Positions 1 through 64,000 of a stretch of 64,000 nt of DNA are shown here, piece after piece (position 1 is the stretch's first letter; each line of letters starts with the position of its first letter). The position numbers and the translations under genes were made by a program. Below the pieces are notes generated by a model. The model did not search any database and was not told the DNA's origin. It was given only the letters and a program-made list of their open reading frames with translations. The DNA is from Prostheceraeus crozeri (Eukaryota > Platyhelminthes > Polycladida > Euryleptidae), in the NCBI GenBank assembly GCA_907163375.1, contig CAJQUW010003082.1, positions 1 through 64,000 on the forward strand, written 5' to 3'.

Positions 1-3000
1 AAAAATTCAAAACAAAGTTTTTTACGGCCACCCCTATTGCACATACCCTGTGTTTCCACATAAGCAAATATTACTGCACGGAACAGTTTACTTTTTTACT
101 CAAATAACTGAAAGTGGAAGGTGAGGCAATGAAGGGTTGGTACGAATCTTTGACTCTTTTTCAATTTTCTGTAATTTCGATTTGATTTTTTCGTTACCTG
201 GATTCAATTAATGAAAGGCCATTGAATATATGATGGGTTTTTGGTTTTGTTTTTATTTGCCACATAAATTTGTGGCAATTGTTGTTTGTTCAAACATTAG
301 TAGGTTAGTAAAAAGGTTATATAAGCGTAGATAACTTGTTGAAAGAAGAGTGGGATAAGGATAACCGTCGTGGGCTATAGCAAATCTTTTCATCACATCA
401 ATTTGCCTTCACATTATTTCTTTTGCTGGAAAACTCTCAGTGTTCTGTGTATTCGCATACATTCTTTTCCCCTGTTCTGTCATAGATTTTGATCTTTATT
501 TCTTCTGAAGTGGAAAAACAATGTGCTGTCCTAATGAGTAAAGTGACCACTATAATTGCAATTTGCTTTGAAATAAGAAAAGATGTTTTTAACAACATGG
601 GCCATTCACATTGTGCCTACATGTAATCCCCAATAAAAGGAAGATTAGAATTGGTAGGCAGTTTCAAGAGTGGAAAGAAAATATGATGGTTAAATGATAG
701 AGCATGCCGCTTCAGGAAAATGTCCAATCCAAATGGATTAGTAAACAAACACCAAATATTGTCCATCTATGTTACCTTTTTACCATAAAAGAAAATATCT
801 GCTTGATGAGTGTCAGCAATTTAGACCCTCCACGATTTTTCCGATATAGATGATTAGCTTAGAATGGGGACTGAGATTGAATTAATCATCGTAAACCAAG
901 AGAACGCTTGAAAATTGTTGTCATAGAAAGATTATGATTCAGAGGTAACCTGCACGACTAACTTTTAGCTCATAAAAATCATTTTCGAGTTTAATGAATT
1001 CAATTTCCCGTACAATCTTGTGTAAAGTTTCGAAGAAGTTTGCCTTACGAAACGAAAACACTATTTTTATCAAGCCACCAGTGTGAATAATGGAATTTGT
1101 CAACCGTAAAAGATTTTTTTGACCGTCAAGATAAATCCTAAATAAGATTTTTATTCCCAATTTGATTCGTGAGCATAATTCCACTATGATGAAGATAGAT
1201 GCAAACATTCCTAGAAATAGATAATAGAATATTTTCACCATTCAAAAGCGAATGAAAACGAGTTAAGGTGTTTTTTAAAAACGATCCAGCAAGGAACCGA
1301 GACAAACTCGTACCAGGAGATCTGTTTTGGGGCAAACTTCACTAAAAGGGGCGAAACCGATAAGGGGTCCCCCCCCTTTTGTGGTATCCCTTAGTAAGAT
1401 TTGTTAACTGACTGGGAGAGAATCAGAGCAATTCAACGCCTCCTAAAAAATTCTCTTTCTCAATTTGAAAATTTTTTCGTTTTTGAAGCAATATATTGGA
1501 AATTTTTTATTCCTTGTTGATCTTATCCCCTTAAATATATAGTTCATAAATGAGAAATTACCATTATGTTATATTGTAAAAAAACCTCTGCGATTCAATT
1601 GCCGCTGCATTAGGTAATGTATCAATGGAGAGGAATAAATTATGATATAGCCCCCGTTATGAGATGGAGAAGGAAACCAGAGACACCTATGGGTAAAAGA
1701 GGCACAAAGGGAGCCCTTGAAGATGAGGAAATCATGTTAAAATCCCCCTACTTTTGTACAATGTTAAAACACTACAAATATGAACATGTCTATTCAAATG
1801 GATACCCCGCACTGACATTTGGTTTTAACAGCAAAATTGGTGGGCCTATCCACTCAAACATATTTTGTTTTTGGCTGATCTGTTTTTTATCTTTGCATTA
1901 TGCCAATTTTATGTGCAAAGTAATTGGAAGGAAATTTAACGACATGTGAAAGATCCCATGAATTTGACCCTCATAGGCCCCCCCTAACCCATGATTGAAA
2001 ACGATGGACACACTCTGACCCCACTACTTGCACCACTATTGGCTAGGCTATCCTATAGTTTGCTATTCATTATTAGCTTTCTAATCTTTCTACTCCCAAT
2101 GTGAACCAGAATGTTTAAATGTTTTGAAGACGCCCAACATCAATTTCTATTAATAAATTTTCCGCCCCTCCTCTTGGAAGCAGGGTAAACATGATTTTGA
2201 AAATTGTACGGTACATGCGAAGGATACTTTTCCAATAAATTTCTCTTTTATTTTCAGAATAGCAACAACCATAAAGGCTTTTTCCACTGAAAACAATGCG
2301 AATCCATGGGTAATATAGAATTGAGGGAGAAGATATAAACTCCTCTATAAAAGACGAAAAAAATTGTAATTGGATAGGAAGCAGATACGTCCCCCAGAAC
2401 TTATCGGTGGCTAAATGCGGCGACGATGGTAAGACCTTGGAATCCCCTTGAAAGAAAGTAACATCCCTGGTGTTTCTCCAGTAGATACCAGTCCCCCCCC
2501 TAGGACCTTAACCTTTTTCCACCCTTATTCATGGTACTCCCTTCATCTCGAATCCAACCCGCAAATCCTAATTTGGAGTACACTTGCTGATGAAGTTGAC
2601 CCTTATTTGATAAAGGCCCTTGCAACAAAGGCTAATTCCCAAAGTCTCCCCCCTTCAAATTTTAAGATACAAATTCAACAAAAGTGGACTGAAAGTGTAA
2701 TTAGAATGTTTTGAATCGTGGAAATGGTCCAAACAGAAGCTCAACTCGTCGTGCGGCGGCGGGTAATCACTGGTTAACTAGTTCCCATGCACTTAGCCAT
2801 ACCAAACTGACTCTCTGTCAAGTGAGCATTTTTTTTAGATTTGTTGACCATTGAAAGACAATAAGCTTTGGACACTGGAATGGATCCATTTTTTCCAGAG
2901 AATATTCTCTGGAATGTGCCCAATCTCAAAGACGTTTTTACACACTAAACGTGCATTAAGTCTTTCTTCTCTATATTCCCCCAAAAGGGTGAGGAGTGCA

Positions 3001-5970
3001 ATGGATTTGGGTCTAATACCTGGGGTTTTGTTAATGATCAAGAATGAAACTATAGTCACAAATGACAATTAGGGGCTCGCTTTCCATCCCCGGGTCGTTT
3101 TTTGACAAAGATATCTCGCCCACCATTCGAATAATTTTGAAATTGGCGAAGTAATTACTTTTCAAGAAAAGCAGTAAAACAAAATCGAACCTGAGCCATA
3201 TTTCGCACAAACTTTAACTATTCAAAAGTTAAAATTCCCCGATTGATGAAGCATATCTAGTTCCAACAAAACTCAAACTTCGAAAGTCCTATTAGGTTCT
3301 ATTGCATAATTATACTTCAAAAGTATCTTGGAAATAATGGGTTCCCACTAACAAAGGGGGAAAACAGAGCCTTTCATCTTTTTTTCTTACCGCACAAAAG
3401 TTCCCTCAAAGGGAACAGCTTTCTATAAACACCCAGCCACACCCAACTTATAACGTTTTCAAATGCAAATCGTAACTATAAAAAGCTACTCTTCGAGAAT
3501 ACTACTTCAGATAAATATTGACATCAATAATATTTTAAAAAATGTGCCCAAAAATTCCCCCACAAATTTGCCCCCAATTTTATACACCACCCCTTTTATA
3601 CTATCCGGTTTTACCTGAATCAAATTTTTTCCGTCTACAAAAACAATTGCAGTTTAAGCACTTTTTTGTTGAGTTTTTCATATCAATTTGGAATCGAAAC
3701 ATGCCTGGCAAACCAGATAAGAAAAAGCTAAGCCCCCCAAGCTTGAAAAATAGCCATATTGGCAATCTTTTGAAAAAATTACGATTTTTGGAATGCCCTG
3801 TGACAGACTCCCCCTCCTGTATTCCTGGAATCCCGCTTAAGGTCACAGTGTGGAAAACACAACTTGGATAAATACAGCTACACAACTGTCCCCCCCATGG
3901 TTTATTACCGGGTAACAAAGAATTACAGAAAAAGTTTTGCTAAAATAAGTTTTTCAATCTATTGTGTTTTTTTTTTTCGCGGACCACTCTTTTTTTGCCA
4001 CTCAATTGCTTTTTGGAGCACAAATGGGGTAAGCTCCCGAGTCCTACATGCCAAAGTTTAACCACTCCGTTTGGTAAATTCCATACCTGTATTCCCTTTC
4101 ATATAACCAAAAACTAATGCTACATAGGCCAAAGTTTGGTTACATTGGAAAAAACGAAATATACAGCAAAAAATGTGACAACGTGCGTGGAAAATCTCAC
4201 CTAAAAATTCAAAATTGGGAAAAATTAAAAAAAAATGTAAAAAATACTAATATTCCCCCAAAATATAGCGCTCAAGTTTTACCCCACTATAATTAACCAA
4301 ATATTTAGGAAAGCTAATGTTGTCGGATTTTAGGCCCTTTACAATGTTTATTGCATACGTTTAATCCCGAATAAACTCTTCAAAATCATATGAAAACTTC
4401 TTTAAAAGTAGGCCACCATCCATTGGTTGAACTCGTCGTGAATTGAACCCATATTATTAATCTGGACGGTCAAAAGACGCAGAAATACTCCCACCCGTGA
4501 GAATCGCTCTTATTGTGGGTCTTAACACATGGTGCCCTGAATTTGACGTGTGTCACATAATACCACAGTGTTCCATTTCTTGTGGCAAAAATGATAGCCC
4601 ACTTGCAATATTTACTTTTTATTGACCTATGTATAATATTTGTGTGTTTAAGTGAATTCCATATTATTGAGAATAAACGCCCTACTTATAAATTATTAAT
4701 ATCATTATACAAACCCATTTGGCAACACAACCTAAGCAAACTTCTCGCCTTTGGCTCAAGGTCTTTTCACGCACGAAATGCCCTTAACAAATGCGGTTGG
4801 GTGGGGACTGTGCGGAACAAAGTGTGTTTTCAAAGAAATGCTCCCGCATTTGATGACATATTTCCATACGACATGAACTGTTCAGGCCAACACACAAAAA
4901 AAAGCAAGGATAACTTTTTTTTTAACAGAGGCAAAAATATAGCGTACCTTAAAAGGAAGAAAAACATTGGCTGATATAAGTGCATGTGTGGCAAAGCATG
5001 TGGCATTTTTGCACACTGAGTTTTTCAGGAAGGCGATTGGTATATATATTCCTGCTGTAAGAAATCAATGGCGACCAATACCACCAAATTAATTTTATTA
5101 TTTGAGTAAAAACAACCAAGTAAAAAAGGTGAATATACCAATTGTTTTAATCACAATCTGAATTTGATTTTTACATGTACCGAACATGTAGCTGAAAAAG
5201 TACAAATCAAGCAGTTGCTATGAATAATGGGACCGAGGTAAAAATGCAAGTTATTTTGAAATGCACACGGAAGATGATTTTGCAGCACCAGCAGGCAAAA
5301 ATTTGTCTTGTTTATTGAACACTTTTTTAATGAACACATTACTCCAAAATTTACTACCACTTCCTAGGAAGTTGGTAAGGACGCCGATGGCATGTTAATA
5401 TATTATATAATATTTTTCACTAATTGTAAGAGATCTCTGGAGTGGGGGATGGACGAATTTCCGAATCCGGCCATCTTTATTATTCTGAAATTTTCCACCC
5501 ACTAAATTTTATTTACCGTACAAAATATGGAATACTACACTGATTGAACTGGCATTAAGGCAGGAAACCGTTTTGTAGGTTTTCCCCGTAATGATTTTAA
5601 GTCATTGATTTTGTGTTTCTCACAACCTTCGTGAATTTTTTCCGCGCCCCTTGAATAACTTTACCTTTGTATAACCAAATACAATTCGAAATCGGATCCG
5701 AAATATGCCATGTGAAAATTGTCCTGCCAAATGTTTGTTTCATGATGGTTTAACAGCTAATGATTGAAGTGTTTATTTTTTTTATTCGAAAAAAAACAGC
5801 AAAGAAATCCCACAACAGCCCCGCCCTTGCAGTGGTTTTTAAGCAAAATTATTCCCTTTAGTAAACTAAACCTTACTCATTTGAAATGACAAATCTTGTC
5901 CAAACGGGTTTGCAGGTAATTGCCTTATGCGCCCCCTGAGAAACATCATTTTTGAGACTGTTGCTTTTAA
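1..5970. other. AT-rich region with no recognisable gene
   Basis: Both strands were read for known protein motifs and none was found. Open frames here are short (at most about 130 codons, for example 4582-4974 plus) and lack recognisable domains. The stretch has many runs of C or G of 7-8 bases and long A/T runs. I see no TIR pair, tRNA or long tandem array. It is best treated as intergenic or very old repeat DNA flanking the hAT element that starts at 5979. Confidence 0.5.
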
Positions 5971-5978
5971 GGAATGAC

Positions 5979-5994
5979 CAGGGACGTGCCAGCA
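5979..5994 (+). repeat. left TIR of hAT element
   Basis: The 16-bp TIR CAGGGACGTGCCAGCA matches the right end (11594-11609) perfectly and directly abuts the duplication GGAATGAC at 5971-5978. Confidence 0.93.
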
Positions 5995-7590
5995 GGGGGG
6001 GCAGCGGGGGCAACTGCCCCCCTAAGATTTGGAGACCACTCATTTTGCCCCCTCTAAAAAGTCTAGTTATATATACAGTAATAACTTATCATCTGAGCGT
6101 GAAGAGAAATTTGCTACATCTTTTGCTTACATTTCATCAATTTTCAGTCCGAACTGAATGATTCTTTGTCTGCTTTAGCGAACGTGTTTCGCCTTCCTTT
6201 AGCTTTTACTGCAGGTCAATGAATTATTCAACACATCTGTGTTTATCATTAAACTTGCGAGAGAAACGATTTTGTAAGTGTCGGTGCATGTGGACGTCCT
6301 GTTGAGACTGCATCTGAAATTTGTGGGATACGATGCCCAGAGGCTGTTTAATCCATTAACTTGGACAAAGTCCATCAGGTGAATTTGATCCGTGCGTTGT
6401 GCACATTTCTTTCCATTTTCCAATCACAATATCTAAAAGCCGTATCTTTAACCTAATATCTATATTCACGCGTTCTTCATATCGAGATGGCGTGCGCTTT
6501 ACGCCTTCACATGATTCTATTGATTGTCGCGTTGTCAAGTCGTCTCCTCCACTCGAGGCTGTGTGAGCGTGGTTGCTGCCTCTAACAATAGGATTCGATG
6601 CGATGTCCTCTGTAGACAGAGAAAGCCGCGCCAACACCCCATCCAGCTCTATGATCATTCTACATGTGCGCTGCTGTACTAACAGTGAACAATCACATTT
6701 TTCCTCCCTGCAGTTCTGTTCTAATTTTTATACCTAGTAAGTATATGAGTGACGTGATGAAATAAAATGATGAATGCAATTACACTCAAGGTCGGTGATA
6801 CAATATACGGTATGGAGTAACCTCCTCAGCGGCACCAGAGCCCTGTCGCTGCGTCGTTTCTGACAGCAGATTCGACTTACTTCGACGTGACAGTCCTCGC
6901 CACCGGGCCAACTTCCCGGGTGATTGTCTTTGGTGGGAAAGCGTTAGAGTAACGCTCAACGAAGCAGTCGAAGGAAGAAAAACTCATGGGCTTAGCTGTA
7001 TCACCGATTAGGCCAATAGTTAGAATGTCCTGTAGATAAGTTGGCCACCTTAATAAATTAGTTTGACTCTTCCACCCCTACCTTGTTCGGATGACCTGTC
7101 TGGGGGTAGTGTTGAATACGACAACTTCGACAGTCGATGAATCTAGCAGGCACCCTGATCGGCCTAACCAACTGTGAAGGACCAGCCTGAGCGATGAGAC
7201 GGAAGTTAAATGTTGTATTCAATTCGCCAGCAGCTCCGATCATAAGATGGTGGTTCATCTTATCTTGGAGGTAGTTAGTTTAAGAATTAAGATCTTATTT
7301 ATTCTACACGACACACAATAACACACATGTATTTGTCAGAGCCATATAATAGGTTACCATTAAGAACTGGAGAAAATACATAAGCATACAAAATCCTCTT
7401 ACGTGGGAATGGCCGTTAATCAAACTGAGATTTATTAATCGACATTGATAAATTCGAAATCGATTGATTGCTTCAAATAACAGCAATGAAAGAAAACTAA
7501 CTCAGGACTCCTAAATGTAAATTAACTTGTCAAATGTCCCTGCAAACATCGAATTAGTATAAGTCAACTAGTTTTTATCCTGCTTTTTAG

Positions 7591-8439
7591 ATGTCACGTG
7601 GTCCATCAAAATCGACTACATTGGATTCATGGTTGAAGCCGAAGAAGCCGGTTGAAACCCAAAATGTAGAAAACGAATCGCCAACTTCTCAAAAATCGCC
7701 CAGTACGGCAGATGTTTCGAGGGAGGATCGAACAGCAGATGTTCCAACAACCGCGGGATCAACATTCGCCACCCCCAGTGTTGTTCAGGATGAAGAGGCT
7801 TCTTCAAAACTGAGTGTACCTAAGGAACAGCACATACCTGCCAATGACTTCACATTTCCGAGAAGTCGTGGAAGGGCGTGTCAGTCAACATGGTTTAGGA
7901 AATACAAATGGCTGCATTACGATGTCGTTGAAGATAGCGTTCTGTGCTTCACGTGCGTTCAAGCGAGGAAATTTGATTGTCAACGGTCGGTCGAACGTGA
8001 TTTGACTTTCGAATGTAAAGGTTTCAAAAACTGGAAGAAAGGCCCCGAGAAGTTTGAAACTCACGCTAAAAGTTCTCACCATCGACAAGCAGTAGAATTC
8101 ATAATTCAAAGAAACCAGGGAACACCAGTATACGATCTGATCGTAAAACAATCGAGAGATCAGCAGGTACGGGCACGCACCGCTATGTTGACAGTGCTAA
8201 GCTCTGTACGATATTTGGCTCGAACAGGACAAGCACTACGCGGACTACACAACGATGATGGCAATTTTCGTGTACTTATAGAGGAAAGATGCGAAGAAGC
8301 TCCTGAATTGAAAGCGTGGTGTGAAAGAAGAAACAATTACCTGGATGGTAAAATTCAAAATGAAATTTTAGAGATAATGGCCCATAAGTGCAACGACTGT
8401 AGTATACCGATGTTAAGAAAAGTCCATTCTATGGAATAA
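7591..8439 (+). pseudogene. hAT transposase, 5' part with TTF-type zinc finger
   Basis: A 282-codon open frame starts with ATG directly after a TTTTAG that resembles a splice acceptor. A low-complexity Ser/Thr/Pro N-terminus is followed at about residues 95-175 by a TTF-type zinc finger (STWFRKYKWLHYD, then CFTC and later HAKSSHHRQAV), the DNA-binding module of ZMYM1-like hAT transposases. The frame continues to NNYLDGKIQNEILEIMAHK, the conserved lead-in to the catalytic domain, and then breaks. The expected first catalytic segment (SPFYGIICDE) is readable in a shifted frame at about 8418-8450, but an upstream TAG and a downstream TGA interrupt that frame. The open part looks well kept, the catalytic part does not. 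Confidence 0.85.
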
Positions 8440-9868
8440 TTTGTGATGAACACTGATGTTGGGGAAATGAAGCAGGTGAGTCTTTGTATAAGATGGTAAT
8501 GATAGTCCAATAACGCATGAATGAACGACGAGACATCTCGTGGGAATGTAGCGGCCTCAAAGCGCTCGAGCTAATAAACCATATTTGCAAGGCGCATTAA
8601 AGCACGTTTTGCTCACACGACTCGGTATTAAGCATTGATAACTCTTTCGCGGTCATTGTTTCGATGGTCTGCTATATGTCAGTCATTTGAATGGAGTGAC
8701 AAACGAATTACATGACATTCAGTGCAAAGTCACATCTTGATGTTCAATGCAGACAATCACTCGTTGGATTTAACTCTACAAGAAATTACTCGACGTAGGT
8801 GAGCTTATGTCTGTGACGCTGATCCTTGTAAAGAGCGTAACTATCACTAACATTGGAGTCGAGCAAGAGACGTATTGGCTATCAATGTCATATGTTCTGT
8901 ATTATCCCGATGAGGAATTCAGCTTGCTACTTGTTCCGGACTCCCATTCCACTTTGTCGCAACATGTGGCAGAGCGAGTAAAAGCTGTAGATAGGTTTCT
9001 GAAAAACTATTCAGCGAATACAGGAGACATTGAAAACTGACAGAAGATAGAGAATAGCTTTATAGGAGATTGAACGAAAACGTCGGTAGAAATACTTGTA
9101 AAAGGAAATGCATGAAAAACGAAAACACTTTTCTGTCGAAAGCTACGCAGTCAAATACTAGGACCGTTGCGAAGCACTGGCTCAGCGTTTTGGCATGTTA
9201 ACCAGGATATACGCAATAGGGAGCAAAAACTTCAGTCGACGTTTTTGCTACAGACTCTATTACCTCCCTAGACGGACATCATGCGACACTGGACACATAA
9301 TCAGGACGTGTGGCATGAGCACTAGACAGGTTGAAGCCGAGGTACAGCTTAGCATATCTGAAGATGGCTAAACAAAACGGACTCACGAAATGAATCCACG
9401 AAGGTCAGGACCGAAGAGTTGACAGATTGCAAATAATGCTACTGCTTTAAAACAGACACACACACACACAAATTTATACTCTATCTAAGTACATACAACC
9501 ACATAATCGTTATGAATTTTACCCAGAATTCACTCAATGATAAATGAACTAAATCATAATTACATACTCCTTCAACGGAAAACGTGTTTACCTAATACCG
9601 GTTCAATCGCACATAAAACTTGCAACGTTAACCTAAAGCGAATCACAATTATGAACTTCATTTTTAAAATATCGAATAAATTAACGATTTCAGAATCTGA
9701 CATCACAATTTGCTACCTCGACATATGAACTTTAACAGTTCGAAATATGATATATATTGTATGACGCTTCTGAGATTTGATTTGTTAATTATTTGTTAAT
9801 TATATAGTGTGCTCATGGTTCATCGTCTATACGACTGCACTGTATGTGTTATTTTCACATTTTTACAG
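8440..9868 (+). pseudogene. decayed catalytic middle of the hAT transposase
   Basis: This stretch lies between the two well preserved ends of the hAT transposase and should encode the RNase H-like core with its insertion domain. No long frame matches this. The open frame 8807-9040 has no recognisable motif. A short CA microsatellite lies near 9460. I read it as relic coding sequence with several indels and stops. Confidence 0.55.
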
Positions 9869-10475
9869 GTTGGAACAGACCGATTCACCTTCCCCGATGG
9901 CTACCTTGACCTTCGAAGAAACGCTTCGTAAATGTTATTTCGAAGTTTTGGATAATGTGTGTGGAGAATTGGAGAGGAGGTTTTGCCAACCTTCGATGGA
10001 AAAGTTGGTGACCATAGAGACAATTGTGTCTGATTCAGTGACTGGCAACCTACCATCTTCTACCAATTTAACAGATACCTTATTACAGTATGGAAGTGAC
10101 TTTGACATTGAACAACTTTCAGCCCAGTTATTGTTATTACCCCGTATCGTCAAAGATAAATCTGCGTCGGGCTTCTCTGTCATAAATGAACTGAAGTCTC
10201 AATCAGACACTGTTAAGGACCTTCTCGATCAGGTTGTACGTCTACTTCAATTACTTTCTGTTGTGCCCGCTTCAGCTGCATCAGCAGAGCGCTCTTTCAG
10301 TGCACTTCGAAGGGTGAAAACTTACTTGAGGTCTACTATGACCCAAAAGAGGCTAACACATTTGCTTTTGCTTCATGTCCATTCCCAACGCACATCCAAG
10401 ATTTCATTAGGAGATGTGCTCAAGGAATTTATTTCGCGTTCCGCAGAACGGCAATCTGTATTTGGTAATTTCTGA
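9869..10475 (+). pseudogene. hAT transposase, 3' exon with hATC dimerisation domain
   Basis: The frame opens after a strong splice acceptor (TTTTTACAG at 9860-9868) and runs about 200 codons to TGA at 10475. Near its end it contains the canonical hAT C-terminal dimerisation motif SAASAERSFSALRRVKTYLR followed by TQKRLTHLLLLH. The E in the ERSFS motif is expected to be the third catalytic residue of the hAT D-D-E triad. It belongs to the same transposase as the 7591-8439 fragment. The intervening sequence does not encode a readable middle, so the gene is broken even though this exon is intact. Confidence 0.87.
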
Positions 10476-11593
10476 ATTACGTTTTAGAGTTTATAAGAAA
10501 TAGTTGTACATGAATCAATGCGTTAAATCATTCAAACTGATAAAATTTGTCAACCAAGGACCGGAATTTTATGATATAGAAATTTGTAAAAAACAATCTT
10601 CCTTCTCAGATTTAGCGACAACCGAGTAACCGATGTATTATGAAAATTATTCAGCTTTACTATCACTTGATAAATCATCATGATTCTACTTCTCAACAAT
10701 GAGAAAGTTTTCTATTCGTAGTTTGCTACAAAAAATTTCAAAATGGATTATAAACATTATAAACGAACCAAACCTTGGCCAATTTCTTTACATAAAATTC
10801 CGGTCATGGTCGGATCAGAGATTCTTTGTATGTAAGTTATAGTCGATTCATAAGGTCAGAGCAAATGTACTCCAAATCCAGAACAGTGCAGTTTTGTACT
10901 ACAAACATCAGATGCAATTCACAACAACATAGTGCAGCATTGGAAAATGATACTTTACTTTTTTAATACGTAATTCTATAAACTAGTTTAGGATTGTTTT
11001 ATCATGTGATAAATTTAGTGGCAGCTTTTCAGTTTTCAGTCCTTCAAGATTAATTTGCATTACTTGATTAGTTCGCAATTCATTAAACTTCTGCTCCCTA
11101 TTTTTCAAATTAGCATCAATAATCTATTCTTTTATAAATCTGTTATATAATATTAAATTCGATTATAAGCCAAAAGTTCTAAAAACCGAGCGATTCATAA
11201 AGAAATCAGAATATCCTAGTTTTGGAGTATTTTACACAAGTTCTGGAATTACTTATTGAATCGGCTATTACACTCGTCATACCTTCTGCATATTTTGAGA
11301 ATATGCCATTTTCTTCGTCACTTTTGTTACTTTCTGAAGATGAGAATTATTAACTTTCTCTAAAAAATATTGTTTTTACTGCATTACAAGTTATAAACTT
11401 CTGTATTCCATTCATGAAATTAAGCGAACGTTAACATAATGCTATTTATCAATCTATTCCACAAAAATCGATCATATTGCGTATATATCACGTATTATAT
11501 GCATATTCGTAAGGTAATGTAGGAGTACGCGGGTATCCAATCTACTATATATTGTATACGGTACGTGAGAGGCTGCCCCCCCAAAATTTTTTA

Positions 11594-11609
11594 TGCTGGC
11601 ACGTCCCTG
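11594..11609 (-). repeat. right TIR of hAT element
   Basis: TGCTGGCACGTCCCTG is the exact reverse complement of the left TIR and is followed immediately by the second copy of GGAATGAC (11610-11617). Confidence 0.93.
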
Positions 11610-11617
11610 GGAATGAC

Positions 11618-14429
11618 ATATAATTCACGGAATGAAGATATCTATAACTTGCAAAAAGTATCACCTCAAATAATTCGCAATGTATGCTTCGTATTGTCAT
11701 ATGCATCATTCAAGAATTAACAGAGAACAGTGCTTCAATAGACATGCACGAATTTATAGCATGAAAAGCATAAAACTCTAAAAGTCGTTCGTTGAACCAC
11801 TTGAATTGTCATGAAAATAACTTAAAAACGCTACTACAAAATACAGAGTAAATTTGAAACATGCCATTATTCATTATAATGCAAACTTTGAAAATTACCA
11901 TGTAAATCATGACAAAACATTGAAAATTAACAAAGTTAACGTATTTTAAGACAATTTCAAAAGTAGACAATACTTTTCTTTCTTGAGTACAGACGATTCC
12001 GCCATAAAGTCTGAACACAATTGCATTATCAACCACATGGTAGCAACATATTGATTCCTGCTTATCAAATTTCCTGCTTGTCAGACAATTTTTGTCTCAT
12101 CGCACGAACTAATTTGCATTATTGCGTTTACTACCTATCATACTACTTATGACTAATATATACACTTTTATTGAAATTGGATGGTATCCTTGACAATTTT
12201 CAATTATAGAATATACAATGTTGTAAATAAGTAGGGTTCCTTGTATACACCTTGAGGAATGGCAATAACAGGTCTGGATATTTGACGTATTGATGTTATC
12301 TTTTAATTCTGTTTTTACAATGTTTTTTACATCTTTTAAGGGTCTATATACTTCTTTAAAGTTAACTTTCGCATTACGGTCTTGTAAAGTATCAGAGTTA
12401 TTCATGATGTGCATATAAGAATGCGAGTGTGCATGAGTGGAGCAGAGTTAGAATTTATGTGATTAGGAGTGACTAGTTACCATTAGCTGTCGTTGAATAA
12501 TTTGATCAGATTTAAACACACTGAGTTTGAGAGACAATACTTACAGAAAAGTAGACAGAGTTGTCTGATATTTTGGCGAATAATTGTCTCATCTTGTCTG
12601 CTCTGAACAGCCACTTTTGGCTGTTGATTGTCTGATGTTGTCTGTTGCAAGATTTTTGGCTGTCTACAGTTTACAGTGTACTTAAATGATTATGCATACA
12701 ACATATCGATGTAAAAAATGGTGAATTCTAGTGGCAAATCAAATAATTACGAATATATTCGTAACTTTTGGTTATCTCATAATTTATGATGATAAGCATA
12801 TCGCTTCAATCGTTGGGTTGAGATAATTTTGAACATCAGATTAGATATATGATAATACATATCATGCAAAATTAAATCGTCAATCATCATGTCAGTTTTT
12901 TTAAAAAAATGTTTGAAGATTGTGTAATGTATTGGACATCAGTAGAAAAAGAGTTAATAATTGTCGTTTTACTGATGTTGGGTGACAATCTACAAATTAA
13001 AAATGATAATGAGAAGTTCGCGCACGAATTTAGAAACAAAACTTCAGCAGCTCTCGAACTCAATACCGCTTCTGTGTCTTCCCTTTCCTGCATTACAGTG
13101 GCCATACTGACATACGCGCGAGTCATTCTTTCACTAGTTCCTAAAAGAAAGTGAAGAGAATCATTTCTCTCAACCGAGTGCCAGCTGTCTTTTTCCACTT
13201 CAATGGTTCCTCACAAGCTATGACCACTACTATTTGAATTCAAGCTATTGTGTACAGAATGTCAATCCAAGATTCATGCGCTCTTGCAAGATATTGCTTG
13301 GATATTACCCTGGAAATGAGTGAAACCATGATTTATGAGCTTGTTGTGCAAATACAACATGCTTGGAGACAGCAGAATTAATTCTAAAGAGACAGAAAGT
13401 GAATTGCAGATGTAACTTTCTTACTAATGTTAAAGTTGCTATTGTTTGAGTAATGTCTTCAACTTTGAAGATTTAGGGCAAGTATTGATTCTTCCATGTC
13501 AATATGTAGAAATGACTCGTTCAAGAAATAATGAAAGTGAGTTTCATGAAAACTCGTATAGCGAGTAAAGCAATGTAGTTGCAACAAACCGTATGAGGTG
13601 AATCATTTATGATAATAGAAAAATGAGAATAATATCCTATATTGACTCACATCTCAAGAATCATTGAACGATTACTTTTCAGGAAAAATCGCATTGAAAC
13701 GCATGAAGTGAAAATGAAAAAAATACTTATCGACAAAATTCGATAAAAGAATTCTTAGATAGTTTTGTTCGTGGGATGGCTTCAGTCTTTAAATTGCGAT
13801 AATGTTTGATAGCTGTCTCTCAATAAGTGTCATTCGGAGCGGCTGAGACGAGAGGTGGAACCGGTATGAAAAGTTGCGTACCGGGCCGGGTCCGTGCTGG
13901 TCGAACTGAGTGACCGGTAGCGGCCCAGTCCCGTCATGCCGGTTAAAGAACATTGCTAGATTTGTAAATGCTTTCTCTCTGTACATTATTGCTTACTTTC
14001 ATATTTTCACCGGTGATGAGTTTTCTAGAATGCGCTGCATTGTGATTGCGCAATTGATCTGACCACATTCATCTGTTCATGTACAGGTGACATCTCACTG
14101 GATCGCTTCCCACTCAGTCCCTTCCTAGTCCGTCTCTTCCTACCGAGTCTCTTCCCACTCCGTCACCCCAAGTTTCAGAAGTTCCATTCAGTCCCCTTTT
14201 CCTAATTGGTGTCATGCTGTGCTGAGTGTTATCGCATCATCTCTCCTATGTTCTTTCTACGCGCTTATCACTGTTATTGCTCAGCATGAATGTGTACCGA
14301 GATGATGAGATTCTTTTGATAGTATATTCCTTTTTTGTAATTGTTACTTTCATCATATTTAAACCATTAAAGTCATTCCAGTATTCCAGATAAAACATTC
14401 AAAACACGAAATTAGTATCGTATAACACA
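11618..14429. other. AT-rich region, nothing recognised
   Basis: No protein motif, tRNA or TIR pair was found. Two minor points: at about 13857-13945 a G/C-rich patch has inverted AACCGGTATGA / TCATGCCGGTT arms about 75 bases apart, and at about 14100-14200 there is an imperfect pyrimidine-rich repeat (variants of CTCTTCCTACTCAGTC). Neither is enough to name an element. Confidence 0.5.
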
Positions 14430-14435
14430 TTTATT
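14430..14435 (-). terminator. AATAAA polyadenylation signal of the FLYWCH/MULE gene
   Basis: On the minus strand an AATAAA lies about 60 bases after the stop codon of the last exon (stop at about 14494). Its position suits the 3' end of that transcription unit. Confidence 0.55.
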
Positions 14436-14493
14436 GAATGAAAGAATTGTAAATAGACTTCTTTTGTGAACACGATACTGTACTGCAGTATCC

Positions 14494-14694
14494 TCAGTAG
14501 TCCCAAGCGCTGAGCTCTCCAGCCAGGAAATTGGCCTTCAGGCGCTGCAACCGCGATGTTGCCTTTGTGTACCTCCTTCTCTGTCTTGAGGGCGAAATGC
14601 CAGAGCGAAGCATGCGCACATTCGCCTCCTCCTCTGCCTGAACCTCCTTCAGGCATTCAATAAATCGGTAGATATTTGGGTGTCGATGGAAAAT
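14494..14694 (-). pseudogene. FLYWCH/MULE transposase, terminal exon
   Basis: This minus-strand exon follows a clear acceptor (TTATTATTTGCAG) and encodes HPNIYRFIECLKEVQAEEE and a basic tail ending in SAWDY. HPNIY-F---LK--Q is the typical C-terminal segment of animal MULE-domain transposases with an N-terminal FLYWCH finger. It joins the upstream exon (15053-15672) through a GTAAGT donor at 15047-15052. The exon itself is intact, but the upstream exon is not. Confidence 0.7.
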
Positions 14695-15052
14695 CTGCAA
14701 ATAATAAAAAGGCAAAATAATTTGATGATATGATATGTAACTTGATATTCATATATAACATGATAATCAATATGACTATCAATGATAAAACATTACAGTC
14801 GGGTATCAAACATCTGTTGAGAAAGCTGTTGTGTATAAACAATACATAGTTATAATAGGCCTACAAAAAACTAATGTAACATAGCTTGACAGTGCAGAAT
14901 ACAAAGCTGAATCTCAGCGAATTTACTACAAATCCTTCATAAAATGTTATTAAGGTAAGATATCTCTCATCTACTTGAAACATTTTGTGAAACGGTCGCA
15001 ATGACATGTTTCTACTGAATACAAGCAATAAATTACATACATTTTGACTTAC

Positions 15053-15672
15053 ATTTCGTAGTTTTCCATTTCGGCTTTCAAGAGCATTATTCGTCCGTAT
15101 ACCGCTGTCATTATCAAAATGACACCAGATCTCCCGAGAGAAATGGCCTCGATATCATCCACGTAAGTGCTGGTTACATAGTCGACGAACTCTTGACAAC
15201 TTTCGGGACACTCAGCAATAACCTGTTCCCATACCTCGTCGATTCTATCTGTGGGAAGGAACGGCAATTCCAGGGCTGGGCGAACCACCTCTCTTACATT
15301 CTGCACGATTCCTGTATATCGATGACTTCAATGATTTGAATGGGGGTATGATTGCATCGTTGTCTGGCTCGCCTGAAAAAGCCACGGAGTATAGTCTCTT
15401 TATCGACGTTTTTGGCTGCTCAACAGCACTTTTGATGGCTGCGTTGCGGCTTTTCATCAACTCAACTTCTTCCACTTCACAGGCATGTTCATGATCAAAC
15501 GTCGAGGTTTTCATGAACTTATCGGACGATATTTTTCCACGGACTTTACATGACGATCGTCGACAAACACATACGATATCGCCATTTTGGTTGACTTTGC
15601 TTTTCTTGAAAAGATAACCTTGTAAATTAAGCGAGCACCTTTTCGACTTTCGATGTATTCGAAATTCATGGT
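15053..15672 (-). pseudogene. FLYWCH/MULE transposase, 5' exon with catalytic core deleted
   Basis: On the minus strand the frame starts at ATG (15672) with MNFEYIESRKGARLIYK, the start of a FLYWCH zinc finger. A one-base loss at about 15620 shifts the frame; in the neighbouring frame the finger continues with its paired cysteines (CVCRRSSCK) and HEHAC. The usual linker ending in SIYRNR then fuses, again out of frame, directly to VREVVRPALELPFLPTD, which normally lies after the MULE DDE core. The roughly 200-residue catalytic region is therefore missing. A third shift at about 15165 separates DDIEAI from the conserved segment ending RTNNALESRNGKLRN. The gene cannot make transposase. This could be an internally deleted non-autonomous copy or a decayed domesticated gene. 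Confidence 0.72.
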
Positions 15673-15679
15673 GTATTTC

Positions 15680-18600
15680 GTAGGTGGCGTTAAGAAGTTT
15701 AGATTATTATGATTTTTCTTCAACTTCATTTGAAGTTTTATATATATATATTGCATACATTGCAAACATTAATTGGATAATATCCAACACTGACAGCTCA
15801 TCGCTATCAATGATATTTGATCCTGTAACTTCATCAAAATATCAAAATGTTTTGTTATTTAACACCTTTAGACGTACTATTGCTGTCAAACTTCGTCAAA
15901 TGAGCTGTCATCAATCATTCTATCATCGAAGCGATTGAGTGGCACGTTTATAGAAACTGAATAGGAAGGGCAGTCGTTGAAATTGGACCGTTAATATTAT
16001 GTAATCAAGACAAAGGAGCGACTTCTTGGGAAACGACCGAATGAGGTGCAGCCCATGTACATGAGTTTTGTTCTATGCCTCCAATTCTCCAACACCCCTG
16101 AAACATGTTCTCACTATTATGTCAGAAATATTGTGTGACGTTAAGCATCATTTTCGGAGCCACCAGAAAGCTTCTTTCAGCTTGCTAATAAACTTGTCAA
16201 TGCAGTGAGCATCACAGAGCAGCAGAATGGGAATTGTACTCTTTTGTAGGGATGAACATGATCCCAGTTCATGGTTACTAGGACTACCGTAGATGGTCAC
16301 AAATGATGATCATTATGATGATCGCAAATCGAAAATACAGATCGAAAAATGTACGTATATCTAAGAAAATATGAACTGTCAATATGAGGAGATCCTCCAC
16401 AGGCGTGTGCTCAATGGTAAGAGACATTTATGGGAAAAGAAAGCAATTCAACCAACAAGATAATCTCCTTATATTCTGATGTTTACGAAGTGATGGATTG
16501 TATCAACCGAAATTTCGCTGGTTGCTTTGAAGCAAGTCTCTCACTTTTCATTCTCCAACTACTCCTCCCATTTGCACCGAGCCTCAAGGTCTCAAACTAC
16601 TAAAAGACTTGAACTTCCTGTACTCTTAAAAATATCTTCCGAATCATTCCCTGACGGAAACATCATTTTGATGAAAACATGAACTCCCATGATATTTTGA
16701 CTTCAAAATGTAATGAGAGTTAATGACATTATTATGAGGATATTTCTGAAAATGTGGTTTTAGAAAAAATACTCTCTAACATTGTCAATTAATTGAAATT
16801 AAAGATTTGTTCTTCTGACACGTCATGAACAAACTCCAGCACAACAAAACGATACTTCAATGATAATTGAGTATTTAGAATAATCGCACTGACCTGCATG
16901 CATGTCAAGCTTGAATTCGGTGAAACATTAGGTAATCTCGAAATTCAAATGCAAAGAAATACAAATCTGAAGAACTTGTCAGATCTCTTAAACACAGAAA
17001 TTATCAATAAATTATTCAGGAATTGTATCCACAATTAAGGAAAATGATGTGCGCATCAATGTAGGAAAATGGCAGGCAGAAATTTTATGATGCAAATAAC
17101 GATGCAGACAAGCTAGATTGAATTATTCAAATATTACTATCAATATTATTATTTAATTTATTAATTATTCCAATTATTCCAAAGTCGTCGCCCAACTATC
17201 CCCTATATTCACTGGGAATGTGATTAGAAAGGTTCATGATTCAGGTACAGAATTTGCATGAACCACTTTTCGAGGTGACGAGCAAAGAGACGGACGAGTA
17301 TAACGAGATGATGGTGTTCTTCCGTAGCGCCTACGGAAATGAGGAATCGCAGTATAACTCTCATCGAGAACAACATTACACCGAAAGCGATCTTGTCACA
17401 ATAGTAGGCGGTGATAGAACGGTGCTTTACATATTCAGCCAGAAGTCCCCTCCTCTATCAACTCCTTCGTCATCAATGAATTGACCTCACTTCATCCACA
17501 TTCTCCAACTTTCGGTGTCGGCTCTTCCTCGTGCCAATCAAACAGTGTGATGAAGCTCTTCCCCGATATACTTGTCATGTTGTCATTAAATCCTCATTCT
17601 CAAATATTTGTTGCTTTTTCTCACCTTGTGGAATCACTTTTCCAAATCATCAGAAAGTCCCCTCTGCTGTTGGTAGCTAAACTCAATGTTTCGAGTGCAT
17701 TCGATCGAGGTACATCATGCGCATAATGATTTATTGTGAGATTCACATGAAACAGTTTCTTTACAAAATGAGTCAATTGTAACATAATACTGTGATTAAA
17801 GATGATAGTAACACGTTTATAAAGCCAAAATTACTTGAAAGAACGAATTCATGCGAGAAAAATTATATTGCAGCATTATAAGAAGATCTGACGTTAACTC
17901 TAGTCTTGTTGCCCGAATATAGTATCTGTAGTGATTCGTTGCACCCATTTTTTCGCCCCATCAGTACTACGAATTTCGTCAAAGGACACCACCTGATCAG
18001 TCTCCATAACATGATTGGTGATCTCCGAATTCAATGCTTTTTGGGACTCATTTTTGCGTTCCTTGAGATGCCTTTAGTGAAATTACTTTTGTATGACAAC
18101 AACGAAAATGTAATATTTTGATGAGCAATAATATATCTTTATTGTAGTTTTACATATCAAGAATCGGAATGAGATTTTAAATTGAAATATTTATGAATAA
18201 CTAAATTTTCAGAGGTGGTGACAATAATTTGAAGCCGACGATTTTTGTTCATTCAAAGAATCATAAAATCTTTGCATTATGAATAAGATGTCGGCAAGTT
18301 CACACTCATTCAATTTTCATTAAAAATCGTATCTATCTTGAAACTCTCCATCAATCACGTTGAATCGTTTTCTTGTATACTACTGGTCAATACCAACACC
18401 ACTAAGGCAAGTGACATATACATGTACATGCATGTCAAATTGATCAGTGAAATGAATTGTGAGTTGGATAGTGGATGTTGTTTTGACATGTGACTTCCCA
18501 ATGTCCTTTTTTTGCCAACATATGTTACTTGATGATAATTTCTATTAGATTTTGTAACTTCAGGTTTGTAGGAAAAGAAGTCCTTCGAATCTCACGCGGG

Positions 18601-18860
18601 ACTGGAAATTTGGCGTCAATCAATCGGTCTTATACTGAAATCCTGCAAGCGGGAAACAAACAAATTTCATGAACTAAATATTAGATCAGTAGATTCCATT
18701 ATTCCATCTCAATTTTCAGGAAACAACATATAGGCCCTAATTGATTTTTTTCAATTGGTAAATGATGCCTGATGTTATATTGTCCGTAATGACTATCTAA
18801 TTCATTCAGGCCGATTTTAAAACAACACTCGATAGTTTTAGCATCGTATGACATGCATGA
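15680..18860. other. mostly anonymous AT-rich DNA
   Basis: No recognised domain was found on either strand. The only stretch with coding-like composition is 17245-17484 (listed separately). The rest holds short frames without motifs and no obvious TIRs or tandem arrays. Confidence 0.45.
17245..17484 (+). CDS. possible orphan coding exon of unknown function
   Basis: An open frame of about 80 codons, higher in G+C than its surroundings, follows ATTCAG that could be a splice acceptor. It encodes an acidic, hydrophilic peptide (for example SKETDEYNEMMVFFRSAYGN) and ends at TGA in a Ser/Pro-rich tail. I do not recognise it. It could be an exon of a host gene or of a transposon. No donor/acceptor partner or homologous neighbour was identified, so the call rests on composition alone. 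Confidence 0.22.
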   Translation, partial: VQNLHEPLFEVTSKETDEYNEMMVFFRSAYGNEESQYNSHREQHYTESDLVTIVGGDRTVLYIFSQKSPPLSTPSSSMN

Positions 18861-18869
18861 CAATAAAAG

Positions 18870-19310
18870 TTATAAACTGGCGTTTGGCAAGTACGGGAGA
18901 AGCTGAAGATCGTCAGGATCAGGCAGTGGGAAAAGGGGGCCCACAACGTCACAGATCAACACGTGTTGAGCAGTTTGAGGGCGGCGGCAGGAACATAGGT
19001 CGGATGCCGCCGAACCACAGGCGCTCATTACGGCAGCGAACCGAACAACTCAGGATCGCAGACGGTTGAGCTGCACCCACGCGCGCGCGGGACATGATGG
19101 CGAGAAGGTTGTGGACTCCAGGCTCGTAGGAAGGGTTGTAGAATACCAGAAACTGGTGGAGGGTCCACCGATACGACACCCTCGGTGTGCTGTCTTAGCG
19201 GTCGTCTCGGTCGTAGCTTTGTCGGGGCGGGAGCGATGTGCAGGGCTTAGTGTAGCGGATGGCTGACGGAAGCTGCCTTTCTGTACAAGAGCAGGCAGGC
19301 CTCGTCACGC
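18870..19310 (-). other. GC-rich patch downstream of gypsy integrase tail
   Basis: This patch is markedly richer in G+C than the rest of the window, with CGCGCGCG at about 19080. On minus a 76-codon frame (18949-19179) is open but matches nothing I know. It lies directly 3' of the gypsy integrase remnant in the same orientation, so it may be the tail, LTR or a third ORF of that retroelement. Confidence 0.3.
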
Positions 19311-19479
19311 CGGGATACTCGATATTGATAAATGGCTTATGTAGATTTCTGCATAAATTCGCCACTCACGATCGCATGCACAGTTCTATCCACGCTTCTT
19401 CGTCGTCGTTGACTGTTTGTGTCTTTGATGACTTGGGCTTATTTCTATCTGAGGGTGTAAATCCTGGTGTATGTTGACT

Positions 19480-19701
19480 TCAGGCAATTTTACAGCGATT
19501 TAAATTTATCCACTGTCTAGTAGCGCGAGGTTGGTTGACTGGTAGTACGAGAGCATTGGTGTTTGTAAGACTTAAAATCCGAAAGGGACCTTTCCAAAGC
19601 TTTTGTAGCTTCCGTGATAATCCTTTCTTTGGTTGAGATGTAAAAACGTAGATTCTATCACCAATGGCTAGTTTAATGGGATGAGCAGTTTTGTCTTGCA
19701 T
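19480..19701 (-). pseudogene. gypsy-type retrotransposon integrase C-terminal fragment
   Basis: The minus-strand frame encodes IKLAIGDRIYVFTSQPKKG, then KLWKGPFRIL and WINLNRCK. GD-V(Y/W)-----KG---KL---W-GPF-I is the standard signature of the C-terminal domain of Ty3/gypsy integrases. Related sequence reads a short way upstream to about 19760 before a stop. Protease, reverse transcriptase, RNase H and the catalytic part of integrase are absent, so this is a truncated fragment. The stop after NRCKIA is probably premature, since a Ser/Lys-rich frame continues behind it. Confidence 0.75.
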
Positions 19702-19919
19702 TATTTTCTGGTGTTCCTGAGCCTTGGTGTTATGATCTAATGCTACTGACCTAGTTTAGAGAGCTCTGTTTTATATTCACGAATATCACATGAATTGCTT
19801 GAGTTGGTATTGGATGATTTTGTATTTTCTCTGTGTTTCTGGGATCGGGTTTCATTCCCTCTGTTGACAAAATGTGGCCCAAATAGTGCACTGATATTTG
19901 CATAAATTCGCATTTCCTT

Positions 19920-19984
19920 GGTTCACATTCGCAGTACTCTGGACTTCGAATCCAGCGGTCCGAGTTCAGATCTCGGTGGAACCT
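19920..19984 (+). pseudogene. tRNA-Gln-like pseudogene with TCG anticodon
   Basis: The 3' two thirds closely resemble animal tRNA-Gln. The anticodon stem is CTGGA/TCCAG around the loop CTTCGAA, the TPsiC arm is GGTCCGAGTTCAGATCTC-like, and GGTTC at the 5' end pairs with GAACC at the 3' end. The D arm is shortened and degenerate. The anticodon at 19946-19948 reads TCG (Arg) where tRNA-Gln has TTG. This is a tRNA pseudogene or the head of a tRNA-derived SINE, not a working tRNA. Confidence 0.7.
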
Positions 19985-20269
19985 CCAGTGTAATGTTTGG
20001 TTCGAACTTGACCGATAGGATATTCGAATCTAACATTAACTAGTCCCAGATCCACGATCCGATGTAAAACCAAGATCAGAACTAGACACCGAAACTTCAA
20101 TAATGATAAAACGAATAGTGAACGAGACACACAAAGCTTTTATTCTCCGGTTACAAAGCGGACGAAAAATGTGAAAAAGAAGAGATCTGTTAGTGAGTCT
20201 TTAGTACAAGAGAGAACTAGCACACCATGTTCTTTGGTTGGTAGGGTATGCTCCTCGTATCCGGTAGTG

Positions 20270-20738
20270 GGTAATTCAAGGGAAAATATATTTCTGCGGA
20301 TACTATAATATATTAAAATACAAATAACGCCCGACGTTTCGCTGTCAACCAGCTTGATCACGAGCAAAATTTATAATGGCACAAAGGTGATAAAAACTGG
20401 AAACGTGCGCAGAATGGAGTTACACGTCAGTGCGGGATAGTCACGTGATTAATCAAGGTCACCTAAACATGTTAAGGGGTCTTGAGGTGCTACCGTAAAA
20501 GGTACTTCGTAAAAGTAGCACCTCAAGACCCCTTAACATGTTTAGGTGACCTTGATTAATCACGTGACTATCCCGCACTGACGTGTAACTCCATTCTGCG
20601 CACGTTTCCAGTTTTTATCACCTTTGTGCCATTATAAATTTTGCTCGTGATCAAGCTGGTTGACAGCGAAACGTCGGGCGTTATTTGTATTTTAATATAT
20701 TATAGTATCCGCAGAAATATATTTTCCCTTGAATTACC
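20270..20738. repeat. perfect foldback (224-bp arms, 21-bp loop) with Penelope-type motif
   Basis: Bases 20270-20493 are the reverse complement of 20515-20738 as far as I can compare them, around the loop 20494-20514. Each arm contains AGCGAAACGTCGGGCG preceded by GTGATCAAGCTGGTTGAC, an arrangement like the degenerate hammerhead-type motif in terminal repeats of Penelope-like elements. The phrase CCATGTTCTTT(G/A)GT occurs just left (about 20224) and immediately right (20737) of the structure and may be a target duplication. No coding sequence is present. Confidence 0.85.
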
Positions 20739-21164
20739 ATGTTCTTTAGTCTGATGGGTAATGCACGACACCAATGGCACGGCGACACTCAGCAGAGATA
20801 AGGAAGTGATGGTCAGAAATTGTCGATAAATATTTATTCAACAAGGACTCAAGGAGTTGTTCTTGCTGAATTCTCGGCGTCTTTTATAGTATTTCGATTT
20901 CACAAGCAAGTTGTTGCCCCTCCTCAAAGATGGATTAGTCCACGTGGATTTCAGCTTCGAAGGTTTCAATTTTTCGGTCTGATCTTCAATGACATGTAGA
21001 GACCATTGCTCCATTCAGTCTTTCGTGACCATTTTGATGAATGAATTTCATGTAATCTCGACTTTTCAATCTGTTACATTCCGTAATAATAATAGGGCAA
21101 TATGATGTCAATATCACTTAGAGATGACTTCTACTTTCACTCGCATTCTTTTTGAACCGTCAGC

Positions 21165-21260
21165 GTGGCCTATTGAAGAAAGTGCGAGCTCGTCTCACCA
21201 CGGACTTCGGTTCGATTCCTAGGTCAGGCGAGTGCGGTCAGGGAATCAAGGGTGTTAGTG
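21165..21260 (+). repeat. tRNA-derived SINE-like fragment
   Basis: A perfect RNA polymerase III B box GGTTCGATTCC lies at 21209-21219. A degenerate A box (GTGGCCTATTGAAGAAAGTG) lies about 44 bases upstream. The spacing and G/C-rich head followed by unrelated sequence suit a tRNA-derived SINE. I see no poly-A or simple tail and no clear target duplication. Confidence 0.45.
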
Positions 21261-21643
21261 TCTTGTATTGACTTAATAGCTGTCATTCTCGTTAGATATT
21301 CAATGTTACATTCCAATATTCATATTAAGAGATTTGGTTACTGCTTCTCACGCAAGTGGTTCCATGTAATCCTCCTTCCAATATGAAAAATCCAGCACGT
21401 AAATCTTGATATCAGGAAACTTTGGTTGTCACTTCTCACGCAACAGCTGTGGTATCTTTGGCTTGTACCCTCGGCACGGAACTTAGTAACTTAAAACAAT
21501 TTTCAAGCTAAATACTTATTATTATTAATTTTATTTAGAATTTTGTATTTTAGGGCTGTGGCAGGAACAGAGCCTACGACCCCGGGATCACAATATATTA
21601 AATCTACCTAGCTTCCTAATTCCAACTATTATCTATTGGTTGA

Positions 21644-21893
21644 TTATTCTCCGATGATTACAATTATAGCACCAGAAGCATTTGCAGAAACATTTGACTG
21701 ATCTAGAATTCTTGTCACAAACTCGTGGAACTTTATATTTGCGAGGCAAGTTGAAAAGTTTTCACGATATCCGCATTGGTCAGGCCCGTACACGTTCATC
21801 AGATAGGGTAGCACAGGCTTTACAACTAGGCGTTCTAGGAGTTTCGACGCCGCAGCAAACAGAGAAATCGGTCGTACATCATTCAATGTAGGC
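21644..21893 (-). pseudogene. non-LTR reverse transcriptase fragment (3' part, split by the palindromic element)
   Basis: The minus frame reads RPTLNDVRPISLFAAASKLL, then QCGYRENFSTCLANIKFHEF. These are the D-RPISL----K--E and Q-G-R---ST motifs of fingers/palm in non-LTR (LINE) reverse transcriptases. Upstream on minus it is cut at the Polinton-like element. Its 5' half is on the far side at 49134-49265, ending in IPKCKR, and the two halves rejoin in register across the 6-bp duplication. The fragment ends soon after the ST motif, so the retroelement was already truncated or decayed. Confidence 0.8.
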
Positions 21894-21899
21894 CTTTTA
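21894..21899 (+). repeat. 6-bp target duplication, left
   Basis: CTTTTA immediately precedes the AG terminus of the palindromic element. The identical copy follows the CT terminus at 49128-49133. Removing the element and one copy restores the reverse transcriptase reading frame (IPKCK-RPTLNDVRPIS). Confidence 0.88.
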
Positions 21900-21949
21900 A
21901 GTAGTAAGTAAAACTCCACTTCTGGACCGCGCAAGATGGCCGCCATCGA

Positions 21950-23380
21950 AGAATTTTCGCTGACGTCCCCCCCCTCTGGAACGACAGAGGTTGTGGTCTG
22001 TCGTGGTGTGCCGGCCAGGTTGGTCCACGTTCACAAAATGTTTGCTGACGTCCCCCCCCTCGAAAACGACAGAGTGTGAGACTCGGGTGTGTTGGTCTCG
22101 TGTGGGTTGACGTGGCCGACCGCCTAGGTTGACGTGGGCGACCGTCTAGGTTGTCGTGGTGGAATGGTGAAACGGACTTTAGATTCGTGATCAGCGTAAA
22201 ATTCTGCATCGGTATGGTGAATTTGAAGTCAATCGGCGAGAAAAAATGTTTCTTCAAAATTTTGACAGAGTTAAAATGTTGGACGTTTTGGGCTGTAGCG
22301 TCAAAACGAAGCATTGGATGGGAAAACGGAGGCCAGATTCGGATTCAGCGTGAAATTCTACATCTGTATGGTGAATTTGAAAGCAATCGGAGAGAAAAAA
22401 TTTTCGCTGACGTCCCCCCCCTCGGGAGAGCTACCTTCGATTTTGGCTTCCAGTGAACGGATTTTGTCGTGCAATAGCTCGTTTGAGAGCTAAGAGTGAG
22501 ACAAATTCACTGAAAGAATCGGCTTGTTCATATCTGTCTTCGTTTAGATGTGAGACGCCATTTAAGATTTTGGGACATTGGCGAAAAACGACAGAGTTAG
22601 AATTTTGGACGTTTTAGGCTCTAGCGTCAAAACGAAGCATCGGAGAGCAAAACGGATTTCAGATTTGGAATCAGCATGAAATTCTGCATCTGTGTGGTGA
22701 GTTTCAAGTCAATCGGAGAGAAAAAATTTTCAACATTTTTCGAAAAAACGACAGAGTTGGAATTTTGGTCCTTTTTGGGCTGTAGCACAAAACGAAGCAT
22801 CGGATGGGAAAACGGAGGCCAGATTCGGATTCAGCGTGAAATTCTGCATCGGTATGGTGAATTTGAACGCAATCGGAGAGAAAAAGTTTCGCTGACGTCC
22901 CCCCCTCGGGAGAGCTAGCTTCGATCTTGGCTTCCAGTGGACGGATTTTGTCGTGCCATAGCTCGTTTGAAAGCTAAGAGTGAGACAAATTCACTGAAAG
23001 AATCGGTTTGTTCATATCTGTCTTCGTTTAGATGTGAGACACCATTTAAGATTTTGGGAGATTGGCGAAAAACGACAGAGTTAGAATTTTGGACGTTTTC
23101 GGCTCTAGCATCAAAACGAAGCATCGGATGGGAAAACGGATTTCAGATTTGGAATCAGCATGAAATTCTCTATCAACATGGTGAGTTTCAAGTCAATCGG
23201 AGAGAAAAAATTTTTCTTCACAAAATTTTTTCGAAAAAATGAGTTAGAATTTTCGCGATGGCTGTGGGCTGTAGAGCCAAAACGAAGCATCGGATGGGAA
23301 AACGGAGGCCAGATTCGGATTCAGCGTCAAATTCTACATGGAAATGGTGTATTTCCAGGTCAATCGGACCTCTAGAATCG
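21950..23380. repeat. subterminal repeat block of the left arm
   Basis: The block contains four copies of GCTGACGTCCCCCCC followed by TC or TCG (about 21959, 22053, 22407, 22892), a short tandem of TAGGTTGACGTGG-type units (about 22100-22160), and roughly 156-bp units sharing GGTATGGTGAATTTGAA, AATCGGAGAGAAAAA, TTTGGGCTGTAG and GGATGGGAAAACGGAGGCC. The mirror block in the right arm (47975-49080) has fewer units, making this side about 327 bp longer. Open frames here follow the repeat period and are not genes. These may be binding sites for a terminal or replication protein, by inference only. Confidence 0.85.
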
Positions 23381-23479
23381 GCGATAGAAGCGTTTTACGT
23401 GTTTGGATGATGGATATTACGTCATCAGCTGATCGCCACACACTATATAAGCTGGGAACCGAGAGAGACTTGTCATTAA

Positions 23480-26400
23480 CCCATTATGTACTGTCGTCCT
23501 AAAAATATGACAGGCAAATGAGCTGATCCTCTATGCAGGTCCATACATGTTCAACAAGTAATGCACTTACCGTCACGTTTGTTTTGAATTGACGAATGTA
23601 TATGCAACAAAAATAAACATTTAAATGTCTTTGTTTATATATTACCTCGATACAAAATCAGCCATTTTCAATCGGCTGATCGCATTTGAACATCTGTCAA
23701 GTAAGGTGAGTAATTACATCCTAGCAGTCATCAAAATAGATAAATGACATACATTCAGTAAAGCTGATTTCTCCATGAATGTGTGTGACAGAAAAAACCA
23801 AAATACCATCAGCTAGATAAGATAAATTTCATTATTGAAAGTGCTGTCTTGTTTTTATGACAATAGGAGTTTGCCTAATGTTTCCTAATTTTGCGACATT
23901 TCGCTCAATTCTCAGAGATATTACATGAATATTTAAGACGTATACATTTGTCATTGTAAGAAAATACATATTTTCATACGTTAGCATTCAGGATTACCAA
24001 ATAAGGATAAATAATGAATATTCACTCTCTAAATATAGTTCAGGTGTCATATTTATATGACAACAGGACTTTCAACAGGCGTTTCTTTATTTTCAGCAAT
24101 AGAGAGAGTGAAACTATGTCGAACAGCCAAAGACTTGGCGAATCAACTATTAGAGAAAGGAGACACGATTAGGAATATTGTTCTGATACCACCTGAACCA
24201 GATTCCTTGACAGATAAAGACGATTTTCTTGATGACGATCTTGTAGGCGCTCCAATAGTGAAGAGCGATTGCGCCAGTACATACGAAGTTGTGTACGAAG
24301 AACAGCAGCTTGATGAAAGTGTAGATATTTCGCAGGAGCCAGAACCGTGAAAAAGCTCAAAACGATTCCAAAGTGTAAAACAAGTTGGACTCGAAAGTTT
24401 AAGGATAGTGACATAAGTTTAGAGAAGTTAGAATTCCAAACTAAACAGGTGCAAGAAAATTTGGAAAGCCATCTTCATGAAATGACTGATTCACCTGTGA
24501 AATTGTTTGAAGAAATGTTTGACTCGAAGGCTTATGAACTACTTGCCATAGAATCAAACCGCTATGCCCAACAGAAGAACATACATAACATAAGTTTATG
24601 CCCAGATGATTTCCGTTCATTTGTTGGCTTCCTTATTTTCTCAGGTTATCATACCTTGCCCCAGCAAAAACTATATTGGAGTCAACGTGAAGATATCGGA
24701 ATAGAATTTGTCAAGAGCTGTTTCTCACGAGATAGGTTCCTGCAAATTAAAAGCGTTCTTCACGTTGTTGATAATGATACTGTTAGCGATGATCCTCGAA
24801 AAGATTTCAAAATGGCTCCGTTGTATGATTTACTGAATAGCAATTTCTTAAAATTCGGAATCCACGACGAGTTTGTCTGTGTAGATGAGCAGATGGTCAA
24901 ATATTTCGGTCATAACTCATTAAAACAATTTATCCGTAATAAACCTACGAGGTTTGGTCTGAAAAACTGGAGTATCAATGGTTCGACAGGTTATTGTTAC
25001 AATTTGAAACTTTATTGTGGTAGGGAGTCTTCATCAGATACCGGTGATTCAAAACTATGTCTCGGGTCGAAAGTAGTCATGGATCTGATTCGTAAAATTG
25101 GAGTATCAGGAGCAAATATTCTGACAATGGACAACTTCTTCTGCTCACATGAGCTTCTGTCTCTCCTGAGAGAAAAAGGAATACCGGCATGTGGAACTAT
25201 TCGTCATAACCGAGCGAATGGGGCACCTCTCAAAGAAGATTCGGAATTAGAAAAAGAAGGGAGAGGCAGCCATGACGCCGTATTTGACGTGGAGAGTGGA
25301 GTTGAATGCGTAAAATGGTGAGTAGAGTGATTGTTTAAACCATTGTATAACTGTGCAATTATGCATGATAACAATTAGCCTATAATCAACTAAATATACA
25401 TGTAATTGCATATACCGGTACAGTGTGTAGTGAATACAGATTTTCTGGCCTACAAATATCAATTACAGTTATAAAATGTATAGAACAATGCATAACATCA
25501 ACAATGATAAATAATAGTGAATAGGTGACTGAAACACTTGAATATTGTCAGATTTTTATTCACTGCTTAGTAAAGGGACACAACCAAAAGAGTTAGATAC
25601 ACCGACAGTTACCATGCCATGTTTTCATTGATAGTAGGCCTATAAAGATACTTTTCTGTCTTCTACAGGAACGACAATAGGTGTGTGTCCTTAGCGACCA
25701 AGTTTCGATATGATCGAACGGAAAGTACTGCCAAAAGGTGTGTCAAGAAGTCTGGAAAAGTGGACGTTTATCTCCCGGGATTGGTTTCACTATACAATAA
25801 GACGATGGGAGGCGTCGACAGCATGGACGGTTTTGTGAATCGATATCGCATTGCTATTTCGAGCAAGAAATGGTATTGGTGTCTTATAACAAATCTAATT
25901 GATGTATGTCTATCGAATGCTTGGGTGCTGCATCGTAAATTACGTGGTCAGGACAGAAATACTATGACACTCCTGGAATTCCGAAATGAGGTGGCTTTAT
26001 AGTATATGAAATCTTACGGAACAAGAATCGGGTATTCTGATGGAAGAATCAGTGACCCAATCTCTTCCCTTCGATTCGATGGGATTGAACATTTCATGCA
26101 AACGCGTGCAAGTCAGCGTCGCTGTCAAGGCTTCCAGTGCTCGCGAAAACCTCTGATCTATTGTCAAAAATGCAATATTACCCTCTGCAAGCACTGTTAT
26201 CCGACTTATCACGTAAAATGACAATGCTATTATTGAATCTCTCAGTTCATCCTGTCAACAACAGAAGTTTTCATTATCAAAATATTATACAATTAACATA
26301 GTACATAAAGATTTTCATAGAAAATGCAAATACATCTTCATCATTCCATTAAATGTCCTATCGTCATATTTTTAGGACATGTCCATATCCTTGAAATAGA

Positions 26401-26511
26401 CATAGAATATATTACTGGAGTAATAGCACATCAATATTGACCTAATTCTGCATAAAACACGTAAGTTTCGCAATAATCTGATAAATAGAACATGAAGCCG
26501 TCCTTAATGGG
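23480..26511 (+). mobile_element. piggyBac element inserted in the left arm
   Basis: The element begins CCCATTA and ends TAATGGG and is flanked by TTAA at 23476-23479 and 26512-26515. The right arm holds the uninterrupted site with a single TTAA at 47875-47878, which proves insertion after the palindrome formed. An internal inverted pair GTCCTAAAAATATGAC (23496-23511) and its complement (26365-26380) is placed asymmetrically relative to the ends, as is typical of piggyBac. It carries one transposase gene on plus, now broken. Confidence 0.93.
24057..26221 (+). pseudogene. piggyBac transposase (frameshifted, nonsense-mutated)
   Basis: The acidic N-terminal part (24057-24350) ends in a stop. 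The main frame (from about 24347) continues one base out of register with the DDE_Tnp_1_7 domain: FVCVDEQM (first Asp), ILTMDNFF (second Asp), then an intron with GTGAGT donor at 25318 and TTCTACAG acceptor ending at 25668. The second exon resumes in phase as WNDNR and carries MGGVDSMD, the third and fourth acidic positions. A TAG at 26000-26002 cuts the frame. The same frame then continues through the C-terminal cysteine-rich domain (RCQGFQCSRK, YCQKCNITLCKHCYPTYHVK) to 26221. There are thus two lesions, a frameshift near the N-terminus and a nonsense codon before the zinc-binding tail. Confidence 0.9.
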
Positions 26512-26515
26512 TTAA

Positions 26516-27579
26516 GACGAGAGCGATTGTCAGAGGTAGGTCGTCTCTCTGAGCTCCGATGATAGCTTCGGACATTCCAAAATCCGGGTTTCTGTAAGAA
26601 ACCGACTTAGAAAATTTCATTGCTGATATCAGCTAAGGCGTCAGACTTAGAGGTTAGCCAGGAGATGGCCTTCGTCTCCAGGCCATAAAATACTCCAAAA
26701 CTTTAAAGGCTTGTAACTTTGCTTCTACAAGTCCGTTTGACTTGATTCAAAAAAGGTTCGGTCGCTATTGACCTGCCCTAAGTGATAGACTACTTATAAA
26801 ATTTCATAAGTAGTGCTAAAAAGTTGAAAAATTTTAATTCACTAGTTTTGGAGGTTTTCTGGGGTTTTCGACCCTGCTGAAGTCAATGAAAGCATTTTTA
26901 ATGATGTCTGAGCCAGTCTTCTCATGGTATAAGCGGCTTTTCACTGAAAGCGAGCAAGACACGGAGAGTTTTGCTGTAATATTCCACTGACAGGGTGTTC
27001 CTTCGGGACGGCGGACGATGCCGTAGTGATAAGTGTGGCAAGGGAGTGTGTCATAGTTTAGACCGAAACCGCTGGGGCAACTCATGTCTCATGTTGGGCA
27101 TTTGACACAGTTCTCAACGTAGCACTTTGAACGCCAATCGGTTGAGTCTTAGCTATCTTGTCATGGGTGGCCTCTAAACATCTCCATTGCAAAACGCTGG
27201 TGAATCAAGCTCTCTCCGGCTTGCTATCAAGCTGCTCAAAGTCTGTCAACCTCTTACCAACTCTACAGGTTTTCATGCCTGGCGAATACTATCATTAAGT
27301 TGAATCTGCTATCAGTCAACTTGAACGTTCTAAATGAAGTTCGGTGTAATACTTCCTTTCGACGGGCGTTCCTGTAAAGGGCGGCGGTGAAACCCGTAGC
27401 TATGTATACCGCAAGGGACATTCGGCAATGGTCAATCTTGTTAAACCTCTCTGCGTCATGTTTGCAAGTGATTGCCTCTGTCTCAACGTAGTATGCATTC
27501 GCGCCAGTGCGACATTTAGCCAGCTGTCGAAGGTTGCCTTATAAACTATCCATTACATACGTTATGAGAACCATGAGTT
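26516..27579. other. non-coding block of the left arm
   Basis: This is the mirror of 46812-47874 in the right arm. No recognised gene. It holds two diverged copies of a G/C-rich motif around CCTTGC----ATC/TAGC/TACGG----CGCCG-CC (about 27004-27045 and 27375-27425, minus sense), roughly 376 bases apart. The frame 26834-27085 minus lies over one copy and is probably chance. Structured RNA or a protein-binding region is possible but not shown. Confidence 0.5.
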
Positions 27580-27780
27580 CTACCTGTCTCTTTCAATGAG
27601 ATGAATTGATGAATGGAATGAAATGGGAGGACACTCACGCGCCACACGCAACATAACACACTTCTCTCTTCCGTAGTCTAACAAGCTCTTTACACATGGA
27701 TCGCAGTCGATTGCTATCCCTGTATCAGAAGTGTAAGCTATCATAATTTTATTTAACACTATTTCATCTACCATCATCAC
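27580..27780 (-). CDS. ORF C, left-arm copy, unknown small protein
   Basis: A ~65-codon frame beginning MMVDEIVLNKIMIAYTSD, with paired cysteines (CDPC, then C in KCVML). It differs from the right-arm copy (46611-46811) by a single residue near the end (E/D). I do not recognise it. Since the arms are nearly identical overall, conservation between them says little about selection. It is transcribed outward, toward the element end, in the same direction as ORF B. Confidence 0.35.
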   Translation of the reverse strand: MMMVDEIVLNKIMIAYTSDTGIAIDCDPCVKSLLDYGREKCVMLRVARECPPISFHSSIHLIERDR

Positions 27781-28088
27781 CCATATGAAATGTTATAAGA
27801 TTTACAAGTTAAACTAAGCGTGCTACTATTTCCAAATGAAAAAGTATACATGGTTAAATCATCCACTGAAGCCCCATTCAAGTAAGTCAGTATGAAAGCA
27901 AAGATAATACGAAATAAAAATTTATTATGGCATGTATTTCAAAAGGTCTTCATCGTCAATATCATCCCAGAGTAGGGTGGTCCAAGCTCCCATAGGAAAA
28001 AATGAAGTATCTCCAATCTTACTTCCCACCCCGGGAAAATGTTCCTTTTTATGAGGAAATTGAAAGTCTCAATTAGCACTCTTCCATC

Positions 28089-28600
28089 CGAGGTCATTTA
28101 GGGGTGCCTCAAGGTCATCAAAGGGTCAAGCATAAAGAAATCATTTTTTTGGCATTTTGGCTCCTTTTCACGAATATTTAGTGAAATGTAGGACAAAATG
28201 AGTCTACTCATGACTTGAGACAAAAGTCTCGAATGGATGGAGCAGAGACTCAAAAGGTCTCTAGTGGCAATTTTTGATCCGAGGTCACCCAGGGGTGCCT
28301 CAAGGTCATCAAAAGGTCAAACATCAAGTCATTTTTTGTGCAAATTTGCTCCTTTTCATGAATTTTGAGTGGAATGCAAGACAAGATGAGTCTACTCATG
28401 ACTTGAGATAAGTCGTGGATAGATGGAGAATAGACTCAACGGGCATCTATTTGAACTTTTCGATCAGTGGTCACCCAGGGGTGCCTCAAGGTCATCAAAA
28501 GGTCAAACATCAAAAACTCATTTTTTGTGCAAATTTGCTATCTTCACGAATTTTTGGTAAGATGCAGGGCGATATAGGTCCACTCATGACTTAAGAACGA
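28089..28600. repeat. left subterminal tandem repeats of the hAT-like element
   Basis: Three direct copies of about 186 bp start at about 28093, 28281 and 28468. Each includes GGTGCCTCAAGGTCATCAAA, a T-rich CATTTTTTGTGCAAATTTG block and GTC(T)ACTCATGACTT. Repeated subterminal motifs are the usual transposase-binding sites of hAT elements, so that role is inferred here. Confidence 0.85.
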
Positions 28601-29281
28601 GGAATGCTAGGATCTGAAGACGTGGCTGGCTTTTGTTTCAATAGTCGACCGCAAATCCAATCGACTAGCAACCAATTGCAACTTCACCAAAAGCTATCAA
28701 TATCATTTCTACCAGCAAGAGTTAAAGCTCCTATATCTCTTCATTTCCAAGTTTTGGAAATAACTCATCTGTCCTCAATACAGACATTGGATCGCTGTTG
28801 TGCATTGAAATAACAGGAGTCACCATAGTGATATCTGTGCAGGAAGCAGATATCTTTGTTTTTCAAATTTTCATTGGAGCTCACAGTCTACAACTTCCAA
28901 AGTTTTTGATCTGTACATTTTCGCTTTGTCTGCGTGTGAAACAAGACGTGCTTGTCAAGTTTGTTAGCGCCGCTTCGTGGGACTGTGCATCGTTGAGGAA
29001 TACATTCAGTGCGAGCAGATTTCGATTGACATCGATTCAACGACGTACGTGGGAAGGTGTTTAGCTGGTGAGTCACAGGCTGTAGAGATAGTGCAGGTTT
29101 TCAGAATTCTTGAAGTCATGATTAGAAGCAATGTCTTTATTTCATCCTTGCACCATAGAAACCAGATTTTCTTCCCTCTTCTTGCTCCTTTAGTCAAACA
29201 GAGCGCAAGCTGATTTCCACGCGATCCACTCCAATGAAGTATTGCTTCGACATACACATTTTCACTTGCAGCTCAGACCAC

Positions 29282-31593
29282 ATGTCGAAAAATCGAATTT
29301 CGCGTCAGTCATCCGACTTCGACCGGTTCCTGGTGGAGCTTCAAGGGAATTTCGTGCTGCCACAGACCACACTCCCCACAACAAAAGAAACTTTGCAGCA
29401 GCTCATGGGGCGGATCAGCAACGGTGTTTCCCTCGCAGAAAGTGCCCGAGAGACCGCCTACGACGTTATTAGGCTTTGGGAGAAGGCTCACCTTCCAACA
29501 CGTGAACATAAGCACATCACCACATCTATATCGAAGCTTTACGAGAGGCTGCGAGAGGTGAAAAAGAATCACATCAGAAGAACTGACACTCAGCAGAAGC
29601 GGGAAGAGCAATTCCGGCATGGTCTAGACAAGCTCTTCGACATCTCCCATCACCGGCTGCAAGAAATCGTCAAAATCGAGGAAGATCGTGAATTTCTCGA
29701 AGATCAAAGGAGTGTGAGGCTCTTGAAGATGGGTGAGGTAGACAAAGAGTATGTATCGAAGAGAAAGAGGAAAGCTGAGAGAGAAGAGGCAGAGCATGGG
29801 AGGAGAAGGAAAGAGATACAGCGGCGAGAGTCACAGAATGCTTTGGTGCAGCTGATGGACGACACTGATGAGGAGAGTGAGGGCAATGAAAATTTCATCC
29901 TTGAAATAGATGACAGAGAAAATGAAGAGGATAGGTCAGAGACTGAGAGAGGAAGGTATTGGGTGACAGTAAGGCTGCCTAGGAAGATTCTGACAACAGA
30001 GGCAGTCTGTGTGAGTGCTGACCGCCACGGGCTTTCAAAGAGGCAGCTATTTGCCACGGTTGCTTCAGTCATCAAGGCATCGACTGCCACGGTGGATGAT
30101 TTCGTGTTATCACCCTCCAGTGCAACAAGGTCAAGGAATGAGGTGAGAGAGAAGGTGTCGAAGACACTGAAGGAAAAGTATTTTGGGGAAAAGAAAGAGA
30201 ACTTGGTAGTGCACTGGGATGGGAAGATTGTGGAAGATTTTGAGCTTCTTCGGGACCGGATTGGAGTGGTGGTGAGCGCGGAAGGAGGGGCGAAGCTGCT
30301 GGAGATTCCCACGGTGGACTCATCGAGCGGTGCAAACCAAGCAGCTGTCGTGCATCATGCGGTACAAGACTGGCAGCTGGAAGATGGTCTTGTTGCTCTA
30401 TCCTTTGACACAACTGCTAGTAACACTGGAAAACATGTAGGGACTTGCGTGATCTTGGAGCGGATGCTCAATAGGAAGCTCATGTGGCTGGCTTGCCGTC
30501 ATCATGTCCTGGAGCTTCTGTTACGCCAGGTTGGAGCAACAGTGTTCGGGAAAACTACCGGACCCTCCAACAGAGATTTCAAAGACTTCAAAGACATCTG
30601 GCCCACCCTCAACAAAGCAAGCTGGTCAACTTTGGAGATACGTGAAGGTTGGATGGCTATTCGGCAAACGTCTGTTCTGGATCAGCTAAGGGCATTGTTG
30701 ACCAACACTAACCAATGGCTACGTGAGGACTACAAGGAAGCGGCAGAAATCGCATATTCACTACTTGGTGGCAGAGATCTGAAAATAAAATTCAGGAAGC
30801 CAGGTGCCTTCCATCACGCTCGCTGGATGGCGAATATCCTCTACTACGGGAAAATGCTTCTCTTCAGCAGGCAGCTTAATTACTCGACGGAATTCGTAGC
30901 AAAACTTCACCGCTTCATGCAGTTTGTGGCTATGCTCTACATAGTGCCCTGGCTCCGATCTCCGCTGACGATCGAAGCAGCGGCTGTAGATCTCGCGCTG
31001 CAGAAAGATCTAATTAGATATTGTTATGTGGATCCAGATGTTGGAGGTGCGGCCAGAGATGCTTTTGGCAGGCATTTGTGGTACCTTACTCCGGAGCTAG
31101 CTGTTTTTGGGCTGTTCTCTGACTCCTTCAGCATTGGAGACAGGGAGGACGCTGCGGCCAAGATACTGCAGCATCCGCCCAACTTGCGGAAGGGGAAGCC
31201 TATTTTCCCGACGGTCATCACGATGGAGACCCGTCTGGCTGACTTCATGAGTGGTAAGAGCTGGACCCCATTCCAACTTCTGGGCTTCAGCGGGGATTGG
31301 CTGCGTAAGCCTGTGCTAGAGTGGTCTCAGCACCAAGAATTTCAGCGGATGGCTAAAATTGTCAAAGGGCTTCAGTGCGTGAATGATCCTGCAGAGCGCT
31401 CTGTAAAGCTCATCGAGGACTTTGCGAGGAAGGTTAGTAATGATTGAGTTTCACTGAGTCTTCTCCCATCCAAAATATGTTGGTTTATATATTGCAGGTC
31501 ACTCGAGATGAGCAACAGCGCCAGTACCTCCTGCAAGTGGTGGAAGCGCAAAGGGAAGACAAGCCAAGCCAAACAAAGGCGGAGTACCAATGA
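29282..31593 (+). CDS. divergent hAT-like transposase, two exons, intact
   Basis: Exon 1 runs 29282-31432, the intron 31433-31497 (GTTAGT...TTGCAG), exon 2 31498-31593, giving about 748 residues. I chose the ATG at 29282 because a CACTTGCAG acceptor-like site lies ten bases before it; an in-frame ATG at 29234 is the alternative. The N-terminal third is charged and helical (coiled-coil-like, about residues 85-225) with no BED or TTF finger seen. Likely catalytic positions are Asp in HWDGK (codon 30218-30220), Asp in SFDTTASNTG (30407-30409) followed by CRHHVLE, the hAT-typical RW at 30831-30836, and Glu in DPAERSVKLI (31394-31396). The 8-bp duplication supports hAT membership, though the sequence is far from classical hAT. 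The full-length frame suggests recent activity. Confidence 0.85.
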
Positions 31594-31683
31594 ATTAAGC
31601 ATAGACTGAGAGTGAAGCGATAGAGTGCCTGTTACAAGAACTGTTGTTGCCTTTTGTTGAAATATAGCACAAAATTGCCATTT

Positions 31684-32000
31684 CATAAGCTTACTACTCA
31701 TTTTCATAGAAAAGATTGGATGACCTTGAGGCACCACTTAACGATGACCAATACTTCTGAAAATTTTGCTAGATTACTTTCTCACCAAGTGGCAAATTTC
31801 AGTGAGGTGGGAACATAGAAATCGAGAAAAAAATGTTTTGGTCATAAGCTTAATACTCATTTTCATAGAAAAGATTGGATGACCTTGAGGCACCACTTAA
31901 CGATGACCAATGCTTCTGAAAATTTTACTATATTACTTTCTCATCAAGTGGCACATTTTAGTGAGGTGGGAACATAGAAAATCGAGAAAAAAATTTTTTG
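31684..32000. repeat. right subterminal tandem repeats of the hAT-like element
   Basis: Two adjacent ~160-bp copies (about 31684-31842 and 31843-32000) share CATTTTCATAGAAAAGATTG, GATGACCTTGAGGCACC and GTGAGGTGGGAACATAGAAA. GATGACCTTGAGGCACC is the complement of the left-end motif GGTGCCTCAAGGTCATC, giving the two ends matching inverted sites. Confidence 0.88.
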
Positions 32001-32018
32001 GTCCACCCTATCCCAGAG

Positions 32019-32486
32019 TCTGCCTTCACACAGATCACAAAAACAGTTCACTTGCTTCAATCGTTCTTCTACCGCGAGCTTCACTTTGTCGATGTACTCC
32101 CACTCCGCCAAAGTTCGTGGCTGGGAGTTAGGGGTGTACCATTCCCATAATTGATGGAGGAATTTGGTGCTGGTGATCTCCATCACATCATCAGTATCAT
32201 ACTGCAGATACTTCCATCGTATGCCTCATAGGTCGGGACACTCCTTCTCACATACACTCTCCTCTTCGTCATCCGCTGCTAATGACAACTTTCTAATGTT
32301 GTCGAGTCGGTATAATTTCTCCACCTTCCCCTTCGTTGGAGCGTTTGGTGCAACGAGCGCCTTTGGCGATGAGCATGGAGAAGAGAACTCCAATTTGTGT
32401 TCGATGTTTTTGGAGGGCTTGTCATGTTGACTGTGAATAATGACTTTGAAATGTTTTCTAATTCTTAAGTATAAACAAGCAACCAA
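32019..32486 (-). pseudogene. ORF B, left-arm copy, cut by hAT-like element
   Basis: Minus-strand twin of 45951-46466. Its frame has a TGA at 32226-32228 (Arg codon in the other arm), while the position that is TGA in the right arm is Trp here. It then reads EITSTKFLHQLWEWYTPNSQ and on to CDLCEGRLWD, where the hAT-like element is inserted, so the last residues before the native stop are displaced to about 27950. This copy is therefore doubly broken. Confidence 0.72.
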
Positions 32487-32713
32487 TCAGAATGAACACC
32501 CAATGAATGATGAATATGAAAGTATATATGCAAAGTGACATTCGTGTCATTTCACACTGTCTTTGAGACGTATAAGTGAAGTGTTCTCTAGCGAATTCTA
32601 TATTTGAGGCGTACAAGTGAACTGCTCTCTCGTGAATTCCAAATTTGAGACGTATTATTTGAGTAAAGTCTCTATCTTGTTGAAGTATCAACCTTAAACT
32701 TGATTTCGTTGAA
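32487..32713. promoter_or_regulatory. bidirectional promoter region, left arm
   Basis: About 230 bases separate divergent ORF B and pPolB. The sequence has ATATATGC/TATATA-like boxes (about 32521), an ATTGG/CCAAT box (about 32482), and three imperfect direct repeats built on GA(G/C)(A/G)CGTA-AA-TGAA-TG-TCTC around 32570-32660. It is the mirror of 45724-45950. Confidence 0.5.
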
Positions 32714-35700
32714 ATGGTAAGTTGAAAATTTCTTCACTCATCTCCCTCAAACGTGTGGCTAATAGCATCTTCCTCAATTTCAGGCATCAACTTCATCACC
32801 AACGCCCTCCCTTCTCGAGGAAAGTTTAGAGTTGTTGAGTGAAGGTAGCTTGTAACAATACACTGAGACTTGAACAGAGATGAAAGAATGATTTCTCTTT
32901 CAGGTGATACCAGTCCCATCTCAAGCGAGTCCATGTCAACATTGTCGCGGGAATGCAACGAGTGGGAATGTGCCGACTGCGGACATATGTTTACAAGGAA
33001 GCACAGTCTCCTTCGACACATCAAACAACGTGTGTGTCAACGCAAAGCGGCATCAATCTCCGGAGGTGAAGTTGATTCTGACGATGACATCTCCTTTCCT
33101 TGCGATTTGTGCCCTCTTTCTTTTGATAGTCACTTTCAGCGATCTTCGCACAGACTTCAACACACGCATGCAAATGATCACTACACCAACGGTACCTCTA
33201 CCATCTCCCTCATTAATGTTTCACATAATAATTTAGTACGCGACTACTGCATGGAGTCCAATACTCAAATAGTAGATTTTCCTGAGTGGCTCCTTCAAAA
33301 TTCTAACATTATCGAAGCGCTCTTCAACAATTTAGACAATTTTAGAATGAAGGCGCTCATCAACCTTAAACTAAAATATATTAAAATAGATTTTCAAACG
33401 GGTCAAGTGACGGAGAGAATACAGTTTCATGTTCCTTCCTCTTCCGCAACCGAAGTTGTAGACTGCGAGTCTTGGCTAAATTTTCACATTCAATGTTTAA
33501 AATCAAATGTAGATAAATTCAATGAACGCGACAGCGCTCTCATTTTTGATGGTGTGGACTCAGCCATATTCAAAATTTCCCTATTAGAAAGTCATGCAGC
33601 TCGAGGCACATTTAAACTACCAAAAACGTTGTATAATAAGAAAGCTGTCATCAATGTCGATTGTAAATCACAGTGTTTCAAATATGCAGTCCTATCCATC
33701 CTTCACTATAATGATATCAACGCGCATCGAGATCGCACCTATAGCTATAGACAGTGGGAGGATGAACTAGACTTTGAAGGTTGTGATAGTAACAACATGA
33801 AAATCAAAGATGTAGAAACGTTCGAAAAACATAATCAGATTAAAATTGTCGTTCACGTGTGGGAGAAGGGGTTGAAGGGTGCCCGCTATAATTCACGTTC
33901 AACTTGTTATGAACGTGTAGTCAACCTCTTATTAGTAAAACAAGATGATAGCGAGGAATGGCACTACTGTGGTATTCCCAAAATCTCTCGCTTGTACACA
34001 CACTTAGGGCACTCTAAAAGAGGTGAACATTTTGTATGCGACCGCTGCATCCGCTCCTTTTGGAGTAAAGATAAATTTGAAACTCACTATGAATGGTGCA
34101 AGCGAGGTAAATTACAAATGGAACGCATGCCCAAAGATAAAATATTTTCACATAGGGATAATGGTGACGAATTAAGTCCCCTGCGTGTCATTTACGCAGA
34201 CAAAGAATGCTACATTGATGATATTATCCACAAGCCAGCAGCCTTATCCTGCTATGAAGTATGGCATGACCACTTTAGGAATAGACAAAACAAAATGCAT
34301 ACTTGGCAAGGTGAAGATTGTATTTCAAAATTTCTAGAATTTATCGATAAAGCTGCTAAATTTCAACAATCATATGATTCCCAATTGCAGCGTAAGTCAC
34401 TACATATGTCAAATGAAGACAAACAGAAATTTGAAAGTTGCACATCCTGCCGTAAATGTCATAAAACGTTTGATGACCAAAGATAAAATTAAGAAAGTGG
34501 GTGATCATGATCACATCACTGGTAAATTTAGAAACGCACTCTGCTCCTAATGTAACTTTTCACTTAGGTTGAGACGTCGTGTACTACCCGTCATTTTTCA
34601 TAACTTTAAGGGCTATGACAGTCATATGCTCATAAAAGGAGGGTTGAGCCAGATGAAATCGTGGCAGTTTAATGTAATAGCGCAAACGAGAGAAAAATTC
34701 ATGGCAATGACAACAAAAGTACCAGTAGATAAAACTAAAGAAAATAAGACAGTCTTCTTCGAAATAAAATTTTTAGATTCATTCCAATTCATGTCAGCGT
34801 CACTAGCTTCTCTCGTTCATAATCTCAAGTTTCTTCCCCATAGTCAAACTTTGAAGAAACACTATCCAAACTTAACGGATGAAATAATCACTCGCAAAGG
34901 AGTCTTTCCCTATGCGTATTTTAGCTCAATGTCTAAACTAAATGAAACAACCCTTCCTTCCATTGACAAATTCCAAAACGATTTGACGGGTCAAGATTGT
35001 CCAGTAGAGGACTATGAACATGCTCAAGAGGCATGGTTAAAATTTGATTGTAAAACGTTTGGCGATTATATGATCGCTTACTTAGAATTAGATGTCATTT
35101 TGCTGGCTGATGTCTTTCAGGAATTTCGACGAGTGGCATTAGAAGAAGACAAATTAGATCCTGTCCACTTTGTCAGTCTACCAGCCATGTCCTTTAAATC
35201 AGCCTTTAAAATGACTGGTGAGACCATCCATCTCTTACAAGACCCGGAGATGTATAACATATTTGAGCGCGGAATACGCGGTGGTCTCACATTTGTGAAT
35301 AAACATCACATAAAATCTAAAACAGTAGGTAATGATCATATCCACCTAAAATACTATGACCAAAATAATTTATATGGCAGTTCACTGTCTAAACCACTAC
35401 CTCATTCTGAGTTTAGTTGGTTAAACCAAGATGAGCTTGCGTATTACTCCAACCCTTCAAACATTCTGAACATTCCAGATGAAGGTGATTGGGGATATTA
35501 TTTTGAAGTGGATTTGATTTATCCAAATAGTATTAAAAATAAACTGCTGATTTCCCACTCGCACCTGAATCTGGTGAAGTGACTGAAGATATGTTTTCAC
35601 CATTCATGTCACAATTTCATAATAACTTAACAGAGTGTGGACAGCCAAGGTACAAATCATGCCGCAAACTTTTACTCACCCAATATGATAAGAAAAAATA

Positions 35701-36706
35701 TCTCGTACACTTCTGCATACTAAAATTCTATTTAGAAATGGGAATGCTTCTAAAGTCAGTTCACCGCATCATCAAATTTAGACAGAAAGCCTTCCTCAAA
35801 CCATATATTGATAGTAACAGCCAGAAACGTGCACTCGCCCAAAATAATTTTGAAAAAGATTTTTATAAGTATAAGAATAATAGTCTATTTGGTAAGACGA
35901 TGGAGGATGTTAGAAAACGCATGAACTACAAACTAGTTATTGATGATCAAAAATATCACAAATTGACCTCATCACCTCTTTTCATTGATAGAGACATTAT
36001 CGATGAGGACCTTGTAGGTGTTAAAATGATAAAACCTGAAGTTGAGTTGTGTAAGCCCATCTATATTGGTCAAGCTGTACTAGATTACTCTAAGCTTGAA
36101 ATGTACCAACTCTTTTATAAAATACTAAAACCATGTCCTCTCGTAAAAGAGGTTCGTTTGTTGGGTGGTGATACAGATAGTTTCTTCTTAGGTATTACCA
36201 CTCAAAAAGATTTAAATTTTAATGAAGTAGCTAAGTCATTAGAAAAATATTTCGACACATCTAACTACAATCCCACTCATCCACTCTATTCCATACAGAA
36301 TAAAGCCAAACTTGGTTGTTTTAAGGATGAAACAGCAGGAAAGGAAATAGATGAAATGATTCTCCTCCGTCCTAAAATGTATTCCATGAAATTAAAAGAA
36401 TGTGCAGATAGTATTAAGCGTGCTAAAGGTATATCAAAATCCATTGTTCACAAAATGAAACATCGGTCCTATAAGAAGGCCTATAAAAATAAAACTATAA
36501 CGTTTGTCAATATGACAATCTTAAAATCTCAAGTTCATACTGTGAAAACGCACACGTTCAAGAAACGAGCGCTTTCAGCATGGGAGGATAAGAGGTGTTG
36601 GATAGGACATAACACATCTCTTCCACATGGACATCCTGACACAAACATACCTCCACCCAAAAGAATAAAACTCACGCTACCACATTCAGGAGATGTATTG
36701 ACATAA
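32714..36706 (+). pseudogene. protein-primed DNA polymerase B (pPolB), left-arm copy
   Basis: Exon 1 is only ATG (32714-32716), followed by intron 32717-32783, exon 2 32784-32844, intron 32845-32903, and a long third exon; both introns have GT...CAG ends and the phases join. Two C2H2-type fingers (CADCGHMFTRKHSLLRH and CDLCPLSFDSHF) precede a Polinton-type N-terminal region, an exonuclease domain (YADKEC, FKGYDSH, LELDVILLAD) and the polymerase palm (YDQNNLYGSS, KNNSLFGKT, GGDTDSFF). Lesions: a +1 frame change at about 34467-34486 shared with the right arm, a TAA at 34548-34550 (Lys in the right arm), and loss of one A at about 35541. It therefore cannot make a full polymerase as it stands. 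Confidence 0.9.
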
Positions 36707-36884
36707 TCAACTTTAACTCAGTATTTTGATGTTGCTTTTTGTAGATATACATGGTTGTTTTATGTATCGCATGAGATCGTTTCTTCCTTGTGAATATATG
36801 CCTACAGTCAGCCCGTTTCCCTATATCTGTGAAAAGACTTTTTCATACACATATTTTTATTTCAATAAACATATCACAATGACT

Positions 36885-37140
36885 TCACTTTGTTTTCCGA
36901 AACACTAAAGTTACGAGGGATTTAGTATCTTTCACATGGATGCACTCTTGTAAACCATTGGTAATTTTGATAGCAATAGAGGGTATAGTTTGTTTGACGA
37001 CGGGGTGATAGAAAATAGATTCAAACATCTTCTCGACTATTCCATATGAAGCGTCTTTATCATGAATGAAATCACGAAAAATGTATTCTTTTTTCTCACC
37101 AACAGAAATAAGTAGAATCAAATCACTTTGGGGCGATCAT
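36885..37140 (-). CDS. ORF A, left-arm copy, unknown small protein
   Basis: A minus frame of about 80 codons, converging on pPolB, encodes ILLISVGEKKEYIFRDFIHD followed by FYHPVVKQTIPSIAIKI. An ATG upstream at about 37176 begins MEINVPQSFEKDMIAPK in a frame one base off, exactly as in the right arm. Function unknown. AATAAA signals on both strands lie near 36860. Confidence 0.4.
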
Positions 37141-37205
37141 ATCTTTTTCAAATGACTGTGGAACATTGATTTCCATGATGAAGATTTAAACAGTTGGATT
37201 CGATG

Positions 37206-38868
37206 ACGAACAAGATTTACTAGTTGCAAGTTAAACTAAGCGTTATATTATTTGTAAATGAAAGATATAGTCTCAACAGTTTACAGATTACAAAATTAAG
37301 TTTCAATAGTGTTTATGTTAAAAATAAAGTTCAAGCTGTTTGTGTGTTAGAAATAGAATAAAGTTCCAACAGTTTCTCGATTAAAATTAAACTTCAACAG
37401 TGTGTACGTTAGAAATAAAGTTTTATCTGTTTGTAAAATGAGATTGTAGGATTTACTAGTTTGCAAGTTAGACTAAGCGTTCTACTATTTGTAAACGAAA
37501 GATATAGTTTCAACAGTTTACAGATTAAAAATAAAGTTTCAATAATGTGTACGTTAGAAATAAAGTTTTAGTCGTTTGTGCGTTAGAAATAAAGTTTCAA
37601 CCGTTTACAAGTTAAAATTAAATTTTCAATAGTTTACAAGTTAAGAATAAAGTTCTATCTGTTTATATGTTAGAAACAAAAATGAAGGTTCACCAGTTTA
37701 CAAGTTAAGAATAAAGTTTCATCTGCTTGTATGTCAGAAATGAAATAAAGTTTCACCAGTTTAAAAGTTAAAAATAAAGTTTCAATAATGTGTACGTTAG
37801 AAACAAAGTTTCAACCGTTTACAAGTTAAAATTAAAGTTTCAATAGTTTACAAGTTAAGAATAAAGTTTCAATAGTGTGTATGTTAAGAATAAAGTTCTG
37901 TCTGTTTATATGATAGAAATAAAATGAAGTTTCACCAGTTTACAAGTTAAGAATAAATTTTATCTGCTTGTATGTTAGAAATGAAATAAAGTTTCACCAG
38001 TTTACAAGTTAAAAATAAAGTTTCAATAGTGTGTACGTTAGAAATAAAGTTTCAATAGTGTGTATGTTAAGAATAAAGTTTTATCTGTTTGTATGTTAGA
38101 AATAAAACAAAGTTTCAACCGTTTACAAGTTAAAAATAAAGTTTCAATAGTTAACACGTTAAAAATAAAGTTTTAATAGTGTGTATGTTAAGAATAAAGT
38201 TCTATCTGTTTGTATGTTAGAAATAAAATGAAGTTTCATCAGTTTACAAGTTAAGAATAAAGTTTTATCTGTTTGTATGTTAGAAATAAAATAAAGTTTC
38301 AACCGTTTACAAGTTAAAAATAAAGTTTCAATAGTTTGCAAGTTAAAACTAATGTTTCAATAGTGCGTATGTTATGAATAAAGTTTTATCTGTTTGTATG
38401 TTAGAAATAAAATGAAGCTTCACCAGTTCACAAGTTAAGAATAAAGTTTTATCAGCTTGTATGTTAGAAATAAAATGAAGTTTCAACCGTTTACAAGTTA
38501 AAAATAAAGTTTCAACAGTGTCTACGTTAGAAATAAAGTTTTATCTGTTTGTAAAGTACGATCGTAGGATTTACTAGTTTGCAAGTTAGACTCAACATTC
38601 TACTAGTTGTAAATGAAAAATATCGTTTCAACAGTTTACAGATTAAAATAAAGTTTCAATAGTGTGTATGATGGAAATAAAGTTTAAGCGCTTTGTGCGT
38701 TAGAAATAAAGTTTCAGCCGTTTACAAGTTAAAAATAAAGTTTCAACAGTGTTTACGTTAGAAATAAAGTTTTAGCTGTTTATATGTTAGAAACAAAATA
38801 AAGTTTCAACCGTTTACAAGTTGAAAAATAAAGTTTCAACAGTGTGTACGTTAGAAATAAATGAGAGT
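37206..38868. repeat. AATAAA-rich minisatellite, left side of palindrome core
   Basis: About 55 imperfect units of 29-33 bases follow patterns such as AATAAAGTTTCAACCGTTTA and AATAGTGTGTACGTTAGAAA. Nearly every unit carries AATAAA in the plus sense. Open frames here (for example 38159-38341 minus) are repeat-derived. The right-arm array is about 520 bp longer. Confidence 0.92.
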
Positions 38869-39052
38869 AAGAAATTCATCGTATAAGTATTCAAAGCATG
38901 TCTTGTAAATCAAATGTGTGTAGTACTGACATGATAGAATCAAATGAACTCGACAAACGCGTTTGTCAAGCTTGATTCTATCATGTCAGTACTACACACA
39001 TTTGATTTACAAGACATGCTTTGAATACTTATACGACGAATTTCTTTTCTCA
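38869..39052. repeat. dyad centre of the palindrome
   Basis: Unique sequence between the two arrays forms a nearly perfect palindrome. It is centred on the 16-bp self-complementary GACAAACGCGTTTGTC at 38952-38967 (axis 38959/38960). The only clear asymmetry is a 4-base difference next to the centre (ATCAAATGAACTC against ATCAAGCTT). There is essentially no spacer between arms. Confidence 0.92.
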
Positions 39053-41225
39053 TTTATTTCTAACGTACACACTGTTGAAACTTTATTTTTCAACTTGTAA
39101 ACGGTTGAAACTTTATTTTATTTCTAACATATAAACAGCTGAAACTTTATTTCTAACGTAAACACTGTTGAAACTTTATTTTTAACTTGTAAACGGCTGA
39201 AACTTTATTTCTAACGCACAAAGCGCTTAAACTTTATTTCCATCATACGCACTATTGAAACTTTATTTTAATCTGTAAACTGTTGAAACGATATTTTTCA
39301 TTTACAACTAGTAGAATGTTGAGTCTAACTTGCAAACTAGTAAATCCTACGATCGTACTTTACAAACAGATAAAACTTTATTTCTAACGTAGACACTGTT
39401 GAAACTTTATTTTTAACTTGTAAACGGTTGAAACTTTATTTCTAACGTACACACTATTGAAACTTTATTTTTAATTTGTAAACTGGTGAAACTTCATTTT
39501 ATTTCTAAAATTCAAGCTGATAAAACTTTATTCTTAACTTGTAAACTGGTGAAGCTTCATTTTATTTCTAACATACAAACAGATAAAACTTTATTCTTAA
39601 CATACCCACTATTGAAACATTAGTTTTTACTTGCAAACTATTGAAACTTTATTTTTAACTTGTAAACGGTTGAAACTTTGTTTTATTTCTAACATACAAA
39701 CAGATAAAACTTTATTCTTAACATACACACTATTGAAACTTTATTTCTAACGTACACACTATTGAAACTTTATTTCATTTCTAACATACAAGCAGATAAA
39801 ATTTATTCTTAACTTGTAAACTGGTGAAACTTCATTTTATTTCTAACATATAAACAGATAGAACTTTATTCTTAACATACACACTATTGAAACTTTATTC
39901 TTAACTTTTAAACTATTGAAACTTTATTTCTAACGCACAAACGACTAAAACTTTGTTTCTAACGTACACATTATTGAAACTTTATTTTTAACCTTTAACC
40001 TGGTGAAACTTTATTTCATTTCTGACATACAAGCAGATGAAACTTTATTCTTAACTTGTAAACTGGTGAACCTTCATTTTTATTTCTAACATATATACAG
40101 ATAGAACTTTATTCTTAATTTGTAAACTAATGAAACTTTAATTTTAACTTGTAAACGGTTGAAACTTTGTTTCTAACGTACACATTATTGAAACTTTATT
40201 TTTAACTTTCAAAACTGGTGAAACTTTATTTCATTTCTAACATACAAGCAGATAAAATTTATTCTTAACTTGTAAACTGGTGAAACTTCATTTTATTTCT
40301 AACATATAAACAGATAGAACTTTATTCTTAACATACACACTATTGAAACTTTATTCTTAACTTTTAAACTATTGAAACTTTATTTCTAACGCACAAACGA
40401 CTAAAGCTTTGTTTCTAACGTACACATTATTGAAACTTTATTTTTAACTTTTAACCTGGTGAAACTTTATTTCATTTCTGTTATACAAGCAGATGAAACT
40501 TTATTCTTAACTTGTAAACTGGTGAAACTTCATTTTTATTTCTAACATACATGTATATACAGATAGAACTTTATTCTTAATTTGTAAACTATTGAAACTT
40601 TAATTTTAACTTGTAAACGGTTGAAACTTTGTTTCTAACGTACACATTATTGAAACTTTATTTTTAACTTTCAAAACTGGTGAAACTTTATTTCATTTCT
40701 GACATACAAGCAGATGAAACTTTATTCTTAATTTGTAAACTGGTGAACCTTCATTTTTGTTTCTAACATATAAACAGATAGAACTTTATTCTTAACTTGT
40801 AAACTATTGAAACTTTAATTTTAACTTGTAAACGGTTGAAACTTTATTTCTAACGCACAAACGACTAAAACTTTATTTCTAACGTACACATTATTGAAAC
40901 TTTATTTTTAATCGGTAAACTGTTGAAACTATATCTTTCGTTTACAAATAGTAGAACGCTTAGTCTAACTTGCAAACTAGTAAATCCTACAATCTCATTT
41001 TACAAACAGACAAAACTTTATTTCTAACGTACACACTGTTGAAGTTTAATTTTAATCGAGAAACTGTTGGAACTTTATTCTATTTCTAACACACAAACAG
41101 CTTGAACTTTATTTTTAACATAAACACTATTGAAACTTAATTTTGTAATCTGTAAACTGTTGAGACTATATCTTTCATTTACAAATAATATAACGCTTAG
41201 TTTAACTTGCAACTAGTAAATCTTG
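39053..41225. repeat. minisatellite, right side of palindrome core
   Basis: Inverted continuation of the left array, with units of the form TTTATTTCTAACGTACACAC and TTGTAAACGGTTGAAACTTT. It is about 520 bp longer than the left array, and segments near 39780-40130 and 40240-40600 look like an internal duplication. The arrays read AATAAA outward on both sides from the centre. Confidence 0.92.
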
Positions 41226-41299
41226 TTCGTCATCGAATCTAACTGTTTAAATCTTCATCATGGAAATCAATGTTCCACAGTCGTTTGAAAAAGATATGA

Positions 41300-41551
41300 T
41301 CGCCCCAAAGTGATTTGATTCTACTTATTTCTGTTGGTGAGAAAAAAGAATACATTTTTCGTGATTTCATTCATGATAAAGACGCTTCATATGGAATAGT
41401 CGAGAAGATGTTTGAATCTATTTTCTATCACCCCGTCGTCAAACAAACTATACCCTCTATTGCTATCAAAATTACCAATGGTTTACAAGAGTGCATCCAT
41501 GTGAAAGATACTAAATCCCTCGTAACTTTATTGTTTCGGAAAACAAAGTGA
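41300..41551 (+). CDS. ORF A, right-arm copy, unknown small protein
   Basis: Twin of 36885-37140, with one residue difference (V to L near the C-terminus). The plausible start is the ATG at 41260-41262, whose 17-codon frame meets TGA; the main frame is +1 relative to it. The same +1 relation occurs in both arms. It converges on pPolB with a 178-base gap. Unknown function, and it may be only a remnant. Confidence 0.4.
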   Translation, partial: SPQSDLILLISVGEKKEYIFRDFIHDKDASYGIVEKMFESIFYHPVVKQTIPSIAIKITNGLQECIHVKDTKSLVTLLFRKTK

Positions 41552-41729
41552 AGTCATTGTGATATGTTTATTGAAATAAAAATATGTGTATGAAAAAGTC
41601 TTTCCACAGATATAGGGAAACGGGCTGACTGTAGGCATATATTCACAAGGAAGAAACGATCTCATGCGATACATAAAACAACCATGTATATCTACAAAAA
41701 GCAACATCAAAATACTGAGTTAAAGTTGA

Positions 41730-44700
41730 TTATGTCAATACATCTCCTGAATGTGGTAGCATGAGTTTTATTCTTTTGGGTGGAGGTATGTTTGTGTCAG
41801 GTTGTCCATGTGGAAGAGATGTGTTATGTCCTATCCAACACCTCTTATCCTCCCATGCTGAAAGCGCTCGTTTCTTGAACGTGTGCGTTTTCACAGTATG
41901 AACTTGAGATTTTAAGATTGTCATATTGACAAACGTTATAGTTTTATTTTTATAGGCCTTCTTATAGGACCGATGTTTCATTTTGTGAACAATGGATTTT
42001 GATATACCTTTAGCACGCTTAATACTATCTGCACATTCTTTTAATTTCATGGAATACATTTTAGGACGGAGGAGAATCATTTCATCTATTTCCTTTCCTG
42101 CTGTTTCATCCTTAAAACAACCAAGTTTGGCTTTATTCTGTATGGAATAGAGTGGATGAGTGGGATTGTAGTTAGATGTGTCGAAATATTTTTCTAATGA
42201 CTTAGCGACTTCATTAAAATTTAAATCTTTTTGAGTGGTAATACCTAAGAAGAAACTATCTGTATCACCACCCAACAAACGAACCTCTTTTACGAGAGGA
42301 CATGGTTTTAGTATTTTATAAAAGAGTTGGTACATTTCAAGCTTAGAGTAATCTAGTACAGCTTGACCAATATAGATGGGCTTACACAACTCAACTTCAG
42401 ATTTTATCATTTTAACACCTACAAGGTCTTCATCGATAATGTCTCTATCAATGAAAAGAGGTGATGAGGTCAATTTGTGATATTTTTGATCATCAATGAC
42501 TAGTTTGTAGTTCATGCGTTTTCTAACATCCTCCATCGTCTTACCAAATAGACTATTATTCTTATACTTATAAAAATATTTTTCAAAATTATTTTGGGCG
42601 AGTGCACGTTTCTGGCTGTTACTATCAATATATGGTTTGAGGAAGGCTTTCTGTCTAAATTTGATGATGCGGTGAACTGACTTTAGAAGCATTCCCATTT
42701 CTAAATAGAATTTTAGTATGCAGAAGTGTACGAGATATTTTTTCTTATCATATTGGATGAGTAAAAGTTTGCGGCATGATTTGTACCTTGGCTGTCCACA
42801 CTCTGTTAAGTTATTATGAAATTGTGACATGAATGGTGAAAACATATCTTCAGTCACTTCACCAGATTCAGGTGCGAGTGGGAAATCAGCAGTTTTATTT
42901 TTAATACTATTTGGATAAATCAAATCCACTTCAAAATAATATCCCCAATCACCTTCATCTGGAATGTTCAGAATGTATGAAGGGTTGGAGTAATACGCAA
43001 GCTCATCTTGATTTAACCAACTAAACTCGGAATGAGGTAGTGGTTTAGACAGTGAACTGCCATATAAATTATTTTCGTCATAGTATTTTAGGTGGATATG
43101 ATCATTACCTACTGTTTTAGATTTTATGTGATGTTTATTCACAAATGTGAGACCACCGCGTATTCCGCGCTCAAATATGTTATACATCTCCGGGTCTTGT
43201 AAGGGATGGATGGTCTCACCAGTCATTTTAAAGGCTGATTTAAAGGACATGGCTGGTAGACTGACAAAGTGGACAGGATCTAATTTGTCTTCTTCTAATG
43301 CCACTCGTCGAAATTCCTGAAAGACATCAGCCAGCAAAATGACATCTAATTCTAAGTAAGCGATCATATAATCGCCAAACGTTTTACAATCAAATTTTAA
43401 CCATGCCTCTTGAGCATGTTCATAGTCCTCTACTGGACAATCTTGACCCGTCAAATCGTTTTGGAATTTGTCAATGGAAGGAAGGGTTGTTTCATTTAGT
43501 TTAGACATTGAGCTAAAATACGCATAGGGAAAGACTCCTTTGCGAGTGATTATTTCATCCGTTAAGTTTGGATAGTGTTTCTTCAAAGTTTGACTATGGG
43601 GAAGAAACTTGAGATTATGAACGAGAGAAGCTAGTGACGCTGACATGAATTGGAATGAATCTAAAAATTTTATTTCGAAGAAGACTGTCTTATTTTCTTT
43701 AGTTTTATCTACTGGTACTTCTGTTGTCATTGCCATGAATTTTTCTCTCGTTTGCGCTATTACATTAAACTGCCACGATTTCATCTGGCTCAACCCTCCT
43801 TTTATGAGCATATGACTGTCATAGCCCTTAAAGTTATGAAAAATGACGGGTAGTACACGACGTCTCAACCTAAGTGAAAAGTTACATTTGGAGCAGAGTG
43901 CGTTTCTAAATTTACCAGTGATGTGATCATGATCACGCACTTTCTTAATTTTATCTTTGGTCATCAAACGTTTTATGACATTTAGGGCACGATGTGCAAC
44001 TTTCAAATTTCTGTTTGTCTTCATTTGACATATGTAGTGACTTACGCTGCAATTGGGAATCATATGATTGTTGAAATTTAGCAGCTCTATCGAGAAATTC
44101 TAGAAATTTTGAAATACAATCTTCACCTTGCCAAGTATGCATTTTGTTTTGTCTATTCCTAAAGTGGTCATGCCATACTTCATAGCAGGATATGGCTGCT
44201 GGCTTGTGGATAATATCATCAATGTAGCATTCTTTGTCTGCGTAAATGACACGCAGGGGACTTAATTCGTCACCATTATCCCTATGTGAAAATATTTTAT
44301 CTTTGGGCATGCGTTCCATTTGTAATTTACCTCGCTTGCACCATTCATAGTGAGTTTCAAATTTATCTTTACTCCAAAAGGAGCGGATGCAGCGGTCGCA
44401 TACAAAATGTTCACCTCTTTTAGAGTGCCCTAAGTGTGTGTACAAGCGAGAGATTTTGGGAATACCACAGTAGTGCCATTCCTCGCTATCATCTTGTTTT
44501 ACTAATAAGAGGTTGACTACACGTTCATAACAAGTTGAACGTGAATTATAGCGGGCACCCTTCAACCCCTTCTCCCACACGTGAACGACAATTTTAATCT
44601 GATTATGTTTTTCGAACGTTTCTACATCTTTGATTTTCATGTTGTTACTATCACAACCTTCAAAGTCTAGTTCATCCTCCCACTGTCTATAGCTATAGGT

Positions 44701-45723
44701 GCGATCTCGATGCGCGTTGATATCATTATAGTGAAGGATGGATAGGACTGCATATTTGTAACACTGTGATTTACAATCGACATTGATGACAGCTTTCTTA
44801 TTATACAACGTTTTTGGTAGTTTAAATGTGCCTCGAGCTGCATGACTTTCTAATAGGGAAATTTTGAATATGGCTGAGTCCACACCATCAAAAATGAGAG
44901 CGCTGTCGCGTTCATTGAATTTATCTACATTTGATTTTAAACATTGAATGTGAAAATTTAGCCAAGACTCGCAGTCTACAACTTCGGTTGCGGAAGAGGA
45001 AGGAACATGAAACTGTATTCTCTCCGTCACTTGACCCGTTTGAAAATCTATTTTAATATATTTTAGTTTAAGGTTGATGAGCGCCTTCATTCTAAAATTG
45101 TCTAAATTGTTGAAGAGCGCTTCGATAATGTTAGAATTTTGAAGGAGCCACTCAGGAAAATCTACTATTTGAGTATTGGACTCCATGCAGTAGTCGCGTA
45201 CTAAATTATTATGTGAAACATTAATGAGGTAGATGGTAGAGGTACCGTTGGTGTAGTGATCATTTGCATGCGTGTGTTGAAGTCTGTGCGAAGATCGCTG
45301 AAAGTGACTATCAAAAGAAAGAGGGCACAAATCGCAAGGAAAGGAGATGTCATCGTCAGAATCAACTTCACCTCCGGAGATTGATGCCGCTTTGCGTTGA
45401 CACACACGTTGTTTGATGTGTCGAAGGAGACTGTGCTTCCTTGTAAACATATGTCCGCAGTCGGCACATTCCCACTCGTTGCATTCCCGCGACAATGTTG
45501 ACATGGACTCGCTCGAGATGGGACTGGTATCACCTGAAAGAGAAATCATTCTATCATCTCTGTTCAAGTCTCAGTGTATTGTTACAAGCTACCTTCACTC
45601 AACAACTCTAAACTTTCCTCGAGAAGGGGGGGCGTTGGTGATGAAGTTGATGCCTGAAATTGAGGAAGATGCTATTAGCCACACGTTTGAGGGAGATGAG
45701 TGAAGAAATTTTCAACTTACCAT
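41730..45723 (-). pseudogene. protein-primed DNA polymerase B (pPolB), right-arm copy, best preserved
   Basis: Mirror of the left copy, with ATG at 45721-45723 and introns 45654-45720 and 45534-45592. The third exon is two overlapping frames: 45533-43951 (zinc fingers, N-terminal region, first exonuclease motif) and about 44063-41730 (HDHITGKFRNALCSKCN, remaining exonuclease motifs, palm with NNLYGSS, NNSLFGKT, GGDTDSFF, and a C-terminus near EDKRCWIGHN). The only break is a +1 shift near 43954-43968, which is also in the left arm. If translated across it the product would be about 1,290 residues, in the usual range of Polinton polymerases with N-terminal extensions. The shared shift may be an ancestral mutation or a recoding site. 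Confidence 0.9.
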
Positions 45724-45950
45724 TTCAACGAAATCAAGTTTAAGGTTGATACTTCAACAAGATAGAGACTTTACTCAAATAATACGTCTCAAATTTGGAA
45801 TTCACGAGAGAGCAGTTCACTTGTACGCCTCAAATATAGAATTCGCTAGAGAACACTTCACTTATACGTCTCAAAGACAGTGTGAAATGACACGAATGTC
45901 ACTTTGCATATATACTTTCATATTCATCATTCATTGGGTGTTCATTCTGA
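45724..45950. promoter_or_regulatory. bidirectional promoter region, right arm
   Basis: Mirror of 32487-32713. It contains GCATATATACTTTC, GATTGGTTGC (CCAAT box) and three imperfect repeats of the form CACTT(G/A)TACG(C/T)CTCAAA. The position between divergent start sites is the main support. Confidence 0.5.
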
Positions 45951-46466
45951 TTGGTTGCTTGTTTATACTTAAGAATTAGAAAACATTTCAAAGTCATTAT
46001 TCACAGTCAACATGACAAGCCCTCCAAAAACATCGAACACAAATTGGAGTTCTCTTCTCCATGCTCATCGCCGAAGGCGCTCGTTGCACCAAACGCTCCA
46101 ACGAAGGGGAAGGTGGAGAAATTATACCGACTCGACAACATTAGAAAGTTGTCATTAGCAGCGGATGACGAAGAGGAGAGTGTATGTGAGAAGGAGTGTC
46201 CCGACCTAAGAGGCATACGATGAAAGTATCTGCAGTATGATACTGATGATGTGATGGAGATCACCAGCACCAAATTCCTCCATCAATTATGGGAATGGTA
46301 CACCCCTAACTCCCAGCCACGAACTATGGCGGAGTGGGAGTACATCGACAAAGTGAAGCTCGCGGTAGAAGAACGATTGAAGCAAGTGAACTGTTTTTGT
46401 GATCTGTGTGAAGGCAGACTCTGGGATGATATTGACGATGAAGACCTTTTGAAATACATGCCATAA
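45951..46466 (+). pseudogene. ORF B, right-arm copy, unknown protein with a single TGA
   Basis: One frame runs from a region after a TTATTCACAG acceptor-like site (about 46005) to TAA at 46466, interrupted only by TGA at 46221-46223, where the left arm has TGG. The protein has a Pro/Lys-rich N-terminus, KLYRLDNIRKLSLAADDEEE, then EITSTKFLHQLWEWYTPNSQ and a C-terminal CDLCEGRLWDDIDDEDLLKY. I do not know its function. The acidic/aromatic C-terminal block with a CxxC looks like a folded domain. It is divergently transcribed from pPolB. Start uncertain. Confidence 0.65.
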
Positions 46467-46610
46467 TAAATTTTTATTTCGTATTATCTTTGCTTTCATA
46501 CTGACTTACTTGAATGGGGCTTCAGTGGATGATTTAACCATGTATACTTTTTCATTTGGAAATAGTAGCACGCTTAGTTTAACTTGTAAATCTTATAACA
46601 TTTCATATGG

Positions 46611-46811
46611 GTGATGATGGTAGATGAAATAGTGTTAAATAAAATTATGATAGCTTACACTTCTGATACAGGGATAGCAATCGACTGCGATCCATGTGTA
46701 AAGAGCTTGTTAGACTACGGAAGAGAGAAGTGTGTTATGTTGCGTGTGGCGCGTGAGTGTCCTCCCATTTCATTCCATTCATCAATTCATCTCATTGATA
46801 GAGACAGGTAG
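46611..46811 (+). CDS. ORF C, right-arm copy, unknown small protein
   Basis: Right-arm twin of 27580-27780. It lies 145 bases downstream of ORF B and in the same direction, so it could be a second product of that transcription unit or a chance frame. The cysteine pair CDPC plus a later cysteine is the only notable composition. Confidence 0.35.
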   Translation: MMMVDEIVLNKIMIAYTSDTGIAIDCDPCVKSLLDYGREKCVMLRVARECPPISFHSSIHLIDRDR

Positions 46812-47874
46812 AACTCATGGTTCTCATAACGTATGTAATGGATAGTTTATAAGGCAACCTTCGACAGCTGGCTAAATGTCGCACTGGCGCGAATGCATAC
46901 TACGTTGAGACAGAGGCAATCACTTGCAAACATGACGCAGAGAGGTTTAACAAGATTGACCATTGCCGAATGGCCCTTGCGGTATACATAGCTACGGGTT
47001 TCACCGCCGCCCTTTACAGGAACGCCCGTCGAAAGGAAGTATTACACCGAACTTCATTTAGAACGTTCAAGTTGACTGATAGCAGATTCAACTTAATGAT
47101 AGTATTCGCCAGGCATGAAAACCTGTAGAGTTGGTAAGAGGTTGACAGATTTTGAGCAGCTTGATAGCAAGCCGTAGAGAGCTTGATTCACCAGCGTTTT
47201 GCAATGGAGATGTTTAGAGGCCACCCATGACAAGATAGCTAAGACTCAACCGATTGGCGTTCAAAGTGCTACGTTGAGAACTGTGTCAAATGCCCAACAT
47301 GAGACATGAGTTGCCCCAGCGGTTTCGGTCTAAACTATGACACACTCCCTTGCCACACTTATCACTACGGCATCGTCCGCCGTCCCGAAGGAACACCCTG
47401 TCAGTGGAATATTACAGCAAAACTCTCCGTGTCTTGCTCGCTTTCAGTGAAAAGCCGCTTATACCATGAGAAGACTGGCTCAGACATCATTAAAATGCTT
47501 TCATTGACTTCAGCAGGGTCGAAAACCCCAGAAAACCTCCAAAACTAGTGAATTAAAATTTTTCAACTTTTTAGCACTACTTATGAAATTTTATAAGTAG
47601 CCTATCACTTAGGGCAGGTCAATAGCGACCGAACCTTTTTTGAATCAAGTCAAACGGACTTGTAGAAGCAAAGTTACAAGCCTTTAAAGTTTTGGAGTAT
47701 TTTATGGCCTGGAGACGAAGGCCATCTCCTGGCTAACCTCTAAGTCTGACGCCTTAGCTGATATCAGCAATGAAATTTTCTAAGTCGGTTTCTTATAGAA
47801 ACCCGGATTTTGGAATGTCCGAAGCTATCATCGGAGCTCAGAGAGACGACCTACCTCTGACAATCGCTCTCGTC
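46812..47874. other. non-coding block of the right arm
   Basis: This mirrors 26516-27579 with scattered substitutions. It contains the same two diverged G/C-rich motif copies at about 46975-47040 and 47350-47420. It also includes the empty TTAA site (47875-47878) where the left arm received piggyBac. Confidence 0.5.
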
Positions 47875-47974
47875 TTAATGACAAGTCTCCCTCGGTTCCC
47901 AGCTTGTATAGTGTGTGGCGATCAGCTGATGACGTAATATCCATCATCCAAACACTTAAAACGCTTCTATCGCC

Positions 47975-49080
47975 GATTCTAGAGGTCCGATTGAGCTGGA
48001 AATACACCATTTCCATGTAGAATTTGACGCTGAATCCGAATCTGGCCTCCGTTTTCCCATCCGATGCTTCGTTTTGGATCTACAGCCCACAGCCATCGCG
48101 AAAATTCTAACTCATTTTTTCGAAAAAATTTTGTGAAGAAAAATTTTTTCTCTCCGATCGACTTGAAACTCACCATGTTGATAGAGAATTTCATGCTGAT
48201 TCCAAATCTGAAATCTGTTTTCCCATCCGATGCTTCGTTTTGAAGCTACAGCCCAAAACGTCCAAAATTCTAACTCTGTCGTTTTTCGCCAATCTCCCAA
48301 AATCTTAAATGGTGTCTCACATCTAAACGAAGACAGATATGAACAAACCGATTCTTTCAGTGAATTTGTCTGACTCTTAGCTTTCAAACGAGCTATTGCA
48401 CAACAAAATCCGTCCACTGGAAGCCAAAATCGAAGGTAGCTCTCCCGAGGGGGGGGGACGTCAGCGAAACTTTTTCTCTCCGATTGCGTTCAAATTCACC
48501 ATACCGATGCAGAATTTCACGCTGAATCCGAATCTGGCCTCCGTTTTCCCATCCGATGCTTTGTTTTGACGCTACAGCCCAAAACGTCCAACATTTTAAC
48601 TCTGTCAAAATTTTGAAGAAACATTTTTTCTCGCCGATTGACTTCAAATTCACCATACCGATGCAGAATTTCACGCTGAATCCGAATCTGGCCTCCGTTT
48701 TCCCATCCGATGCTTTGTTTTGACGCTACAGCCCAAAACGTCCAACATTTTAACTTTGTCAAAATTTTGAAGAAACATTTTTTCTCGCCGATTGACTTCA
48801 AATTCACCATACCGATGCAGAATTTTACGCTGATCACGAATCTAAAGTCCGTTTCACCATTCCACCACGACAACCTAGACGGTCGCCCACGTCAACCTAG
48901 GCGGTCGGCCACGTCAACCCACACGAGACCAACACACCCGAGTCTCACACTCTGTCGTTTTCGAGGGGGGGGGGGACGTCAGCGAACATTTTGTGAACGT
49001 GGACCAACCTGGCCGGCACACCACGACAGACCACAACCTCTGTCGTTCCAGAGGGGGGGGACGTCAGCGAAAATTCTTCG
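47975..49080. repeat. subterminal repeat block of the right arm
   Basis: This is the inverted counterpart of the left block, with the same GGGGGGGACGTCAGC motifs and ~156-bp units, here in three clean tandem copies (about 48360-48830). Copy-number difference from the left arm shows independent expansion or contraction since the palindrome formed. There is no real coding sequence despite open frames of up to 160 codons. Confidence 0.85.
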
Positions 49081-49127
49081 ATGGCGGCCATCTTGCGCGG
49101 TCCAGAAGTGGAGTTTTACTTACTACT

Positions 49128-49133
49128 CTTTTA
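49128..49133 (+). repeat. 6-bp target duplication, right
   Basis: Second copy of CTTTTA directly after the CT terminus at 49127. Confidence 0.88.
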
Positions 49134-49265
49134 CACTTAGGTATGGGGAAAATCTTGGCACGTATCCATTGCTCGGGAACTTTAACTTCAGTGAATGATA
49201 AAGTGAACAGATGAGTAAGTGGGCCGGGCAAAATGTAACTAGCAAGTTTCAAGAGTCGAACCGAA
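49134..49265 (-). pseudogene. non-LTR reverse transcriptase fragment (5' part)
   Basis: The minus frame reads LLKLASYILPGPLTHLFTLS, then VPEQWIRAKIFPIPK. The -VP--W--A---PIPK block is the segment immediately upstream of the RPISL motif in LINE reverse transcriptases. It stops at the right end of the 27-kb element and continues at 21893 downward. Nothing recognisable of this frame is seen beyond about 49265. Confidence 0.78.
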
Positions 49266-49269
49266 CACT

Positions 49270-49563
49270 TTGAAACACAAAGAGCCTAAAAAAATTAAAG
49301 ACAAATCAAAAAACGTCAATTTAACGCTTGACTTTATTAGCGACAGTTTCACTCGTAAAATGAACAAGATTAAAACTAAATACGACATCCCTGCTAGAAT
49401 TACCTGTCGACCAGGCAAGAAGATAAGTACTACAGCGAAAAATAAAATAGAGAATAAAAATAAATGTTCCTGTGAGATTTCCAGTGAGTGTTCCTGTGAA
49501 AATCTATTGGCCCCAAATATAGTTGCAATGACAAAAGACTTAAATGACTTAAGCAAGAATTAA
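49270..49563 (+). pseudogene. possible Penelope-like element linker fragment
   Basis: A 97-codon frame reads LTLDFISDSFTRKMNKIKTK, YDIPARITCRPGKK, then KCSCEISSECSCEN. The order of a hydrophobic/charged segment, -K(Y/H)-I----PG(K/R), then a C-C-C-rich stretch resembles the linker between reverse transcriptase and GIY-YIG nuclease in Penelope-like elements. No RT is seen upstream. A GIY-YIG segment in the same orientation lies 3 kb downstream, with a pogo element between. The opposite strand is also open but strongly hydrophobic, which looks like a shadow. Confidence 0.35.
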
Positions 49564-49900
49564 CTATGCTACAAGTAGGCCTACTCCCATTTTGCAGTTA
49601 TTTTCTAATCATAATTTCCCACCAGATTCGTTCTAAACAGTCTATTTCTATGTTACCTATGATTTTTCTTTTATTAACTTTAAGGCTTTAATCTCAGTAT
49701 TTTCACCTATAGGTTCATAGGCGTTTAAAAAATATCAAAAATATATTTCACTGCAGTCTTATCGATACAGGCCTACATTCTGGAAATTTATGGATTTTTT
49801 CATTGAAGCCTAGATCAAACCCAAAATGAAATGCAACAAAAACTAGTCAATTCATATAAAATTTAAATTCCACATCCCAATTTAGCATTGAAATTAGCAG
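49564..49900. other. short AT-rich spacer
   Basis: No gene or repeat recognised. It separates the possible Penelope linker from the 3' end of the pogo/Tigger pseudogene. Confidence 0.4.
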
Positions 49901-50122
49901 TTAGAAAAAGTCGCAAACGAATTTTTCATTTGCCGTTTCATATCCGGTGCAAAGAATGTGAGCCCACTCCTCACATTTGCTACATTGGACCCATTGCTTC
50001 CCGCGTTTCGAAAAAGATTCTTCGCAGTATAAGCACGACCAATCATGTACCTTTGCTTTCTCCTCAACCTTCCTACGCTTCTTCGAACGATAGCGATGAA
50101 CTGAAAGAATTGCATATTTTCT
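49901..50122 (-). pseudogene. C-terminal PHD-type zinc finger exon of the pogo/Tigger element
   Basis: The minus-strand frame follows a TTGTACTACAG acceptor and encodes WSCLYCEESFSKRGKQWVQC, SKCEEWAHILC and ends FVCDFF. The spacing of cysteines with WVQC--C--WAH--C is that of the PHD-like finger found at the C-terminus of some pogo-type transposases. A final cysteine appears replaced by Phe before the stop (CDFF rather than CDFC). Confidence 0.6.
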
Positions 50123-50486
50123 GTAGTACAATTACATAGCATTCAGAACATGTTGCAAACTTCGATAACTAAGCTAAGCCCCTAAGACTTGCGACTTATT
50201 GAAGACATGCACCAATGGTAGGCGCAACATATTGCTCGAATAAAAGAGATTGTGCATGATTTAAAATGTCTAAGGATATTCATATACGTAAGTCGAAGGT
50301 GAAAAAATAGACCTATTCATAGCCTATTTATTATCTAAGTGTCTGGTTTAGGCTTCTGTCTAAATGTCAGACTAATAAAGATGAAAGTTTTCTGTAAACT
50401 TGTGTCCATGAGAGTATATCACTAATAAGTATACATGGATCTGAATAAGAATCTCAAATATCTAAATACAAACCCCAAATGGTCCC

Positions 50487-51947
50487 CTAATTATTTTTTT
50501 GTAGACTGAACTTGCCATCCTCTTCTTGTTTCCTCTGGGTCAACTCATTGATGTAAGTTTTATTTGTCAGATGAAATGGTATTCGCTTCCTTTTGACTTC
50601 TTTCTTCCTGATCATCTTCGGAGTTGGACATAAGTTCCAAAAGCTACACTGAGGAAGATCTTGGTTGTCAGAGGGATCGTTGTCGCCGATCGATGGACTC
50701 AGTTCGGGTAGCTGCTCGACATAATCTAAGGGTGGGGTCAGTGTCGATTGTGGTTTTTGCTTCATCGACTATAAGCGCTGCCGCTTCGGTCAGTGTCGAT
50801 TGTGAGTTTGCTTTCGTCTTTATCTACAGGCACATTTTCTTTTTCTGTGATGTTACTTGGAAGGAATGCGTCAGCAGGTATTTTTGACATGTTCAACGGG
50901 AAAATACCTGTACGTTTGAAAGACGAAATCACTACGTTTTTTTCAAATGCTTTGTTTGATGTTTTGGTAATCAAATTAAGAAGTTCAATCTTGGACAGTG
51001 ACCGGCCTCCATTTTCTCGGACTAATTGAAGTCCAATAGATCGCCATTCACGCTTCATTGTTGCGAAGACATCCTTAAAGGTTGCAAATACTGAGAAGTG
51101 TGTGGAGGTAGACACCAAAAACCTCGATATTCTGTGAGTGAAGAGAAACGATAAAGTCATAGTTGAGAGAATGGGTTGAATGTCCATCCAGTAGCAGTAA
51201 AACAGTTATCTCTTTAACGGCAGTTAACAATGTCGTTGTTTCGCCCTTTTCCTTGGGAGTGATTTGAAAAACACGGCCTGTAGCACTTGCTAGAACAGCA
51301 TTGGCTTCGAAATGGTCTTGTAATCCCGTCTCATCCGCGTTGTATATGTACTTTGGATCATTTAATGTTTCTTTCTCAATCAGAAAAGCGGATAAATCAT
51401 CAAAGAACTTCGTCACTAGAGGCCGGTTCATCCCGCTTGCCCGAAACGTTGAAAGAATTTCAGGCTTTCTGGTTGAAATTGATGGGTTTCTGGACAGAAA
51501 ACCGCACAGCCATTCATATGCCGCCGACTTTTTACTCTCGTTAGATGGAACTAATACTTGATTAGCCTTAGCGTAGTCGTAAGCAAGCTTACACATTACA
51601 GATTTAGAAAGACCAAACCCTTGCTTTGCTAATTTTATTATCAATTCTTTTAATTCGGATTCTATTTCTTTGCTAAACACTGGTTTTCTTCCTGATGACG
51701 AGGTAATCGACTTTGTCTTCCCACTTATTCTATCTCGCAATGTAGTTCTCGGAACATTCCATCGACGTGCTATCATGCGAATAGATGAAGCGTCAACCTC
51801 GGTTCTAGTATTGTAATAACTTTCTAAGGCTCTTTCCATATCTTTCGGATCCCACTTGTTTAACTTAGATGCCTTACAGCTACCCGTTCTGGCCATCTTC
51901 TTCTTTTGTAGACGATTTGATCTTGATTTTCGTCCAGGTGAAGACAT
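50487..51947 (-). pseudogene. pogo/Tigger-like transposase (CENP-B HTH plus DDE), internally deleted
   Basis: From ATG at 51947 the minus strand encodes a basic N-terminus, a psq/CENP-B helix-turn-helix (KWDPKDMERALESYYN, IRMIARRWNVPRTTLRDRIS), the second HTH (SAAYEWLCGFLSRNPSIS) and the DDE_1 domain (YIYNADETGL, then VLLLLDGHSTHSLNYDFI). About 60 residues between the first Asp block and LLLDGHSTH are missing. After HSLNYDFIVSLHSQNIEVFG the frame shifts, and the LQPLDV-type segment is partly deleted before SVFATFKDVFATMKREW. The tail continues to about 50487. TIRs and TA duplication were not identified. Confidence 0.82.
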
Positions 51948-52149
51948 TTCTACAAAAAATTACTGCATATATATTCCCATCTAATTAGGCCTACATCCTA
52001 TCTATGTTGAAGGTTTGTGGGGCAAATCGCAAATAACTATACTGTACATTTATGCAATTTCTGTATAGAATTGACGGATGATGACCACATAAGATAATGG
52101 ATATGTCTGATAGCAAAATCGGATACAATTTGAAGTTTTTCAAAAGTTA

Positions 52150-52604
52150 GGGTAAATTCGCCCACATAAATCAAGCTGGGCGACTTTATCTAATTGTTCT
52201 TATTCTATAAAACGGTCGACATTTTGTCGCATCAACGAATACTAAATGAAATAATAACTTTAATAGTTTTAATAGAGCTCTGTGATGATGTGTTCTCATG
52301 ATATTCACATTGAAATGTTTCTGACTATCAATATCAAATGCTAGAGCGACAAGTTAAGCAAAAAACGCCAACTCACTTAGATGACGTGCAACTCACCGGG
52401 ATTTCACACACGAAATGAATAAGGCGATCTGTCTGATGAAATGATGCAGCCAACTTTGATTGGCCGATCGAATAGCAAATAGGAAGCGCTAATCTTGAGG
52501 AACACAATCGTGACGGCTGCAAATGTAGCGGTTTCTCACCGTATGAAAGCAGTTTACGTAGGTGGGCGAGCTTCTCCGGTGGGCGAGTTTGGAACAAAAT
52601 ACCC
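52150..52604. mobile_element. possible 455-bp MITE with TA duplication
   Basis: The left end GGGTAAATTCGCCCAC and the right end, whose complement is GGGTATTTTGTTCCAAACTCGCCCAC, share GGGTA...CGCCCAC. Both are bordered by TA, and GGGCGA repeats occur inside both ends. No coding capacity. The ends are not identical and the right end overlaps a plausible Penelope reading frame, so this stays tentative. Confidence 0.4.
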
Positions 52605-52901
52605 TACATAGTTTATGAATTTAGTTGCAACTTCTGTAATATGAAATACATCGGAGAAAGTTGTCGCCCTTTCAGGCTTAGATATCGCGAGCACGCTAAT
52701 AGCATTAAGAACAAGAACAGTACAAGTGCACTTAGTGAGCACCACTTAAAACAACATGCCGATAAAGTGATGAAAATTAACGACTTCAGTTGCAAAATCC
52801 TTTCTAAATATAAATCAGCGATATCTACTAGAATGGCTGAATCACGGTGTATCACCAAGAACATGCCACACCTCATGAATAGACGTCATGAACTGATATG
52901 A
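52605..52901 (+). pseudogene. GIY-YIG nuclease fragment of a Penelope-like element
   Basis: The plus frame encodes IVYEFSCNFCNMKYIGES, RPFRLRYREHANSIKN, then ALSEHHLKQHAD and ends RRHELI. This matches the endonuclease of Penelope-like elements: (V/I)VY-F-C--C---YIGE(T/S)-R---R--EH and the downstream S---HH---H. The GIY-YIG pair here is VYEF...KYIGE. The reverse transcriptase is absent. The GAAACG-type motif that commonly follows the ORF in these elements is present at 52971-52995. Confidence 0.78.
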
Positions 52902-52970
52902 GGAGATGCCCATTCGACCTTAGTCATATTTAAACGTATTGCCTGACCTGTGCCATTCGCCCTTGAGAGT

Positions 52971-52995
52971 GTCCTGAGAGACGAAACGCGTCGGG
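52971..52995 (+). other. degenerate hammerhead-like motif after the GIY-YIG ORF
   Basis: GTCCTGAGAGACGAAACGCG resembles the CUGA...GAAAC core of minimal type I hammerheads of Penelope-like terminal repeats, but the CUGAUGA box is incomplete and stem II is not evident. It is probably a decayed copy. Confidence 0.4.
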
Positions 52996-53314
52996 TAACG
53001 CTTTTGTACCAAATAAATAATCGTCGTAAAAAAGGGAGAGATTGCTTTTTCTGTTTTCCGAGTCAACTTTCAAGAGTCGTGAAGGAATGTTGTCACTACC
53101 GCATGATTTCTTGCAATCGATATTATCCAAAAGTCAAAACGTTTATTTCCAATTTGGAACACATGATACAATGAACAGTTGAATTTTGCAACACATGATG
53201 ATGATATGAGTGATAAAATGGTTATGAACAATGAATGAGGTGGCAGATTAGATGTAATAAGAAGATGGCTCGAAAGAGGTGGCAATAATTCATGATATGT
53301 ATCATAAATTTGAA

Positions 53315-55603
53315 GTCATCATTTATCATGCAAGTTCGTCATTGTCTGGAATTGAAAGACATCATTTATCATGCAAGTTAGTCATTGCCTGGAATTGAAA
53401 GACATTCATTATCATGCAAGTTAGTCATTGCCTGGAATTGAGAGACATTCATTATCATGCAAGTTAGTCATTGCCTGGAATTGAGAGACATTCATTATCA
53501 TGCAAGTTAGTCATTGCCTGGAATTGAAAGACATTCATTATCATGCAAGTTAGTCATTGCCTGGAATTGAAAGTCATCATTTATCATGCAAGTTAGTCAT
53601 TGCCTGGAATTGAGAGACATTCATTATCATGCAAGTTAGTCATTGCCTGGAATTGAAAGTCATCATTTATTATGCAAGTTCGTCATTGCCTGGAATTGAA
53701 AGACATCATTTATCATGCAAGTTAGTCATTGCCTGGAATTGAAAGACATCATTTATCATGCAAGTTAGTCATTGCCTGGAATTGAAAGTCATCATTTATT
53801 ATGCAAGTTCGTTATTGCCTGGAATTGAAAGACATTCATTATCATGCAAGTTAGTCATTGCCTGGAATTGAAAGTCATCATTTATCATGCAAGTTAGTCA
53901 TTGCCTGGAATTGAGAGACATTCATTATCATGCAAGTTAGTCATTGCCTGGAATTGAAAGTCATCATTTATTATGCAAGTTCGTTATTGCCTGGAATTGA
54001 AAGACATTCATTATCATACAAGTTAGTCATTGCCTGGAATTGAAAGTCATCATTTATCATGCAAGTTAGTCATTGCCTGGAATTGAAAGTCATCATTTAT
54101 TATGCAAGTTCGTTATTGCCTGGAATTGAAAGACATTCATTATCATGCAAGTTAGTCATTGCCTGGAATTGAAAGTCATCATTTATCATGCAAGTTAGTC
54201 ATTGCCTGGAATTGAGAGACATTCATTATCATGCAAGTTAGTCATTGCCTGGAATTGAAAGTCATCATTTATTATGCAAGTTCGTTATTGCCTGGAATTG
54301 AAAGACATTCATTATCATGCAAGTTAGTCATTGCCTGGAATTGAGAGACATTCATTATCATGCAAGTTAGTCATTGCCTGGAATTGAAAGACATTCATTA
54401 TCATGCAAGTTAGTCATTGCCTGGAATTGAAAGTCATCATTTATTATGAAAGTTCGTTATTGCCTGGAATTGACAGACATTCATTATCATGCAAGTTAGT
54501 CATTGCCTGGAATTGAAAGTCATCATTTATTATGCAAGTTCGTTATTGCCTGGAATTGAAAGACATTCATTATCATACAAGTTAGTCATTGCCTGGAATT
54601 GAAAGTCATCATTTATCATGCAAGTTAGTCATTGCCTGGAATTGAGAGACATTCATTATCATGCAAGTTAGTCATTGCCTGGAATTGAAAGTCATCATTT
54701 ATTATGCAAGTTCGTCATTGCCTGGAATTGAAAGACATCATTTATCATGCAAGTTAGTCATTGCCTGGAATTGAGAGACATTCATTATCATGCAAGTTAG
54801 TCATTGCCTGGAATTGAAAGTCATCATTTATTATGCAAGTTCGTTATTGCCTGGAATTGAAAGACATTCATTATCATGCAAGTTAGTCATTGCCTGGAAT
54901 TGAAAGTCATCATTTATCATGCAAGTTAGTCATTGCCTGGAATTGAGAGACATTCATTATCATGCAAGTTAGTCATTGCCTGGAATTGAAAGTCATCATT
55001 TATTATGCAAGTTCGTTATTGCCTGGAATTGAAAGACATTCATTATCATGCAAGTTAGTCATTGCCTGGAATTGAGAGACATTCATTATCATGCAAGTTA
55101 GTCATTGCCTGGAATTGAAAGACATTCATTATCATGCAAGTTAGTCATTGCCTGGAATTGAAAGTCATCATTTATTATGAAAGTTCGTTATTGCCTGGAA
55201 TTGACAGACATTCATTATCATGCAAGTTAGTCATTGCCTGGAATTGAAAGTCATCATTTATTATGCAAGTTCGTTATTGCCTGGAATTGAAAGACATTCA
55301 TTATCATACAAGTTAGTCATTGCCTGGAATTGAAAGTCATCATTTATCATGCAAGTTAGTCATTGCCTGGAATTGAGAGACATTCATTATCATGCAAGTT
55401 AGTCATTGCCTGGAATTGAAAGTCATCATTTATTATGCAAGTTCGTCATTGCCTGGAATTGAAAGACATTCATTATCATACAAGTTAGTCATTACCTGGA
55501 ATTGAAAGTCATCATTTATCATGCAAGTTAGTCATTGCCTGGAAATGAGAGACATTCATTATCATGCAAGTTAGTCATTGCCTGGAATTGAAAGTCATCA
55601 TTC
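53315..55603. repeat. 43-bp satellite array with 731-bp higher-order repeat
   Basis: About 53 units of 43 bp alternate between types such as GACATTCATTATCATGCAAG followed by TTAGTCATTGCCTGGAATTG, and GTCATCATTTATTATGCAAG followed by TTCGTTATTGCCTGGAATTG. Rare variants recur at fixed offset: TTATTATGAA at 54441 and 55172, and TATCATACAA at 54571 and 55302, both 731 bp apart (17 x 43). TATCATACAA also occurs at 54012, 13 units earlier. No coding frame. Confidence 0.95.
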
Positions 55604-57359
55604 ATTTTCATCAAAATCACTTTGCGAAGGCGCGTTTTAAAGTCTTGAAATCCACATTAAGAAATAAGTTTTAGTTACAGCATTGGTTTTTTCTCTAGAT
55701 TTAGTTCTCGTTCGGACAACAATCTCAGTTTATTTATAAATTTTACTAATAAGTTTTGGAGAGCCGGTCAATATATAATGGAAGAACACATACAGTTCGC
55801 ATGCATTTAATCAGATAGAATTATGAAGTTATCAAGGTAAGAATCCAACAGGGTTTGCACCGTTGATACTTAAAATCCACAGTATCGGGTATGTGGTTAA
55901 ATACAGAGTAATCAGTAGAAACTGAGAAATGAGATATGGCAATCCAATACTATCCAATCCGACGATGACATGCCTTAGATGCAGCCGTCTGCAAATGCTA
56001 ACTTGACCTATTACTCCTATCACTCTTTTTCACCCAAAGGCTCAACTTGCTAGGCTTCTTGTTGCTTACATCACTTTAACATTCGATAACCTTTCACAAC
56101 AACGTACTGCAATTATTTTCTTGTTGGCTATGCTTGCGCTTGATCAGAATGTAGGAATATAATTTTTTGGCGAGTTTCAAAGTATTGCGGTGAATTGTGG
56201 GGTTGCCCATAGCACTCCACATTCGGTGTCCCATAACTCCCCATCACAAGTATACTTTCAAAATCAACCGACACTAAAAAATGTGAATATATTTCAGCCA
56301 ACCGTTTTTGTTTTTTCAAAGATGGTTAACCATGCTACATCTGCACAATCAAAATCTCAATTGGTGCTCAAGCATGACTTGCTCAGGAGAAAAAACACAT
56401 ACAAAAATGGCGCTCGAATTTCCGTAAAAACCTAATTTGGGTTAAAAAGATCAAAATAAAAATTGGGCAGTTAGAAACACCATATGTTCTTATTTAGAAT
56501 GTTTTCGTTGTTGAATGTGCTCGAAAATTGATTTTCAGGCTGGAAAGTATGGCTTACAGTGAGGTGGCCCTTAACACAATGAAATGAATTTCCTCCAATG
56601 AATAATTACAAAATATTTGAAGCACAGAAATGTAAGACTAATTATTGTGAAATCTTGGGCTTATCCAGGCTTGAAATTGGAAAATCATAAAAACTGGGGT
56701 TCATGATCCCGCGCAAGCAAAACCTTTACAGGAACCTGGACTAATAACCACAAGTCACCGCGAATGGTTTTTGTCAAAATCTGACTAGGTGACTTAATTC
56801 CACCAAGTCCGGGTTCTACAAAGTGCACCGTAGTTTTTATCATTGTCAAAAATGACAGGACATCCGATACACATTTATCAACACAACACACGATGCAATG
56901 GGGTTTTATAGAATGTTTGCGTCGGATTTATGACTTCCTTCAAGTGACAAGTGTTATGGATGCGAAGACAACTATATGATAAAGCTAATTTAGAGAATAT
57001 AAACACATGTGCCAAGACAATATGTCTGTTTTGTACTTAAGCCCATTTAACTTTTATACCAGATGTCTGATCAATTTCACCTTTGAAATGCTAATGATTC
57101 AGGTTAAGAGAAGCATTTCGTCATATAATCTAGAAGCCATTTCTCAACTTCAAAACATATAGTCAACGTGCCAAAATTGTGTCCATCACTAGTGAACATT
57201 AAATTTCTTTGTTTTTCAGATGCTATTGAAATTTGGTTAGTTGACTATACTTACTTTCTTGTTTAGATTATCTATATTTTGACTATAGATGCGAAATGCT
57301 CCCACTAGCCCAGAGGCATTTGTGCATCATAGATTAAACCGTGTCGTGAGTAATGGACA
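55604..57359. other. anonymous AT-rich region
   Basis: No protein motif, RNA gene or TIR pair was recognised. Short frames (55832-56023 minus, 56190-56435 plus, 56685-56891 minus) have no known domain. This is the flank between the satellite and the AT-rich virus-like element. Confidence 0.45.
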
Positions 57360-57900
57360 AAAGACCGTTCCAGGACACCATAAAATCAAAAAAATTAGTA
57401 CTTTTAAAAACGACATAAATTTATGAATTTAGTCCCTTTTTCAGGTTTTTAAGACCTAAATTCATGAATTTAGTCCATTCAAAAAAGTACCATTTTTTGA
57501 AAAATGGTACTTTTAAAAACGACATAAATCGGAGCGAAGCTCCTCTGGCTTAAGCCGATTCATGTATTTGAACCCTTTTTCAGGTTATGAAGACCTAAAT
57601 TCATAAATCGGCTAAAGCCAGAGGAGCTTCGCTCCGATTTGGGCGTTTTTAAAAATACCCAATTTTCAAATTTTTCAAAATCTCAAATTTGTGATTATGA
57701 CATTTTTCACCCCCCAAAATCATGACCGTTCCAGGACACCGAAAATCATAAAAGTTAAGAATCTCAAATTTGTGATTATGTCATTTTTCACCCCCGCCAA
57801 AATCATGACCGTTCAAGGACAGCGAAAAAAATCATAAAAGTTGAGAATTTCAAATTCATGAATTTTATCCATCTTTCAGGTTTTTAAAATATATCATGTG
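57360..57900. repeat. repeat- and hairpin-rich terminal region of the virus-like element
   Basis: GACCGTTCCAGGACACC occurs at about 57370 and 57723 with a variant at about 57808. TACTTTTAAAAACGACATAA occurs twice (about 57403 and 57508). A strong stem pairs 57526-57560 with 57606-57640, and a smaller hairpin lies at 57487-57510 (GTACCATTTTT stem). The block immediately precedes the first gene, and is probably inside the left terminal region. The exact end and target duplication were not found. Confidence 0.6.
57526..57640. repeat. 35-nt inverted repeat forming a strong stem-loop
   Basis: Arms 57526-57560 and 57606-57640 are complementary with one mismatch, around a 45-nt loop. Each arm also contains GGAGCGAAGCTCC, itself a GAA-loop hairpin. 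It is much G/C-richer than the surrounding element. Confidence 0.85.
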
Positions 57901-57959
57901 ACTAGCGGGACATCAAAGATGTCTTCCAGGGCTTTGCCGTTAAAAATATTTCTTTAAAA

Positions 57960-58595
57960 ATGGATGAAACAAAAGTGGAAGGAACCGCAAGAATATATCC
58001 TTCATTATCATATGAAATGGATATTGCAAAACACAAAGATAGAGTACGTTATATGAAAGATAAGGAATCGCAATTATTACTTAGATTAGAACATTATAAT
58101 AAATTAAGAAAGAGATGGTCTAAAGTTAAGAATGTAACACAAGGAATTGGCATATTCTTAACAATATGTTTAGGTGCTTTAACAATTGTTATATCTTCAG
58201 GTGTTTTAGTAATTCCAGTAGTTGCTACAGCTTTAACAGGTACGGGTGTTTTTGCAACTTCACTTGCTACAATGGTAGAAAAATCTTTAATAACTAAGAA
58301 ACGAAAATCATTAAAAACTAAGCATTTACATATTAAAGAAGTATATGATAAACTACATTACTACTTTCAAAGGGTATGTGATGATAATGTTATTACGTTA
58401 GATGAGATTGAAAAATTTGATCAAATAGCTAATGAAGTAAATCAAATATCATTTCAATCACAGACAGAAAAAGTTGATGATAAAAATAAAAAGGATGGTA
58501 AAATTTCTAGTGATGGTAAAACTTTTAGTGATGATAAAATTTTTTTAGAAGAGCTAAAAACTTTATTAGACAAAACTTTATTAAACAAAACTTAA
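57960..58595 (+). CDS. hydrophobic-segment protein of virus-like element (unknown role)
   Basis: 211 codons from ATG, preceded by AT-rich DNA. Residues 20-60 are charged and helical. Residues about 62-104 are a long Gly/Ala/Val/Ile/Thr-rich hydrophobic stretch (TICLGALTIVISSGVLVIP), enough for two membrane helices or a hairpin. A basic patch (KKRKSLKTKH) follows, then a helical segment with acidic DDNVITLDEIEKF and a Lys/Asp-rich tail. Proteins with this plan are, to my knowledge, regular companions of pPolB and packaging ATPase genes in Polinton-like elements of invertebrates; their role is not established, and a membrane-active virion component is a guess. Codon 195-196 (TTT TTA, preceded by T) forms a slippery heptamer at 58541-58547 into a long -1 frame. 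Confidence 0.75.
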   Translation: MDETKVEGTARIYPSLSYEMDIAKHKDRVRYMKDKESQLLLRLEHYNKLRKRWSKVKNVTQGIGIFLTICLGALTIVISSGVLVIPVVATALTGTGVFATSLATMVEKSLITKKRKSLKTKHLHIKEVYDKLHYYFQRVCDDNVITLDEIEKFDQIANEVNQISFQSQTEKVDDKNKKDGKISSDGKTFSDDKIFLEELKTLLDKTLLNKT

Positions 58596-58774
58596 TACGA
58601 GAAAATTTTAAACGAGAAAATTTTAAACGTGAAAATTTTAAACGTGAAAACTTTAAACGTGAAAACTTTAAACGAAAAGATGTCAAACAACAAAGCAATA
58701 AAAAAATAATTTGTTCAGTAAAATGTTTTTGCTGTATACCAATGTTACCACAAAATTCAAATATTATATTTTAA
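58541..58774 (+). CDS. -1 frame extension with RENFK repeats
   Basis: This frame has no ATG and opens exactly at the T TTT TTA heptamer in the 57960-58595 gene. It runs 77 codons to TAA at 58772-58774. It encodes pentapeptide repeats (variants of RENFK, about seven to eight times, from a 15-bp DNA repeat) and a Cys-rich tail (CSVKCFCC). It could be reached by -1 programmed frameshifting, giving a product about 60 residues longer than the 0-frame protein, or it may reflect a one-base indel in this copy. Confidence 0.4.
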   Translation, partial: FFRRAKNFIRQNFIKQNLIRENFKRENFKRENFKRENFKRENFKRKDVKQQSNKKIICSVKCFCCIPMLPQNSNIIF

Positions 58775-58842
58775 AAAAATAGACAAAATTAAAGCTGATA
58801 ATAAAAAATAAAATATTAAAACATTATATTTGTATATTTTTA

Positions 58843-59631
58843 TTACTCGGTAAACAATTGTTCGATAACTCTTTCATGAATTTTTTTATCAATATTAATT
58901 GTGATAAATCCATAATCTTTTGACCAAGCATTATTACACGATTGTTTAAATTCATCTTTATCTCTTATACATAAATCTCTTAACAAATCACTTAAGTTTC
59001 TTGCATTTATTTCAAATAGTATAAATATATTTGCATTCTTTCTAATAACACTTCCATCTAATGAATACATACTTTGTGTTAAATAAAATACACTACAGTT
59101 ATTATGTCTACCTCTTGTGAAATAATTTCTTTGAACTGACTGATTTCTGTCATTAACACAATCATCAAAAATTACACAATGTTTCATTGTTTTATCTAGT
59201 TTACTAGGATCTTGCATATTACCACTATCATCTATTAATTGTATTTTTATATGCTTATTTTTATTGGATTCAACTAATTGTTTATTTTTTGCTGCTTCTT
59301 CACACCACAAATTTATTTCTTCTTCATATTCAGATTTTTCATATTCTTCGAATAGAGAAGCAATTGCTGTTTTTGTAAGATTATTTTCAAATCCATATTT
59401 TAAAAATTGATAGACGGGTTGTTCTGCCGTTGTTGTATAAATTATAAGATTGTTATAATCCAAAAAATTTGGAGTCGTTAAAATTTTGAATAATAGATAT
59501 GTTTTTCCACATCCTGATCTTCCACAAATAACTGACAAAACTTTATTAGATAAATTTGGATGATGATTAAATTTAAGTTTTTTTTTATTTAAAGTCATTT
59601 CATTCATTTTTAAAGTAATAAATTCATCCAT
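58843..59631 (-). CDS. A32/FtsK-HerA-type genome packaging ATPase
   Basis: 262 codons, intact. Walker A is GRSGCGKT at residues 37-44, Walker B is CVIFDD at about 152-157, followed by RNYFTRGRHNNCSVFYLTQS, the Arg-rich and sensor region typical of poxvirus A32-like and Polinton packaging ATPases. Length is normal for the family. The enzyme would translocate the element genome into preformed capsids, so its presence means this element descends from, or still is, a capsid-forming one. It converges with the plus-strand gene ending at 58595 and is followed (toward higher coordinates) by the putative virion protein 140 bases away on the same strand. Confidence 0.9.
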   Translation of the reverse strand: MDEFITLKMNEMTLNKKKLKFNHHPNLSNKVLSVICGRSGCGKTYLLFKILTTPNFLDYNNLIIYTTTAEQPVYQFLKYGFENNLTKTAIASLFEEYEKSEYEEEINLWCEEAAKNKQLVESNKNKHIKIQLIDDSGNMQDPSKLDKTMKHCVIFDDCVNDRNQSVQRNYFTRGRHNNCSVFYLTQSMYSLDGSVIRKNANIFILFEINARNLSDLLRDLCIRDKDEFKQSCNNAWSKDYGFITINIDKKIHERVIEQLFTE

Positions 59632-59770
59632 TATTGAATTAGTGTTTTTAAAAACAAAAAAATAAAAATTTTAATTTAAGTTTATTTTTTTTGTTTCTAA
59701 TAATAAGATTAATAAGATTAATAATGAAAAATGATAAAAAAATTAAACTTCTCTAGCTTCGCGTGGGAGT

Positions 59771-60559
59771 TTATACCTCCCGTACCAAAAGATCTATCAT
59801 AATCTCTTCACCTCCAAAATTTATTTCTTGTCCTTTTTCATCAGTGATTTTAATGTTAATGTTGTTAATAGTTTTTCTTGTAATAGGAAAATATATTAAT
59901 GTTTGTGGAAATACATTTAATCTATAACCAATGGGTACAGTAAAAGCTGGAAAACTGAATATTAAATTTGATAATTTACCATTTATATATCCTCCTTCAA
60001 TAATGTCACAATGTACAACAATTGAATTTATTTCAGTTATTTTTGGAATCTTCTCACCTAAATGATAACCTTGACTATAGGTTTGTTTATTAAATCCTAA
60101 TAGCTTTGACAATGATCTATCATGATTAAAATCAACTTGATGATTTTCGTCTAAAGTAAGAGAAAATTTATTAACTGCCGGTTCAACTGCAAAATGTAAT
60201 TGTTTCTTATCTTTAAATGGTATACCTAAATGTCTCTTAATTTCATTTGATATTGATTCAACTTCGTAAGAACCAGGAAGAAAAGTTAATATTTTCCATG
60301 TTTTGCCTTTATCAGTAGAATATCTAAATTGATCATTCACATCTTTGATAACGTTTTGAATAGTGTTAAATGTAGAGAAACTAGTCAATGCAATTTGATA
60401 ATTTTTATTTTGTTCCAAATGTAGAATGGGTTCTAAATTACAAGTGTGTGATGAAGTAGTTGTTATAATTTTTAACGTCGTACTAAATTTTGATGAACCC
60501 AAAATCTCTGTTAAATTTTGTAAATGATTATTAATTTTGTCTAAATCTGCTGAACACAT
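59771..60559 (-). CDS. putative minor virion/jelly-roll protein
   Basis: 262 codons, intact, with no signal peptide and mainly beta-type sequence. Recognisable blocks are YQIALTSFSTFNTIQNV, FLPGSYEVESISNEIKRHLG, INSIVVHCDIIEGGYINGK and the C-terminal GGEEIMIDLLVRE. I know this arrangement from proteins found next to packaging ATPases in invertebrate Polinton-like/adintovirus-like elements. A role as a penton-like or minor capsid protein is plausible from length, beta-richness and neighbours but is inference. Major capsid (double jelly-roll) and maturation protease genes are not in the window and may lie beyond 64000. Confidence 0.6.
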   Translation of the reverse strand: MCSADLDKINNHLQNLTEILGSSKFSTTLKIITTTSSHTCNLEPILHLEQNKNYQIALTSFSTFNTIQNVIKDVNDQFRYSTDKGKTWKILTFLPGSYEVESISNEIKRHLGIPFKDKKQLHFAVEPAVNKFSLTLDENHQVDFNHDRSLSKLLGFNKQTYSQGYHLGEKIPKITEINSIVVHCDIIEGGYINGKLSNLIFSFPAFTVPIGYRLNVFPQTLIYFPITRKTINNINIKITDEKGQEINFGGEEIMIDLLVREV

Positions 60560-60615
60560 TTTTAAACTAAAAAATTAAATAAATATTTTTTTATGAAATA
60601 TTTTTTTATAAAAAA

Positions 60616-61431
60616 TTAGAAACAACATATTTCAGTTACACTTTTATAATTCTCTTCATTTAGAATCTTTTTTTCTAACAGTCTTTTCAATATAGCATGA
60701 ATTTCATTGAAACTAGAATTATGCCCTTCTTTTATTGCAGATATTAAAATATTTAATCTATTTAGTAATTCTTGTGGATCATCTGGTAAAAATATGGTTG
60801 TTTCTGTTTTCTGTTTTTTTGTTTTCTGTTTTTCAGATAAACCTTTCCCTACTTTAACTCCCGTTGATAATAAATTTTCTAATTGTTTATAACGTCTAAG
60901 AGTTTTTACTGTGCCAACTCTATCTAATATAGTTTTATATTTTATTAGATCTTCTACAGCATAATTTTTTAAATCTGCTCCTCTTAAAAGATCAACAAAA
61001 TTTCTATCTAAACTAATAGGTTTTTTATCTGGAGTAAAAATTAATCCTCGTAAAGGTTGTGGAAATATTTCTTTACCACCAAGATAAAATCTTGCAAATA
61101 ATTTTTTATCTAAAAGGAAAGTAGAATGTTCGAATAACATAGATTTTGGTAATTTTTTATCTATGTTTGCCTCTAATAAACCATAGTCATCTAATAGTGT
61201 TTTAAGTACAGGATCCGCTATATCAACACGTTTTTCATTAAGTTCCTTTTCAAGAGTTTTAAATTGTTCGACAGTTTTTTCATAATCAGTTTTTACTTCT
61301 TCAGTTATTTTTAATTTATCAAACATATCAGATTGAATACCAGCTTTTGTCATTCTATGTTGAAGATGATTTTCTTTCATAATATCTCTTTGTTTTATTC
61401 TTTTAAAATTATCAGCTCTAACTTTATCCAT
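60616..61431 (-). CDS. conserved-type element protein, unknown function
   Basis: 271 codons, intact. The N-terminus is Lys/Glu-rich and helical (about residues 1-80), a middle part has FLLDKKLFARFYLGGKEIFP, and a Lys/Gln-rich linker (KQKTKKQKTETT) leads to a C-terminal helical domain with GHNSSFNEIHAILKRLLEKK. The name and biochemical role are unknown to me. Its place between the putative virion protein and pPolB, on the same strand with gaps of 56 and 77 bases, suggests co-expression. Confidence 0.7.
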   Translation of the reverse strand: MDKVRADNFKRIKQRDIMKENHLQHRMTKAGIQSDMFDKLKITEEVKTDYEKTVEQFKTLEKELNEKRVDIADPVLKTLLDDYGLLEANIDKKLPKSMLFEHSTFLLDKKLFARFYLGGKEIFPQPLRGLIFTPDKKPISLDRNFVDLLRGADLKNYAVEDLIKYKTILDRVGTVKTLRRYKQLENLLSTGVKVGKGLSEKQKTKKQKTETTIFLPDDPQELLNRLNILISAIKEGHNSSFNEIHAILKRLLEKKILNEENYKSVTEICCF

Positions 61432-61508
61432 TTTTATATGATAATTTTATAATATTTTATATTTTTATATTGTTATATTGTTATACTTAGAAAATAGAAA
61501 TTAGAAAA

Positions 61509-64000
61509 TTAAAAAGGTAAAGTAGTTATTCCATCAGGTAAAATTTTTCTTTTATCATCAAATGGATCTAATGCTAATTTATGTTCTTCTTTTAAATACA
61601 TTTTATGTTTTTTTGAATTAAGTCTATAATTACATGCTGTTTTTATTTCATTATTAAATAATGCATTTTTATAATCTTGAAATGTTATTTGATTAGCCAC
61701 TGATGCCTTTGAAATTCCTTTTAATGTTTTATGTGTTTTAATATTTTTAGTTGTATCATAACAGTAACATTTAGATTTTAAAAATATAGCTTCTGTTATG
61801 AAATCTTCATTTCCTTCTAATTCATCTTTTACTTTACATAAATCAGAAGGATGAATAATATCTTTTATTTTATTAATTTCTTTATCTAGTGAAGAACCAT
61901 ATGGTACTGTTAATTCTAAGAAAATAGAATCGGTATCTGTAAAGTGTAATTTATAGTTTTTGCCATAAGCAGGCGCTAAATAATCATATATAAAACTATA
62001 CATAAATAGTTTAGCTAATTCTAATATAGTGAAACCAATGAAATTAAACTTATCATGTTTTACAATGCTTCTTCTTAGATGAACAGCACAAAGTTCATCA
62101 CTGAATCTAGTAGTTCTTTTATATGTAGGTTTCCTTGTTAAATTTTGAAATCTATCTCTATCATAAACTATTTCAATATTTTGTCTATTACGCACATTTT
62201 CTAAAGTCTTACCATAAAATGCATTATTCATTAATTTGAAGAAAACGTTTCCAAAATCATCTTTATTTCTTTTAGCTATTTTACGTTTTTCAATATTGAA
62301 CTCTATATAATTTTTTAACCATTTAGATTTTCTATACTCTAGTTTTCGATGTATTTTGGTGAGAATCATGCCATGATTTAAATACCAATCTAGCATTCTT
62401 CCTTCAACAACATACTTTCCTTTATTGCTTTGTGTTAACATAAGTTTTTTTGTTGGTCTGTATTTTTTCGGAATTATAGATTTTTGATAATCTGAAAAAT
62501 CTTCTATATTGGGAATTTTGTTTTCTGGACAGAAAGGATAATATTTTGTTGCTTCTTTTATATAATCAGGATATACTAAATCAACTTCATATACATAACC
62601 AAAATTATTTTCACCATCATATGTTCTTTGATAAACAAGATTATTACACCATGTCATTTCACCTGTTGGTAATTCTTGTATCATGCAAGAAGAATATAAG
62701 CTATTAAAATCATAATATAATAAATAGTTTTCTCTCATGAATTCATCAATTGCATTTTCACGTTCTACTCCTTCTCGTTTCGTTCGAAAAATTTCTAATA
62801 TTTTTTCTTTTTCTTCTGGAGATAAAGGTTTCATTATTCCATATTCTTGTGGATTTACTTTCTTATTATAACATTTAACATATCTATTACCTAAAACTGA
62901 TGAAACTCCACCTCTAATTCCAGATTCAAAAAATAATAATTTATCATATGTATTTTCTTTATAATGTTTAAGTTTAACGGACTTTGTCCTAGAGCCATCG
63001 GCTTGAACACCAGTATGTTTTAATCCTGCTAGCCATGTTAAACCTGGTGTACAATAACAATAACATGGATCTATTCCGTAATATTCTAAACACATATCAC
63101 GAAAGTTTTCAAAAAGATCAGCTAGTATTAATACATCTATCTGTAGATATTTCATTGTATAATCATACATTGTTTTACAATTTAACTCTCTCCAATTTTT
63201 TTCAGCTTCTGCATAATCTTCTTCAGATAATTGTGATTGTTTTAATGTTGATTTAAATTTATTTATTGGAGGAAGTTGTTCTTCTTCCATAATTTTATTC
63301 ACAGAATTAAAATCTCCAGTTATGTACTCATACGGAAATATTCCTTTTAAAGGTTTTAAATTATATTTATTTAATATTTTACATTGTTCAGGTTTCAAAG
63401 TTTTTCCCATAACATCTAATGAATAAGGAGTAAAAAATCTAAATGCATCTAAAATTCTAATACAACCTAATTGCATTGAAAAATATTCTTCTTCTTGTTT
63501 ACATAGTACATTTATTTTTTGTTGTTGTAATTTTTCAGATGAAAATAAATCTTTCATTACTAGATGGAAATCATATTTAGAACCATTATAGAAATATAAA
63601 GGAACAAAGTTATATTTAAATTTGTTAGCATTAAGATTACAAGAATTATGTGCTGCACCTCTATATAATCCATTTAGATGATCATGATGTTTTACTTTAT
63701 CAATATATCTACCTCTGCCAGTTTTATATTTATTTGTAAAACCTTTTCCACAGTAATAACAATTTATTTCATCATAAAATTCTTTTATTTCTTCATCCGT
63801 TAATGGTATCATTGGTTTATTTGTTTCAAGCAATTGTGAAAAACGTCCTTGTAATTCTTCTACTTTCTTTGTAAACATTTCTGAACTGTCTTCACCATAG
63901 TATTGTAAATATTCTGATTTAAATAATTCAGGATAATTCGAATGAATGTACATTCCCCAACATAATGGTTTTTGTTCAAATAAATATTTTTCTTTACTTT
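61509..64000 (-). CDS. protein-primed DNA polymerase B (pPolB) of virus-like element, 5' end outside window
   Basis: The minus frame is open to the window edge; the codons before Met at 63953 still read KYLFEQKPLCWG, so the true start lies beyond 64000. Present are CYYCGKGF...HHDHLNGLYRGAAHNSC, exonuclease motif II (YNGSKYDFHLV) and III (MKYLQIDVLILADLF), palm motif A (YYDFNSLYSS), B (KLMNNAFYGKTLENV), C (HFTDTDSIFLEL) and the C-terminal DDKRKILPDGITTLPF. The N-terminal exonuclease motif I should be outside the window. All visible catalytic motifs are intact, unlike the palindromic element's copies, from which it is clearly divergent. It has strong A/T codon bias. Confidence 0.93.
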   Translation of the reverse strand, partial: SKEKYLFEQKPLCWGMYIHSNYPELFKSEYLQYYGEDSSEMFTKKVEELQGRFSQLLETNKPMIPLTDEEIKEFYDEINCYYCGKGFTNKYKTGRGRYIDKVKHHDHLNGLYRGAAHNSCNLNANKFKYNFVPLYFYNGSKYDFHLVMKDLFSSEKLQQQKINVLCKQEEEYFSMQLGCIRILDAFRFFTPYSLDVMGKTLKPEQCKILNKYNLKPLKGIFPYEYITGDFNSVNKIMEEEQLPPINKFKSTLKQSQLSEEDYAEAEKNWRELNCKTMYDYTMKYLQIDVLILADLFENFRDMCLEYYGIDPCYCYCTPGLTWLAGLKHTGVQADGSRTKSVKLKHYKENTYDKLLFFESGIRGGVSSVLGNRYVKCYNKKVNPQEYGIMKPLSPEEKEKILEIFRTKREGVERENAIDEFMRENYLLYYDFNSLYSSCMIQELPTGEMTWCNNLVYQRTYDGENNFGYVYEVDLVYPDYIKEATKYYPFCPENKIPNIEDFSDYQKSIIPKKYRPTKKLMLTQSNKGKYVVEGRMLDWYLNHGMILTKIHRKLEYRKSKWLKNYIEFNIEKRKIAKRNKDDFGNVFFKLMNNAFYGKTLENVRNRQNIEIVYDRDRFQNLTRKPTYKRTTRFSDELCAVHLRRSIVKHDKFNFIGFTILELAKLFMYSFIYDYLAPAYGKNYKLHFTDTDSIFLELTVPYGSSLDKEINKIKDIIHPSDLCKVKDELEGNEDFITEAIFLKSKCYCYDTTKNIKTHKTLKGISKASVANQITFQDYKNALFNNEIKTACNYRLNSKKHKMYLKEEHKLALDPFDDKRKILPDGITTLPF

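What the first reader, a model, noticed from the sequence alone, without database searches (positions are those of the whole stretch)
21900..49127. A whole Polinton-like element rebuilt as one giant palindrome around a polymerase
Seen: AG...CT ends, 6-bp duplication CTTTTA, an interrupted RT frame that rejoins across it, and two inverted ~10-kb arms that together make up the whole element. Each arm has pPolB plus small ORFs and no integrase, ATPase, protease or capsid gene. Known: Polintons have AG/CT ends, 6-bp duplications and usually TIRs of hundreds of bases, with a full morphogenesis set. A unit whose terminal repeats are the entire element, retaining only the replication gene, is to my knowledge not a described Polinton type. 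Inference: a head-to-head dimer arose by foldback or template switching during protein-primed replication and was integrated by a Polinton integrase in trans.
Basis: partly seen in the sequence, partly recalled or inferred. Interest (0 to 1): 0.92.

Follow-up and report, generated by a model that had tools for sequence, protein, structure and literature searches.

The report
Mirror-image satellite family of a Polinton
This stretch holds a virus-like jumping gene copied head to head into a 20-kb mirror image, and the same genome holds hundreds of mirror-image centres like it beside ordinary 24-kb relatives with the same ends, which suggests a parasite-of-a-parasite that copies itself through a folded-back form.

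Summary
21900-49127 is a palindrome with AGTAGTAAGT...ACTTACTACT ends, a CTTTTA duplication and an RT-like frame that rejoins across it. The left arm is longer mainly because two transposons landed in it later.

It is not a one-off. In the host genome (2.05 Gb) the terminus occurs 5,436 times and the palindrome centre 774 times. In 14 palindromic copies with PolB sequence in both arms, arms of a copy differ by 0-0.6%; the nearest other copy differs by 0.5-1.6%. 28 of 28 arms have their own partner as nearest relative (one in effect tied). Of ten copies read at both ends, seven have exact 6-bp duplications. PolB-less palindromes also exist.

The same termini bound a ~24-kb class. Two were sampled: not palindromic, PolB (about 99% identical) in one half only; one has an adenovirus-pX-like gene. 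The palindrome is best read as a mirrored satellite of a conventional Polinton in the same genome, probably moved by its enzymes in trans. Concerted arms, and centre breakpoints clustered at the dyad, suggest a snapback hairpin phase. That is inference; chromosomal gene conversion is the main rival. The helper's integrase was not seen. No such Polinton class turned up in the papers searched.

The parts
21894..21899 (.). target site duplication CTTTTA, left
49128..49133 (.). target site duplication CTTTTA, right
21900..22060 (+). left terminus (AGTAGTAAGTAAAACTCC...); its first 29 nt have 5,436 matches in the genome (up to 2 mismatches)
48968..49127 (-). right terminus, 99% identical inverted copy
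21900..38959 (+). left arm (terminus to dyad), lengthened by two later insertions
38960..49127 (-). right arm, about 10.17 kb, without those insertions
22105..23354 (.). terminal satellite arrays, left arm
48471..48919 (.). terminal satellite arrays, right arm
23480..26511 (+). later piggyBac-like insertion, TTAA duplication (23476-23479, 26512-26515); not part of the element
27974..32009 (+). later 4.0-kb insertion, ends AGGGTGGTCC...GGTCCACCCT, 10-bp duplication ATCCCAGAGT, 762-codon open frame without Pfam match; not part of the element
43954..45570 (-). PolB N-terminal open frame, right arm (C2H2-like fingers)
41733..44099 (-). PolB C-terminal open frame, right arm (endonuclease VII-like finger; DNA_pol_B_2 when its piece 42801-43886 is scanned)
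32867..34483 (+). PolB N-terminal open frame, left arm
34551..35579 (+). PolB fragment, left arm (DNA_pol_B_2, E 4.3e-15)
35543..36703 (+). PolB C-terminal fragment, left arm (assigned by its mirror position; no Pfam match of its own)
45951..46466 (+). second small gene candidate, divergent from PolB, open over its whole length in several other copies, no Pfam match; interrupted here
37292..38861 (.). 29-bp-type minisatellite array, left arm
39053..41143 (.). 29-bp-type minisatellite array, right arm
38869..39052 (.). central palindrome, dyad ACG|CGT at 38959|38960; a 26-mer of its asymmetric half, as found in other copies, has 774 matches in the genome (up to 2 mismatches)

Best explanation
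This is one copy of a mobile family of whole-element palindromes derived from a conventional Polinton/Maverick in the same genome. Shown: the palindrome is the inserted unit (ends, 6-bp duplications, empty-site frame); the family is large; the copies with intact centres share the same centre; arms of a copy are nearly identical while copies differ more; two sampled members of a ~24-kb class have the same termini and a nearly identical PolB on one side only. Inferred: the terminus-to-PolB end of such a Polinton was mirrored once about a dyad during replication. The mirror form replicates with a Polinton-type polymerase (own or supplied) and is integrated by the helper's integrase, because it keeps two correct ends. 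During replication a displaced single strand is self-complementary over its whole length, so it can snap back into a ~10-kb hairpin with a duplex terminus. Repair of that hairpin would make the two arms identical in every cycle, and opening or re-priming at its tip would give the breakpoints seen at the dyad. Functionally this is like a snapback defective-interfering or satellite genome, fixed as a transposon family.
For: Genome counts: terminus 5,436 (control 0), centre 774 (control 0). PolB sequence mirrored about the centre in 14 contigs including the window. Exact duplications in 7 of 10 copies with both ends read. The tree pairs arms by copy in 14 of 14; 28 of 28 arms have their partner as nearest, the window's left arm in effect tied with C3467. 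Inactivating changes of a copy are often shared by its two arms: e.g. the window's N/C frame break is in both its arms and in none of 7 other copies that cover it (6, one). Centre: 10 of 26 intact with one shared asymmetry, 16 of 26 broken from -1 to 32 nt past the dyad. Helper class: C321 and C979, same termini, PolB in one half, 2-8 differences in 245-251 nt to palindromic arms; C321 has an Adeno_PX match, E 7.5e-4. 14 of 33 adjacent exact-terminus pairs are 22-25 kb apart and none of those encloses a listed exact centre; two of the three pairs of 19-20 kb do, at the middle of their length (positions compared by hand). PolB C-part under constraint between subfamilies: pN/pS 0.18-0.31 in 10 of 21 comparisons. 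C7170 and C9562 share a frame-breaking change and the same centre junction, so a broken PolB lineage still spread if they are separate insertions.
Against: No integrase was seen in the 24-kb class: two copies were read in only nine short pieces. 2 of 9 duplications that agree at 5 or 6 positions have a mismatch although those copies' arms differ by only 0.27-0.52%, which hints that arms stay alike after insertion (chromosomal conversion). No hairpin intermediate was observed. The terminal satellites of the window's arms differ more (2.7%) than the rest. On unequal stretches the window's left arm is slightly closer to C3467 (0.54%) than to its partner (0.59%). C4271 (PolB-less, composite) shows only a 4-nt match at its ends. 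PolB's N-part shows weak constraint (pN/pS 0.38-1.64 in 21 comparisons) and fewer synonymous differences than the C-part, so the copies may be recombinant. Pooled arm differences within copies (75 nonsynonymous, 35 synonymous, ratio about 0.54, my sum) are not cleanly neutral. The copies were chosen from best matches, not at random.
Confidence: 0.66

Rival explanations
1. The palindromic family is as described, but arms stay alike because the two arms of an inserted copy exchange sequence on the chromosome (gene conversion), as in long palindromes of sex chromosomes (recalled).
For: Duplications have 2 mismatches in 54 positions (nine copies), more than the arms' 0-0.6% predicts.
Against: Two one-arm insertions in the window were not converted; seven copies keep exact duplications, among them C13616 with 0.48% arm divergence. 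Small numbers; not excluded.
Confidence: 0.35
2. Each palindrome is made anew from a one-armed molecule: a monomer with a protein-capped AG end and a second end at the dyad folds back and primes on itself in every cycle.
For: 16 of 26 centres are joined near the dyad to varying places in the other arm; the 14 distinct past-dyad breakpoints all lie within 32 nt of the dyad (uniform expectation about 4e-7). Arms pair by copy.
Against: The 10 intact centres share the same small asymmetry, which asks for inheritance or a fixed hairpin end. Tip cleavage of an existing palindrome with one-sided loss gives the same breakpoints. The centre query ended 4 nt before the dyad, so it favoured copies intact up to there.
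Confidence: 0.25
3. Assembly or library artefact (foldback reads).
For: Long palindromes are a known artefact of some libraries (recalled).
Against: Distinct flanks with matching 6-bp duplications on both sides, an RT-like frame that rejoins, and later insertions in one arm only; matching duplications in other contigs too.
Confidence: 0.02
4. The palindrome formed after insertion of an ordinary element, by rearrangement at each locus.
For: Non-palindromic copies with the same ends exist.
Against: One centre with the same asymmetry is shared by 10 copies on different contigs, and 774 matches to its half exist.
Confidence: 0.03

Closest known systems
Polinton/Maverick (polintovirus) transposons
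   Same: PolB of the DNA_pol_B_2 family with N-terminal fingers, AG...CT ends, 6-bp duplications, inverted termini; one 24-kb copy also shows an Adeno_PX-like gene. AG ends and 6-bp duplications as Polinton marks are recalled; PolB, integrase, protease, ATPase, capsid-like proteins and 15-25 kb length from passages of PMC6431247
   Different: Inverted repeats make up the whole element; PolB once per arm; no integrase, ATPase, protease or capsid match; a palindromic centre; arms evolve in concert
Snapback defective genomes of adeno-associated virus
   Same: Double-stranded snapback genomes holding part of the parent (PMC8235507, search listing and start of abstract only); helper dependence recalled
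   Different: Viral particles, small and not an integrated family; here integrated in hundreds of copies with 6-bp duplications
Foldback-type transposons (FB, Galileo, Tetris)
   Different: Transposase-based elements; Galileo belongs to the P superfamily (same listing); here the arms code for a DNA polymerase
Mirror duplications of linear genomes with special ends (poxvirus terminal repeats, Streptomyces chromosome ends, adenovirus left-end palindromes)
   Same: One end copied over the other by replication or recombination (recalled)
   Different: Not fixed as a proliferating family in a host chromosome (recalled)

Membership tests
Polinton/Maverick | PolB of DNA_pol_B_2 type | tested here: met
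   E 4.3e-15 and 8e-15 for pieces in the two arms; 30% identity over 771 positions with the PolB of the second virus-like element in the window
Polinton/Maverick | AG...CT ends and 6-bp target duplication | tested here: met
   exact in 7 of 10 copies with both ends read, one mismatch in 2, 4 nt in 1
Polinton/Maverick | retroviral-type integrase in the element | tested here: not met
   no match in ten of the longer ORFs of the palindrome outside the inserts; an intron-split or very divergent gene is not excluded
Polinton/Maverick | packaging ATPase, protease, capsid genes in the element | tested here: not met
   same scans, same limits
Polinton/Maverick (the ~24-kb class) | morphogenesis-type genes together with PolB and the same ends | tested here: inconclusive
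   Adeno_PX E 7.5e-4, below the Pfam cut-off; a very basic protein and two unidentified open frames; only nine short pieces of two copies read
Polinton/Maverick (the ~24-kb class) | integrase | not tested
Foldback transposons | inverted repeats spanning most of the element, with internal tandem repeats | tested here: met
Foldback transposons | own or related cut-and-paste transposase (P, MULE and the like) | tested here: not met
   none matched outside the two later inserts
Snapback defective/satellite genome | mirrored part of a relative present in the same host, ends kept | tested here: met
Snapback defective/satellite genome | helper dependence and interference | not testable with these tools
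   needs experiments

The most novel reading that the evidence does not exclude
Polintons have a self-complementary phase: mirror-image satellites of a Polinton propagate by protein-primed synthesis and snap back into a ~10-kb hairpin in every cycle. This regenerates two identical arms from one strand, so they form a stable parasite class of a virus-like transposon that has multiplied to hundreds of integrated copies and may curb its helper.
Probability: 0.35. Interest if true: 0.9.

Novelty: new variant of a known kind. Interest (0 to 1): 0.82.

Why it matters
How Polintons replicate outside the chromosome is, as far as I recall, undocumented. A family whose copies keep two arms alike, share one centre and break at the dyad is a natural record of that replication, and makes a hairpin phase directly testable. 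It also suggests that DNA defective-interfering genomes can become transposon families inside a host genome, with the presumed helper (the 24-kb class) still present for comparison.

Tried and rejected
Artefact, post-insertion rearrangement and single-dimer readings were tested and set aside (see rivals). Fold of the C-terminal PolB frame: mean pLDDT 31, not used. Relatives in viral contigs: none for the protein; one locus for a two-sequence alignment, matching only 24 residues of the finger stretch; none for the terminus. Solved structures: none by sequence. NCBIfam: no match for PolB; PHROGs: endonuclease VII families only, plus one weak match for the N-terminal frame. The idea that the 43-, 62- and 75-kb intervals with exact duplications are bigger gene-rich forms: samples of two of the three (43 and 62 kb) show palindrome arms, long satellites and, in C11075, foreign low-GC DNA. 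Never answered: genome-wide PolB pattern count and DNA search and a packaging-ATPase family search.

Searches behind 'not found in print': (open-licence PMC only; I saw listings with abstract starts and, for PMC6431247, passages).
Full report
What is there. 21900-49127 is one inserted unit. Inverted repeats tile it completely; it starts AGTAGTAAGTAAAACTCC, ends with the inverse, and lies between CTTTTA copies. With one copy of CTTTTA the two flanks join into a 135-codon open frame that reads like a LINE reverse transcriptase (by eye). The arms differ in length mainly because a piggyBac-like element (TTAA duplication) and a 4-kb element with a 10-bp duplication sit in the left arm; the right arm is the empty site for both. 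In two stretches outside the terminal and central satellites the arms are 99.4 and 99.6% identical. The dyad is at 38959|38960.

Gene content. The only recognisable gene is a type B DNA polymerase (DNA_pol_B_2) with N-terminal fingers, once per arm. In this copy it is interrupted in both arms; the break between its N- and C-terminal parts is in both arms here and absent from the seven other copies that cover it. A small divergent open frame (no Pfam match) is open over its whole length in several other copies and interrupted here. No integrase, ATPase, protease or capsid match was found in ten of the longer ORFs outside the inserts.

It is a family. The window lies in a 2.05-Gb assembly. The first 29 nt of the terminus occur 5,436 times with up to 2 mismatches (control 0), so up to roughly 2,700 elements if most termini come in pairs. 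A 26-mer of the asymmetric half of the centre occurs 774 times (control 0). I read pieces around 26 centres, counting the window; the other 25 come from the best centre matches and the best terminus pairs, so they are not a random sample. Fourteen contigs, the window included, have PolB sequence mirrored on both sides of the centre. Five more contigs show a junction where PolB is missing between two similar stretches of the arm (near arm 2,560 and 8,170, counted from the terminus); in three of these (C4271, C303, C3503) the junction was seen in both arms.

Insertion as a unit. Ten copies were read at both ends. Six of six positions of the duplication agree in seven (window CTTTTA, C13616 GTAGCG, C7170 AACGTC, C10596 CTTCTG, C11075 TATGTC, C6161 TTGAAT, C3190 CTCGCA), five of six in two (C5039, C9291), and only four nt in C4271, a composite PolB-less copy. 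Palindromy was shown for the window, C13616, C7170, C10596, C5039, C9291 and C4271, sampled for C11075, partly sampled for C6161 and not examined for C3190. In C7170 the right end is 7 nt shorter but still starts AGT. The AGTAGT start recalls the CATCAT start of adenovirus, where protein-primed synthesis jumps back by one repeat (recalled); that fits protein priming but does not show it.

Arms evolve in concert. In 14 of 14 copies the arms differ by 0-0.59% over the compared stretches; the nearest other copy differs by 0.54-1.62%, and the median over other copies is 1.2-4.0%. On a common 1.1-kb stretch, 28 of 28 arms have their own partner as nearest relative and the tree pairs arms by copy in 14 of 14. 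One of the 28 is in effect a tie: the window's left arm has 6 differences to its partner and 6 to C3467. Inactivating changes of a copy are often in both its arms. So the two arms of a copy come from one template, or are repeatedly corrected against each other.

The centre. Ten of 26 centres are intact and share the same small asymmetry about 11 nt from a spacerless dyad, which speaks for one origin. Two further places (C91, C2215) match the asymmetric half on both strands back to back, so they are symmetric there. Sixteen of 26 are broken from -1 to 32 nt past the dyad and then join various sequences; they give 15 distinct breakpoints, of which 14 lie past the dyad, all within 32 of about 94 nt (uniform expectation about 4e-7; ten within 10 nt). 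The query ended 4 nt before the dyad, so earlier breaks would be missed. Cleavage or re-priming at a hairpin tip would do this.

Selection and trans action. Between the C5039/C9291 pair and five other copies PolB's C-part has pN/pS 0.18-0.31 (10 comparisons; the other 11 give 0.36-1.43); its N-part gives 0.38-1.64 (21 comparisons). C7170 and C9562 share a frame-breaking change and a centre junction, so a broken-PolB lineage still spread, if they are separate insertions (the ends of C9562 were not read).

The probable helper. Of 100 listed exact termini, 33 adjacent pairs face each other; 14 are 22-25 kb apart, three 19-20 kb, three under 2 kb. Comparing the listings by hand, four pairs enclose an exact match to the centre 26-mer: C835 (19.3 kb) and C1276 (19.6 kb) at 0.50 of their length, C812 (13.5 kb) at 0.55 and C91 (27.1 kb) at 0.60; none of the 22-25-kb pairs does. 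Only exact matches are listed, so centres with mismatches, such as the window's own, would be missed. I read short pieces of two 24-kb elements, C321 and C979: PolB, 98.8 and 99.2% identical to the window arm, lies about 7 kb from one end only, and mirrored positions do not match. Their PolB is as close to palindromic arms (2-8 differences in 245-251 nt) as palindromic copies are to each other (0-12). C321 also has an Adeno_PX-like protein (E 7.5e-4) and a very basic protein in the other half, and a 133-codon open frame where the arm would have its centre. So the palindrome is best read as a mirrored, internally deleted derivative of a Polinton-type element that still exists in this genome. 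An integrase was not seen there, for lack of letters.

How it most likely works. Shown: unit insertion, shared centre, concerted arms, relatives with the same ends. Inferred: synthesis from the AG terminus gives 20-kb duplexes; a displaced strand folds on itself into a hairpin of 10 kb; repair of mismatches in that hairpin equalises the arms; the helper's integrase inserts the linear duplex. The main rival for the concerted arms is gene conversion on the chromosome, for which the two mismatched duplications are a hint.

Known or new. It works like a snapback defective genome (AAV, PMC8235507, listing) and looks like a foldback transposon (Galileo, listing), but has Polinton ends and polymerase. 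It fails the Polinton gene set, so I call it a Polinton-derived satellite, not a Polinton. Searches for a palindromic Polinton found none in the listings, in open-licence papers only.

Noticed in passing
window 57906-64000, continuing to at least C2552:70000 (L054): A separate virus-like stretch of 23-26% GC: a second PolB with N-terminal finger, two ATPase-like proteins (Pox_A32 match E 5.6e-6 for 58846-59670; a P-loop open frame in L054 by eye) and several unidentified open frames.
   Followed up: partly
L058 (C11075:41000-42500): Low-GC (28%) virus-like open frames with no similarity to the arm lie between the right arm and the right terminus of a palindromic copy: a possible low-GC insertion into the element's satellite end.
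   Followed up: partly
27974-32009: 4.0-kb transposon with ends AGGGTGGTCC and a 10-bp duplication, holding a 762-codon open frame without Pfam match: possible unnamed transposase.
   Followed up: no
20270-20738: A second, short palindrome (arms 224 nt, 21 nt apart, reported 100% complementary) 1.2 kb left of the element.
   Followed up: no
C106:39668-41115, C1266:424027-424707, C1501:4244-4769: Facing termini of the same family only 0.5-1.4 kb apart: possible tiny non-autonomous derivatives.
   Followed up: no
C91:233208-233259, C2215:85469-85520: Centres symmetric over the 26-mer (both strands match back to back), unlike the common asymmetric centre.
   Followed up: no
e.g. L037, L010, L041: A second kind of half-centre, cut short before the dyad and followed by minisatellite, lies near many centres and in C734 recurs about every 245 bp: unexplained.
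   Followed up: no
53313-55602: 86-bp tandem satellite, about 26 copies.
   Followed up: no
9789-10472, 51078-51959, 52476-52898: hAT dimerisation fragment, weak Tc5-like DNA-binding domain and weak GIY-YIG match: likely ordinary transposon remains around the element.
   Followed up: no
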